64,000 nt of DNA from assembly GCF_921293095.1 (NCBI RefSeq), contig NC_060246.1:108976941-109040940 (forward strand). Direction: 5' to 3'. The stretch's first letter is position 1, and the number at the start of each line of letters is the position of its first letter. The notes beneath the pieces were generated by a model. That model had not been told where the DNA came from. It saw nothing but the letters and a program-made list of their open reading frames with translations, and searched no databases. The translations under genes were made by a program, and so were the position numbers. The stretch is from Ischnura elegans. Lineage: Eukaryota > Arthropoda > Insecta > Odonata > Coenagrionidae. Positions 1 to 64,000 of this stretch are shown here, piece by piece.

Positions 1-1078
1 AATTGAAGAAAAAGGAACACTTGCACTTGAAAAAATTACTCTGTGGGGAAAAAACAAAAAACTGAGTTTTTCACAAGAAAAGAGTGAATGTACTCTGTTA
101 AAAGGAAAACTAAAACGTAAACCTATAGTCAAAATGAACGGACTAACGCTAAAATATAATACCAAAGTTAAGTACTTAGGAGTAATTATAACCGAAGGAT
201 TGAAATTCAGCGACCACTATGAGTACATAACCAATAAAATTAAAGACATTTTTACAAAACTAAGAAGACTCGCCAAGGAAAATAACGGCTACACTTGCGC
301 ATCGCTTAGAAAACTGTACAAAGGAATCGCAGAACCGATCATACTATACGCATGTGAGGCATGGGGGAAGAAATTCAAATAAGAGGAAAAAGCAGAGAAC
401 AACTCATGAGAGCGCAAAGATTTGCACTTCTCACTGTCACCAAAGCTTATCGTACAGTCTCCACAGAAGCCCTATGTGTTCTTGCAGGCTGCATACCAAT
501 CGATCTAATGATTGAAGAAAGAATGTTAATCTTCAAAGATAAAAAGACAAACACTGATAGCGCCCTTCAAAGAAGAAATCACAGGAAAGCAATAACAACC
601 AAATGGCAGAGTCGCTGGGAGAACTCCACTGTTGGGAGGGACACTTACTCATTCTTTGATAATGTCCAGGAAAGAGCCCAAAGAAAAGGGACGGATCTGA
701 CTCACGTGACCGTACAATTCTTCACTGGTCATGGTGATTTCAATATGAAGTTGCACCAATTTAAACTTGTAGAAAATGAGAAATGCACTTTCTGCAAAGA
801 AGAAAATGAAACCGCTTGGCACCTGCTGGCAAATTGCAGAAAATTAACGGAAATAAGAAATGCATTGACTCTAAAATTACATGAAAATAATCTCAACATG
901 AACAAAAAAGAAATACTTCAGCCAAGCGTCTATAAAACAACGAAAATGACAATGAATCAAATACTCGCCGCAAAGAAAAATTATGAAAATGAAAGTGAAA
1001 CTCACACAAGCCTAAGCCGATCCCAATGATCCTTTTTTTAAGGTGAGGGGGACACTCACCCGGCGAAAGCCGGGGCAA
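1..1078 (+). mobile_element. LINE family D, copy D-1 (R1-like), 3' part
   Basis: This is the 3' portion of a non-LTR retrotransposon whose 5' part lies left of the window. It carries the end of the reverse transcriptase (RT) and the C-terminal zinc-knuckle domain, followed by a short 3' UTR with a perfect small hairpin (ACCCGGCGAAAGCCGGGG, about 1056-1073). The same hairpin closes copy D-2 at 54808-54827 on the other strand, which fixes the 3' end of the family. R1-clade membership is inferred from the endonuclease of D-2 (motif CDANAKS). The copy is inactive. Confidence 0.8.
134..1029 (+). pseudogene. D-1 ORF2 C-terminus: end of RT plus CCHC domain, frameshifted
   Basis: Two overlapping frames (134-382 and 361-1029) read the same protein. 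The first holds KYLGVIITEGLKF and a thumb segment ending ILYACEAWG. The second resumes at GEEIQIRGKSREQ. Comparison with D-3 (CESWGEEITIRGKSRQ) shows a one-base frameshift near 365-380 in a G-rich run. The downstream part has a C-terminal zinc knuckle, CTFCKEENETAWHLLANC, typical of R1/LOA/I-type LINE ORF2 proteins. It would encode the thumb and a nucleic-acid-binding tail. The catalytic RT motifs lie outside the window. Confidence 0.8.
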
Positions 1079-1222
1079 ACAAATCTTGCTTTAAACGCAA
1101 AAACAACAATAAAAATCGGCAAAATAATGAAAAGGCTTAGAAAAGCGGCCCCTGGGAGATAAGTAAATTACTTGAAACCCAGGGGGGTGGAGGAGGGTCC
1201 GCGGGGGCTTTGCCCCCACTGA
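1079..1222 (+). mobile_element. 5' UTR-like start of a second D copy, truncated
   Basis: Directly after the D-1 3' hairpin lies sequence similar to the stretch between D-2 and the first ATG of D-3 (minus strand, about 54660-54790). Both contain a run like AAGGCTGAAAAAGC, then an imperfect hairpin CCCCTGGGAG...CCCAGGGG, then GGGGCTTTGCCCCC. In D-3 this leads into ORF1, so here it reads as the 5' UTR of a second copy lying head-to-tail behind D-1. It is cut off at about 1222 by the 3'-truncated U-1. Confidence 0.65.
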
Positions 1223-1223
1223 G

Positions 1224-3514
1224 TGTCCTCCCGACACCCAGTGGTTCGAGTCCGGGTGTCGAGAGCTCACTGCTATCACTTTTCCTTGATCCGGCTTCGA
1301 AACCAGCGAGCGCCTGAAGCCCTCCCCCATGGCCGCCAAGATGATTCCGTGCAGCCTCCTCCGGGCAGAGGCCGGCACGGTCATCTCTTCCCTCGACGGC
1401 GTCACTCGCTGGACGACGATGGCCAACTCCGCCCTGGCGGCGCTCCACGCCCACCGGATGTCCACGAAGCGCCGCAGTTGCCTCGTCGCCGCGCGCACTC
1501 TGGTCCAGTGCGATGACGCCGCGATCGTTCCCGTCCCGACGACGTCGTCGGCGGCGCCATTGAGGAAGTCGCACATCGACTACCTACTCAGCACCGCCGT
1601 CCGTTGCGTCCTTCCCGTCCGCCTGCTGATGATGTCCCGCAAGGTGTGCCACGCCACATCCGCGACGCACGCGTCCGGACATGTGAGCATCCGGAACGCG
1701 TGCACCACGGTGAGCGCATCCTTGCGGGCCGGCAGCGGGACGTAGCCACCCCCTCCCCGGCTCCTGGGGAGGGAGATCATTTCCCGCGCCGCGCGGGTCG
1801 GGAGGCACATCCACTTCTTCACCGTGCGCTGCATCTCCTTGTCGAAGTCGTGGACGGCCTTCTTCGGGACAGGGACGATTCGGAGGGGAAATTCGAGACG
1901 CGGTGTCAGGAAGACGTGCACCGCGTCTATCTTCTGCCACGGCGCCAAGTCCGATTCGTCGAGCCGCCGGAGATCCTCGAGGATGGAGTCGAGCGCCGTG
2001 GCGGGCGCCACGTTGACTTTCAGGCCGATCGGTGCCCCCAGGTAGGTGTATGAGTCACCTACGCCGAGCGACCTGATGGGAGAGCCGCAGATGGAAAAGG
2101 GGGTGCGTTGAACACCCCTGGAGCGCTGTGGCGTCGTGCATCGCCAGTCCACGTGTAGCGATGCATACTTCCCCGGATTGAAGGTTAAGCCACAGCACTC
2201 GGCGGCCCTTCCCGCGACGTCCAGGAGCACCGCGAGCGATTCCGCACTCCCCCCCACGAGGACTAAATCGTCGACGTACGCCAAGACTTTGACGTACGCA
2301 GTCCCCATGGGAAAGCCTTGGAGAGTGCGATCCTCCAATGTCGCTCGCAGAACGGGCTCCAGCGCAAGGTTAAAAAGGAGAGGGGAAAGGGGGTCCCCCT
2401 GACGAACACCACTCGTCACAGTGATCGAATCCGTGACTCCACCCGCAGCGGCTACCGTCATCGTGGAGCCACGGAGCATGTCCTCGATCACCGTGACGCA
2501 CTTCACCGGGAGGCCGATCTCGCGGAGCACTCGGAGGATGTGATCATGGGGCACCGACGGAAAAGCGTCGGCCAAGTCGAGCCACGCGACGGCCACCTGT
2601 CCAAAACTCGCCCTCGCGTGCTCTATGGCCGACTGAAGCACAAAGTTGTGCTCCATGCAGCCCTCCGTGGCGGGGATGAAGCCCTTTTGGGTGGGGAACG
2701 AAAGGCGCTTCCCACGGAGGGCCCAGGGAAGCATCCGGTCCGCCAGTACGCCCATGAACACTTTGGCCAACGTGTTGGCCAATGAGATCGGCCTCCAATT
2801 ACGCACTTCGTGCTCACTCCCCCCCTTGTGCAGCAGGGTGACCCGCGTCTCCTTCCACTGCGGGGGCACCCTCCCCAACTCCACACACCGGTTGAAAATG
2901 GCGGCCAGCACCTCGCCATTAAAGTCAACACGCCGGTATGCGGAGTAGGGCACGCCGTCAGGTCCCGGAGCCGACGCCCGCGTCCTCTTCAGCCGGTCGA
3001 TCACCTCTTCCGGTGTGATCGGAGAGGTGATCTCCCGCTCGCCGATCCCTCGACGTCCTGGTGGGAACTCCGGGATGAAAGCCGGCCATGGCTGCGTCGG
3101 ATCGTAGGGGGGGGAGGGACGGGTGAAGTGGGCCTTGAGGGAAGCCAGTGGGATTTCACATAGCTTTCCGGTCGGGGCGCAAATCCGCCGGAAAGCTCTT
3201 CCTTTCCCGCTGCGGTACAGTTTTTGGAGGTCTGCAGCGGGCAAAGGGCGGGGGTTGGGCCGGGGGGTCACCGTGGGGAGCCTGGGAGGGGGGTTGAACA
3301 CAGCGGCTGCCGCTGTGACCTCGCTTACGACGGCAAAGAGTGAGTTCGCGTCGTTTGCCGTCTGGAGGTCACGCAGCCACTTCTCCTGTCTTTCACTCAA
3401 CACCCCCTCCCCTTCGTCGCCTAGGGGTGTGTGTAGGGGCACCAACACCGGGGCTGGGGGGCCGGTGACCCATGTACCGGGGGCCAGCAGTGGGCCGGGG
3501 GACTCACTACCCAC
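1224..3514 (-). pseudogene. U-1 reverse transcriptase and start of C-terminal region
   Basis: A continuous RT frame runs from 3514 to 1580. Visible blocks in order are APGPDGVPYSAYR, WRPISLANTLAKVF, QKGFIPATEGCMEHNF, motif A AWLDLADAFPSVPHDH, motif B SGVRQGDPLSPLLFN, and motif C AYVDDLVLVGG with the two catalytic Asp. YVDD replaces the YADD seen in U-2. The frame begins at a GTG, so this is not a real start and the N terminus must come from upstream. A single in-frame TAG at about 1580-1582 (GAG in U-2) interrupts the protein before CDFLNGAADDVV, and the reading frame continues to the truncation at about 1224. The RLE is missing. Confidence 0.85.
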
Positions 3515-5318
3515 TGCTGGGGGGGGCTTGGTACATCGGCAGAGGGGGGAAGGGGGCCGCCTGCGTCATCCGTTCGGCCTCCATCCCGTAACGGATCGGC
3601 CACTCGGTCTCCTGCGGCCCCCAGGGATAGTTGCCCCGGGCGTGTGGGGGCCAGGCCACTCGGGGCATCACGGGGGGCGGGGGGGGGGGGGGACGGGAGC
3701 TCGCACGAGAGTAGGAGGACGATGTTGGGGCACAGGAGGCGGGCCACGCGTCGTCGGAGAAGGCGCCGATGGAGGGGGTAATGACGTCACCATTCCCCCT
3801 TCTCCGCCTTCTTCTCCTCCTCACTACCTTCCCCTCCGGACGATGCCCTGATTCCACCTGCCGGAGAAAGCGCGGAGGCAGCTTTCGCTCCCTTCGCAGG
3901 GAATGCTGGGGCACTTTAGGGGCCGGGAGGGGAGCACCGCGCGCAGCTGCGCCGTTCCGGAGAAGGGCGCGTAGCTGCGCAACTTCACTGGGGGAAAACA
4001 GCGGCACTGGGGCAGTGGGTGCGAGCTCCCTGTAGGGGCGCATGTCTGGACGCCGTTGAGTCAGGACGGGGGGAAGGGGGGTGGGTAGGGGTTGAGGACG
4101 ATGATTGGGAGGGAACGGGGGACGGCGAATGGGAGGCGGTGGGGAGCGGACACTAGGGGAGAGTGGCCTGGCGGGCTCCCTCGTCGTCTGCTCCTCGCGG
4201 CGTCGTCTCTTCCTCCTCTTCGTCCGCTCCCGATTCCTCCGCCGCCTTTCCTCGGAGGAAACGCGGAACTGCTCCCACGATGCACCGCGCATGTGGGACC
4301 TGCCGCGCTCCTCTTCCGGAAGGGGGATGTCAGAGATCGGACTAAGATCTCTGACGTGGCAGCGGGGGGTGAGGGGGGAGGGGACGGAAGGGGAATAGGG
4401 GACGAGGAACACCTCGGGATCCGCCATGGTGCACTCCGGGCCACGCACTTCGTCTGTGTCGGAAACCGAAGCACACACACTTTCCCCACAGGCAACACTT
4501 GCGGAGGCAGGTGGCTCGCCGGTCTGTGTGCCGACAGACCGATAACGCCACCTGTCCACCACCAAAAACCGCTGCGTGTCGTCACAAAACCTTGTCGGCG
4601 ACGCCAGGCCGTCCGACAACGCCCCCTGGGGCGGTACCGATCCGTCCTCCAGGAAGCCACTACACAGGGGAGGGGTAACACGCGGCGACACCGGGCCGTC
4701 CTGCGCTTCGTCTCGGCGCGGCTGCGCACCGTCCTCCGAGACGACACTCACACCAACACTCTCACTCGCACGAGGCGACGCCAGGCCGTCCATCGTAGAC
4801 GCAGCTGGGGATGACTGCGGAGCACTGAGAGTGGGGGAGACGCGGTTGGGGTAGGGAGATTGTGTCGGGAGGAACACAATCTCCGGGGATGATGCACGGA
4901 CGCTAGGGCAACGTTCCGTGACACCTGGGGCCAGGGGGAGGGGGCGGGGCAACACTGGGTCATGCACTGCGGGGGCGCTGTCAATGTCGACGATAAGGTC
5001 GTCCGACGACGCACTCGCAGGGGCGGATCCCGAGGGAGCACTTATGGGGGAGGGGAGGCGGAGACGGGGGGTGGCGAGGAAGGCGGGAGATCGGGTCGGG
5101 GGCGAAGCGAGGGCTCGTGGATCCCACGACCCGGCACTCCATTCCTCTTCCAGCGTCCTCCGCCAGGACCGGGTAATGCTCCCAGCGGAGTCCATTGCGG
5201 GAAGCAGCGACGGGGAGGCCTGGGAGTCGGGAGGGGCGTAGGGAGCGTCACGAGGGCGATGCACTCCCCTCTCCTTCGCCTTCCGGCGAGTCCGCTGGGC
5301 GACGGGCGGTGTTGTCAT
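3507..5318 (-). CDS. U-1 N-terminal region: Ser/Pro-rich with basic block
   Basis: The ATG at 5318 is shared with U-2 (ATG at 26350), and both begin M(T/A)TPPVAQRTRRKAKERG, so this start is well supported. The roughly 600-residue product is low complexity: basic N terminus, long Ser/Pro-rich linker, an Arg-rich block (RRKRRRREEQ, about residue 365) and Pro-rich repeats. No Cys/His zinc finger is seen, unlike family B. A nucleic-acid-binding role is inferred from composition only. It ends in a frame different from the RT. The change follows two long C-runs (3671-3691 and 3521-3528 as G on the plus strand) whose lengths differ between copies. In U-2 the N-terminal and RT frames agree on either side of those runs. 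Confidence 0.65.
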   Translation of the reverse strand: MTTPPVAQRTRRKAKERGVHRPRDAPYAPPDSQASPSLLPAMDSAGSITRSWRRTLEEEWSAGSWDPRALASPPTRSPAFLATPRLRLPSPISAPSGSAPASASSDDLIVDIDSAPAVHDPVLPRPLPLAPGVTERCPSVRASSPEIVFLPTQSPYPNRVSPTLSAPQSSPAASTMDGLASPRASESVGVSVVSEDGAQPRRDEAQDGPVSPRVTPPLCSGFLEDGSVPPQGALSDGLASPTRFCDDTQRFLVVDRWRYRSVGTQTGEPPASASVACGESVCASVSDTDEVRGPECTMADPEVFLVPYSPSVPSPLTPRCHVRDLSPISDIPLPEEERGRSHMRGASWEQFRVSSEERRRRNRERTKRRKRRRREEQTTREPARPLSPSVRSPPPPIRRPPFPPNHRPQPLPTPLPPVLTQRRPDMRPYRELAPTAPVPLFSPSEVAQLRALLRNGAAARGAPLPAPKVPQHSLRRERKLPPRFLRQVESGHRPEGKVVRRRRRRRRGNGDVITPSIGAFSDDAWPASCAPTSSSYSRASSRPPPPPPPVMPRVAWPPHARGNYPWGPQETEWPIRYGMEAERMTQAAPFPPLPMYQAPPSSG

Positions 5319-5951
5319 GCTGGGAGGGCGGGAAGTTGGCGCGCGGGAAGCACGTGGCGGGGAACCACGCGGCGAGGGACCACGTGGCGGGGGACCACGT
5401 GCTTAGCAACAGCCGAACGGTGCACGCTACGTGCACCAAAGTTGCTCGGGCTGTTGCTAACACTGAGGCAAACACACACACAAAAGCACAACACTCTATC
5501 TCACACACAACTAAACATTTTTACGGAAAACCGCTCCAACTTCCGGCGCCACTGGCAGGCGCCACCGGGGTCTTGGCGAGTCGAACTCGCGGCCAGTAGC
5601 ACCAAACACTTCTTCTTTCCCTCCCAAAATTTCTCGGGTGTGCCGGCACACACACCCGAGAAAAACGGCCCCCCCGAATTTTGGCGCCTTTTTCTAAAAT
5701 CCGCAATTTGCGAGAAATCGGCACCAAAATCGGGCAGAGGGGGGCTGGTTAACACTCAAGTACTCGACCAAAGTGGCCGGAAACAACTCTTCGCGGTTAC
5801 GGCACAACCGCGATTTGAAAATTTCCGGCTCGCGGCGGACGCGCGAGTCCGACGAAACGGCAGGCACTTCTGGCGGGCAGGGATGAGCCGGTGAACCTCA
5901 GCGCCGTCGGTGTCCCGGGAGCTCTCTGCAGGCACGTCCGCTCTCTTCGAG
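5319..5951 (-). promoter_or_regulatory. U-1 5' UTR with conserved hairpins
   Basis: This 630-base leader is shared with U-2 and partly with U-6. It contains tandem CCACGTGGCGGGG-type units (about 5343-5402), a nested hairpin at 5404-5459 (outer arms TAGCAACAG/CTGTTGCTA, inner arms GGTGCAC/GTGCACC) and a palindrome GTGTGCCGGCACAC inside CGGGTGTG...CACACCCG (about 5636-5661). These could be promoter, ribozyme or translation elements; the sequence alone does not say which. Some RLE elements (R2) release their 5' ends with an HDV-like ribozyme. I did not establish that fold here. Confidence 0.55.
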
Positions 5952-5989
5952 ACTACACTTTGATCTTAGCCACAAGGCCGAGAAGCGAT
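5952..5989 (-). ncRNA. U2 snRNA 5' fragment, nt 1-38, upstream target of U-1
   Basis: On the minus strand this starts ATCGCTTCTCGGCCTT, continues TGGCTAAGATC and ends AAAGTGTAGT. That is the invariant 5' end of U2 snRNA as remembered from fly and human. It stops after GUAGU of the branch-point-recognition element GUAGUA, exactly where U-1 begins. It is either the 5' half of a real U2 gene split by U-1, or a U2 pseudogene fragment. No functional U2 can be made here because the 3' half is absent next to U-1. Confidence 0.9.
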
Positions 5990-7057
5990 AATTAATCAAT
6001 TTTTCCGGGGTTCCGGGACGGTTTTTCGGGTATTTTGCGTGATGAGGTCGGATGCTGCGGCGGTGGTGTGCGGCGAGAGTTTTTGAGGCGAGGAACGGTC
6101 TCGGAATGGCGAATTTTAGGCGTGAGAACGTGGAAAAATACGCACGAAAGTGTTTGGTGGAGACTCCGGGAGTTTTGGTGTCGTCGGCGGGTCCGGGAGA
6201 GTCGTAGGAGCGTCGCGGACGTAACGGACGCGGGCCGTTTTCCGGACCTTCGGTGCCATCTGTCGTGTGGGATCGCAGCGTCCTTCGTGGGCCGTCCTGC
6301 GTTCGCTTCCCGGGGGAATGCTTTCGTCCCGGGAAATTCCCAAAGAAATTGCGAAAAATGCCCTTTCCGGGGAATTTCCGGGACTCGAAAAAGTCACTCA
6401 CAATCGTCCAGAAAACGTCAATAAAAACGATGAGAGAGCATTATCCTACTCACTCGAGTCATGTATTTTCTTTCGAAATGCTAAAATTCCGGGGAATCAG
6501 ACTTAAAACTGCTTAAAAAGTCCTCTCTGGGGAATCTGATTCAAAGCTGCTTAAAAAGTCCTCTCCGGGGACTGGAAAAAATTTCCAAAATCGTCAGCAA
6601 TGGCTGGAATACTGGAAGAAGGATGTTTTTGCAAAAAATATCGGCATGAAATGCAACTCTCCGAAAGAAAGCAATTCACGGTTTGATTGGACACCTGTTT
6701 TTCGTCATCATTCGCGACCCTCATTTTTTTACACTTGAAGTAAACAGAGTGCGTGCCGACGCCATCGTCGGCCTCCGGGTCGAACTATCCGCCAGCAGCA
6801 CGGCCCCCGCGAAATTCGACTGCGCTTTCAGAGGAAGGCGTTCATTGTTGGCGACGACTCCTTAGTAACGCGGATGAATGCTGCGTGTATGTCACCAGAA
6901 GCGTGATGCGGCCGTCTTGTCTCGTCATATTCGCAAGAAAAACTTGGAATTCTCGAGGAAACCTACGCTTGGCGGCCATTTTCCATGTTCATTCGATCCG
7001 GTAAATATTTGGAAGTTATTTTATAAATAGTGCATTCACCTAATTTCCGTGTGAAAA
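5990..7057. other. Non-coding flank upstream of the U2 fragment
   Basis: No convincing gene. On the minus strand 5990-6100 would be the promoter region of the disrupted U2 gene, but I could not recognise a proximal sequence element. The stretch is rich in TTCCGGGG-like motifs (6006-6370). A 38-bp tandem duplication lies at 6491-6566. At 6970-6985 the sequence GGCGGCCATTTTCC resembles a YY1-type promoter motif, so a host promoter cannot be excluded around 6700-7050. Confidence 0.4.
6491..6566. repeat. Two 38-bp tandem repeats
   Basis: Two adjacent units begin GGGGAATC and share the core CTGCTTAAAAAGTCCTCTC. Their 5' halves differ at several bases, and a third partial start GGGGACTGG follows. 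Origin unknown. Confidence 0.85.
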
Positions 7058-7133
7058 GTGTGGGGAAACTGTTTCGACAGCTTTCCGGAACGTGTTCTTA
7101 AAAGTGAAAAATCTCATCATCATTCCCACGACG
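7058..7133. repeat. Repeat R, copy 1, left part (interrupted by Transib)
   Basis: Sequence from GTGTGGGGAAACTG through TTTCCGGAACGTGTTC to the Transib target CGACG. It resumes at 9582-9615 on the other side of the Transib. A second uninterrupted copy lies at 9882-10002. R ends in GTGCCCAT, directly against the 3' tails of U-5 (copy 1) and B-1 (copy 2). It is a repeated flank of these retrotransposons, of unknown identity. Confidence 0.75.
7129..7133. repeat. Transib target-site duplication, left
   Basis: CGACG directly before the CACAGTG terminus. Its twin is at 9577-9581. The uninterrupted R copy has CGACA at the matching place (about 9953-9957). Confidence 0.85.
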
Positions 7134-9576
7134 CACAGTGGGATAGAATCGAAAAAAGCTGGCCAAAAGTCGCTGGAGTCTAAAGAATTGGTAAATTAAC
7201 GAAACTTTTTACAAATTGTGTATTGTAAAAATACAATTGAACTTATTTAGGATTATGTAGGCCACAATATTGTTTAGAAGGGCGATAACAATTAAAATAG
7301 GCAAATGTGATGCGGGAAGCAAACTCTACAGGGGAATGCCTACCTTCTGCAATGGAAATATCAAGGGAAAAATAGAATTTTTCTGCCGTTGAAGCTGTCA
7401 AAGCTTGTGCATAAGGTAAATTTTGAGTCCATAAGGTTAAATTTTCAGTTGAAACTTTTCTGGTATGTTTTTCCCGATATGTTCTGATCTTCTAACTTCC
7501 TCGTGTCGGGCTCCCAATGTCTCCTCGGAAAGCTGTCCAATAGGAAGAATGTCATGTTTCACAATTCCCGCTCCATGTATTAAAACTTTGTGAATAGTCC
7601 CCTCTCTATTTGCCAAGACCACATTATGTAAATCTTGACTAGTCACTTTCGTTGTATCCATAACTGAGCAACTACTCTGTGAACGTCATTCGGCAATTCG
7701 ACTAGGAATACTGAAAGGAGACTGACTCGGCTAGAAATGAGCGAGCCAATCGCATAGAAGGTTTATTTCGGGAAAACTAAATTTCTATATTGGAAATATT
7801 TGCACGTGTTCAAAGTAAAAGAACAAATTTGGGTACACAAATGGGCAGCCGACGAGTGAAAAGGGCTTGGGGAGCGCGCGAACCGTTAGGTTTATTACCG
7901 TCTGCACGCGGCCTCCGCGCGAAGGCTCAAGGGTAAAACCGTCATAAAAGGGTACATACCATAAAGGCACCGCATATAATTAGTAGTTGAGTGCAGTGCA
8001 ATGCAATCTACTCTCCATGGTTTCTAACAAATTTATTATCAAACACTACTATATGAAATAAAAAAATATCAGGTAATCAGTTCCATCGACAGCCCAACTA
8101 TCATCAGTCATACATGGGTAGCAAAAAAAATTGCGGACTCCAACTAGGAATCCATTTTAAAAATGAAAATTTTGCTTACCATTAGCACTGCTTCTCACCA
8201 CAATGGAGAGTAAAATCGTTTTCGATGAATGAGGAGTACACTTATTGTAGTCACAACGAAACGGAGGCGGGTGCAAGGAGGCTTTGCTTCCCAGGTACAA
8301 CTATATCCTCCTTTGAAGTGCTTCTAACGTTGACAGATCAATCCAGTGTTATAACACAGCGCAGTCACTTACAGTGGATGTTCACTCGACACTCTCTCTA
8401 GGACAACTGATGCATGTGGTAGGCAAAAACAACCGGAAAATCCCTAGGACACTAACTGAGAATTCCATTTGTCGGAACAAGTGGCGGAAAGGGTCGGCAA
8501 GAGGCAAAAACGAGTAAAAAGCATAACTTGGGATAGCTACCGATGAATTAGGGGAAGTAGAAAAGAGTCATTACCGGCAAGGTTGTAAAACCAGCATTGT
8601 CGGGCCAGTAAGTACGGAGGGTCGCAAATCCTCAACCAGCCGGCGCGGGCGCCTGCCGCTGCACGTGCATGACCTTCCCTAAACCCCTCGACCGCAGCCT
8701 GCCCATGATGCTTTAGGGAAATCCGAAATTCTGAGAAAATCCTTTCAAATATATTTTAGCCATAACTCTGCCGAGGACCCTTCCAATGACCTAATCGTAT
8801 AATTGCCAGTCACGAATTTAGCAAGAAACTGTTATCTGCGCCAAGATGTACGTTGAATTTAGCCATTTATAGTATAATATACAAAAATCTAGGTGATTAT
8901 TATTCATAAAATATGTATTCAAGTAACTAATGTCATTGAACAGGAATTCCGTCGTCTTTATGCACGGATATCATATCCTTTCCTCGCTTAGTCCCGCCGC
9001 CGTTTCGTGGCCGCCACAGTGGTCCGAGTGGCCGGGGTGGATTCACATAAATATGGTTGTTAAAATTAGGATCGCAAGTTATCGCAAAAACTGCATTCTG
9101 GACATTGTTCTATATGCTTTTGTCTATCTCACAGTATAAATAACTCCGTGTATTTCGATGTACATATAAACGATAATTACCGTTAAACATAAAATTTCAT
9201 GGAAAATCAACACAGTTTTTGAAAAATTATAAAAATATTAATTAACAAGTAAAATCAAACAAAAACTGTCTCTATTCATTAAATGAAGATCAATTTTATG
9301 GATAAAAATACTTTGAAACCAATATTCTTAACAACGACTCTGTAATGTAGCCACAAATTTAGCTATTTTCAACGGAAAAAATCAGGTCACTAAAAGCTCT
9401 CTGACATGCTCTACTTTGACCAGCTGTAAAAATTATATTAACGCATTCTATGCTCTGTATGGCACCCTATCTTAAAGAGTACATGCTTAATAATAAATAT
9501 CAACTGTTTTTGGTTGATTTGCGCTAACTTCATTTTTCGACTTTTGGCCAGCTTTTTTCGGTTTTGGCCCACTGTG
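7134..9576. mobile_element. Transib-type DNA transposon, degraded, 2443 bp
   Basis: The ends are 39-bp terminal inverted repeats (7134-7172 and 9538-9576) with about 4 mismatches. Both start CACAGTGGG and share GAAAAAAGCTGGCCAAAAG. The flanks are a perfect 5-bp duplication CGACG (7129-7133 and 9577-9581). A CACAGTG start and GC-rich 5-bp duplications are established hallmarks of Transib, whose ends resemble V(D)J recombination signals. The interior is AT-rich with no long ORF. A short transposase-like remnant lies on the minus strand at 7437-7661. The copy is non-autonomous. Confidence 0.82.
7437..7661 (-). pseudogene. Possible Transib transposase remnant
   Basis: A 74-residue frame with the pattern HKVLIHGAGIV, then LPIGQLSEETLGARH, then an E/R-rich tail. 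It lies inside the Transib inverted repeats and reads inward. The pattern recalls the C-terminal part of transposase-derived proteins common in arthropods, but I cannot confirm that it is Transib rather than another family. No catalytic residues can be assigned. Confidence 0.4.
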
Positions 9577-9581
9577 CGACG
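9577..9581. repeat. Transib target-site duplication, right
   Basis: CGACG directly after the CACTGTG terminus, matching 7129-7133. Confidence 0.85.
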
Positions 9582-9615
9582 TAAGTCACGCTTGGCATGC
9601 GAGTCTCGTGCCCAT
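9582..9615. repeat. Repeat R, copy 1, right part
   Basis: TAAGTCACGCTTGGCATGC then GAGTCTCGTGCCCAT. It matches 9958-10002 apart from a roughly 12-base gap, and directly adjoins the U-5 tail. Confidence 0.75.
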
Positions 9616-9870
9616 ATTAAAACGTTTATTGAATATTTCTTTCAGATACAAGGAAAGCTCAAAACATGAGATAAGTACAGATCCCCCCACCTTTCATGGG
9701 GAGGGATGATACAAGAGGGCGCCCCACCAAGTGTGGGCCGCCCTTGTAATGGCATTGGTTCTATTACAATGTATTTTGTGGCCCCTCACTTAGGGGCCAC
9801 TTGTCACCGCCGGCCTCGAAGTGAAGCCGGTCTGGAATTGTTTTTGTCCATTGTCCACTTCTCGTCATAT
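9616..9870 (-). mobile_element. U-5: 5'-truncated family U tail with 3' hairpin module
   Basis: This carries the family U 3' end only. On the minus strand it shows a GC hairpin around CCGGCTTC, GTGGCCCC...GGGGCCAC, the GGGCGGCCC...GGGCGCCC hairpin and then a short tail ending CAATAAACGTTTTAAT. It is about 85% similar to the U-2 tail by eye. The 3' flank is repeat R (ATGGGCACGAGACTCG), not U2. Its 5' edge is approximate, near a short TG repeat. Confidence 0.8.
9680..9836 (-). ncRNA. Family U 3'-UTR structured module, U-5 copy
   Basis: CCCCACCTTTCATGGGG, GGGCGCCCCAC/GTGGGCCGCCC, GTGGCCCCT/AGGGGCCAC and CCGGCCTC/GAAGCCGG. Confidence 0.7.
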
Positions 9871-9881
9871 TCTGTGTGTGT

Positions 9882-10002
9882 GTGTGGGGAAACTGTTCGA
9901 CAGCTTTCCGGAACGTGTTCTTAAGACTGCAAAAATTTCATAATCATTCGCACGACATAAGTCGCGTTCGGCGTGCAACGCAGCCTCGAGTCCCGTGCCC
10001 AT
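9882..10002. repeat. Repeat R, copy 2 (uninterrupted)
   Basis: Matches 7058-7133 joined to 9582-9615, and so represents the pre-insertion site of the Transib. It ends ...CTCGAGTCCCGTGCCCAT and is followed at once by the B-1 3' tail. Confidence 0.75.
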
Positions 10003-10912
10003 ACTGATTAAAATGTTTATTGCACATATTCTCAATAGTACATGCCAGATTCATACAATATCATATTTTGCTTGATTTACAATTGTTTTCAAAAATAATG
10101 ATCTTGCTTTACAATTATTTTTTAAAGAATTATTTATACAATGTGTTTTAAAATTTTAATTCATTCTTCTATACCAAATTCCTTCTCCTATCTGTCCTGC
10201 TCGCCGTACTAAAAAGAGAAATAATATTTATATTAAAATTTCGCGGAAAAATCAAGTTTCAGGGAAAAATTATAAAGAAAACGGAAAATATAAAGGCTAA
10301 AATCCCATCCCCGATGCAGGCGACCAAGTATTGACATTCCGGAAAGCCGAAAAAATTTAATGTGAAAAGAGAATAAAGATTTTTTGAATTTCTACCCGGA
10401 ATGCTGATTAAACTAAAAAAGAATAAAATAAAAAAAAAGGTGCAATCTTAAAATGACTGCTTGGTATGATAAAACAGAGGGCCCCTCGATCCCGCTTAAC
10501 CCAAGGATAATGTAAGCTGCACGGGAACCACTCTTCAGACGCCCACCAATAAATTAAGTAAAATGTGGCGCTGGCTCCATAAAAAGTTAAAATTGGAAAT
10601 AAATAATTTAATAAAATACCCCCGGAACGGGGTAAAGGCCGTTTTATCCCGTTCCCGTTTAGCCGTAATACCCCGTTTAAAGGCCGGGAGCAATAAAAGT
10701 TTAAAATGCCAGCGCCTAAAAACTCAATCCCGGTGTTAAAGGCCGGGATAACAGAAAATGTTTGGGAGAAAAAGTAAGTAAAACGGACTGCCGGTGTAAA
10801 GTGCCGGCAGTCTAAAAAAGATAAAAATTCCCAAACATAACAAAAAAGACAAAAAAGGGACATACACAAATAAATATAATAAATAAATAACACAGGGTTT
10901 TTAAAATTTTTA
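10003..10912 (-). promoter_or_regulatory. B-1 3' UTR with repeated mini-hairpins
   Basis: Shared with B-2 (32738-33560). It contains several small hairpins of one design, a GC stem closed by a GTGTAAAG-like loop: CTGCCGG...CCGGCAG (about 10788-10812), CCCGGTGTTAAAGGCCGGG (about 10730-10750) and relatives at 10618-10690. A conserved stretch near 10480-10550 and the terminal CTCGCCGTACTAAAAAGAG...AATAAACATTTT segment complete it. In this retrotransposon class the 3' UTR is bound by the RT to start target-primed synthesis. That these hairpins serve that role is inferred. Confidence 0.6.
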
Positions 10913-10929
10913 TTAAAAGGTGGGGTCGT

Positions 10930-11817
10930 CGTCATCACTAGAGTTTCGAGGAGAGAGATTCGTTCCCAGACCGGGTGGGAGCGCTGGGGTAGTAGGATAA
11001 ACAATTTTGCCCATGACGTGCGAAACATAAATATCCCGCGACCATCGGATTGCGACGGAGATCATAAAGGGCGATCCTGCCGACGTTTCGTTTTGCAATT
11101 CCGAGGTCGCGGAAGACCACCCAATTTTGGGGATACCAAGCTCCCAGCGCCCCGACCACGAGTGCACTCAAAGAAACCGTGTACCCGCGATCGGCAAGTT
11201 GTTGCGCGATGCCTGAATATTTTTGAAATTTAGCTTGCCTGGCGACATCCAAGGCAGTTTCCGGTTTTCAAAGGGCACAGTGACGTCAACAATGACGATT
11301 TTTCTACGTCCCTCATCGACGATGACGAGATCGGGCCTGAGGGCAGAATCGATCATAGGCGGAGTGCGATCGACACGGATTTCCACGCCTTCGCGAGGAA
11401 CCTCTCCGGCGAGTCGATGCAGGATAGTATCGTGTCTGCCCCGCCACGCGCTCGAATGCACTTGACAGTGATCCAAGACGTGCGGAAGGGTTTCGCTCTG
11501 CCACCCACATCTCCTACACCGGAAGTCATCTCTAGGACCCCACCTCGTCGCCGCGTTCAGAGGGACCACACCTAAACGTGCCCTGTGCACGAAGCGCCAG
11601 TCACAAAATCTGGTATTTGCGCCCGTGCGGAGGAAGTGATTAGAAAACGGTTTGCATTCGAATGCCTTGCCCTGATCAGGTTTAGCCAAAAGACGGGCAA
11701 GGTATTGATGCCGTACTGCATCGCGCAACAATTTACCCAACATGCGCGCTTTGTTTGGAGGAACTCGAATGACGTCAACCTCTTTGCCGTGGGCTGGAAT
11801 GACGATCTCAAACTCCC
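10930..11817 (-). pseudogene. B-1 C-terminal zinc knuckle and restriction-like endonuclease
   Basis: Visible in order: RFCDWRFVHRARLGVVPLN, the knuckle CRRCGWQSETLPHVLDHC (Cx2C, H, C), then the PD-(D/E)xK-type nuclease core ALRPDLVIVDE ... KIVIVDVTVPFEN, which supplies the PD and Asp of the fold. This enzyme nicks target DNA to prime reverse transcription. The nuclease continues in a second frame (11252-10938: QKYSGIAQQLADRGY, LVVGALGAW), so a frameshift lies near 11240. Further C-terminal blocks shift again. Not functional. Confidence 0.82.
11803..11817. repeat. C-1 target-site duplication, left
   Basis: CGATCTCAAACTCCC, repeated at 17271-17285. The undisturbed site is in B-2 at about 33949-33963. 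Confidence 0.92.
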
Positions 11818-12437
11818 CGCACGGGGGGAAGAGAGTAATCTTTTCCTTTGGGGAGCCGCGCCCCCACGGACCCGAGCCCACCGAGGAGACAAGCTCGTTT
11901 AAAAACCCCGTCGTTCGCTCGGATAGTGTCCAGACAGCATGTGACTCTGCTGTTCTGAGTAGCCGTAACATCTGGCGTCCAGAATCACCCACGTGTTTGC
12001 CGTGCGTGAAGACCCGTACAAGGGGGAGAAGGGGATCCTGGTGGGTGAGTTCTCCGGCACCCAGCTGGGCGTCGGAAACCCGGTATGGGCCGGAATTCAA
12101 TACCCCACTTTGGCCCTGGATTCCCCGAAAAACGGGCGGCCGAGAAGAGCCCAGCTCGGTCAATCGGCTCCTGGCGGCTAGGGAGCTTGGCGGCTCCTTC
12201 CGAGCGTACGCCAGGACGGGTTAGTGCTGGAGATATGGGGGTCTCCGTAGGGCGGCCGAAGGCGTGTGGGTTCGGAGGGCCCCCGCGCTGGAGGTTCTAA
12301 CCCGAAAGAGGCCTCCTATCGAAGGTTCCTATATCCCTTGGGTAGCCCTGGCGACCACACCGGATCTCGGTGTGGCGTCCCGAATGTGTGGCTCCGTTGT
12401 GGGTGGGGAGCCCAGGGGACGAATTTTGTACGAGCGT
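11818..12437 (+). promoter_or_regulatory. C-1 5' UTR, strongly conserved with C-2
   Basis: The leader before ORF1 is GC-rich and nearly identical to the C-2 leader (43276-43894). One compared 60-base stretch (12061-12120 against 43520-43579) differs at 3 positions, whereas most of the ORFs are far more diverged. It contains a small hairpin CGACCACACCGG...GGTGTGGCG around 12351-12380. I-type elements usually hold an internal promoter here. The exact element is not visible. Confidence 0.7.
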
Positions 12438-13583
12438 ATGGATAATAACTTCTTACCTCCAACAAAAAGATCCCGTCCGGAAACGAATGGGGGAGAAATG
12501 AAAAACAATAAATTTCTTATAATGAAATGTCAGAAAGAAGGGGAAACACTAAAAAAAGTGTCCCCTTTCTTAATTCGTAAAGTCCTCTCTGCTACGGTCC
12601 CAGGTGATATAAAATCGGCCAAAAAGTTACGGGATGGATCCCTTTTGATCGAAACGGCAAACAAGGCGCAAAGTGAGAAGGTTCTCAACATGAAACTGAT
12701 GCACGACATCCCAGTGACAGTGGAGGTTCACCGAACCCTGAACACTTGTCGGGGAGTTATAAGCCACTTCGACCTACTATATGTGGACGCTGACGAAATC
12801 AAACAAGAGATGGCATCCCAGGGAGTGTGCGACGCTCGTCGGATGACAACGAAACGGAATGGAGAAATAGTAAACACCACCTCTGTAGTGCTTACATTTA
12901 CGTGTGACCGGCTCCCTGACAAAGTGTTCATAGGGTATGAATCAGTTCCCGTGCGACCATTCATACCAGCCCCGATCCGCTGTTTCCAGTGCCAAAAATT
13001 CGGCCACATCGCAACGCGATGTGAGGGCAAGGCCACCTGCCCGCGCTGCGGCAAGGACAAGCACGATGGGGACAAATGTGCTGAAGCGGCCTGCTGCGTG
13101 AATTGCGAGGGTACGCACGCGGCTTATTCTCGCGATTGCCCGAAAATGAAAGAGGAACGGAAGATTATGGAAATTAAAACTGTGGATAAAATATCTTACC
13201 TAGAGGCAAGGAAAAAGTTCAAAGCCCTTAGTGCCCCCTCTTTCTCGCGTTCCTTTGCCGCAATCGCCTCCGCTCCAGTTAAGAAGTGCACCATTTCTAC
13301 ACAGACGGAACCTGAAAAGCAGATAGATGTATTAAAAAAAACGAATGCGAGTAACAGTAGCAACAATAAAAAAAACACCCCTAACACCTCCGTAGTGTCT
13401 CCCAAAAATACAGCAAAGAAAACAACCAGAAAACCTGACCAGCGAGAGAAAACTCCCTCTCCTGGTCCCTCCGGCAAAGGTATGGAACCGATGCAGGAGG
13501 ACATAGACGAAGATCTCTGTATTTCGGACACAGAGATCGAAAAAGTCAGGAATAAGGGAAGGAAAAGTCGCTTGAAGCGATGA
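12438..13583 (+). CDS. C-1 ORF1: Gag-like nucleic-acid-binding protein
   Basis: The chosen start is the ATG at 12438 (MDNNFLPPTKRSRPE). C-2 has a matching ATG at 43895 (MESEILPPPKRSRPD), so the longer upstream frame is rejected. The 381-residue product has an RRM-like middle (TVEVHRTLNTCRGVISHFDL), then three knuckles: CFQCQKFGHIATRC, CPRCGKDKHDGDKC and CCVNCEGTHAAYSRDC. A Lys/Ser-rich tail and acidic end follow. It would coat the element RNA. The frame is open to its stop; 91 bases separate it from ORF2. Confidence 0.88.
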   Translation: MDNNFLPPTKRSRPETNGGEMKNNKFLIMKCQKEGETLKKVSPFLIRKVLSATVPGDIKSAKKLRDGSLLIETANKAQSEKVLNMKLMHDIPVTVEVHRTLNTCRGVISHFDLLYVDADEIKQEMASQGVCDARRMTTKRNGEIVNTTSVVLTFTCDRLPDKVFIGYESVPVRPFIPAPIRCFQCQKFGHIATRCEGKATCPRCGKDKHDGDKCAEAACCVNCEGTHAAYSRDCPKMKEERKIMEIKTVDKISYLEARKKFKALSAPSFSRSFAAIASAPVKKCTISTQTEPEKQIDVLKKTNASNSSNNKKNTPNTSVVSPKNTAKKTTRKPDQREKTPSPGPSGKGMEPMQEDIDEDLCISDTEIEKVRNKGRKSRLKR

Positions 13584-13674
13584 TTCCACAGATTTCCGGG
13601 CTAATGCTGCTCCAAGTTTAAATATTTACATCCTTTTTTTCTGTTTTTATCTTTCACCCTTTTTAAACCTTTTT

Positions 13675-16600
13675 ATGGCTTTTATATTACAATGGAATTG
13701 TAATGGATTTTATCGGCATAAGGAGGAGCTGGCTGTTTTAATAAATGATTTTAACCCTTTATGTATATGTCTACAAGAAACGCATTTTAAATCGACAGAC
13801 AAGGGAATTTTAAAGGGATATAGTGTGACTAGGTTGGATGACTTGAGTGGGCGAAGAGCCCAAGGTGGTGTAGCAATAGCGGTCCGGGATACCCTACACA
13901 CCTCCCGTGTGCGGCTAACCACCCCATTCCAGGCTGTGGCCGTCACCGTCCATGCACCCATGGAGGTAACGCTGTGCAACGTGTACCTCCCGGAAGATGC
14001 TCCGGTAAATGACAATAACCTTCAAGCCCTCATACGTCAATTGCCGTGACCCTATATTTTATTGGGCGACTTAAACGCTCATGATCCTCTGTGGGGAGGC
14101 CATTCTGCCCAACGCAACAGAAGGGGACGGATTTTAAGCAGCTTTTTCCGAGATTTTAACCTCTTTTTATTGAACAATGGCGAGAGGACACGCTTTAACT
14201 CCTTTAACGGAGAATATTCCTCCATTGATTTGTGCTTATGCACGAGCAGCATTTTTACAAGACTGAAACTGTCTGTCCATACGGATCTCTGTGGTAGTGA
14301 CCACTTCCCGATTTTAATCAAATCTGACGAGATTAACAATACGAAATTTATCCGCGAGGGCAACTGGATTGTCCACAAAGCCGACTGGTCTATTTTTAAA
14401 AATTCTTTTAATTTCACGTACGATGCTCTTCGGGGCGGAACAAAGAACGTTGAGGTGCTAACCGCTAGCATAGTGGACGCAGCGAAACGTAGTGTTCCCT
14501 TATCTAAGGGCGCAATTCGTCGACCAGCGGTACCATGGTGGAATGAGGAATGCGCCGAAGCTATTAAGAAACGGAAACGTGCCCTCCGTATTTTTAATAA
14601 GTTTCCAACTGTCTCTAATCTTGCCTCATTTCGACGACTCAGAGCAAAGGCTCGACTAATTATAAAGGAGTCAAAGAAGGCCTCCTGGATAAATTATGTA
14701 TCCTCCATCAACCACAGGACTCCACTTGCACAGGTATGGCGTAAGGTGAGGAGCATATCGGGTAGCAGCCAGCATCTAGGTATATCCTTCCTAGAAGTCG
14801 AAGGAAAGGTTATCACTTCTCCAGCTGCGATAGGGAACGTATTCGCCCAATTACTCGCCAAAGTGAGCAGCGACGAATGCTATGAACCTTCTTTTGCGAT
14901 CCTCAAGAAAAGGCTCGAGAACGTCCCTATATCCTTTATGGAGCCTAAAACAACGGCAGACTACAATATGCCATTTACCATTTGGGAGCTGAAATCTGCC
15001 ATCCATGACTCCCACGACACGTCCCCAGGACCCGACGAGATCCACAATGCCTTCCTCCGAAATCTATCGGAATCGGCGTTGCTGGAAATCCTTGAAACTT
15101 TTAATCAGCTCTGGGCCAATGGGGATTTTCCTCCGTCCTGGCGGGAGTCCGTCATTGTTCCCATCCCAAAACATGGAAAAGACCGAGCTGATCCGAATTC
15201 TTACCGGCCGATTTCTCTCACCAGCTGCCTGTGCAAGTTAATGGAGCGAATGGTAAATCGACGTCTCATTTGGTGGCTGGAGCGTCGAAAACTCCTCTCT
15301 AGGATACAATGCGGATTCAGACGGAACCGTTCCACAATGGACCACTTGGTTAGAATTGAAAATTTCATCCAAGAAGCGATTGCGATTGTCATTGCGATCA
15401 ACGACATAGATCACTGCATCAAGGAGCCAGTGTTAGGGTCACTGTTTGTGGATGATCTCGCGATTTTCTGCAGATCATCTAGGGTCGTGAATGCATCGCG
15501 TATGGCGCAACTCACCATCAATAAACTTCACAAATGGACCCAAAATAACGGCTTCCTTTTCTCTTTGGAGAAAACAAAGTGCGTTCACTTTTCTCGCACT
15601 CGGGGCGTCCATGTAAATCCCACGTTACACCTAGGTGGTAGAAACCTCCCATTTGTGGAATTAGTCCGTTTTCTGGGGATGACCCTCGACCACAAACTCA
15701 ACTGGAAGGAGCACATTAATTCTGTCAAGGTAAACTGTTTGAAGTCTTTGAACATTTCAAAGTTTTTAAGCCACGCATCTTGGGGAGCAGACCGCACCAC
15801 CTTAATTTTACTTAACCGCACACTGGTGCGGTCGAAATTAGACTACGGCTCATTCGTGTATGCGTCCGCTCGCGAGACGTATTTGAGAGCACTTAATTCA
15901 GTGCACAACGCAGGTCTGCGACTATGCACTGGGGCGTTTAGGACCAGCCCGATTCCCAGTATATATACCGACGCAGGCGAGCCTCCTCTATGCTACCGAA
16001 GGACCTGGCTTCTTTGTAGCTACGTTTCCAAAATTTTAGCAATCACGAGTCACCCATGTTATAGTTTACTTTTTAAACCCCGTTCTATTAATGTTTTTAA
16101 CCGAAGGACTAAAGCAACCAGACCAGTAAGCGTTCGTTTTAACGATTTTATTCGCGGATGCGAATTCACGCTACCTGAAGTGTATCCTGTTTCATTCTCG
16201 GAACCCCCTTGGATCACTCCCACTCCGGTGGTGAATATTCTTTCACGATCTCGACCGAAGTCTTCCACAACTCCCTCGGAGTACCAGCGTTTGTTTGCCA
16301 TGTTCCGATGGAATCACCCCAACCTTACCCCCGTTTACACTGACGGTTCGAAAGATAACTCTGCTTGTGCATGTGCAGTGTTCTCCCCTATCCACGGGAA
16401 CATCAGAGCAAAGCTTCACCCGATGTGCAGTGTGTACACGGCGGAGCTTTATGCCATAAGGACAGCTCTAGAAGCCCTAGGTGACCACGGCGGCTCCTTT
16501 GTCATATGCACTGACTCCAGGAGCTCGCTACAAGCCATCTCTGGCTTCTCACCCGTGCACCCGATCGTGCAAGAAATACACTCTCTCCTGCTGACCCTTT

Positions 16601-17139
16601 CGAGAAAGGGTTTGAATATCCATTTTCTGTGGGTACCGGGACATGAGGGGATAGCCGGGAATGAGATAGCAGACGCTATGGCCAAGGAAGCTCTGAATAA
16701 CGAAGTTCTTGTCTCAACGCTGGTTCCCCACGAGGATTTACGAGCATCTCTAAGAAACGTGGTATTTGGAAAATGGAGGGAGTCATGGAGGATTCTAAAT
16801 AACAACAAGCTCCGTGGCATCAAGGACATGGTAGCAGCGTGGCCCTCCTCAGCTCGTAGTAATCGGAGAGAGGAAGTAGTACTTACACGATTGAGGATAG
16901 GGCACAGCCCCCTGACCCATGCGTATCTCTTTACTGAAGAGAAGGAACCTCCCCAATGTAGGGATTGTAAATGTCCATTAAGTATTAGACACATCATGCT
17001 AGATTGTGTTAAGTACCGCGAAGCGCGAAGACGAAATAATCTAGGGGGAGACCTAAAAACCCTTTTAGGAGACCACCCTACCAACTTAATCTGTACATTT
17101 CGGTTTCTCAGAGAAATAAACATTTTTAATGAAGTCTAA
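13675..17139 (+). pseudogene. C-1 ORF2: endonuclease-RT-RNase H, one stop and an RT deletion
   Basis: The ATG at 13675 begins MAFILQWNCNG. Domains: APE-type endonuclease (LQETHF, LLGDLNAHDPLWG, GSDHFPILI), RT (SPGPDEIHNAF, YRPISLTSCLCKLMERM, motif C LFVDDLAIF), RNase H (VYTDGSKD, TAELYAI, CTDSRSSL, WVPGHEGIAGNEIADAMA) and a C-terminal CRDCKCPLSIRHIMLDC knuckle. A TGA at 14047-14049 interrupts the endonuclease; the frame is unchanged on both sides. Near 15375-15405 the protein jumps from NFIQEA to IAINDI. C-2 has about 80 more residues there, including motif A (FFDVEKAYD) and motif B (GIPQGSVLS), so the RT is catalytically dead. Confidence 0.9.
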
Positions 17140-17270
17140 TTATGTACACTTTCAACGAAGACATCAGATGCAGTAGATTACTTTATACATAACTTTTGTA
17201 ATTAAATAGCACAGAAGTGGTGCAAAATGACCTTGCCGTCGACGCACCCTAAATCCAAATACTACTACTA
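17140..17270 (+). other. C-1 3' UTR and triplet tail
   Basis: A short UTR ending GTCGACGCACCCTAAATCC and TACTACTACTA. C-2 ends with a similar GCCGACGCACCCTAT and a longer (ACT)n tract. Confidence 0.8.
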
Positions 17271-17285
17271 CGATCTCAAACTCCC
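17271..17285. repeat. C-1 target-site duplication, right
   Basis: CGATCTCAAACTCCC, identical to 11803-11817. Confidence 0.92.
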
Positions 17286-17286
17286 T

Positions 17287-17684
17287 CCTCACGTCACTCC
17301 AGTTCCACGACATTCCAATTTTGACAGCCAAGCGGCTGGACGCCATTCTCGCGTCTGACCACAAAGAAGCGACGTCGAAACGATATCGTCCAAACTCCGC
17401 GCGCATGCTTCTGGAAAGGTACTCTGCAATATGTCTCTTCTCTGGTTCCCGCCGGGTTCTCGTCTTTACGGTCTTATAAATTCCTCCATCCACCACCGCT
17501 CTTACCCATAGTTCCCTGCAAGAGAGAAGGCGAAAGGCATGAGACACTGTAAAATATCGACCGGGTCCGCGGTCGGAAAGACGCCCGCGCCCCCCTTCCG
17601 CGGATCCAGGTGGCAAATCTCCCACGAGGCTCTCATGGGGAAGTACATCCAATCCTTCAGTGCCCTCTTAACCCGTTTATCCAA
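17287..17684 (-). pseudogene. B-1 RT thumb and linker region
   Basis: Contains DKRVKRALKDWMYFPMRASW, GGAGVFPTADP, then VDGGIYKTVKTRTRREPE and WSDARMASSRLAVKIG. All of these are also in B-2 (34310-33905), so this is conserved coding sequence between RT and endonuclease. It is split over frames. Confidence 0.75.
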
Positions 17685-17714
17685 AATTTTAAGAGGGCCC
17701 TTCCTAACCCTACC

Positions 17715-19309
17715 TCACCGGAGGTTGAAATCAAGTTTTGTCAATAAAAACATGTTCAGAGCCTCTATTTTCTGCCAGGGCGCCAACAACGACGCGTCCA
17801 GCGCGTTGATGTTTTCAATAATTTGTTCGATTAGACGCCCTGGCGTTTGCTCTACTTTATACCCCGTGGGGATGCCTAAATAGTCGTATCCCTCGCCCTC
17901 CCTCATTACAGCTGGAGTCCCACCCCCAAGACGAAACTCCGTCGCTCTCACTTGGCCCCCGGCGACATGGAACGTCGCACACTTGCGGGGGTTGAATTTT
18001 AACCCGCTCCATGCCGCGATCCGGTCGGCAAGATCCAGCAACTTCATCATCCCGTCTCGGTTCCTGGACACCAGAGCTACGTCGTCTGCATAGGCAAGGA
18101 CGGTGACTGGAATGCCGTTGACCCGATAGCCTACATTATCCTTAAATGCAGCAATGCTGCGAACCAAGTATTCCATGCATAAATTAAATAGAATTGGGCT
18201 AAGCGGGCATCCTTGTTTTTTACTCCCGCTTTAAGCGGTATAGTCTGCGTCTCACCATCGATCGTCCTCACGGTCGTGCGCGCCCCCTCGTACATTTCTT
18301 TAATTATGTTTATTAATTTTTGGGGGACGCCTAAAGCCATAATTGATCTAAAAATGTGACCGTGAGGCACCGAACCAAAAGCATTGGACAAATCTAAGAA
18401 GGAGACGCAGACTTCGCCACGTTTCCTGTGGACCTCTTCAAGAATATTTTGTAAAATGAAATTATGTTCGAAATATCCTTCATGTAGGCCGAACCCCTTC
18501 TGCTCTATCGACACCCGGCCTGATCTTTCGGCCCACCCACTAATCCTATCTGCTAAAACAGCTGCATATAATTTTGCAAGGGTGGGCCCTAATGTTAATG
18601 GGCGCCAGTTCTCTATGACATCCCTGGCGCCCTTCTTATGTATCAACACTGTCCGGGTGTCTTTCCATCTATCGGGTATTCGGCCACAATCGAAACAATA
18701 TTGGAAGATGGTCCTCAGAATGTGGCTTCCTCTATCCGCATTGCGAAGATCGATATAGGTAATGTTGTCCTTCCCTGGAGCAGTATTGCTCATTCGGCCC
18801 AGCCTCTTCCAAATTTCATTAGATGTAATTTTTCTCAATAAATTTCCTTCTTCCTGAAGGCTGGGCATATCAATATTTACCATATTTAAAGGATTGGGAA
18901 GGACTCTAAAACTGTCATTATTAAAAGTTTCATTAAAATAGTTAAAAATAGCCTCCTTATCGATTTCGCAATGCGGAGAGGGGCCCTGCAATACTTGGTC
19001 TATGGCACGTTTCTTATTATTTCTAAACAATTGTTTTATTTTCCTGGCTTTTTCTTTAACTACTTCGTGCCATTCTGCATCGGGTGTAAAAACACGACGA
19101 GCAGGTACGTTACCAATTCCGATGCCATTCCCTTCCCCGTTACCGTCCAAATCCGGGTGCTCCCCCTCCTCCTCTTCTAGGGGGGGGGTGTCGCGGGATT
19201 CTCTCTTCTTCCTCCCCCCCTCTCTCCTTCTGCCAACACCTCCTTCTCTCCGGGCCGGCTTCGAATCCGTGATGCTCTTGCACCAGGCGGCGACGGCCTC
19301 CTCGAACAC
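17715..19309 (-). pseudogene. B-1 reverse transcriptase
   Basis: RT blocks in order: NTAPGKDNITYIDLR, ENWRPLTLGPTLAKLYA, EQKGFGLHEGYFEHNF, motif A SFLDLSNAFGSVPHGH, motif B beginning KAGV, motif C LAYADDVALV. A one-base insertion in an A-run near 18222-18228 shifts the frame inside motif B (B-2 keeps the usual GVKQGCP order there). The region before it (residues 1-90 of the 18131-19309 frame) is a charged linker. It is homologous to the RT of family U but clearly a separate family. Confidence 0.85.
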
Positions 19310-20405
19310 TCCCCACCCTTCCTTGCAGGCCGCCTCTATCCTCTGGATCCACCGCCGTTGATCCTATGGCAGCCCGTCATAGACCACTGCCACCTGTCTT
19401 ACGGGAGCGCCATCGATGTTTGCAGGCATCTGTCCACCCCGCTCGTCGTCTCCTCCCTGGGGCCGGTTTGCGAGGTTTTTAGTTCGCGCCGGCCCCGCAC
19501 GTCGTCGCCTTCGGGGTGGAGCCCTTGTCGGGGGCGGGCTGTTTGAATCCGTCGTCTCCTCGCCCGCCCCATCTCCGTCTCCCTGCAGATGGCAGTCATC
19601 GGACAGGCTGCCGCTACGCCCCGCTGGTGGACTGCGGGGCTGTTCCTCCGCCCCCACCTCTTCTCCGCGACCGCTTTCTTCGCTTACCCGCCCCGGGATA
19701 CTTAAAATTTGGGGCGGGCTCGCAGTTACGGCGGCCGCGTTGTGTGGTGGGCTCTCTCTTGGCGGTGGACTCTGCGCCGGCGCACTCCCTTCTCTTGCCG
19801 TCCCTCGCTTGGGTTGGCGTCGCGCCGCCCGCCGGCCTGCTCTTCTTGATGCGGGTGGGGAGACTGATGTCGTCGCCGCCGCCGCCTCAACGTCGTCACC
19901 TGCCGGACCCGGAATTTTCCTCGTTGATCTTAGCTGAGGTGGTGGCTCCTCATCCATCGACGTAGGGGGAGCACCTTCGGCCACCGTGGTTACACTATTT
20001 TCGAGGATACAAACATTCATATTTACTTCAGGTTCTTCAACCATTACAATTTCTAATAAATCGCCAGCATCAACATTCATACTCTCATCCACACTTATCA
20101 CACGCACGCTCTCATTCACGCCCACATCTGGTCCATTGCCATCATTTTCTCCCACGATGACCACATTTTCCGTCCCTTCCCTCCCCCTCGGCCAGGACTA
20201 CGGGATCTGGTGGTGTCCCCACGCAAGCATAAACATGTAGTTTACAAGATTTCAAGCTATTAAACCAACACAAAATCAGGATGACTCCTAACATAATGCT
20301 TCTTAAGATCATGATGAGTCCGGTATATCCCGTAGGTCCTGTGCCTACGATGATTATGAGGGGTAAAACAGTGCTTGCATTCGAAACTGTTGCCGAGGGG
20401 GACCT
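19310..20405 (-). pseudogene. B-1 N-terminal region: C2H2 finger and linker
   Basis: The finger reads FECKHCFTPHNHRRHRTYGIYRTHHDLKKHYVRSH, given here as pieces: C-x2-C in FECKHC, and paired His in THHDLKKHY and VRSH. B-4 starts with an ATG and MEEVIIQVPLGDSFECKHC, so the family start lies just upstream of the finger. B-1 itself has no ATG there. Downstream blocks are CKLHVYACVGTPPDPV, an acidic stretch with repeated DES/NVDAGD, and a Pro/Arg-rich segment. N-terminal zinc fingers bind target DNA in R2-like proteins, so target recognition is the likely role. Frames shift at least twice. Confidence 0.75.
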
Positions 20406-20428
20406 CGAGCCTCGAGTCCCGTGCCCAT
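20406..20428 (-). repeat. R-like 3' flank between U-2 and B-1
   Basis: On the minus strand ATGGGCACGGGACTCGAGGC. The same string begins the 3' flank of B-1 (about 9983-10002), and a close variant flanks U-5. Confidence 0.7.
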
Positions 20429-20494
20429 AAATTGTCTTTGTTTTGTATATTGCCAGATACATTGCCAATTTCAAAACACGAATTTGGTACAAAT

Positions 20495-20645
20495 CCCCCC
20501 ACCTTTCGTGGGAGAGGATGATACAAGAGGGCGACCCACCAAGTGTGGGCCGCCCTAGTAATGCCATGGAAGCTATTACAATTGTTTTGTGGCCCCTCAC
20601 TTAGGGGCCACTTTTCACCGCCGGCCTCGAAGTGAGGCCGGTCGG
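20495..20645 (-). ncRNA. Family U 3'-UTR structured module, U-2 copy
   Basis: Three to four consecutive hairpins: CCCCACCTTTCGTGGG, GGGCG(A)CCCAC/GTGGGC(C)GCCC, GTGGCCCCT/AGGGGCCAC and CCGGCCTC/GAGGCCGG. The order and loops are kept in U-3, U-4 and U-5 while flanks vary. It is probably the signal by which the element RT recognises its own RNA (inference from R2-like elements). Confidence 0.75.
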
Positions 20646-21866
20646 GCAATGTTTTAAAAGTTCAATGTTCATTTCACACATTCACTTCGCTTCTTCATTT
20701 TTCATTCTCATTTATACCAGGGATAATAATTCACACCTTTTTATTTACATAAGATTTTAGCATTCATACATGCGAGGCAGCCACTTATACCCCGTGGCCG
20801 CCCGCTCTTTCATACTTGCGTCGTGGCCACTTATACACTATGGCCACGAACGCATTTTCTCCGCCGCGACGTTCTTCTGTCTTGTCTTCCCCGTCCGTCG
20901 GCGCGTGGAAGGCCCCCTAGTTCCACGCGCCACCGCTCCACGCCTGCTGTTGCCTGCCTGCAGCCGGTCGCCGAGCGCGTGAAGAGCTCCAGGTCCACGC
21001 GCAGCTCTCCTGCGCATGGCTGCTGCTGGCGTCGTCGGCAGGGCGGCGGGGACGGGGAGGGCGGGGGGGAAAGAGGGTCGGAAGTACTCGAGGAGAGGCG
21101 ACATTCCTCGGATGCCGCCGAAGGTAGCCGCATTCTTCTCTTCCCCCACTGCCGCCACAGCGCCGGAGACACACTAGCACAACACTCACACATTTGCCCT
21201 GGCATTAGGCCGCTCCCTCCCCTCCGTCACCGGCGCTTGGGAAAGGGCAACGGAGGGGAACACCTGCCTATCGTGGGTACGGCCTGCAGCGAATCCGCCG
21301 CCGGCGCGCCACCTAAGCTAGACTGCGGCCGGCGGGCGAAATAAAAACTTCGGCGGGCGACACCGCACGATGAAATTGGCCATTTAAATCCCTGGGCGCG
21401 CGCGCACGCGGCAATCTCTATTTACACTACGCGCAGGGAACATTCACACGTTCGCCGCGACAACGAAAGACCGTCACGTCGATGCTTACATCGTTGCCGC
21501 GACGCACACACACAGAAAAACGCACTCATGGCCACATCGCGTCACACACGGTGCCGCCCCCGACACAACACATACACTCGAGGATGGTGGGAAACATACA
21601 CACAATGAAGAAGCGAAAACTCACACAATACACACACACATTGACTGCCCGTGAGTATTCCCTTCACTTCACGCGATATATACAAGAAACATTCACACCA
21701 TGGCACGCTGCCCTGCCTCCGAGTGAATTGACGCATTGCGGTCACTGTCCGTCGCACTTATTACACTCGGAGGCGGTGCCGTAAATGGAAAGTCGATGCC
21801 AGACCGTACTTTCGCATTCACATAGCACAAACACACGGGAATCTCACGGGTCCTAACCTAACACGA

Positions 21867-21899
<33 letters not shown>
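21867..21899. repeat. (AT)n microsatellite
   Basis: About 14 AT units interrupted near the end by ACATATAT. It lies in the U-2 3' UTR. Confidence 0.95.
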
Positions 21900-21940
21900 T
21901 AAACATGGCTCCTGGCGTCTCGGGCGGTGAGTGGACGTCC

Positions 21941-23314
21941 TCAGGAGCACATTACACAGGGGCAGGGATCAGAGGGGGTTACGGGAGGGCAAGGGGGGGC
22001 GTCGCGGTCCCTCGGCGTCCTTAGACTCGGCTCCCCTCGTCCAACGATGGGAGCTCCGTCGTCCGGAACGCCGCTCTCCCCCGACGCCGCGTCGTCCTCG
22101 GCGCCTCCCGCTCCAGGCTGCTCCGTGGCGGCGCCTCTGCTCCCTGCCCCTCCTCCGGCGGTGGGTGCGGCAACCCGGATGGGAGTCTCTGCCGGCGGGT
22201 ACTGGCGGACCCCGGTCATGTGCCCGACGTAAATATCCCGCGACCACTTGATGGCCGCGAGAATCATCTTTCGTCGGGCAGGGCGAATGCGGGATTTAGG
22301 GACGTGGAGCCGGGCGAGGAGAGAGTCATTCTTCCACGTCCAGCTCCCCAGTGCGCCTACCACCAACGCGTCGAGATGGACCTCCATCTTGTAGGCGCAC
22401 CGGACCCGCATTCGATCGACCAGGGCGGCGTATTTTTCGATCTTCTTCGCCTTCGCTGCTGCCATGGCCTCCGGTCGGTTCTCGAAGGGCACTGTGATGT
22501 CGATCACGTGGATCACGCCCCTCGGAACCTCCCATATGACCAAGTCGGGACGCAGCAGCGATTCGTCGCCAGGTACCCGCTGATTAACTCGCACCTCCCA
22601 TCCTTGCGGCAGCTCAGCGACCAGCAGACGGATGATTTCGTCGTGGCGCCGGGTCCACCCGTCCGCATGCGGCAAGCAGTGGTTCACCACATGCGGCAAG
22701 GTCTCCTCCGCGTGTCCACAGACCCGGCACCGAGTGTCTCTCCTGGCCGCTCCTCTTCTTGCCGCATTCAGGGGGAGAACGTTCAGCCGCGCTCTGTGAA
22801 TGAAGCGCCAGTTGCGAAACCGGATCCCCACACCTCCCGACACCCAGTGGTTCGAGTCCGGGTGTCGAGAGCTCACCGCTATCACCTTGTCTTGATCCGG
22901 CTTCGCGACCAGCGAGCGCCCGAAGCCCTCCCCCATGGTCGCCAAGATGATTCCGTGCAGCCTCCTCCGGGCAGAGGCCGGCACGGTCATCTCTTCCCTA
23001 GTCGGCGTCACTCGCTGGACGACGATGGCCAACTCCGCCCTGGCGGCGCTCCACGCCCACCGGATATCTACGAAGCGCCGCAGTTGCCTCGTCGCCGCGC
23101 GCACTCTGGTCCAGTGCGATGACGCCGCGATCGTTCCCGTCCCGACGACGTCGTCGGCGGCGCCATTGAGGAAGTCGCACATCGACTCCCTACTCAGCAC
23201 CGCCGTCCGTTGCGTCCTTCCCGTCCGCCTGCTGATGATGTCCCGCAAGGTGTGCCACGCAACATCCGCGACGCACGCGTCCGGACATGTGAGCATCCGG
23301 AACGCGAGCACCAC
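21941..23314 (-). CDS. U-2 C-terminal region: zinc knuckle and restriction-like endonuclease
   Basis: Open frame of 457 residues; it lacks its own start because it is the continuation of the RT polyprotein. Order: MCDFLNGAADDVVG, RFRNWRFIHRARLNVLPLN, knuckle CRVCGHAEETLPHVVNHC (Cx2C, H, C), nuclease core LLRPDLVIWE ... GVIHVIDITVPFENR ... AKAKKIEKY (PD, D and K of the PD-(D/E)xK fold), LVVGALGSW, and WSDRIY-like IKWSRDIYVGHM near the end. The Pro/Ala-rich tail is variable. This domain nicks the U2 gene. All key residues I can see are present. Confidence 0.87.
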   Translation of the reverse strand: MVLAFRMLTCPDACVADVAWHTLRDIISRRTGRTQRTAVLSRESMCDFLNGAADDVVGTGTIAASSHWTRVRAATRQLRRFVDIRWAWSAARAELAIVVQRVTPTREEMTVPASARRRLHGIILATMGEGFGRSLVAKPDQDKVIAVSSRHPDSNHWVSGGVGIRFRNWRFIHRARLNVLPLNAARRGAARRDTRCRVCGHAEETLPHVVNHCLPHADGWTRRHDEIIRLLVAELPQGWEVRVNQRVPGDESLLRPDLVIWEVPRGVIHVIDITVPFENRPEAMAAAKAKKIEKYAALVDRMRVRCAYKMEVHLDALVVGALGSWTWKNDSLLARLHVPKSRIRPARRKMILAAIKWSRDIYVGHMTGVRQYPPAETPIRVAAPTAGGGAGSRGAATEQPGAGGAEDDAASGESGVPDDGAPIVGRGEPSLRTPRDRDAPPCPPVTPSDPCPCVMCS

Positions 23315-24605
23315 GGTGAGCGCATCCTTGCGGGCCGGCAGCGGGACGTAGCCACCCCCTCCCCGGCTCCTGGAGGGAGATCATTTCCCGCGCCGCGCGG
23401 GTCGGGAGACTCATCCACTTCTTCACCATTCGCTGCATCTCCTTGTCGAAGTCGTGGATGGCCTTCTTCGGGACAGGGACGATTCGGAGGGGAAATTCGA
23501 GACGCGGTGTCAGGAAGACGTGCACCGCGTCTATCTTCTGCCACGGCGCCAAGTCCGATTCGTCGAGCCGCCGGAGATCCTCGAGGATGGAGTCGAGCGT
23601 CGTGGCGGGCGCCGCGTTGACTTTCAGGCCGATCGGTGCCCCCAGGTAGGTGTATGAGTCACCTACGCCGAGCGACCTGATGGGAGAGCCGCAGATGGAA
23701 AAGGGGGTGCGTTGAACACCCCTGGAGCGCTGTGGCGTCGTGCATCGCCAGTCCACGTGTAGCGATGCACACTTCCCCGGATTGAAGGTTAAGCCACAGC
23801 ACTCGGCGGCCCTTCCCGCGACGTCCAGAAGCGCCGCGAGGAATTCCGCACTCCCCCCACGAGGACTAAATCGTCCGCGTACGCCAAGACTTTGACGCAC
23901 GCAGTCCCCATGGGAAAGCCTTGGAGAGTGCGATCCTCCGAAATCGCTCGCAGTACAGGCTCCAGCGCCAGGTTAAACAGTAGGGGAAAGGGGGTCCCCC
24001 TGGCGAACACCACTCGTCACGGTGATCGAATCCGTGACTCCACCCGCAGCAGCTACCGTCATCGTGGAACCACGGAGCATGTCCTCGATCACCGTGACGC
24101 ACTTCACTGGGAGGCCGATCTCGCGGAGCACTCGCAGGATGTGGTCATGGGGTACCGACGGAAAAGCGTCGTCCAAGTCGAGCCACGCGACGGCCACCTG
24201 TCCGAAACTCGCCCTCGCGTGCTCTATGGCCGACTGGAGCACAAAGTTGTGGTCCATGCAGCCCTCCGTGGCGGGGATGAAGCCCTTTTGGGTAGGGAAG
24301 GAAAGGCGCTTCCCACGGAGGGCCCAGGGGAGCATCCGGTCCGCCAGCACGCCCATGAACACTTTCGCCAACGTGTTCGCCAATGAGATCGGCCTCCAAT
24401 TTCGCACTTCGTGCTCACTCCCCCCCTTGTGCAGCAGGGTGACCCGCGTCTCCTTCCACTGCGGGGGCACCCTCCCCAACTCCACACACCGGTTGAAAAT
24501 GGCCGCCAGCACCTCGCCATTAGAGTCAACAAACCGGTATGCAGAGTAGGGCACGCCGTCAGGTCCCGGAGCCGACGCCCGCGTCCTCTTCAGCCGGTCG
24601 ATCAC
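23190..24605 (-). pseudogene. U-2 reverse transcriptase, frameshifted
   Basis: Frames 24605-23973 and 23900-23190 together cover the RT: APGPDGVPYSAYR, WRPISLANTLAKVF, motif A AWLDLDDAFPSVPH, motif B SGVRQGDPLSP, motif C AYADDLVLVGG, then NPGKCASLHVDW. Single-base differences relative to U-1 near 23990 and 23855 break the frame, and a further loss in the segment before DRLKRTRA comes from a shortened G-run at 24708-24714 (one base fewer than U-1). All catalytic motifs are readable. Confidence 0.83.
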
Positions 24606-26350
24606 CTTTTCCGGTGTGATCGGAGAGGTGATCTCCCGCTGGCCGCTCCCTCGACGTCCTGGTGGGAACTCCGGGATGAAAGCCGGCCATGGCTGCGTCG
24701 GATCGTAGGGGGGGAGGGACGGGTGAAGTGGGCCTTGAGGGAAGCCAGGGGGATTTCACAAAGCTCTTCGGTCGGTGCGCAAATCCGCCGGAAAGCTCTT
24801 CCTTTCCCGCTACGGTAGAGGTTTTGGAGGTCTGCAGCGGGCAAAGGGCGGGGGTTGGGCCGGGGGGTCACCGTGGGGAGCCTTGGAGGGGGGCTGAACG
24901 CAGCGGCTGCCGCTGTGACCTCGCTTACGACGGCAAAGAGTGAGTTTGCCGTCTGGGGGTCACGCAGCCACTTCTCCTGTCTTTCACTCAACTCCCCTTC
25001 CCCTTCGTCACCTAAGGGTGTGGGTATGGGCACCAACACTGGGGCTGGAGGGCCGGAGGACTCACTACCCACTGCTGGGGGGAGGCTTGGTACATCGGCG
25101 GAGGGGGGAAGGGGCCCGCCTGTGTCCACCGTTGGGCCTCCATCCCGTAGCGGATCGGCCACTCGGTCTCCTGCGGCCCCCAGGGATAATTGCCCCGGGC
25201 GTGTGGGGGCCAGGCCACTCGGGGCATCACGGGGGGCGGGGGGGGGGGGCGAACGGGAGCTCGCACATGAGTGGGAGGACTGTGTCGGCGGAACGCGGAA
25301 CTGCTCCCACGATGCACCGCGCATGTGGGACCTGCCGCGCTCCTCTTCCGGAAGGGGAATGTCAGAGATCGGACTAAGATCTCTGACGTGGCAGCGGGGG
25401 GTGAGGGGGGAGGGGAGGGAAGGGGAATACGGGACGAGGGACACTGCGGGATCCGCCATCGTGTACTCCGGGCCACGCACTTCGTCCGTGTCCGACACCG
25501 GAGCACACTCACTTGCCCCACACGCAACACTTGCGGAGGCAGATGGCTCGTCGCTCTGTGTGCCGACAGACCGATACCGCCACCTGTCCACCACCACAAA
25601 CCGCTGCGTGTTGTCACAATGTCTTGTCGGCGACAGCAGGCCGTCCGACAACGCCCCCTGGGGCGGTACCGATCCGTCCTCCAGGGAGCCACCATACAGG
25701 GGAGGGGAAACACGCGGCGACGCCGGGCTGTCCTGCGCTTAGTCTCGGCGCGGCTGCGCACCGTCCTCCGAGACGACACTCACACTCTCACACTCGCTCA
25801 CACGAGGCGACGCCAGGCCGTCCATCGCAGACGCAGCTGGGGATGACTGCGGAGCACTTGGAGTGGGAGAGACGCGGGAGGGGGAGGGAGATTGTGTCGG
25901 GAGGAACACAATCTCCGGGGATGATCCACGGACGCTAGGGCAACGTTCCGTGACACCAGGGGCCAGGGGGAGGGGGCGGGGCAAAACGAGGTCGTCGACA
26001 GGGGGGGCACTGTCAATGTCGACCCGGAGGTCGTCCGACGCTACACTCGCTTTGGCGGATCCCGAGGGAGCACTGTTGGGGGAGGGGAGGCGCACACGTG
26101 GGGAAGCGAGGAAGGCGGGAGAACGAATCGGGGCCGAGGCGAGGGCTTTTGGGTCCCACGAACCGCCACTCCACTCCTCTTCAAGCATCTTCCGCCACGA
26201 CCGGGTAATGCTCCCAGCAGAATCCATGGCGGGAAGCAGCGATGGAGAGTACTGGGAGTCGGGAGGGGCGTAGGGAACGTCACGCGGGCGATGCAATCCC
26301 CTCTCCTTCGCCTTCCGGCGGGTTCGTTGGGCGACGGGCGGTGTTGCCAT
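24602..26350 (-). pseudogene. U-2 N-terminal region
   Basis: ATG at 26350, MATPPVAQRTRRKAKERG as in U-1. A stop near 25739 (TAA for GAA) splits it; the same frame resumes through 25651-24602. Compared with U-1, the segment between EQFRV and the CASSR/SYSRASSR block is missing (about 560 bases, including the Arg-rich stretch). Unlike in U-1, the frame after the long C-run at 25231-25250 stays in register with the RT side, supporting a single long ORF as the ancestral layout. Confidence 0.75.
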
Positions 26351-27011
26351 ACTGGAAGGGCGGGAAGTTGGCGCGTCGGAAGCGCGTGGCGGGGAACCAC
26401 GCGGCGAGGGACCACGTGGCGGGGGACCAGGTGCTTAGCAACAGCCGAACGGTGCACGCTAGGTGCACCAAAGTTGCTCAAACTGTTGCTAACACTGACA
26501 CAAACACACACACACAAAACCACAACACTTTAACTCACGCGCAACTCAACATTTTCACGGAAAACTGCGCCAACTTCCGGCGCCACTGGCGGGCGCCACC
26601 GGCTGGTGGCGGGCGGTGGGCTGGTGGCGAGTCGAACTCGCGGCCAGTAGCACCAATGACTATCCGTTACTCCCTCCCAAAATGTCTCGGGTGTGCCGGC
26701 ACACACACCCGAGAAAAACGGCCCCCCAGAATTTTGGCGCCTTTTCCTAAAATCCGCAATTCGCGAGAAATCGGCACCAAAATCGGGCAGGGGGGGCTGG
26801 CACACACACTTGCACTGGACCAAAGTGGCCGGAATCTACGTCCCGCGGTTTGGGCACAACCGCGGTTTGTCAATTCCGGGCTTTGGCGGACGCACGAAGT
26901 CCGAGAATTGACGCGCTCTCTCCGGCCGGCAGGGCGGCAGGGATGAGCCGGGGAATCCCAGCGCCGTCGGGCTCTCGGGAGCGCTCCGTAGGCACGTCCG
27001 CTCTCTTCGAA
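26351..27011 (-). promoter_or_regulatory. U-2 5' UTR with conserved hairpins
   Basis: As in U-1: tandem ACCACGTGGCGGGG units (26390-26430), nested hairpin 26435-26492 (TAGCAACAG/CTGTTGCTA around GGTGCAC/GTGCACC) and the GTGTGCCGGCACAC palindrome (about 26690-26712). The first transcribed bases after U2 are TTCGAAGAGAGCGGACG, against CTCGAAGAGAGCGGACG in U-1. Confidence 0.6.
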
Positions 27012-27046
27012 ACTACACTCCGATCTCAGCCGTAAGGCCGAGGAGC
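27012..27046 (-). ncRNA. U2 snRNA 5' fragment, diverged, upstream target of U-2
   Basis: On the minus strand CTCCTCGGCCTTACGGCT then GAGATCGGAGTGTAGT. It is recognisable as U2 nt 5-38 with several changes, and ends at the same GTAGT as the U-1 flank. The change to GGAG before TGTAGT is shared with 27269-27304. It is fused on its 5' side to the B-3 tail. Confidence 0.78.
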
Positions 27047-27268
27047 CGTGCCCGTATAAAATGTTTATTGCACATATTCTGAAAAGTACATGCCAGATTT
27101 GTTACAATATCATAATTTGCTTGATTTACAATTGTTTTTGAAGTTATGATCTTGCTTTACAATATTTTTCAAAGTAATTATCTTATATAATGTGTTAACA
27201 AATTTTTAATTCATTCTTCTATACCAGTTTCCATCTCCTGTCTGTCCTGCTCGCCGTACTAAAAAGAG
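27047..27268 (-). mobile_element. B-3: family B 3' tail starting exactly at the U2 site
   Basis: A 222-base piece homologous to the last part of the B-1 3' UTR (10003-10224), from CTCTTTTTAGTACGGCGAG to TGTGCAATAAACATTTT. Its 5' edge is the U2 GTAGT junction at 27269, the same place where U-1 and U-2 start. It is either a 5'-truncated B insertion into U2, or a short U2-headed SINE-like unit using the B tail. Confidence 0.78.
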
Positions 27269-27304
27269 ACTACACTCCTATCTTAGCCATAAGGCTGAGG
27301 ACCG
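27269..27304 (-). ncRNA. U2 snRNA 5' fragment, upstream of B-3
   Basis: On the minus strand CCTCAGCCTTATGGCTAAG then ATAGGAGTGTAGT. It matches U2 nt 7-38 with a few substitutions and ends at GTAGT. Confidence 0.8.
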
Positions 27305-27599
27305 GAATTTTTTTGTGCCCGGCTCTGCGCTAGGATCAGTGCATAGAATTTGATGCACTTCTCTCTAGTGTTACATTATCCATCCTCTCCATGATTTTTC
27401 AAACGATGTTCTATAATTTTTCGAATTAGTTCATTTTCACGTTTTGCAGTCTATTTCCTTGGCATCATTTCCTGATTTCATTCCGATTTACGGATTTTTT
27501 TCTATTCCTTCCCCTTCTTCGAGTGCCCAATTTGTCTCCCAGTCACTCGGCACACGCATTGAAAAAAAAGCAATCGTTTTTTCAGTCTCCTCACACCCG
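27305..27599. other. Unassigned AT-rich stretch
   Basis: No gene, no clear similarity to the other elements in the window. It contains A/T runs and CTTCTCTCTAG-type pyrimidine tracts. Confidence 0.4.
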
Positions 27600-28085
27600 G
27601 CCCAGTGTAACCGTGTGCACCAATCACGTGGTTGGCAACAGCCAAACTGCTCACACTACGCGCACCAAACTCGCACAGCCCGTTTAGCACACAAACACTA
27701 ACACTGTTAAAAATTCACATCGATAACTTGCACCCAACTCTATATTTTGGACGTTAAAGACGGCCTAGCGTAGGCGCCGCTGTACGGCACCCAGGGCGTC
27801 TTAGGAAAGTGCACTCCCGCACAGGCACTGTTTACAATCACGCAAACCAACACATAACATATCAGGGGTGTGCCGGCACACACACCCGCGATATTGGCCG
27901 CACCCGACATTTGGCGCCAAAATGGTAAAATGCACAGTTAGGGGATTTTCGGCACCAAACTCGGGCTGCAGCGGGCGGGTACACTAACATAGACACTGTA
28001 AAAAGTCCAAGGTCCTAACACATCCAGGTGCGGCACCACGGCAGTTGGAAACTTCCGCAACGTCGCCGCAGTGTTTACAATTCCC
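27600..28085 (-). mobile_element. U-6: family U 5' UTR fragment
   Basis: Diverged but colinear with the U-1/U-2 leaders: GGCAACAGCC with a GTGCACC-like partner (27640-27690), the GTGTGCCGGCACAC palindrome (about 27867-27880), TTTGGCGCCAAAATGG and TTTTCGGCACCAAACTCGGG. The coding part is absent. Its 5' side joins B-4. It is a more distant U subfamily than U-1/U-2. Confidence 0.65.
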
Positions 28086-28109
28086 CTTCCTTGGGGTTTT
28101 GTCATATCC

Positions 28110-28331
28110 ACATTCACGCTTTCATTCAAACACATCTATCACACTCATCCATTCTATCATTCACGCCCTGGTTTTCTAAATTCTGATCATTTACTCCCAC
28201 GGTGACCACACTATTATTCCCATCCCTCTCTTCCCCCTCGGCCAGGCCTACGGGATCTAGTGGTGGTCCAACACATGCATTAACATGGTTCTTACAACAT
28301 CTCAAATTAGTAAATTTTTTGAGACACCACA
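28110..28331 (-). pseudogene. B-4 N-terminal region, downstream of the pogo-like insertion
   Basis: Reads CCKNHVNACVGPPLDPVGLAEGEE, matching B-1 CKLHVYACVGTPPDPVVLAEGEG, then an acidic stretch. It continues the zinc-finger segment at 31865-32034, from which it is separated by the 3.5-kb DNA transposon. Confidence 0.75.
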
Positions 28332-28333
28332 TA

Positions 28334-28940
28334 GGGTAGAATGCCCTATTGTTGGCACTCCCCAGTTGTTGGCACTCTGTAATTAACTGTGTGATATTAA
28401 GAGATAGGGATGCATTGCATTTTTGATGCTTCTGTATTTAGAATCAAAGAAGTTTACTAAATATGTATTAGCGGTTCCGTCCACCTTACACCATTTGAGA
28501 AGTGACTGCGGACCATATAACCAAGTGCTGCATTTTCTTTGGAGAAATTGGAGGTTTTCTTAGCGGAAAATTAAGAATGTTACTTCATTTGGATGCGTTT
28601 TTTATCAATATTAACCCATTAAATAGTATGAAACTTAGATATTTGTAATGATAGTAATACCTCAATGAGGGTGTTTTTTATTTAGAGCCTGTTATCGTAA
28701 TTAAAATTGATTTTTATGGGGTGCCAATCACTGGTATGTAAATATTGTTAGTTTCCAGTGATTGGCACTGGGTGCCAAGTATTGGAAATTTCAGCAACTA
28801 CATTTATATATTTATTTTGTTCGCCAAATGCATTGTACTGCTAGTATAAATGTGCATTTTATATTTTGACTAATAGAAATGAGCGTAACCAGTACTTGGC
28901 ATGGGTGCCAATAACTAGAAAAATGGGTGCCAATGATTGG
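28334..28940. repeat. Left subterminal repeats of the pogo-like element
   Basis: Repeated GTTGGCACT (28352, 28369), GTGCCAATCACTGG (about 28722), CCAGTGATTGGCACTGGGTG (about 28756), GGGTGCCAATAACTAG (about 28903) and GGGTGCCAATGATTGG (about 28924). Such arrays are usually transposase binding sites. Confidence 0.8.
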
Positions 28941-29366
28941 ATAATTAATAACTTCAAAGAATTTCAAGCAAAACAATTGATGATTGATGATACCAAGAAT
29001 TCGAGAAAAATAATCGCGGAAATCCTTCTAAGGGCAATACTCCTGGAAATAAGTGGTATCATGGCTTCCTATACCCTGAAATTTCTTACCGTTCATTTGA
29101 AGGAGTAACTGATGCAAGTGCATGCGTGAGCGATATCCTATATATATGCGAGGCTGGTTTAAACCTATGGAAGACATTCTTAAAGAACAAAACAAGTATG
29201 ATATCCTCTCTGATCTGAATAGTGTGTTAGTTGGCGAATAAACTAATTTCATGTCATGCCCTGAAAAGAACTAAGTGCTTGCCCCTCTGGATCAAAAAAT
29301 GTATATGAAGTTACCCCCACCGTCACGTGAAGGCAACACTAACCGTCATAATTACCTTTTCATCCT

Positions 29367-29435
29367 CAGGAAATACATCTACATCTACGTAATACCCCGC
29401 AAGCCGCCTAAAAGGCGTGTGGCAGGGGGTGTTAG
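29367..29435. repeat. Short dispersed-repeat-like segment
   Basis: ACATCTACATCTACGTAATA followed by CCCCGCAAGCCGCC and AGGCGTGTGGCAGGGGGTG. This layout recalls a widespread short insect repeat I have seen in random genomic sequence; the family is not identified. It would be an insertion into the pogo-like element. Confidence 0.3.
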
Positions 29436-29534
29436 GACACCAGCCGTTTACAGCTACAAAAATACGTGTCCTCCGATGATCATCTACCTTCTACAGAGGA
29501 TCCCTAATAAAATAGTCCAAAAGGTTCCTGAAAA

Positions 29535-29891
29535 ATGGGGGATAGGGCGCAGTGGCAATGGGTGGATGAGGTCAAAGTGTTTTTAAATTTATTGGGAAAT
29601 GTTTTTCATCTTTATCTTTTGGAAAATAAAATCCCATTACCAGTAGTGTTGTTTGTAGATGGCCACAAAACCCATCTGCTATACCACCGCAGTTCGCTAT
29701 TCAAAGAATTTCAAATTATTCTAATTGCTCTGTACCAAAATGCCACAAAAATATTGCAACCCGCTGATGTGGCTGCCTTTAGGCCAATAAAGACTAGTGG
29801 AAGGATGCCGTACTCGAATAGACCAAAAACCCTAACGCCGATAAAAAGAGGATTTTGTTCCCATTCTTTCAGCCATATTAAACAACATTGA
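29535..29891 (+). pseudogene. DDE transposase remnant (pogo/jerky type)
   Basis: Contains LPVVLFVDGHKTHLLYH, with the second catalytic Asp of the DDE_1 family in the usual DGHxSH-like context. LIALYQNATKILQPADVA follows, matching the L-PN-A-T-H-x-LQPxD block, and then FRPIKTSGRM. The N-terminal DNA-binding domains and first catalytic Asp are lost, or unrecognisable upstream (28866-29108 may be a remnant). Confidence 0.75.
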
Positions 29892-31145
29892 CTTATCTAG
29901 AATAGTTAAGAATGGTTTCAGGGCATTAGGTCTATATCCATGGAATGCCAACGCAATAGATTATTCTAAGTGCCTAGGAAAGCGTTCATCCAAAGTCAGT
30001 GTGAATATCTCAGTTTGTAAGATGAATCCACTTCCATAAGATGATTTTTCTTTGATGGTTGGGGAAGAGCAAAGTGAAATTTTTTAAAGTATTCAACAAA
30101 ATTTGGGAAAAGGAGAGGAATTCAGAGTTCTATATAGATTGTGGGAGCGCTATCAAATTACAATGCAAATTGATGGAGAATGAGGAAGAAGGAACGGGTG
30201 ATAAAGTAATTGTACTTGTACATAACCAGCATAACACAGAAGATAGGACTACCGATAGATTTATGTGGAGACTGAGGCAGCATTATCTGAAATTCCTGCT
30301 GAGCCACACATACACAGGTCAGACCTAACCGTGGGTCCATGCCACGATGAAGGACCATATAGTGTAACCTCAATGAATATCATTCTTTTTTGGCCCGAAA
30401 CACGAAAAAGAAAGGAAAAAAGAAGTACCGAAAGGGTACCATTTGTACAAGACGTAAATTGACCCCAGAAAAATGGAAATAATGCCATGACAAGAAAAAA
30501 AGAATAAAATAAGAAACTCAAACAGAAAAGGAACTAAGAAAGGAGGAAAGGGAGGAGAAAAAACTGCAGAAGCAAGCAACAAAAAAGACTTTTAAAGAAA
30601 AGGCAATAAAATGACCATTCAAAATAGAGCCAAAGAGAATGTAAAAGGCAGCTAAACCATTGATATTAGGAAATGAGCAGGAATAGCTACCATCCCAAAG
30701 TATTTTTCGTACATCTTTACCACAAAAACAATAGGTGATTCAAAAGGAGTAAAAGAGTCCATCCAGCTGTGCGAAGGGTCCCAGGTTACCTAAGCGAGGT
30801 CCTACAGCCTTGCGAAGGTGTCAATTCGGGGGTGTGTGCTTGTGTCTGTGGTAGTCGCGTGGAAGTAATTCCCGTAAACTGTAACAGGAGGGCATTCTGG
30901 TGAAGTGTTTTTTCCTTATTCCTCTGGCGAGTGGTGTCAAATTTTACGGCCATTTGAGAACCCACTATTGAATCCTCTATTATAGAGGCCGTAGATCTCA
31001 TTTCCCCCGTTAACCAACTATCATCTATCACAACAACAAGGTCAAAAGTCTTTCGCCATTGAATCTCATCGTTCACTGGCATTGGAAGAAAAGTCGTACT
31101 CACACCTGTCAGTGGAAGGAATTTACCAATGGTATGTGTAACTCC

Positions 31146-31321
31146 TATGTGGGGCAAAAGAAGGTAGGAATTGAATGCAGCAATTGCAAGAAGTTGTATC
31201 ACCTAAATTGTGTCCCAAAAACGCACCAAATGCATCTTCCAGATGATACTAACTTTAATCTATTTGTTTGTTATGAATGCTATGAGTTTTCAGAGGACAG
31301 CACTTCCCAAACTGATCTATA
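31146..31321 (+). pseudogene. PHD-like zinc finger tail of the pogo-like element
   Basis: Reads VGIECSNCKKLYHLNCVPK then FVCYECYEFSED: a C-x2-C, H-x2-C, C-x2-C series typical of the C-terminal half of a PHD finger. It sits 1.2 kb after the DDE block inside the same inverted repeats. PHD tails occur on some pogo-like transposases; that it belongs to this one is inferred from position. Confidence 0.55.
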
Positions 31322-31599
31322 GATATTTTGAAGAGATAAAACAAATATTAATCTAAATACATAATAAACATGTAAAGTTTTACTTTTTTAGTCCAAAAAT
31401 AATTTGTTTTGAGCGTAAAATCATTAAAACGTAAAATTTTTAAGTTACAGCATTGGATTTTCACTTAAAGATATTTTACCACCTCTCACTGTTTTAATAT
31501 ACTTACAGGTAAGATAATGATCGAGTCATTAGCTTAAAAAGGCTATATTTCTTTAATATATTATAACTTAAAAGAAAATGTGCTAAGCAGTGCGTGAAA

Positions 31600-31862
31600 A
31601 TCTGGTGTGCCAATAACTGGAAAACAGTGTGTCAATAACTGGAATAAGGGTGCCAATAACTGGGATTATTGGACTTTTTAAACAATTATTTTTAGTAAAT
31701 AGTTGTATGTAAAATATAATTCGCTCACATGGGGAAACTAAAGCAACATGTCTCTCAGATCTAAGGCAAGTTATAAATAAACTGAAGTTGTGATACAACG
31801 GTCACAAGAGTTAATTTTCTTCGTCAAGGTCCTTAAAGTGCCAATAACTGGGTAGTTTACCC
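31600..31862. repeat. Right subterminal repeats of the pogo-like element
   Basis: GTGTGCCAATAACTGG (about 31598), GTGTCAATAACTGG (about 31627), GGGTGCCAATAACTGGG (about 31648) and AGTGCCAATAACTGGG (about 31837), running into the terminal inverted repeat. Confidence 0.82.
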
Positions 31863-31864
31863 TA

Positions 31865-32034
31865 CATTGAAAATAAAAAATAAAATTATTATGTTCTTTA
31901 GTATAATGCTTTTTAAGATACCCATGAGTCTTATAAATCCCGTAGGTCCTGTGTCTTCCATGATTGTTAGCAGCAAAACAGTGCTTACATTCAAAACTGT
32001 CTCCGAGGGGGACCTGAATTATTACTTCCTCCAT
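31865..32034 (-). pseudogene. B-4 N-terminal start with C2H2 zinc finger
   Basis: A true ATG at 32034 opens MEEVIIQVPLGDSFECKHC, then FAANNHGRHRTYG and a His pair in YKTHGYLKKHYTKEH. This is the best view of the family B protein start: one C2H2 finger within the first 50 residues. It is cut at 31864 by the pogo-like insertion and resumes at 28331. Confidence 0.78.
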
Positions 32035-32039
32035 CGGAA

Positions 32040-32737
32040 CGGGTAATTAAAAGGCAATAAACACTTAAATCTTATAAAATCAATGAAACCCGAAAAACAA
32101 AAGGGAACAAGTAAAACGTATAGCTAATTTGAAACCCTTACTATCGCTTCCCGGCTCTAAAGTGAATTGTAATTAGAAGGATATAATTTTGATCCGCTTC
32201 AAAGTTGCCTCCTCCCGGTCAGACGCCGCGGCTAGACTTTCAGCTCGACGAGTTCCGAAGGTTCAAAGAAGTTCCTTCCCTCGCCGAGCCTCCAGCGATG
32301 ACGTTGCGCCTTCCGCCTGAGGAGGAGCCGCGGATGTCCCCTGATTTTCAAAATCCCACGCACACGACGAACCCCGCCACGAAGAGAAGCAGCCTCCCGT
32401 CGAGGTGGTTAAAATAATTCCCACGACGAGAGACAGCCGCCACGCAGGGAGAGACCGAAAGGACGTCGAAGCGAATTTTTTTATTCACCGTGCCAACGCC
32501 GCGCCGTCGCCAGAGGCTCCCCACGGAGGTTTAAAAAGAATTCCCTCGGAGAGCAGCCGGCGTCCCGAAGGAAACAGCGACGCAGGAAAGGCCGAAAGGT
32601 GACGTATGTAGGCAGGGACGGAAAAGATGAAAGAAAAAATACCAATTCCAAGTCACCACATTAAATTGCAATGAAATCAATGAATACTACACGGCTAAGA
32701 CTAATCACTACATAAAATCACAACCAATATCACACAC
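32040..32737. other. Spacer between B-4 and B-2
   Basis: No gene recognised. An imperfect duplication of about 110 bases (GAGGTGGTTAAAATAATTCCC at 32401 and GAGGTTTAAAAAGAATTCCC at 32525, each followed by a GACCGAAAGG/GGCCGAAAGG motif) suggests decayed tandem repeat sequence. Confidence 0.4.
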
Positions 32738-33560
32738 TACATGTTTATTGCACATAATTTTAAAGTACATGCCATTTTGGTATCAATATTTTATTACATA
32801 ATTTTTGTTTAGCTACATCATCTTTCAATTTTGATTTAATATATACATTTCAAATTCTAATGCAATCTTCATTATTTCTTGTACCATGTATTCTTTTTGC
32901 TCGCCGTACTAAAAGTAAAGAGAATGATTTGTATTAATAAAAATCAACGAAAAAATATAGGGGAAAATAAATTGAAATCGATAAATGAAAAGGGCAAAAA
33001 CATTCCCGATGCAGGCGACCAAGTATTGACATTCCGGAAGGCCGAAAAGTTTGAGAATAAAAAAGATAAAGTATTTAATATTGAATTTCTACCCAGAATG
33101 CTGACTTAACTAAAAAGAAGAATGAACTAAAAATTGCTGCGATCTTAAAATGATCGCTTGGTATAATAAAACAGAGGGCCCCTCGATCCCGCTGAACCCT
33201 AGGTTAAGGTAAGCTGCCCGGAAACCACTCTTCAGACGCCCACCAATAAATAATTTAATTTAAACGTGGCGCTGGCGCTATAAAAAGTTAAAATTTTGAA
33301 AATGAATAAGTTAATAAAACTCTCCCAGTGTAAAGGCCGGGAGCAATAAAAATTCAAAATGCCAGCGCCTTAAAAAACAAACCCGGTATAAAAGGCCCGG
33401 ATAACAAAAAAGTCTGGGAGTAAAAGTTAGCAGAACGGACTGCCGGTGTATAGTGCCGGCAGTCTAAAAAAGATAAAATCTCCCAGACGTAACAAAAAAG
33501 ACGAAAACGGGACATACACTAATAAATATATAAATAAGTAACACACAGGGTTTTAAACTT
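32738..33560 (-). promoter_or_regulatory. B-2 3' UTR with mini-hairpins
   Basis: Hairpins CTGCCGG...CCGGCAG (33438-33463), CCCGGTATAAAAGGCCCGG (33383-33402) and CTCCCAGTGTAAAGGCCGGGAG (33322-33344) correspond one-for-one to those of B-1 with sequence differences. The conserved GATGCAGGCGACCAAGTATTG segment is at about 33008-33028. Confidence 0.6.
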
Positions 33561-33895
33561 TTTATTAAAAGGTGGTCGTCGTCATCACTAGAGTTTCGAG
33601 GGGAGAGATTCGTTCCCAAACCGGGTGGGAGCGCTGGGGTTGTGGGATAGAGAATTTTGCCCATCACGTGCGACACATAGACATCCCGCGACCATCGCAT
33701 TGCGTCGGAGATCATAAATTTTGCGATCCGGCCGACGTTGCGTTTGGCAATTCCGAGGTTGCGGAAAACCACCCAATTTTGGGAATCCCAAGCTCCCAGG
33801 GCACCGACCAAGAGTGCACTCAAAGAAACAGTGTACCCGCGATCGGCAAGTTGTTGCGCGATGTCAGAATACTTTTCGAATGTAGCTTGCCTGCT
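33464..33895 (-). pseudogene. B-2 endonuclease C-terminal part
   Basis: Reads SALLVGALGAWDSQNWVVF, LGIAKRNVGRIA, AMRWSRDVYVSHVMGKILY. The block RWSRD(V/I)YV is shared with family U (KWSRDIYVGHM), tying the two families together. The catalytic part is deleted upstream. Confidence 0.75.
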
Positions 33896-34990
33896 TATTT
33901 GCTTGGAGGAATTCGAACGACGTCAACTTCTCTGCCGTGGGCTGGAATGACGATCTCAAACTCCCTCCTTCCGTCACTCCACTTCCACGGCATTCCAATT
34001 TTGACAGCCAAACGGTTAGACGCCATTCTCGCGTCGGACCAGAAAGAAGTGACGTCGAAACGGTTCCGCCCAAACTCCGCACGCATGCTTCCGGAGAGGT
34101 ACTCCGCGATCTCTCTCTCCTCTGGTTCCCGCCGGGTTCTCGTTTTAACGGTCTTGTAAATTCCTGCGTCCACCACCGCTCTTACGCATGGCTCTCTGCA
34201 AGAGAGAAGGCGAAAGGCATGAGATACAGTTAAAATATCGACCTGGTCCGCGGTCGGTAAGACGCCCCCCCCCCTTCCGCGGATCCAGGTGGCAAATCTC
34301 CCATTGGGAGGTACATCCCATCCTTCAGGGCCCTCTTAACCCGTTTATCCAAAATTTTAAGAGGGCCCTTCCTAACCCTACCTCCCCGGAGGATGAAATC
34401 AAGTTTTGTTAATAAAAACATGTTCAGAGCCTCTATTTTTTGCCAGGGCGCCAACAACGACGCGTCCAGCGCGTCGATGTTTTCAATAATTTCTTCGATA
34501 AGGCGCCCTGGCGTTTGATCTACATTAAAACCTGTGAGGATCCCAAGATAGTCGTAACTTTCGCCCTCTGCCATCGAGGCTGGTGTCCCGCCCCCCAGAC
34601 GAAACTCCGTCGCTCTCACTCGCCCCCCGGCGACATGGAGCGTGGCACACTTGCGGGGGTTGAATTTTAACCCGCTCCATGCCGCGATCCGGTCGGCGAG
34701 ATCCAGCAACTTCATCATCCCGTCTGGCTTCCTGGACACCAGAGCAACGTCGTCTGCGTAGGCAAGAACTGTGATGGGTATGCCGTTAACCCGATAGCCT
34801 ACATTATCCTGCAATGCAGCTGCTAACCAAGTATTCTATACTTAAATTAAATAAAATTGGGCTAGGTGGGCATCCTTGTTTTACTCCCGCTTTTAACGTT
34901 ATCGCATGCGCCTCAAAATCTATTGTCCTCACGGTCGTGCGCGTCCCCTCGTATATTTCTTTGATTATATTTATTAATTTTTGGGGGACG
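33896..34990 (-). pseudogene. B-2 RT C-terminal half
   Basis: Motif B GVKQGCP-like at about 34860-34900, motif C VLAYADDVALVS (about 34740), AAWSGLKFNPRKCATLHVAG, then KRVKRALKDGMYLPMG and KTVKTRTRREPEER. The protein is split in at least three frames; the motif C Asp pair is intact. Confidence 0.78.
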
Positions 34991-35111
34991 CTTGCACGAT
35001 GCTGGTAAACCCTCCCCTCCTTCCCCTTCCGCGATATTATTTTTCCATCGTCTCCTCGAGCTTTACGGCAGTCAAATGTTCATATTTTTTATTATCATAT
35101 ATTTCGGTTAT
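34991..35111. other. Short spacer
   Basis: AT-rich, no similarity noticed to other parts of the window. Confidence 0.4.
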
Positions 35112-35587
35112 CACATTTATATCATATTGATAAAATTAGTTTATTTGATATATTGCCATATACATAGGTTCTTTCAGAACATCAATTATTTACATTTCCC
35201 CTTTTTGGGGTTTTTTTCTACAAAAGGGTGCCCCACAGAATGTGGGCAGCCCTAGTAAAAAGCATTAGCTATAATACATTAAGTGTTGTGGCCCCTCATT
35301 TAGGGACCACTTTTCTTTTTCCGGCGGTCTCGAAGTGAGGCCTGCCGTTCTTTACGTCATTTTTAGTCTCTGTTTATAGTTTTTGTTCATATTGTCTTTC
35401 ACTGCACACTGCACATCACATCCATGGGCCATTAATCCACTATGACACTCTTCACTATGGCAATTTGGGGAATTTGGGAGAATTTTTATTTCATAGTCGC
35501 CATATATATCCCATGGCATACATATATATAATAATAGTTTTCTTTATTTACATTGATATATTTATGTAGTGAAAATTTAGTGGCTGA
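35112..35587 (-). mobile_element. U-4: 5'-truncated family U tail behind a U2 remnant
   Basis: It starts at 35587 (CAGCCACTAAATTTTC), directly after the 20-base U2 fragment, and is colinear with part of the U-3 3' UTR (36435 downward: CAGCCACGTTTTCC). It includes the CCATATATATCCCATGG and CCACTATG motifs and the 3' hairpin module (35205-35345), and ends near AAATAAACTAATTTTATC. Confidence 0.78.
35205..35345 (-). ncRNA. Family U 3'-UTR structured module, U-4 copy
   Basis: Same three hairpins: GGGTGCCCCAC/GTGGGCAGCCC, GTGGCCCCT/AGGGACCAC and GGCGGTCTC/GAGGCCTGCC. A few pairs are lost, as expected of a dead copy. Confidence 0.65.
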
Positions 35588-35607
35588 TTAAGCTGATAAG
35601 AACAGAT
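35588..35607 (-). ncRNA. U2 snRNA fragment, nt 39-58, downstream target of U-3
   Basis: On the minus strand ATCTGTTCTTATCAGCTTAA, identical to the 20 bases of fly-type U2 that follow GTAGT. It immediately follows the U-3 tail (AATAAATACATTTT), so the 3' junction is GTAGT^ATCTG as predicted from the 5' junctions at 5952, 27012 and 27269. Confidence 0.9.
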
Positions 35608-35674
35608 AAAATGTATTTATTGAATAAAATGCCAAATACATAAGTTCTCTCAGAACGTCGAATAATAACATTCC

Positions 35675-35825
35675 CCTTCTTTGGGGCTTCGTGATACAAA
35701 AGGGCGACCCACAGAGTGTGGGCCGCCCTGGTATAAAGCATTGGCTTTATTACAATTATTTCTGTGGCCCCTCATTTAGGGGCCACTTTTCTCCGACGGT
35801 CTTGAAGTGAGGCCTGCCGGTTTTA
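35675..35825 (-). ncRNA. Family U 3'-UTR structured module, U-3 copy
   Basis: Hairpins GGGCG(A)CCCAC/GTGGGC(C)GCCC with loop AGAGT, GTGGCCCCT/AGGGGCCAC with loop CATTT, and GACGGTCTT/AGGCCTGCC. The third is rebuilt with different bases from U-2 but has the same GAAGTG loop. Confidence 0.7.
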
Positions 35826-36706
35826 TGATATTTTCTTTAGTCTTTGTTCATAGTTTTTATTTATTTTATTTATCACTCCACTGCACAGCGCGTTCGTTGG
35901 CCATTTATCCACTATGGTATACTATCGATGGCACTATCACTGCTGGGATTTGGGTGATTGGGAAAATAATTTTTTCAAATTAGCCATTTATACCCCATGG
36001 CGGACATAAGTATTAGATTGTTATCTTTATTTACAGGTTATATATATATATGGAAGAATTGAAAAGATCGCTGTGGCTGTCTCGCCGCTCCGCTGCTCTC
36101 CGCCATTCAGCATCCCCTGCCACGCGCCGTCGCCTTGGGGCATCGTTCGCGCCTCTCCCACGCGCAGGCAGCAGCAGACGACGCCAGGCTGGAAGGAGGA
36201 GGGAGGGGAGGGCTTGGGGGATGGGTTAGGTTGTCTTTTGTCTGTCCATTTTTTTCACTTCACACATCACGTCACATGTTTTGGCCATTTATCCACCATG
36301 GCAGTATATGTGGCACTCCTACGATAGCAACATTGGGGAATTTTGGGGAGAAAAGAATTTTTTCCGTCGCCATTTATACCCCATGGCTTACATAATTATG
36401 GGAATAGTTTTCTTTATTTACATTCATATATATTTTTATAGGGAAAACGTGGCTGGTTCGCCGCTCCGCTACTCCCGCCGCTCAGCATCTCCTGCCATGC
36501 GCCGTCGCCTCGGGGTACCTTCCGCGCCTCTCCTTCGCGCACGCATCATTAGACGACGCCAGACCGGAAGGAGGAAGGGGAGGGGCTTTGGAGAGGAGGA
36601 GAGGGCACGACTTGCCGGAACATGTTTTCCCCAAGCGCCGCCAGAGCGCTCCCCGCCCACTCTCACTTCTCGACGTAGAAAAGGCCACTTGGACGGCGAC
36701 GGTTAC

Positions 36707-36793
36707 CAGAGTCCTCTGGATGGCATTTCTCTACACTACTCCCTCATAGGGTGAACTACACAATTTCGTAGTGTATCAATCCAGAGGACTCTG
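36707..36793. mobile_element. 87-bp hAT-type MITE
   Basis: Perfect 15-bp terminal inverted repeats CAGAGTCCTCTGGAT, plus an inner pair TACACTAC/GTAGTGTA, so the unit folds into nearly one hairpin. The flanks are a perfect 8-bp duplication ACGGTTAC (36699-36706 and 36794-36801). An 8-bp duplication with CAGAG termini is the hAT signature. It is non-coding and inserted in the U-3 3' UTR. Confidence 0.88.
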
Positions 36794-37416
36794 ACGGTTA
36801 CAACACCCCCATTACCGCCTGGCAGCGTACCGGCGAACTTGCCACTTTAAGGGCAGTCACCGCGCTACGACGTTGGCCGTATATTGCTCTGAGCGCGCGC
36901 CTTCGCGGCAATCTGTTTGCACTGAGTTCAGGGGACGATTCACGGAACATTCCCACTATCGCCGCGACAACGAAAGACCGTCCTTTCGATGCTGACATTG
37001 TTGCCGCGACGCACTCACACTATGAACACACACACACACTCACACTGTCGGCCACGTCGCGTTACACACGGGTCTGCCCTCAACACTTAATAAATATTTA
37101 CACTAGGTTTATTCCAAACACTCACACATTGCGCCCGCGAGAACCTATCACAAAATACACTATATACACATTCACACATTCGCTCGGTGCCTCACTTACA
37201 ACGCATTGCGGTCACTATCCGTCGCACAAATTGCGCTCGGAGTGAGGCCGGTGAGAAGAAAGTCGATGCCAGACCGTACTTTCACTGATGATATTTTCTC
37301 GTGGGCACATAAACATACACACATACCGTATTCACAATAGTTACTCACGTGCCTCCTTGCTCCACTAGGCGACGTCCTCAGGAAACACGCTGGGACTGAG
37401 GGACCGGGGGAGGGGG

Positions 37417-39383
37417 TTAGGGGAGGGGCGTGGCCGGAACATCCGGCGCTGCGTCCGCTGGCCGCTCCCGTCGCCCGATGATCGGCGCTCCGCCGTCGTC
37501 CTCTCCGCAGCCGTCGGCCTCTCCGCAGCCGTCGGCCTCTCCGCAGCCGTCGGCCTCCGCCCCGCGCTCCTTTGGTGCCGCCGCTCCCGCGATGTACCGC
37601 CGCGCCCCGGTCATATGTTCGACGTAGATATCCCGCGACCATTTGATAGCCGCGGTGATCATCTTACGCCGAACACTGCGCATGCGGCCCTTCGGCATTC
37701 CCAAGCGGGTAAGGAGTGCGTCATTTCCGGGTGCCCACGAACCCAGAGCCCCCACCACTTACGCGTCTAGGTGGTGCCGCACCCGATACTCCGACCGCAC
37801 GCGCATTCGCTCGACCAGGGCGTCGTACTTTTCGATCTTCTTATCCCGAGTGGCGGCAAGCGAGGCACTCCGGTTGTCTAACAGCACGAAGACGTCCACG
37901 ACGATCACCTCCCTGTCCGGTCCCTCGTCCCACGCGACGACATCCGGCCGCAGAAGACTCGTCTCCAGGCTCCCTCCGGTCCAACCGCACCCGCAGAGAT
38001 GATGGAAGTGCCGCCCGCAGAATTTCCACGATGGCGTCGTGGCGTTGACGCCATCCGTCAGAGTGCGCGAGGCAGTGGTTGATGACATCAGGAATGGTCT
38101 CATCAGCTTGCCCGCACACTCCGCACCTCGTGTCTCCCCTCGCGTCTCCCCTCGCTGCTCCTCCGCGGGCGGCGTTCAACGGCAGCACGTTCAGGCGGGC
38201 GCGGTGTATGAAGCGCCAGTCGCAAAACCGGATCATTCGCCCCGCCCCGACGAAGTGGTTGCTGTCGGGGCACAGGGAAGTCACATCAATGACTTTCCCT
38301 TGATCCGGCTTCGCGACTAACCTTCTCCGGAAAGCCTCTCCCAAGGCACGGATGAGGTAGCTGATGAGGCGCCTCCTCGCTGGCGCCGGCACGACGACTT
38401 CTCTGCCGTGCGGCGAAGCGAAAGCAAGAGACACGGCGAGCTCGCGTCTGGCATCGCTCCACCGCCAAGTCACGGGGACGATGTTCGTCAGCTCCTTGGT
38501 GGCGCGGCGGGTGCGGCTCTACACCGATGCCGCCGCGTTCGTCCCCGTGCTGATAGTCTCGTCGTCGGCGCCGTTGAGGTAGGAGCAGAGGGCGCCTTTT
38601 CCTATCACCGCTCCATTTCCGGTCCGTCCGACGCGCCTCTTCACCACGTCGCGCAGAGTTTGCCACGCCACGTCCGACACGCTCGAGTCGGGACACGTGA
38701 GCATGCGGAAGGCGTGCACCACCGCGAACACATCCTTCCGCACCGCGAGCGGCACGTGTTCCCCTCCCCAGCGCCCTCTAGGCAGGGCGACGATCTCCCT
38801 CGATGCGCGAGTCGGCAGATACATCCACTTTTTCACTGAACGATGCATATCTGCGTCGACTCGCGCGATCGCCGCCTTGGGCACAGGCGTGATGCGGAGC
38901 GTGTACTCCAGGCGTGGCGTAAGGAACGTGTGGACTGCGTCGATCTTCTGCCACGGCGCTAACTCACTTTCGTCCAGGCGCCGCAGGTCCTCGGAGATGT
39001 TATTGAGGACGCCGTGCGGCACCCCGTCGACGCCGTGGCACACGGGTGAGCCGAGGTACTTGTAATCCTCACCGTGTGCGAGTGCGCGCATGTCCTCTCC
39101 CTGCACTCGGAAGATCGTGGGCTTCACTCCTCGTTCCTATCTCTGCGTGTTGGACCGGAAATCCACGTGGAGCGACCCGCACTTCCTTGCGTTACAGCGC
39201 AGGCCGCACCACGACGCCGCTGCTCCCGCGACGTGTAGCAGGCCTCTCAGCATCCCCGCATCCTTGGCGACGAGGACCAAGTCATCTGCGTAGGCCAGCA
39301 CGCAGAGTGACGTTTATCTCTTCGCGAGTGCGAAGATGGCCCTCCGAGCGAGTACAGCACGAATCACGGGCTCCAGAACGAGA
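37417..39383 (-). pseudogene. U-3 RT end, zinc knuckle and restriction-like endonuclease
   Basis: Order: motif C LAYADDLVLVAKDAG (about 39290), CGLRCNARKCGSLHVDF, KKWMYLPTRASREIVALP, CSYLNGADDE, RFCDWRFIHRARLNVLPLN, knuckle CGVCGQADETIPDVINHC (the usual His after Pro is Asp), nuclease LLRPDVVAWDE ... VIVVDVFVLLDNR ... RDKKIEKYDAL, LVVGALGSW, IKWSRDIYVEHM. In-frame stops lie near 38519 and 37759, and a frameshift near 37960. The PD, D and K positions are kept. Confidence 0.82.
37503..37557. repeat. 18-bp minisatellite, three units
   Basis: Three tandem CTCCGCAGCCGTCGGCCT units. On the minus strand they code an EADGCG triplicate in the Ala/Asp-rich tail of the U-3 protein. Confidence 0.93.
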
Positions 39384-39387
39384 TTAA
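39384..39387. repeat. piggyBac TTAA target duplication, left
   Basis: TTAA directly before CCCTTTCGCGCC; twin at 42915-42918. Confidence 0.95.
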
Positions 39388-42300
39388 CCCTTTCGCGCCG
39401 GACCTTCGTTTAGGGAAACTCTTCCTCGTTACGAGTCTCTTGAAATTTTTCTTTACTCCTCTGTACGAAGCTTCCTCGCGTAGACGGTTAGCAGTGGTTC
39501 CTTTCCTAACCCTTTTTTGACCCAACTCAGCGGGGCGCCAATCCCTTTCCTCGGCCTCTGTCCCAGACCCTAAAAGGATTAATAGCCCCTTCCAAGCGCT
39601 AGTCCGCGGTCAACTGACTGAAATATTAATGTTTAATATATGCAAATATTTGTTGTTCGCATCGATTTTTTTACACTCAAAATGAATTTTGTGTTTTTTT
39701 CTGAGCGTGCAGAAATTTTAAACGAATTTATAGCGTTCAAATTCACGGAACTAGTATATTTCTATCAAATTAATGTATGCTTGGTTTAAATTTTCTTAGC
39801 AAAATTTGATAAATATATATTTCCCATCCTTCTTTTTCATCCGGGCTTTGGACCGGCAAAGGCGAAGTTAAAAATATTTTTTTTACTTTTGTATTTTATA
39901 ATTTTTTTTTATGTTTTTATGATCTTTTTTAGCTCAAAAGTGTTCACTAATTAAAAGTTTTTCTGAGTGTGATAGAGTTTAAAACATGGAGCCATGCACA
40001 ATCCCACGTCGCACTCCTTGCACATGTAACGTGACTCACATCTTTTACCGTGCTTGCTACACACTGCACATCTTTTCCGAAGCAATAACTTGGATAAAGG
40101 GTGCTCAGGAACAAAGTCAGGAAAATGCCTTTCACTCAATCTTCGAACATTCTCCTCATTCGATCTTCTTCCGGCACTTGATTTATTTTGTTTCTTGTGA
40201 TATGTTTCTAAAAGTTCACGAATCACGGAGAGATGGAACTTTTGCATTGGAATTTTCTCCTTTGTTATGAATTTGTACAATGAATAAGAGTTTAACATGG
40301 AAATATCAACCAAGTGGAAAAAAAAACTTTTTGTACCACTTTAAGGACTTCCTAACACTTTCAATGGAGCTCAGCATCATGTCCGCCTTGTCGACAGCCC
40401 CCATGAAGCGATTATAGTCAACTATGCACTCAGGTTTCTTCGTCACTACTCCTGTTTGCCTATCTTTCTTTGTCGTTTCAATGACTCCGGCTGAGTGGCA
40501 AGTGGACAACATCCACACCTCTCTTTTGTCGCACCATTTCAATGCTAATAATTTTTCAGATGATCTGAACCTCAGCTCGCCTTTTTTTAACTTCTCCTCC
40601 ATTCTCGGCATATCCCTTCTACTCCTTCGAACCGTTCCGCAAGCATTTGTTGCCCTGTCATGCAGCCAACAGAATAATGCCGGGCTGGAATACCAGTTGT
40701 CCACGTAAAGGGTGTGGCCTTTATCCAAATAAGTATGCATAAGAGTGGACACAATATCTCCGGATTTGCCTAAGTCCGCATGCTGCTCCACAATGTCACT
40801 TTTTGCTCCCGTGTAAACAACAAAATCCAGGATGAAACCAGTTTCGCAGTCACAGATGACGAATGTTTTTATGCCGAATCGACTTCTTTTAGATGGAATG
40901 AACTGTTTAAAGAAAAGACGTCCCTTAAAAAGCATTAAGCTTTCATCTATGCACAGGTTTTTAAATGGCACCAAATTATTTTTAAAGGCGGCACGCAGAT
41001 GATCTACCACGGGACGGATTTTAAACAGGCGATCTCCCTGATTCGACTCCCTGTTGTCCGAAAAATGAAGCATCCTCAGGATCGAGAGATATCTATCTCT
41101 AGTCATCAGATCGCCAAAAATGGGAGTCTTCATCAAAATATCCTTGGTCCAGTATTCGTGGAGAGAAAGTTTCTTCACACGAGGCATCAATAGAGTTATG
41201 GCGAGAAAGCTATAAATTTCTTCAGGGGTAGTGTATCTCCATGTTTTTATTCGTGACACTGTAACTTCCGAAGAAATCTCCATCGTGTACTCAAAAAAGC
41301 GATTGGTTTCCTCTGAAATTAAGGTTACCAAATCAGTGGAGAAGAAAACTTCAAAGAATGACCTAATAGGAGAACTTGCAGACAATGCCGCCTTACAGCC
41401 AGAGGATGAGGAATCAAAATTGTGGATTTTTGGAGTGAAGTCCCCTGAAAACCAATCTATGCCTTTGGAGGTAGTCTTTCTTCTTTTCGTGGCAAGCTCT
41501 TCCACCTCATTTGATGTGTCATTCGAAGATGAAGCGGAGATGTTCTGTAGATGTGTCGATTCAGCACTCTCTTCTTCACAATCCGAGACATCCTCTTCGG
41601 AATCGGCATCGAAATCTTCATCTTCGCTGTCACTCTTGGTCAAAAACTCCAGTATTGAGTCATCTGGTAAAGACCTTTTCTTAGCCATGATGAGACGAAA
41701 TGCAATACGTACACAAATTGTTGCAAAGAGAGAATCCACCTCGCACACAGAAATAGTTATTTGAAATACGGACAACAGGACGATACTGCTTGCTTCAGAG
41801 CCAAGGATGAACTGAGAAACAACTCAAAAATGAGGAATAAAAATAGGCACTTACAGACGTACGGATGTACCCGGGGTTTTCCAAATAACTAACGAGACAC
41901 AAGGCTTGCCTGAGAAAATGGCTAAGAGAAGGTAACCTCTCCATGAAGACTCATTTGAGAGCTTCATAAATGGGAAGATTATAGTGCTTCAGATTTGGTT
42001 TACCGAGAAACCACGGTGAGCATTAGGAATTCTGCGAAAAAGCTATTACAGCAGCACAACACTATGAAGGTATATAGGTGGAGTGCCTTTTCATGGGTGC
42101 ATTCAAAGTCTCTTATCTGGAACGCCACGGGGGACCTAGCCATCCAGCTCTAAAATGTCATTCGAAAACACCACCAGCCAGACTCCACAGGGATTACCAA
42201 TGAAAGGGTCTGAGTAATGGCTTTTTTACGATGCATATTCTAAGAAATATGGAATTAACATTCCTAAGGAAGAATTCCAGGAACTTTGCCATTAGAAAAA

Positions 42301-42914
42301 TCGTAACCACGATCTTGCTTTTGGTAAAAAGGTAGGTTGAGAAGCAATAGGTTTTCCCAAATCCAAATCTGAAGAAATCGGGAAAGCGATATGTTAGAAT
42401 ACGGGAACTCGAAATGAAATGAAATATGAGAAACACAGAATAATGCTACAACGAACGAATTGAACCACAAAATTTTCCAACAGCGTACGCCAATCATATC
42501 TTCGACTGTTGTTCTATAACTCCGTTGATATTAACTTTCGAATTTCGTTTGAAATTTCCATTTGGTCAGCAAAAAAAGAAGAATTCATTTCTAGCATTGA
42601 ATTTCAAAAGTAAGCAACAAATATTTTTTTGGAAAATACACTCCAAATAGGAGTACTTGACCGCGAGGAGAGGATAGGAAAGGGTCGACCTCAGCGGCCG
42701 AAGAAGGGATTGGGCTCGCGCTAAGAGGGATCTCGAGGGGCGACCGCGTCCGTGGGTCTATTGTGTCCGCCACGGTCACTTTTTCTCGACCTGTGCCACA
42801 CATATGCGGCATTCGTTCATTATGGTAAGAAAGTTCTCGCCGCACAGGTGTGGCATTCGTTGTTCAGGCAAAAAAATCCGCACCGCAACAGGTGCGGGAT
42901 TCGGCGCGAAAGGG
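39388..42914 (-). mobile_element. piggyBac DNA transposon in U-3, nearly intact
   Basis: 3527 bp, TTAA on both sides, terminal inverted repeats CCCTTTCGCGCCG (13 of 13 identical). The right end carries repeated CGCACAGGTGTGGCATTCG / CCTGTGCCACACATATGCGG units (42785-42905), probable transposase sites. It encodes one transposase on the minus strand. It entered at the TTAA spanning LLFN|L codons of the U-3 RT, and the flanks meet in frame without it. The good state of its ends suggests it is much younger than U-3. Confidence 0.94.
39951..41688 (-). pseudogene. piggyBac transposase, one frameshift near the C terminus
   Basis: The chosen start is the ATG at 41688 (MAKKRSLPDDSILEFL); the longer frame to 41775 adds residues unlike the family. 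The N terminus is acidic (DSEDEDFDADSEED). The DDE-type core has CIDESLMLFKGRL, HTLYVDNWYSSPALF and YNRFMGAVDKADMM, the three conserved Asp contexts. The frame ends at 40306 within an A-run. The cysteine-rich C terminus (CAVCSKHGKRCESRYMCKEC, CMAPCF) follows in another frame to 39951, so a single-base slip separates the core from the zinc-binding tail. The combined length fits the usual 550-600 residues. Confidence 0.9.
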
Positions 42915-42918
42915 TTAA
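42915..42918. repeat. piggyBac TTAA target duplication, right
   Basis: TTAA directly after the inverted repeat CGGCGCGAAAGGG. Confidence 0.95.
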
Positions 42919-43131
42919 AAAGGAGCGGCGACAGCGGGTCGTCCTTCCGCACTCCGCACTTCACCGGAATCTCGCCCGTGGAGCCGCTCGCCGTGATGAT
43001 GTTGGTTGTGCTGCCTGCGTAAATCTCGGCAATTGCCCCCACCATCCTTTCCGGCATGCCCATCGCGCGCAACATCCGCGCGATGTGCGCATGCGGCACC
43101 GACCCAAATGCATTTGTCAGGTCAAGTGAAG
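42919..43131 (-). pseudogene. U-3 RT segment with motifs A and B
   Basis: Reads MYPSLDLTNAFGSVPHAH (motif A), ARMLRAMGMPERMVGAIAEI and CGVRKDDPLSPLLFN (motif B with KDD for the usual QGD). It continues past the piggyBac as LVLEPVIRA. It is 5' truncated at 43131, next to unrelated sequence. Confidence 0.82.
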
Positions 43132-43275
43132 GGTACATCTTCTACAATACAACGACAAGCAATGGTGAGGGTAGTGCCATTTGGATGAAGAATAAAATGT
43201 CAAAACCAATCCTTCTAAAACAATACATTAACGATCATATTGTAACTGTTAAGTTAGAAATACCATCTATCACCC
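43132..43275. other. Spacer between U-3 and C-2
   Basis: No similarity recognised. It may be the other side of the locus into which C-2 inserted (partner of 48974 onward). Confidence 0.4.
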
Positions 43276-43894
43276 CCGCAAGGGGGGAAGAGGGTGATCT
43301 CTTCCTTATGGGAGCCGCGCCCCCACGGACCCAAGCCCACCGAGGAGACAACCTCGTTAATAAACCCCGTCGCTCGCTCGGATAGTGCCCAGACAGCATG
43401 TGACTCTGCTGCTCTGAGTAGCCGTAACATCTGGCGTCCAGATTCACCCACGTATTTGCCGTGCGTGGAGACCCGTACATGGGGGAGAAAGGGATCCTGG
43501 TGGGTGAGTTCTCCGGCACCCAGCTGGGCGTCGGAAACCCGGTATGGGCCGGAACTCAATACCCCACTTCGGTCCTGGATTCCCCGCAAAACGGGCGGCC
43601 GAGAAGAGCCCAGCTCGGTCAATCGGCTTCTGGCGGCTGGGGAGCTTGGCGGCTCCTTCCGAGCGTACGCCAGGACGGGTTAGTGCTGGAGATATGGGGG
43701 TCTTCGTAGGGCGGCCGAAAGCATGTGGGTTCGGAGGGCCCCCGCGCTGGAGGTTCTAACCCGAAAGAGACCCCATTTCGAAGGTTCCTATGTCCCTTGG
43801 GTAGCCCTGGCGACCACACCGGTTCTCGGTGTGGCGTCCCGAATGTGTGGCACCGTGGTGGGTGGGGAGCCCAAGGGATGAAATACATCATTGT
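43276..43894 (+). promoter_or_regulatory. C-2 5' UTR
   Basis: Almost identical to the C-1 leader over more than 500 bases, in contrast to the diverged ORFs. Confidence 0.7.
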
Positions 43895-45053
43895 ATGGAG
43901 TCTGAAATTCTTCCTCCACCAAAGAGATCCCGCCCGGACACGGGCGTAGGAGAAAAGTTATTTGAAAGAGCAAAACGGTTTCTATCATTGAAATGCGCGA
44001 AGGACGGTGAAAATTTGAAAAGGGTATCTCCCTTCTTTATTAAAAAAGCACTACAAGCCGTTATTTCAGGAGAGCCAAACTCAGTCAAAAACTAAGAGAT
44101 GGTTCCTTATTAATTGAAACAGCTAATAACGTCCAAGCCGAAAAATTGTAAAAAAACAGAAAAGTTGCCCGATATACCTATCACTGTCGAGATCCACCGT
44201 ACTTTAAATACTTCTAGGGGTGTGATCAGCCACTACGACCTTCTCTATGTAGAACCAGATGAAATTAAGGAGATGTATTTCCAGGGTGCCATCGATTGTC
44301 GAAGACTTACAACAAAGCGTAACGGTGAAGTGATCAATACCACCTCGGTTATCCTCACGTTCGCTTTGGGTAAAATCCCTAGCAAAGTCTACCTAGGCTA
44401 TGAATCGGTACCTGTGAGACCTTTCCCAACCCGATGCGTTGCTTTCAATGCCAAAAATTCGGCCACATCGCACCGCGATGTGAGGGCAAGGACACCTGCC
44501 CGCGCTGTAGCAAGGACAAGCATGACGGTGAGAAATGTACCTCGGAGCCTTTCTGCGTCAACTGTAAGGGCACGCATCCATCGTACTCCCGAGATTGCCC
44601 CGTCATGAAAGATGAAAGGAAGATAATGGAAATCAAGACCCTGGAAAGAATTCCCTATTCCGAGGCACGAATGAGATACCGATCACAGATGGCCCCAAAA
44701 TTCTCAAAATCGTTTTCGCAAATAGTCGCAACCACTAAAAAAAACTACATGTACCATCTCTACGCAGACTGATAATAATTTTCATATTGAGAGCACGAAG
44801 ATGCCCATAAGAGAAAAAAAAAACGGAAAAGCAAATTTATAAACTCACAGACAAGAAAAGTCATTCTAAGGCGGTTTCCCCTAAGAAAACCCGAAAATCA
44901 ACTTCTGAGGATGTTGGGAAAAAGCGGGATAAAACACTCCCACCCACATCCTCCAACGATGCACAATCTGATGCCATGGAAGAACACCTCTGTCTCTCGG
45001 ACACAGAAGTTTTCCAGGCCAGAATCAAGCAAAGGAAACGGTGGTTAAAACGT
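43895..45053 (+). pseudogene. C-2 ORF1 (Gag-like), broken
   Basis: ATG at 43895 (MESEILPPPKRSRPD). Fragments follow C-1: TVEIHRTLNTSRGVISHYDL, CFQCQKFGHIAPRC, CPRCSKDKHDGEKC, CVNCKGTHPSYSRDC, then a basic and acidic tail to about 45053. Frame changes occur near 44095, 44150 and 44430 and in the tail. The knuckle block is the best conserved part. Confidence 0.82.
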
Positions 45054-45130
45054 TGATCCTCCGTACACTGTGTACATACGTACATTTCCGGATTTAAACC
45101 TATTTATTTATTTTAACTATTTAAACCATG

Positions 45131-48100
45131 TATTTTATACTATAATGGATTATGAATGGTTTTTATAGGCACAAGGAGGAGCTGGTTGTTTAAATTAGAG
45201 ACTATAATCCCGTCTGCATCTGCCTGCAAGAGACGCATTTGAAGCTGACAGACAAGACCGTTTTAAAAGGTTTTAAATTTTTTAGACTTGACGACTCCAG
45301 TGGTCAGCGTGCCCAGAGTGGAGTGGCAATTGCTTTTCGGTAGGCCCTATACACCTCACGAGTGCAATTGAACACTCCGCTGCAGGCCATTGCAGTGACA
45401 GTACACGCATCCGAGGCAATTACTCTCTGCAATGTATATCTGCCGGAAGGTGCACCTGTAAGTCGAGTTAATTTAGAATCCCTCGTTCGCTAGCTACATC
45501 GGCTATATGTTTTAATGGGTGACTTCAACGCACACGACACCCTATGGGGTAGCACAAGAAATCAGTGCAATCAAAGGGGACACACAGTTACAAATTTTAT
45601 CAATGACCTTAACTTGTTTTCACTAAACACCGGTGAAAAAACTCGATTCAACAGCTTCAACGGTATCTTCTCGTGTATTGAGTTAAGTATTTCGACGGGT
45701 GGCCTAATGCGTAGGCTTGAGTGGTCCGTACATAAAGATTTATGCGGTAGCGACCACTACCCTATTTTAATTACTAAAGGTGGCGGTTTTATCCACCGTC
45801 CAACTCAACCAAGCATATTGGGTTGTCGCAAGGCCTATTGGTCTCTTTTTAAAAGAAAATTTTATTTTAAACACGACGAAAATGTGAATGGTGTGGGGAA
45901 CATAAAAGTACTCACAGATAAAATTCTAGAAGCCGCAAATTCCACCGTACCCCGTTCTAAATGCAAATCTCACAGGCCCACAGTTCCTTGGTGGAACGAG
46001 GAGTGCGCAAAAGCTATACAGGCACGAAAGAGGGCACTCAGAATTTTTGCAAATATCCTACGGCGACAAATCTCACCGCCTTCCGGCGCCTCAGAGCGAA
46101 AGCTCGGCAAGTAGTTAAGGAGGCCAAGAAAGCTTCATGGGGGGAGTTTGTATGTTCTATAAACCACAGGGCTTCCATATCCGACATCCGGAGGAAGATT
46201 AAAAGCATCTCTGGCTCTAACTACAATCTTGCAGTTTCATCCCTGAAGGAGACTGACCGAGTCCTGACGACACCTCCCGAAATAAGCGAGTGCTTCGGAC
46301 GTCTACTTTCGGAGACAAGTTGTAACGGCAGCTACGACGAACCATTTAGAACACTGAAAGCAGAATGAGACGATGCCTCTTCCGTTTAACCCGAGACTGG
46401 CGAGGTTTACAACGACTCCTCTTCTCTTTGGGAGTTGACCTCCGCCATCCTCGAATCCCGTTACGGCTCACCAGGAATAGATACGGTGCATAACTCTTTT
46501 CTAAGTAATCATCCCAAAGAAGCACTCCCCCATATGCAGCGATCCATAACCAAATTTGGTCAGAGGTTAGTTTTCCAGACCCTTGGATGGAGTCCATAGT
46601 CGCACCCATCCTTAAACAAGGAAAAGATGGATCGGACCCAAACAACTATAGACCGATATCTCTCATCAGCTGCGTATGCAAGGTGATGAAAAGAATGGTA
46701 AACCGTCGTCTCGTTTGGTGGTTAGAGCGGCGGAACCTACTTCGGACATCCAGTGCGGCTTTCGACGGGGTAGGTCAACCTCCGACCACCTCGTCAGGAC
46801 TGACAATTTCATTCAGGAAGTATTTCTCTTGCGGCAAAACGTAATTGGCGTGTTCTTCGACGTAGAGAAAGCGTATGACCGTGTTTGGCGGTACAAAATT
46901 CTGAAGACACTTGATAAATGGGGGTTTAAAGGAAATCTACCTATTTTTATTAAAAATTTTCTGTCTGCCCGAGTTTTTAAAGTTAGAATAGGTGAATATC
47001 TATCTACCTTATATCCACAAGAAAATGGAATACCACAGGGGTCCGTACTGAGCGTGACCCTATTTGCCATTGCGATAAACGATGTGGCCGAGTGTATCCG
47101 CTCCCCAGTTATGGGCTCCTTGTTTGTTGATGACCTCGCTATTTTCTGCAGGTCATCATAATTAACGAATGCCTCTAGGCTGATCCAGCTGACTCTGAAT
47201 AAGCTCTCCGTTTGGTCTCAGAGGAATGGATTCCGTTTCTCTACTGCTTCTCTACGAAAATCATTCACTTTTGCCGAGGACGGGGTGTACAAGCCCCACC
47301 TATGTGTCAATATCTCGGTATATATCTCAATGGTAATGAGCTTCTTTACGTTGAGAACACCCGATTTCTGGGTATGACATTGGACCGGCGCCTGAATTGG
47401 CGCGAACATTTCCGAACTCTAAGAGACAATTGCTTAGAAGTTCTTAACATTTTACGGTTTCTGTCACATTCGACATGGGGCGCACATCGTATCTCAATGA
47501 TAATGCTGTATCGAGCATTAGTACGCTCAAGGCTAGACTACGGATCGTTTGTGTACTCATCCGACCGTGAGACCTACATGAAACCGCTCTCGACGGTTCA
47601 TAATACTGGACTGCGTTTAGCAACCGGTGCCTTCAGGACCTCCCCTGTCTTGAGCATTTACGCCGATACAGGAGAGCAGCCTCCCCTAGTCAATCGTAAA
47701 GAGACGTTGATGTGCAATTATGCCACAAAAATTTTATCTGCGCCGAACCACCCCTGTTTTAACGTTATTTCTCACCCACTGCTTTTAGACCTTTTTAACC
47801 GAAAGACAAGATCCACTAAACCTCTAAGTGTTCGCTTTAGAAACCTAATCGCAGAACGCAATTTTACCTTGCCCGCCACGTACCCCACGGGGTACAGTAA
47901 CGTGTCGCTGTGGTTAATTCCCCGGCCAGCTTTGAGACTTAGTCTTACTCGTTGCTCTAAATCTACTACTATGCCGGGAGAATACCAACAACTTTTCAAG
48001 GAATTCCGCGCTGAAAACTTCGAATTTACGTTCGTATAGTGACGGTTTCAAATCGGATACCGCCTGTGGGTGCGCTGTGGTATCCCCATATCATGGAGTC

Positions 48101-48811
48101 CTTAAGGCAAAATTGCATCCGTATTGTTCCATTTGTACGGTTGAGCTCACTGACATTATGATTGCTCTCCGATCCATTAAAAACAGTGTTGCGTCATTTA
48201 TGATCTGCACAGATTCATACAGTGCGCTCCAATCCATATCTCTTTATTCTCCTTGTCACCCCATTGTTCAGGACATACAAAGCACTCTGTTATCCCTGAG
48301 TAACAAAGGGACCACTATAAGCTTCGCTTAGGTCCCTGGACGTGTGGGAATACCAGGGAATGAGAAAGCAGATTCTGCAGCCAAAGATGCACTCAGGTCT
48401 CCGGAAACAGATTTTCAATTAATGCCAGCGGAAGATTTATGAAATGCCATGAGGGTATAATTAGACAAAATTGGAAGACGCAATGGCTTGAAATTCAAAA
48501 TAACAAACTTCGGGAAATTAAGCCCGTAATAACTGCGTGGCAGACCTCTATAAGAAATGTCCGCAGGGAGGAAGTGGTTTTAGCACGCTTAAGAATTGGT
48601 CACTGCTTATTAACCCAATCATACCTCTTCATCGAAGAGAGAATACAGCCCCAATGCTTAAATTGTGATTGTCCACTAACACTGCGACATATCCTGACGG
48701 ACTGTACAAGATATCGGACTGCACGGACGAATCATAAGCTCGGAGATAACCTAGCTAAGGTGCTAGGAGACACTCCCGTGAACATTTCCCGACTGATAGC
48801 ATTCCTACACT
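45131..48811 (+). pseudogene. C-2 ORF2 (endonuclease-RT-RNase H), broken
   Basis: Endonuclease pieces LQETHLKLT, LMGDFNAHDTLWGS and GSDHYPILI. RT pieces YRPISLISCVCKVM, CGFRRGRSTSDHL, motif A GVFFDVEKAYDRVWR, motif B NGIPQGSVLS, motif C LFVDDLAIFCRS. Then LGMTLDRRLNWREH, RNase H pieces (CTDSYSALQSI, but VPGRVGIPGNEKADS with His replaced by Arg) and the knuckle CLNCDCPLTLRHILTDC. At least eight breaks. It supplies the RT catalytic motifs lost from C-1. Confidence 0.85.
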
Positions 48812-48973
48812 GAACTCGACTTTTCAATAAAATATAAATGATACCTCTTGTAAATTAATGACACGTTAATTTCCAAACGTGCCTAATCCCCTTTATCAAT
48901 TCCAGTCAGTGAGTGGTCCAAAATGGCCTTAGGCGCCGACGCACCCTATAAAAGAAACACTACTACTACTACT

Positions 48974-49421
48974 AACATCCCTCAAAGTTTTATAATGAGT
49001 TAGACTACCTGCCCCTGGGATATATTTTTCCATCCACTCTCTAACAGCTGGGTGATCAAGTTTAAACAAAGGAATATTAGGTGCGTATGGATTTCCGGGC
49101 GCAAAGGAATATTAGCTTTCACAAATGCCCTCACCGTGTCTTTTGTGAATTGTTCTTTTTCTTGCCTTGCCCGTTTGCTCGCATCCAATGTGTCAGAAAT
49201 CGAAGTCTGCCGTTTTGATCCTCCCTCAGACATCACCCTCTCCTTATTTGCTTTATGAGAAGCTCTGGCGTTGACATGCTTCTCACATGCGTCTTTCCGG
49301 CTCCAGTCCACAATGACATTGCAAAACTTGCACATAATTTTTTTTTTGCTTTATCAAACACATAAAATCCTTCTTTCTCATACTCTCGCACTCCTTGAAA
49401 CACTGTCACAACTTTAGGCAT
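48974..49421 (-). pseudogene. CGGBP1/hAT-like zinc-finger protein fragment
   Basis: ATG at 49421, MPKVVTVFQGVREYEKEGFY. After an A-run (frameshift near 49335-49345) comes a BED-type finger CKFCNVIVDW ... CEKHVNARASH (C-x2-C, H-x5-H), a Lys/Arg linker, FTKDTVRAFVKANIPL and, in another frame, FKLDHPAVREWMEKY then IPGAGSLTHYKTLRDV. The order (finger, ...NIPL, K-x-DHPAVR, GG/AGS) matches vertebrate CGGBP1 and its hAT transposon relatives as I remember them. A 12-base AATATTCCTTTG occurs twice around the NIPL codons (49065 and 49100), probably from a small duplication. The 3' part is lost at the C-2 insertion. Confidence 0.68.
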
Positions 49422-49811
49422 TATAGACCTCCAAGTACTTCTGAATATGCAATTAATCAGTCTTTCTGCCTTTCGTTATTTCCACAATTCGAATACCATG
49501 AAGTGGGTCCTCTCACCAGCTCCACGTCACTGTTTTCTGTCGATGTTCAACTAGTGATATAATTCAAAAATGCTCCAAATGCAATACAGCTACAATGTAG
49601 TTACCAACGTGACTTTGTGTTGATAAGTCTGGCGATTTTGAAAGTGAAAAACAGCGCGCGGCGGTAGACACCGGCATTCACCAGGGAGACGGCAAGCCCA
49701 CTACGCATCATTCACAAGGGAGACGGCTTGCCCGCTACGCATTGCCAAAAACCCTAACGTCACGGAGTACAGACAGAGAAAGAGGCATAAATTGGTAAAT
49801 GAAATCCTTTA

Positions 49812-49997
49812 AGGGACTTCTGAACATCACATTCCGACACTACGTTTATTTTCCACTGCCGCAAGAGAAAGTGCAAGGAAGCACTGCTTTTCCGATTAGT
49901 TTGCCGTGAGTTCGCTTCAGCTCAACTCGCGCTATCGAATTTTTAAAAAGCGTTGTCTGGAATGATGACCTTCGTTGATGTTCTGATATTTAGGAAA
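49812..49997. repeat. 185-bp direct repeat, copy 1
   Basis: Starts GGGACTTCTGAACATCACAT and ends GATATTTAGGAA. About 90% similar by eye to 50226-50413, offset 414 bases. Confidence 0.9.
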
Positions 49998-50225
49998 TGT
50001 TTACTAAAACTGGAATTTTTTAGATACGTATCGAATTATCCTTTCTCAAAAGTGTCGAACTTAAATATTTTCGGGCTAGTGTTGGATCCCAATATGGTGA
50101 AAACTATAAATGTGTAATTATACGCATCAGGGATTTCCAGTGAATACTTTGTTCCTGTAAATGTGCAGCATTATCCATTTCGCGGGAAATGGTAGAATAG
50201 ATGTCTTGAAATGGCTTTTTTAAAC

Positions 50226-50413
50226 ATAGATAGGGACTTCTGAACATCACATTCCGACACTACGTTTATTGTCCACTGCCGCAAAAGAAATTGCGAGGAA
50301 GCTCTGCTTTTCCGATTAATTTGCCGTGAGTTCGCTTCAGCTCAATTTGCGCTTACGAATTTTTAAAAAGCGTTTGGAATGGTGACCTTCGTTGATGTTA
50401 TGATATTTAGGAA
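50226..50413. repeat. 185-bp direct repeat, copy 2
   Basis: Same start and end strings as 49812-49997 with small insertions and substitutions. The 228 bases between copies are not repeated, so this may be a tandem of a roughly 414-bp unit or the flanks of an insertion. Confidence 0.9.
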
Positions 50414-50734
50414 CTCGTAATCAGCAAGTAATATAATATTATCACTTTATCGTTCCTCGAATGGTTCTACGTTTTTGAATTCATCTTTTCAGTACAGTGA
50501 GGGAATTTCTCTGAGTGCGAGATGAATTGTCCAGAGGTTTACCAGATACTTATGGTCTCAGTTTAAAAAATGAAAATCTATGCTTCAAAATAATTAACGC
50601 GATCGATTTCCGGCATGTTAAAAACTACAAAACATCTTGTGTTAATGGGCATCTTCCATACGCCGCATTCGACGAAATTTCGCGATAAAATACTATCATT
50701 TCCCGGCAGATTTCGCGAATTATTAATGATTTCG

Positions 50735-53355
50735 CGAAATCCTCGATTCCTCTCCAGTCCGCTATCCGCGTTTGTCATTTTGTTTTTAGAAATTTCTCTT
50801 TCTTCTATAAGAAAGTCGACTGGGATGCATCCCGCTAAAATGCACAGTGCTTCCGTAGAAACCGTCCTATAGGCCTTCGTTGTTATTAGTAATGCCACTC
50901 TTTGCGCTCTTAAAATATTTTGACGACTTTTTCCTCTTATTGTTATTTCTTCTCCCCAAGATTCGCAGCCATATAGAATTATTTGTTCTGCCAGTCCAGC
51001 ATACATTTTTCGCAGCGATGCAATCGTGTACCCCTGGAACGCTCGGGCAAGTCTGGCGAGTGGGAGAAACGTCTCTTTGATTCTTTTTATTACATATTTG
51101 CAGTGCTCGTCGAATTTTAGTTTTTCACTGACTATGACTCCCACACACTTTATTTTTTTACTGTATTTAATGTTACACCCATCCATTTTTATTATTTGTT
51201 TCCTTATCATACTTCCTTTTAGTTGTGTGCACTCAGGTTTTTCGCGAGAGAACTTCAATTTCTTTTCCTCTCCCCACTTAGACACTTATATCATTGCTTC
51301 GTTTCCTTTTTCTTCAATTTCTCTTCTGCTATCCCCTTTTATTAGGAGGAGTGCATCGTCTGCGTATGCTATTAGTTGTGACTCTTCCGGTAGTTTGAGA
51401 TTCAAGAAACTGTTGAAAAGTATGTTCCAGAATAGTGGTCCCAACACAGACCCCTGAGGGCAGCCTTTAGATAGTGTTTACACTATCACGCTATCATTAA
51501 TCTCCAGAGTGGTTCATCGTCTATTAAAACATTCCTTCGTCACATTGTAAATATTCTTGGAACAATTCTCTGTTAGTAGTTCGTTTAAAATGATCGGCCA
51601 CCAGGCGTTGTCGAATGCACCTGAAATGTCCAAGAAAATTCCGAGGACGTATTTTTCCTGACTATTTTTCACACTTTCCACCATGTTCCTGATTGCGTCG
51701 GTCGTTCCTTTGCCTGGCATGAAACCATACTGTTGCTTTTTAAAGTATTGATTGGCGTTTAATTCTGTGATAATTCTATTGGAGAGCAATTTTTCGTAAA
51801 TTTTACCTAGCACTGGGAGTAGCGTAATTAGACGGTGGGCTTTGGCTTCCGCTGGGTTTTATTAGGTTTTGGGAATATTTTTAGGGTGCCTTTTTTCCAT
51901 TCTTCGGGGAAAGCTTCATTTTTTAACAGGTCGTTATAAATTTTTAACATTTCTCTTTTTATATAAGGATAGACGTGTTTAATCATTTCATTTCGGAATC
52001 CGTCGTAGCCAGGAGCTTTTTTATTATATAATTTTCTGATTATTTAATTTAATTCACTATGTTCGAAGGGTGCCGTCGTGGTTCCAATTAATAGTTTCTG
52101 TTTTGTTTTATTTCGTAGTTGTTTCTGTTTTTCACTTTCCTCGAGTTCGTTATCGGAGGGGAGTAGGGTATCCATGAGTAATTCTGCCGTTTCTTTATCA
52201 TTTTTGGTAAATTCGCCATTTGGTTTTCTAAGAGTGCATGGTATTATCGTTTGGTATTTTCTTCTTATTACTTTGTAAGCGTAGTACCAGGGGTTTTCGT
52301 TACCTTAACTTATAATTCTTTCCCAGCGTTCGCGTTTGGCTCTTTTAATGTCTTTGTAGTATTGGTTTCTTATTCTCTTGTATTCTTGGCGCCAGATTTC
52401 TAAGTTGTGAGCCTGGATTATTAGCTTATCTCTGAATTTCTTTTTAGCCTTTTTGCATGCTTCTCTCATTAGTGTTAGGTTATTGTTCCACCAGGGAACG
52501 TTTCTCTGTTTTGGCTTTATTCTGGGGATAGACTTCTCACACGCCTTGAGGATTATTTTTGTTAGGTTTACCGTGTTGTTTATTTCGCTGGCTATACTAT
52601 TTATTTCAGATTCGAACTCTTCCCATTTAGCATTGGCGATGTTGAAATTGTTTGGATTGGTGGGTTGATTCAACGATGGATTTTTGGTGATTTGGAATTG
52701 GATGAGGCGATGATCACTTAAGTGTTTCCTCATCACTTTTTTTCCAATTATTTATTTCGTTGTTAAAGCCCCTGGTTAACGTAACGTCAATGTTACTAAA
52801 ATCATTCGGGCCCTCGTGCGTCGTCAAATAACTGAAACAATTTTCTACCGTCAAGTTGTAAAATAAAATGAAATCTTCTAGCTTGTCACCGCGATCGTCA
52901 TTTTCATCGTTGAACTACAACGTTGATTTAGCGTTGTCATCCGCCGATATAATTATTTTGCATTGTTTGAAAGTGTTTAAAACTTTTTCAATTTCGTCTA
53001 GAAACGGGTCGGTTTCTTCGGAAAACTTAAAATAACTATTTATTAAAATAATGTCTTTGGCACCTGCTGTGGTTAATTTCACTGCCACAGTTTTCGGGTT
53101 TGTAAATTGTGTTAGCACTGTTATATTTAATTTTTAATTTGTAGATATTGTAGCGGCCCATAGTTCTATAGAATTTTGCTGGTAGTATGCTACTCCCGTG
53201 GAGAAGAGAATCTTGCCATTCACTGAATACGGCTCCTGTATCATGATTAGGTCCAAGTTGTGATCGTTGCCTAATTTCTCCAAATTACCAATGGCTGCGA
53301 AGCTCCGTCCAGTATTTACTTGCCCGATTTTTATTTTAAATGGGTGTACCGCCAT
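50735..53355 (-). pseudogene. D-3 ORF2 (endonuclease-RT), broken
   Basis: Starts MAVHPFKIKIGQVNTG at 53355; LIMIQEPYSVNGK belongs to the endonuclease. RT: YEKLLSNRIITEL, YGFMPGKGTTDAI, motif A LGIFLDISGAFDNAWW (catalytic Asp present), AYADDALLLIK-like motif C at about 51360, VGVIVSEKLKFDEH, ILYGCESWGEEITIRGKSRQ. The C-terminal knuckle is missing through truncation. Numerous stops. Confidence 0.8.
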
Positions 53356-54629
53356 AGCCGAGTCGTTCGCACTCCTGCTCCCTGGCTTTCTTAAAGAAGG
53401 GCAATTACGGTCCCCGGAACGATTCGAGCTGGGTTTGTCCGCTGACGAGCAGTGGGACACTTAGGGGTTTCCCCTTTCTTTGCACAGTTCAAATCGGTGT
53501 TTGCCCGAGTAGTGGGAGCAGATGTCTTCTCTCTTACACAGCGAGGTTTTGTGACCGTAGGTTTGGCACTTGAAGCACCAAGAACCGAAATATAGTCTTT
53601 AATCTTGCAGCAGGACCATTCTAAGTAGATCATCTCCTTCTCTATTAATAAGTGACGTATCTCCATGTTCGTTTCAAAAATCCAATGCTCTTTTTCCGTA
53701 TCATTTGCCTTTAATTGATAAACCTTTTGGAAATTCTTTTTAAATTCTTCTTCATTTATTCTTGCGCCGACGTTCTGACTAGGTTTTATTTATCACAGTT
53801 TCGCTGCTCAGATGTTTAGGGACGTCGTATGTAAGTACTTGGGGTCTCCTTTTCTGTATTTGTTCAACTTTGAATCCCTTCTCCCTTAAAACTTTGCTGT
53901 TAATCATTCTATGTGATTTTCTTTTTCTACCTCCACGAGGACACCCTTCTCAACATTCCTACACCGCTTTACGTTTACTCCTAATTCAGCTGGGGTTACA
54001 GTATTTTTTAACATTTCGGTAATTTCCACTTTTTTCCTTGTTCGTATGTTTGATGATTATTAGCTGTGGAGCCGGCTTCAAGTTAGTATTCACTCCTGTA
54101 ACCATAGTTCGTTGATTTGTTTGATTCTGAGTTTGGGATTGATTTATTTTTCTCTAGTTGATTTCGGCAAAAGTTTTAATTTCATTTTTAGCTTGTGCGG
54201 AGTTCGATTGTTCGTTTTCTCTTATTATTTTAACTATCTCTTTTCTCTCTTCTGACCTCCCCTCTAACTGGGCATTTTTCATTGCGATTCTTAAACTTAT
54301 TTTTTCGATTTATTTTGAAATGTTCATCTTAGTTACTCTTTGAAAATTTTCCATTCTTTTGCTGTGTTTTTAGGCTTTTTTGGATTTGTTCGATGAGATC
54401 TTAATTTTTTCGTCTTGCGTCGTGGTCTCATTGATGTTTTTAGCGTCCTCCTCGGTTTATTTCGTTTTCTTCGGTGTGTAACCTTCGCACTCATCACTAC
54501 CGCTGCCCCTAGGTCTCTTGTCAGTTGTCTTTGGGGTCTCATTGGGTGGGGTTCTTTCGAGTTTGCTAGAATGTCTGAACACTTTCGTGGTCCGTCTCCT
54601 CATCCACCAGAGCTTCCTTTAGATCCATG
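53337..54629 (-). pseudogene. D-3 ORF1 (Gag-like), broken
   Basis: The ATG at 54629 would read MDLKEALVDEE. Then YTPKKTK (compare TPKKAK in D-2), a Lys/Glu coiled-coil-like stretch with LEGRSEERKEIVKI, EIRHLLIEKEMIYLEWSCCK, IKDYISVLGASS and zinc-knuckle codons with SADKPSSNRSGDRNCP. Several frame breaks. It ends over the ORF2 start (ATG at 53355). Confidence 0.72.
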
Positions 54630-54800
54630 ATGGTGCTACTTCCTACTAGTGATAAACACTAGTGTTGGGGGCAAAGCCCCCATAGACCCACCTCCACCCC
54701 CCCGGGTTTCAAGTCAGTGACTTATTTCCCGGGGGCTGCTTTTTCAGCCTTTATATGATTTTGCATGCCGACTCATTCGTCTGCGCTTGGCGCATTGTAA

Positions 54801-57800
54801 TCAATTTGCCCCGGCTTTCGCCGGGCTAGTGTCCCCCTCACCTCCCACATCTGCGGTAGGATCATTGGGATCGGCATAAGGCTGTTCATTCATATTTATA
54901 GATGCATCTCGGTAATTTTGACTGGCTTGGTATTTGTACTTCAGAATTTTTATGATTGTCTCTTTAGTTGTGTTAAAGATTTCAGCTTTCAATATGGATC
55001 TCCTGTCAAATGGTAAACTATGCTCCGTTAACTTGTCAATTAGAGGACCCCTTGTGACTGATAGATTATTGCATTTTGCTAGCAAGTGCCAGGCCGTTTC
55101 TTCATTGTTATTACAGAAGGTACTGTTCGCTGATTCCGTTAGATTAAAAGAAGTAAGTTTATAATTAAAATCACCATGCCCTGTGTAAAATTGAACGGTG
55201 TGGTAGCTTAAGTCTTTGGCTTTTATTCGCAGTCTATTGCGCACGTCATCGAAGTAAAAGTACGTTTCTCTTCCTTTTTCAGAACGTTCCCACTGGCACT
55301 GCCACTTTCTCATCGTCTCCTCTCTATGCATTTTTCTTCTTATTCCGCTGTCTGCGTTCGTTAACTTGTCTTTAAAAATTCTCATTCTTTCCTCGATTAA
55401 AAGATCTATCGGGATGCATCCCGCAAGAACGCACAAACTCTCACTTGACACTGTACGATAAGCTTTTGTAACAATTAGTAAAGCGAATCTTTGAGCTCTT
55501 AATAATTTTTCTTTACTTTTCTTTCGTAGATTGATTTCGTTTCCCCAGGCTTCACACGCGTACTATATAATTGGCTCTGCAACGCCGGTATACAGTTTTC
55601 TTAGTGATTCACAGGAGTACCCTTTGTTTTCTTTGGCCAGTCTTCTTAGAGGAACAAAAACCTCTTTAATTCTTTTTATCACATTATCGCAATGATCATT
55701 GAATTTTAGGCCTTCAGTTATTGTAATTCCAAGATATTTAACTGTTGTTATATTTTATTGTTATTCCATTCATTTTGATTATTGGTTTTCTGGTTAACTT
55801 TCCTTTCAATAGAGTGCACTCTGTTTTGGCCAGGGAGCTCAGTTTTTTCGATGTGCCCCAATTGCTTATTATTATTAAAGATTCGTTTGCTTTCCTTTCA
55901 ATCTCTTGCCTGCTGTTACCTTTGATTATGATTAAAGCGTCGTCTGCGTATGCCAGGATTTCTACGTTTTCTGGTATTTTGATGTTTCAGAAATCGTTAA
56001 AAAGAATGTTCCAGAACAAAGGGCCGAGTACTGATCCCTGTGGGCATCCTTTGGTTGAGTTTTTATTCTGGGAAATTCGATTAATTTCCAGTTTGGTATT
56101 GCGGTTGTTAAAATAATCCTTTGTCACTTTATAAATACTCTTCGATACTTTCTGCGTCAATAATTCATTTAAAGTATTGGGCCACCACGCGTTGTCAAAC
56201 GCACCAGCGATGCCCAAGAAGATGCCTAACACATATTTTTGAGGTGACTCTTCCGTTATTGTAATGACTTTTTGAATTGCATCAATTGTTCCTTTACCTG
56301 GCATGAATCCATATTGATTTTGATTGAAGTATTTCTATTGCTCGAGCTCGTAGTTTAAAGTTTTCGCTATTAATTTCTCATAAATTTTTCCTAGTACTGG
56401 CAGTAGGGTAATTGGACGGAAGGCCTTTGGATCCTTGGGGTCTTTATTTGGTTTTGGGAAGACTTTTAACACTCCTTGTTTCCATTCCGTGGGGAAGATT
56501 TCACGTTTTAGTAATTGATTGTATATTTCTAGCATTTCATTCATGATCAGGGGATAGGCGTGCTTTACTACTTCCACTTTTATACCATCATGCCCGGGGG
56601 CTTTTTTATTTTTCAGACCATTTATTATTTCAGTTAATACATTTAGATCGAAGGGCGATGCACTTTCACCAGTAGTTAGATTATTTTTAGTTTCTGCGCG
56701 TATTTCACTTAGCTCTTTTGTTTCATTTGCTTCGTGGTCAGAGGGTAGGAGCGTATTCAGTAGGAGCATAATTGTTTCATCGTCGTTATTAGTAAATTCA
56801 CCGTTGCCTTTTTTCAATGTGTTAATTGTAGTTGTTTTGTTTTTGTTTCTGAGAATTTTATAAGCACTTCCCCACGGATCGTCGTTGCCGGCACTTACTA
56901 TTTTCTCCCAACTTACTTTCTTAGCCAGTTTGATTTCATGGGCATATTTTTCTTGCGTGCGCATATTCATTTCGCCATATTTCCAAGTTGTGGGCTTCGA
57001 TGAGTAACTTTTGCCTGTATTTCTTTTTCATTTTTCTACACTTTTCTTAGATGAGTTAATTTGTTATTCCACCACGGTACTCTTTTTTTCTTTGGGTTTT
57101 ATTTTTGGGATTGAGTTTGCGCAGGCTTTAGACAGGATTTTAGTCAATGTATTCACTTCCAGGTTACGTTTAAGTTCACTTTTCCTAGTTTCAATTTGTT
57201 CTTTGAACTTTTCCCAGTTAGCTTTTGACATATTGAAGGTGTTATTGCATGCAGAAGGTGATTGATTTTCTTTTTCGTGGTACACTTCGAATGTTATAAG
57301 ACGATGGTCACTTAGGGTTTCCACTGCTTCCACTCTCCAATTCCTTATTCTACCTGTGAGACCCTTAGACAGGGTCAAATCGATGTTCGTAGTAAAACCG
57401 TTCGGGCTTTCATACGTCGTCAGTGAGTTAAAAACATTTTCAATCGTCAAATCGTAAAATAAAATAAAATCTTCCAGCTTAACCCCGCGATCGTCAGATT
57501 GTTTATTACGCCACATCGTTGATTTGGCGTTTGCGTCGCAGGATAAAATCATGTTCCGGTGTGGAAAAGTCGTTAAAAGGTTTTCCATTTCTGTCAGATA
57601 GATTTCTATGGGATCGGAAAACTGGAAGTAGCTATTTATTAATGTTATTTCTGGGTTTCCTGGGGTTTTTATTGTCACAGTCACTGTATTCTTATTGGTA
57701 TGCTGCGTTATTGCGGTGGCGTTCACAAGGGGATTTGTAATTATAGTACTTGCCCATACGTGTTTCTCATTGGGGTTTATTAGCACTTCACCTGTGGAGA

Positions 57801-57951
57801 AAGGAACTTTGCCGTTGACGGAGTATGGTTCTTGGATCATTAATACATCGATTTTTAATTCGGAGCACAAATTTTCTAGATTGGCAGTTGCGGCATGACT
57901 CTGTCCGGCGTTGACCTGGCCTATTTTGATTTTACGTGGGTGTACCGCCAT
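54801..57951 (-). pseudogene. D-2 ORF2: R1-type endonuclease and RT
   Basis: ATG at 57951 (MAVHPRKIKIGQVNAG), overlapping the last 20 bases of ORF1. Endonuclease: VLMIQEPYSVNG, LSCDANAKSTMWRN, TLSDHRLITFEV. RT: KKAPGHDGIKVEVVK, FRPITLLPVLGKIYEKL, YGFMPGKGTIDAI, motif A LGIFLGIAGAFDNAWW, CPQGSVLGPLFWN, AYADDALIIIKG. The catalytic Asp of motif A (FLDI in D-3) is Gly here. The C-terminal domain 55451-54801 has CNNNEETAWHLLAKC with the first Cys pair spaced differently from D-1. Frame breaks near 57060, 56330, 55985 and around 55500-55800. Confidence 0.83.
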
Positions 57952-59073
57952 ACCCAAGTCTTTGGCACTCCTGCTCTCTGGCCTTAATAAAGAAGGGGCA
58001 TTCCCTATCCCCTGATCGATGTGCACAGGGTTTGTCCGCGGACGAGCAATGGGAACACTTATGCTTTTCTGACTTATTACCACAGTCTTCTAGTTTATGC
58101 TTCCCTGAGCAGTGAGCATAAATTTCCTCGGTTTTCCTACACGCTGAGGTTTTATGCCCGTAGGCCTGGCACTTGTAGCAGCGGAGTACAGAGATGTAAT
58201 CTTTAATTTTGCAACTGCTCCACTCGAGGAATAATTTTTCTTTTTCGATTAGAATGTGACGAATCTCGATGCTGCATTCATTAATCCAATGCTCCTTGTC
58301 CGTTTCGCTTGTTTTTAATTGGTGCACCTTTTTAAAGTTACTCTTGAATTCACTTTCGCTAAGTTGTAATGTTTTGGCGGTAAATTTTGTCTGTGACAGT
58401 GTCGACGTCGAGATGCTTTGATACATCATAAATCATAATTTGAGGTTTCCTTTTTTCTATTTTTTCAACGATAAATCCTTTTTGTTTTAATTTCGTACAA
58501 TTAATAATTTTAGGGATGTGGCTTTCTTTCTCTAGTTCCACTAAGATCCCTTTTTCCACGTTCCGGCTCCTCTTGACACTTACTCCAATTTCTGCTGGTG
58601 TCAGTCTTTTTAAGTAGCTCCTGGATTTCTTTACTAGATTTCTCCTTATTTTCATGTTTGATTATTATTAGTTGCGGTGCGGGTTTCAACGATGTTGTGA
58701 TTCCTGTAACTTTAGGTTTTTGAGGTTGAATCGGAGCCGGAATTTGTGCGATTTCTGAGAATGATTTTATTTTCGTTTCGCTGATACTTTTATTTTCCTG
58801 ATTAAGTTTCACTATTTCCTTGCGTTCTTCACTCCTACCCTCTAACTTGGCGTTTGCGATGGTTAGCTTCAGAGCTAGATTTTCGATTTCGCGAAGGCGT
58901 TTAGTATGATCCTCCATGTTGTTTTTTGTAAATTTCCCCTTCTTATGTTGACTCTTAAGACCAGTGTGTGTTTGCCCTATAAGATCTTTAATTTTCTCAA
59001 AGTTTTCCATGGAATCTTCACTTACGGAAATTTCCTCACAATCACTCAAGTCATCCTTAGCCTTTTTCGGGGT
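57932..59073 (-). pseudogene. D-2 ORF1 (Gag-like) with zinc knuckles
   Basis: Begins mid-gene with PKKAKDDLSDCEEISVSEDS. A Lys/Glu-rich probable coiled coil (LREIENLALKLTIANAKLEG) follows, then LTPAEIGVSVKRSRNVEKGI, VDTVTDKI, EIRHILIEKEKLFLEWSSCK and knuckles CYKCQAYGHKTSAC and CSHCSSADKPCAHRSGDREC. Three frames are used, so at least two frameshifts (near 58520 and 58380). The knuckle CAHCSG has lost its canonical spacing. It ends YGGTPT with the stop at 57932, overlapping ORF2. Confidence 0.8.
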
Positions 59074-59433
59074 TGTTGAAATAAAGTGAAATCTGTTATT
59101 CAGCTGAACTTCTTTAATCGTGGGTACAGAGTGCAGGCCAACTTCACAAGGCAGGGTTCGGCGTAAGAGTGAATGAATGCCGAGCGAGACGATACTCCGG
59201 TGTCGGCCCAGCGCATGCGCACTCGACCTCTCCCTCCCCCTCCATCGCCACCTGGAGGGAATTCAAAAAGCCTAAACATACCGCCCGCCTCGGCAATGTC
59301 GAAACAATTACCTTTATTATAATTACATTTATAGCCGCCCGCCGTGACAAGAAGATCGGGGTAGCCAACTTACAGAATGAAAGAAAACATACAAAAATGA
59401 ATATGGCTTACCACCGAAACAAGTAATTTAACA
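59074..59433 (-). repeat. 3' LTR of the BEL/Pao element
   Basis: About 360 bases; on the minus strand it begins TGTTAAATTACTTG and ends ATTTCAACA, the usual TG...CA. It includes GGCTATAAATG as a possible promoter box. The partner LTR is outside the window, so the boundaries are inferred. Confidence 0.65.
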
Positions 59434-59441
59434 ATAAATAT

Positions 59442-62400
59442 TTAGTTAGGCAATATACATATCTTATTGACAGGGCGCAGAATAAAACCCTTTGAAGTTT
59501 TTAGTTTTGCGACTCTAACTAAACCATCATTTCCAGGACATACTTCCGCTACTCTCGCCATTTGCCACTTAGTTGGGGGTAACAAAGAATCCTTTACGAC
59601 AACTAATGCCCCAACAGTCAAGTTAGGCGAAGTTTGTCGCCATTTGGGAAGATTTTGCAGTTGATGGAGATATTCCCTTGACCATCTAGTCCAAAAGTTA
59701 TCCCTCATTTGAATTAAGAGTTTATATTTCTTAGTCAAGTCTCTTCCGTTGGTGAATGTTGGTTGTTCCGGCAAGGCAACCAGAGGTTCCCCAATCAGAA
59801 AATGCCCGGGAGTTAACGGCGTTAAATCATCTACCGAATTGCTCAAAGGCGAGAGTGGCCGAGAATTAAGGCATGATTCAATTTGGCAGAGTAGCGTTGT
59901 CATCTCCTCAAATGTAAGGATTTGGTCGCCAATTACGCGACGTAAATGAAATTTAGTAGATTTTATCGCTGCCTCCCATAAGCCTCCGAAGTGCGGCGCG
60001 TACGGTGGGATAAAGGTTCACTGCGTCCCCGTGTTGCTCAGCTGACAGCCGACTTCTTTATAGAAGGATGAGGATTGCTGGAACATTGTCTTCAATTCTT
60101 GCGCAGCTCCTCGGAAGGTTGAGGCGTTGTCGCTGTAGAGAAAATAACAAGCACCTCTTCGCGAAACAAATCTGCGAAAAGCAAGGAGAAAAGTGTTAGT
60201 GGTAAGATCAGATACACATTCAAGGTGAACGGCCTTCGTTACCATACAGATAAAAAGGCAAATATATCCTTTATATGCTTTGTGCCCCCGGCCCTTAGTA
60301 GCCCTCAGGAGGAATGGACCAGCATAGTTCAGTCCAGTAGATAAGAATGGTCTTTGGGGTTTAACCCTTTCTTCTGGAAGATCACCCATGCGTTGCACCA
60401 GAGTCTCTCCACGAAACCGGGCGCAGGTCACACAGGTCCGGATTTATCGCTTCACCACCACGCGGCTGCGGATGATCCAGTACCGTTGCGCTAGGTACGC
60501 TGCTGTAGCTTGCAGTCCGCCATGAAGAGTGACTGCGTGTGCGTGGCGCACCAGCAGCACGGTGAAATGGTGATCCTTTGGAATGATGATGGGATGTTTC
60601 TCGTCATAGTCCAGCACTGCATTTCTTAGCCGACCACCCACGCGAAGTAGTCCATCCGCATCGCAAAACGGTCGAAGAGGTAGCAGGGGTGAGGACCTTT
60701 TCAGGGATTTCCCAGACGTCAAGGCTGCAAGTTCGTCTCGGAATGCTGTGGACTGCGTGCTCCTGATTACCGCAGTCAGAGCTTGGGCACGCTCCTCGGG
60801 GGAGACAAACCCCGAGCGTTTGTGGCTTTTATCCCTGAAATTGTGTAACCATCTTAGGCACAGAGGCATGACGTTTAGCAGGCGCAGGTATGATGAAAAT
60901 CTTTGTAATACATCACCTGAGTGATGAAGGGAAGTTGCAGAGTGGTTTACGGCCATCCGCATCTCCGAATCCTCAGCACCTGATGATTCGGGTTTCCCAC
61001 AGCTCCACCCCTCTTCCCGGCCGGCAAGCCATGGTGGTCCACTCCACCAGAGAGAGGAGTCCATCAGTTCGTCAGGGCTGATCCCACGGGTTGCAGCATC
61101 AGTTGGGTTGAGCTTGGTGTTGACGTAGCTCCACTGGGCCCCCGGAAGCGACGTCTGGATCTCCGCGACGCGATGAGCCACGAAGGTCTTCCACCTTGAG
61201 GGGTGGCCACGGATCCAGGCCAAAGAAACTGCTGAATCTGTCCAGCAGAATACTGGCACAGACACAAACTGAAGGCCCTCCACTATTTTCACCAGGAAGC
61301 GAGTTAAAAGTACAGCTGCACACAATTCAAGGCGAGGCACACTAACAAGCTTTAACGGGGCGATTTTCGTTTTAGCGGCCAACAGGCTAACATAGCCATC
61401 CTCCCCCTCCCCAGCAACACGCAAATACACTGCTGCTGCGTATGCCCTCTCAGAGGCATCGCAGAAACCATGGAGAGAAATGAAAGACACATTCGCCTCT
61501 TTAGTACCTACCCATCTAGGGATACTGATTTGCTCTAACTTGGATAGTGAAGACCTAAAACTCTGCCAACGTTCAGTAAGTTCCAAAGATAGAACTTCAT
61601 CCCATCCTACCTTGGACAGCCACAAGTCTTGCAATATAATTTTGGCCACAATTAGTACAGGCGCCATCCAACCTAATGGATCAAATAATCGGGCTATCTC
61701 CGAAAGCACAGTTCTCTTAGTCACTACTGCCTCTCGGCCGGTCGGATGAGCAACCCTCGCACTAAATGTATCTAAAACTGGTGACCATCTTACTCCCAAG
61801 GTAGCAACCACTTCTGAGTCAGAAAATACTTTCGTCGGATTTTCATCATCCGAACAAAGACTGGGTTCGTTAGATGCCCACTTGCTTAATGGAAATCCTC
61901 CCCTCGCTAGTAATTCAATTAACTGTCTCTTAACGTCCATAGCATCAATTACATTAACTGCACCACAAAGAATGTCATCCACGTAAGAATGCCGTGCCAC
62001 TGCTTTAGCTCCCAAAGGAAATGAATGACCCTCGTCAAGTACCAATTGCCGGAGTACTCTGATAGCTAGGAAGGGGGCTGGAGCCGTACCGTAAGTAACC
62101 GTAGTCAGCTTATAATCTGAGATTATTTCGGAAGGATCCTTACGCCAAATAACACGTTGAAAGTCTGAGTCGTCCTCATGCAATCGAATTTGGCGGAAAA
62201 TTTTCACTATGTCCGAAGTAAAAGCCACTCGAAAAAAACGCCAACGCGTTAGAATCAACCACAAATCCGGTTGCTGACGAGGTCCACTCAACAATAAATC
62301 ATTTAAAGAATTACCAGAGGCACTCTTAAAAGATGCATTAAATACAATTCGAACTTTACGCGTTTCGTCATTTTCTTTCGAAACAGCATGGTGTGGCAAG

Positions 62401-63995
62401 TAATATAATTGATCGCTCGCACTAGTAAGTTCCATGTGACCTAGATTTAAGTATTCCGTCATAAATGCGGCATACTTCTCCCTCAAAACAGGTTGACTTC
62501 TGAGTCGATTCTCGTTTTTCAAAAATAATTTCATAGCTGACTCCTGAGAAGGATACAATTTCAGCGAAGTGTTTGGCCTGAATGGCAAACGTACTACATA
62601 TCTCCCATCAGAGTCCCTGCGGTGAGTCGTTTTAAAATGATTTTCGCAATAAGAATCCTCTTCTGACGGCAGTGTTACCGTGGAAACTTCCTCAAGGGAC
62701 CAAAATTTCTGAATCTCATCCATCACCCTTTCATATGCTTGCACGTGCATAGCGGTAGCACAGTCATTTTGAAATTGCATATCCTTCGCACGCGAAACAG
62801 GTCCTATTAACACCCATCCAAAAGGAGTTAAAAGAGCAGTAGGACTTCCTACAGGCCCTTCGCGAACTGCACTTAAAAGTATTTCCCCGCAGACATCGGC
62901 GCCCAAGATGAGGTCAACTGATGAAGGAACGGCATGAGTTGGATCCGCAAAGGTCAACCCCTCCAGATGAGACCATGGGTGCAATTTTGCATAGTGGGAG
63001 GGCGTAAGAGCGGTTAACCTTTTAAGCACCAAGGCTTGAAGATCTAGTTTAAAGTTTCTGTCGAAGGAGGATGTAACTGTCACGTTTACCATGCTCAAAG
63101 CAGTACCCACTTCATGACCTTGTATGCCCATGATCGGAACGCTGACCTTAGATCCCCGAAGTCCCAGAGTTTGCGCCAACCATTCCGTAACAAAAGACGT
63201 ATCAGACCCAGTGTCTATGAGTCCTCTCACTGTGATACATTTTCCCGTAAGTGATTCAACCTGGGCATAAAAAGTCGCTAAGAGAACCACTCGACTTGAA
63301 GAGCTTGCGCGACATAACACTGTGCCGGGGGGAGTCGAAGGGGAAATCGTAGGCGACTTTAATGGTATGGCATCAGCCGATTGAGGATTATCCGCGAGTC
63401 TCGGAAATGCTTCATGCAGTAGCGTATGGTGCTTGCTGCCACACGCTAGACACCGACCTAATGATCGACACCGACTCGCTTCGTGATTACGAGAAAGGCA
63501 ATTTAGGCAAAGAGAAAGCTTGATGACTTCTTCTCTTCGTTCCTCAGGTTTAAGAGCCTTAAAACCTAAGCAATAGCTCAAAAAATGACCCCTTGAACAG
63601 AGCGGACAAGCAGCATTATTTCTTCTCGAAGACTTTGACGACACTGCATTCAACATTTTACTCGACTGACTCGGTGATTTCACTGATTTATTTCGATCCC
63701 TTTTTGACTCTGAATTTGAAGCCGAATTGGAAGAAGCTACTTCTCTTGAAGCGTCCAAGGCACGAATTCGGTTTTCAAGGAAATCAGACAAACTCACAAA
63801 GGACGGCACCGCACTCATTTCTGAGTGAGATAATTCCCACTGGAACCGTGTAGAAGAATCGAGTTTACTGACTAAAAGGAATACGAACCATTCGTCCCAT
63901 GCTTGAACTGGCTTTTGAAGGCTTTCAAATACCCTAATAGTTTGGCGAAATTGATCTAGGACTCGCTTCAGTTCAAAAGAAGTCGCCTTTTGCAT
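59442..63995 (-). pseudogene. BEL/Pao Gag-Pol coding region
   Basis: Order of parts: Gag-like N-terminal block (about 63995-63700), zinc knuckles CPLCSRGHFLSYC, CLNCLSRNHEASRC and CLACGSKHHTLLH (about 63610-63420), protease (about 63220), RT with SYVDDILCG (about 62500-61950), RNase H (about 61500-61100) and integrase (from about 60600 to the end). It is recorded as one fossil coding region; the copy is not functional. Confidence 0.88.
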
Positions 63996-64000
63996 GTTTG

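Follow-up and report, generated by a model that had tools for sequence, protein, structure and literature searches.

Decayed Utopia-type retrotransposons at the U2 snRNA site and, apparently, at a U2-like repeat in Ischnura elegans

The window analyzed here is a 64,000-nucleotide stretch of the Ischnura elegans genome (contig NC_060246.1), and all positions are counted from its first letter. It contains a series of non-LTR retrotransposons, all on the minus strand, which we assign to at least two families, U and B. The copies and tails are as follows.

1227–5951, minus strand: U-1, Utopia-type element whose 5′ end lies at 5951 and whose DNA homology to U-2 ends at 1227, before the RLE CCHC and RPD motifs.
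9616–9844, minus strand: U-t, 5′-truncated U-family tail, 85% to the U-2 tail.
10003–20407, minus strand: B-1, element of a second Utopia-type family, ~5 kb, split by a plus-strand LINE (11818–17269), with N-terminal CCHH-like motif, RT, and RLE.
20429–27011, minus strand: U-2, 6,583-bp Utopia-type element with both ends present and a reading frame broken over several frames; RLE ORF at 21941–23380.
27056–27268, minus strand: B-t, 5′-truncated 3′ tail of a B element (the "B-3 tail" of the original prediction), 86.8% to the B-1 tail, placed by junction alignment.
35132–35587, minus strand: U-4, 5′-truncated U-3-like tail directly after a 20-nt piece of U2; 3′ boundary approximate.
35608–43126, minus strand: U-3, decayed Utopia-type element; RT piece at 43126–42914, RT/RLE pieces at 39385–37465, and 3′ UTR to 35608.

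No intact element was found among them: U-1 is cut at 1227, U-2 runs over several frames, a LINE interrupts B-1, and U-3 is fragmentary. The fragments of U-3, whose 5′ end was not located, have a transposase ORF between them. A protein match that would extend U-1 down to 1043 was set aside, as DNA homology to U-2 ends at 1227 and positions 1009–1218 match another LINE.

The RT domain was recognized as RVT_1 by Pfam, and PDB searches ranked R2 proteins before L1, in keeping with the early-branching RLE group expected for Utopia; this is a ranking of similarity rather than a tree. For the U-1 RT ORF (1580–3565), the best matches were R2 proteins at 5.4e-47, with L1 behind at 1e-30; B-1 matched R2 proteins over both RT (1.9e-24) and RLE (4.7e-05). 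The C-terminal RLE ORF of U-2 matched the C-termini or endonuclease region of R2 proteins (9.4e-15), and it carries a CX2C...H...C (CCHC) finger, CRVCGHAEETLPHVVNHC, and an RPD-X14-D motif, RPDLVIWEVPRGVIHVID. The RLE of B-1 has a CCHC finger and PD...D laid out as in U-2. Pfam detected no APE-type endonuclease/exonuclease domain in 11 distinct U and B ORFs, a scan that some broken pieces fell outside, and no Myb domain in the scanned N-terminal ORFs of U-1, U-2, and B-1. By pattern search, the CCHH-like N-terminal motif occurs both in B-1 and in a further B copy at 32034. A simple pattern applied in three frames to the first 2.4–2.6 kb of U-1 and U-2 found no zinc finger, which counts against the interpretation we prefer below. 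R2 has a ribozyme at its 5′ end; among the five Rfam matches in the window at E up to 1, none is a ribozyme at the 5′ ends of U-1 or U-2. Scans of viral_contigs and genome_contigs returned no relative of the U-1 RT ORF. The 16-mer GTGTAGTATGGGCACG has two matches in viral_contigs, which we take for chance, and an exact U2 20-mer has none there.

Four junctions tie these elements to U2 or U2-like sequence, at three 5′ flanks and one 3′ flank, for which the following stretches are needed.

5952–5989, minus strand: F1, U2 nt 1–38 in near-intact form, bordering U-1 on its 5′ side; 35/37 positions agree with the Rfam U2 consensus, Rfam score 33.6 bits and below gathering.
27012–27049, minus strand: F2, diverged U2-like 38-mer, 5′ flank of U-2; 30/38 to F1 and 29/37 to the Rfam consensus.
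27269–27306, minus strand: F3, diverged U2-like 38-mer, 5′ flank of B-t; 29/38 to F1, with five substitutions in common with F2.
35588–35607, minus strand: U2 nt 39–58, 3′ flank of U-3.

At the three 5′ flanks, the last U2-like bases are GTGTAGT, at 5952, 27012, and 27269, and the first element base is one position lower in each case (5951, 27011, and 27268). Past the last base of the U-3 tail (35608) comes ATCTGTTCTTATCAGCTTAA (35607–35588), which is exactly U2 nt 39–58 before other sequence begins. When both strands were scanned for the initial 37 nt of the U2 fragment beside U-1, a threshold of at least 24 matches left three places, F1, F2, and F3; 50 shuffled queries gave a mean of 0.08 hits. 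The only Rfam U2 match in the window is at 5989–5855 (33.6 bits against a gathering threshold of 46, E 0.0051), of which all but the first 38 nt fall within element U-1. A small permissive Rfam search up to E 5 gave no U2 match for F2 or F3, the latter agreeing with the consensus at 27/37 positions. The U2 sequence here has an extra A in GATCAAAGTG, and GCTTAA also occurs in U2; both would fit an arthropod-like invertebrate host.

F2 and F3 differ from F1 at 8/38 and 9/38 positions, and they share five substitutions relative to it (positions 2, 7, 17, 29, and 30), for which a simulation of independent uniform mutation gives P = 4.5e-5. Because of these five, F2 and F3 look like copies of one U2-derived paralogue, as judged from sequence. 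The overall identity between F2 and F3 (31/38) is hardly above that between F1 and F2 (30/38) or F1 and F3 (29/38), which speaks against a paralogue; therefore, it is on the five shared substitutions that the paralogue reading rests. Folding z scores are −2.05 for F1, −1.85 for F2, and −1.46 for F3.

Most of the 3′ sides are occupied by a different sequence, which we call T.

9577–9615, minus strand: T2, second copy of T, 3′ flank of U-t; broken by a DNA-transposon-like insert and resuming near 7133.
9880–10002, minus strand: T1, target sequence, 3′ flank of B-1; right duplication copy at 10002–9982.
20408–20428, minus strand: 21-bp copy of T (ATGGGCACGGGACTCGAGGCT) that flanks U-2 at its 3′ end and serves as the left target-site duplication of B-1; all 21 nt (100%) agree with 10002–9982.
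27050–27055, minus strand: T′, ACGGGC, adjoining B-t at its 3′ end; from 27055, the match ACGGGCACG continues into F2.

Seven 3′ ends could be placed. One enters U2 (U-3), four enter T (U-2, B-1, U-t, and B-t), and two enter neither (U-4 and B-3), the last a point against our preferred explanation; the 3′ boundaries of U-4 and B-3 are approximate. The ends of U-2, B-1, and U-t run into ATGGGCACG(G/A)GACTCG, and that of B-t into ACGGGCACGG. All four occurrences of the motif A[TC]GGGCACG in the window (4/4) lie at an element 3′ end. The four tails concerned come from families U and B and vary in their last bases, and all of them join T at the same base. T1 and T2 can be aligned over ~110 nt when the T2 insert is left out. 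A sensitive T1 search recovered the listed junctions and the continuation of T2 (7132–7058), and otherwise only a single weak match of 18 nt, at 7526–7543. The T′ match adjoining F2 covers only ~9–10 nt.

As for T being a known RNA, a permissive Rfam search of 9840–10020 gave one weak lncRNA match, at 13.3 bits against 70. Folding energy is not unusual (z −0.11 for T1, −0.4 for T2, and −0.08 for F2 joined to T1), and with these scores near zero, we dropped the idea of T as a structured Sm-class RNA. The T1 run AAATTTTTGC falls outside a stricter Sm-like pattern, which itself occurs 37 times in the window.

The original prediction had read the four junctions as independent witnesses to one site in U2, GTAGT^ATCTG. 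The site itself stands, but four independent U2 junctions is too strong a count. There is one 3′ junction into true U2 (U-3), one 5′ junction with near-intact U2 (U-1), and two 5′ junctions with diverged U2-like sequence (U-2 and B-t), and at the latter two the 3′ side of the same insertion is AYGGGCACGG, not ATCTG. Likewise, F1 agrees well with U2, but F2 and F3 do so less closely, and 6/7 placed 3′ flanks are not U2. That each insertion destroyed the U2 copy it hit is thus plausible for U-1 and U-3, and for those two only.

Target-site duplications are of two kinds at this locus, 0 bp and 20–21 bp. B-1 is flanked on both sides by ATGGGCACGGGACTCGAGGCT, with 21/21 bases identical between 20428–20408 and 10002–9982. 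Exactly 20 nt of U2 (35607–35588) separate the U-3 tail from truncated U-4, and homology to U-4 starts right after them. This piece fits a 20-bp duplication made by U-4 and a later insertion of U-3 at the nick; a second copy, expected after U-4, is absent, which tells against our explanation. U-2 and B-t have no target duplication, and the left flank of U-t fits neither outcome. Both kinds of duplication at one locus bear on second-strand cutting.

The reading we favor, at a probability of roughly three in four, is that this is a dead cluster of site-specific RLE non-LTR elements of the Utopia kind, from at least two families (U and B), inserted in true U2 and in a U2-derived paralogue that we call U2L. 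Both flanks are readable for B-t and U-2, and in each case the left one is U2-like and the right one reads AYGGGCACGG; therefore, a U2-like repeat diverging from U2 after the cut appears to have been the target of several insertions. The simplest reading, from sequence comparison, is that their target would be GTGTAGT^AYGGGCACGG, with U2L probably one contiguous repeat. In target-primed reverse transcription, the first cut by the RLE would be a bottom-strand nick following GTGTAGT (U2 nt 38), and the 3′ end released there would prime copying of the element 3′ UTR. Priming at a nick between nt 38 and 39 would explain why tails from two families meet T at a single base. Some copies (U-1 and U-3) would have had true U2 as their target, and others would have hit U2L, with its diverged first 38 nt and AYGGGCACGG after the cut. 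A second-strand cut 20–21 bp downstream, in B-1 and probably U-4, would leave the 20–21-bp duplication. Two further observations weigh against this account: the 5′ flank of U-t is not U2-like, and contiguity of the 38-mer with T is seen at two insertions in one window only.

Several of the same observations can be explained in other ways. All targets may have been ordinary U2 genes, with F2 and F3 decayed and T brought in by later recombination or by tandem insertion into other elements. In favor of this, PMC4640811 describes occasional tandem insertion of Utopia in Nasonia, nested insertions abound at this locus, U-3 enters true U2, and F2 and F3 resemble F1 about as much as they resemble one another. 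Yet decay and recombination fit poorly with four tails of two families meeting T at one base, with five substitutions common to F2 and F3, and with T1 and T2 aligning over ~110 nt when the sensitive T1 search met elsewhere only the weak match at 7526–7543, and we regard this explanation as unlikely. We give a little less credence still to the idea that F2 and F3 are leaders borne at the 5′ ends of the elements, whose RNA would be transcribed from a U2 promoter, include U2 nt 1–38, and bring these to T as a non-U2 target. In its favor, the first base of F2 corresponds roughly to U2 nt 1, and immediately before F2 (27055) comes a stretch resembling T, the pattern expected of a short duplication. 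However, that stretch is ~9–10 nt and not 20–21, F3 flanks B-t, which is 5′-truncated and cannot carry a leader, and the five substitutions are shared although F2 lies beside family U and F3 beside family B.

A different question is whether the elements belong to another RLE clade (R2, R4, HERO, or NeSL) that reached U2 independently. The PDB matches of U and B are R2 proteins, and for RT also L1, and they cannot separate RLE clades. Nevertheless, the site between U2 nt 38 and 39 is, among RLE elements, that of Utopia, together with YURE in U2-derived satellites of Ciona, as PMC4640811 describes them, and the absence of a Pfam Myb domain from the scanned N-terminal ORFs of U-1, U-2, and B-1 agrees with the Utopia criterion for R2-like elements given in PMC13188248 (2026), namely, no Myb domain. 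Another clade is the least probable of these alternatives, and the elements probably belong to Utopia by descent.

Returning to U2 and U2L as joint targets, the 38 nt before the nick are common to both, in diverged form in U2L, and after the nick only the first 1–2 bases agree; from this we infer that recognition may work mainly through the upstream half of the site. A more tentative possibility, which we hold at somewhat below even odds, is that U2L is a host decoy repeat that received a larger share of the Utopia insertions here than U2 did. In that case, the endonuclease would read mainly the upstream half of its site, and a non-functional U2 copy would be a safe haven, helping to explain how such elements persist with a low-copy essential gene as their target. 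PMC4640811 remarks that, for survival, a gene present in as few copies as U2 does not seem a promising target; a U2-like repeat serving as an alternative target, cut at the same point, would offer a concrete answer to that puzzle, testable in one genome. Among the literature matches listed, there was no U2-derived SINE, and a narrow query for U2-derived satellites or pseudogenes as Utopia insertion targets found nothing, which is not proof of absence.

Utopia was described by Kojima & Jurka in 2015 (PMC4640811) as RLE elements inserted after U2 nt 38 in many arthropods, nematodes, reptiles, oomycetes, and others. The predicted Utopia-type RLE group holds up against that account in site, target, and RLE, down to the disrupted U2 copies, so this core claim is known biology; the apparent look-alike U2 target is a new detail beyond it. 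One to three N-terminal zinc fingers are expected of Utopia, and here the pattern search saw a CCHH-like motif in two B copies and none in U-1 or U-2. The present cluster differs in that 4/7 placed 3′ flanks are apparently U2-like paralogue sequence rather than U2, and in its 21-bp target duplication, as the duplications described in PMC4640811 are 20 bp in reptiles and none in arthropods. Keno, in the same source, shares the U2 3′ flank of Utopia but has an APE-type endonuclease, unlike the RLE of U and B. R2 supplies the nearest solved relatives of the RT and RLE found here, but its target is the 28S rRNA gene; 28S rDNA was not seen as a target in the window, where flanks are U2, U2-like, or other, and the scanned ORFs have no Myb domain. 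YURE, a relative found in U2-derived satellites (U2_sat) of Ciona (PMC4640811), is similar in being an RLE element with a U2-derived repeat as its target, a likeness that concerns the type of target.

The B-family retrotransposon B-1 is split by a LINE at 11818-17269 (plus strand), which carries endonuclease, reverse transcriptase and RNase H domains and whose insertion is marked by a 16-bp duplication, GGGAGTTTGAGATCGT. A related second copy starts near 43274. Two adjacent LINE-like copies, with ~66% identity to each other, occupy 50758-58723 (minus), one of them having an endonuclease domain at 57064-58089, and a third piece lies at 1-1218 on the plus strand. At the window end, a Pao-type LTR retrotransposon polyprotein (60444-63998, minus) with a Pfam Peptidase_A17 match (5.3e-51) extends past the edge.

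Between the pieces of U-3, a decayed Utopia-type element, we observed a 505-aa transposase ORF (40306-41823, minus) that matches Pfam DDE_Tnp_1_7 at 7.2e-82 and is presumably piggyBac-type. An Rfam search of the window also gave a Twister-P1-like ribozyme match at 39874-39820 (minus), whose 46.9 bits fall short of the 67.2-bit gathering threshold.

T2, the second copy of the target-like sequence, is interrupted by a 2443-bp DNA-transposon-like insert (9576-7134, minus). Its terminal repeats start with CACAGTGGG, it is accompanied by a 5-bp duplication, CGTCG, and we take it to resemble Transib.
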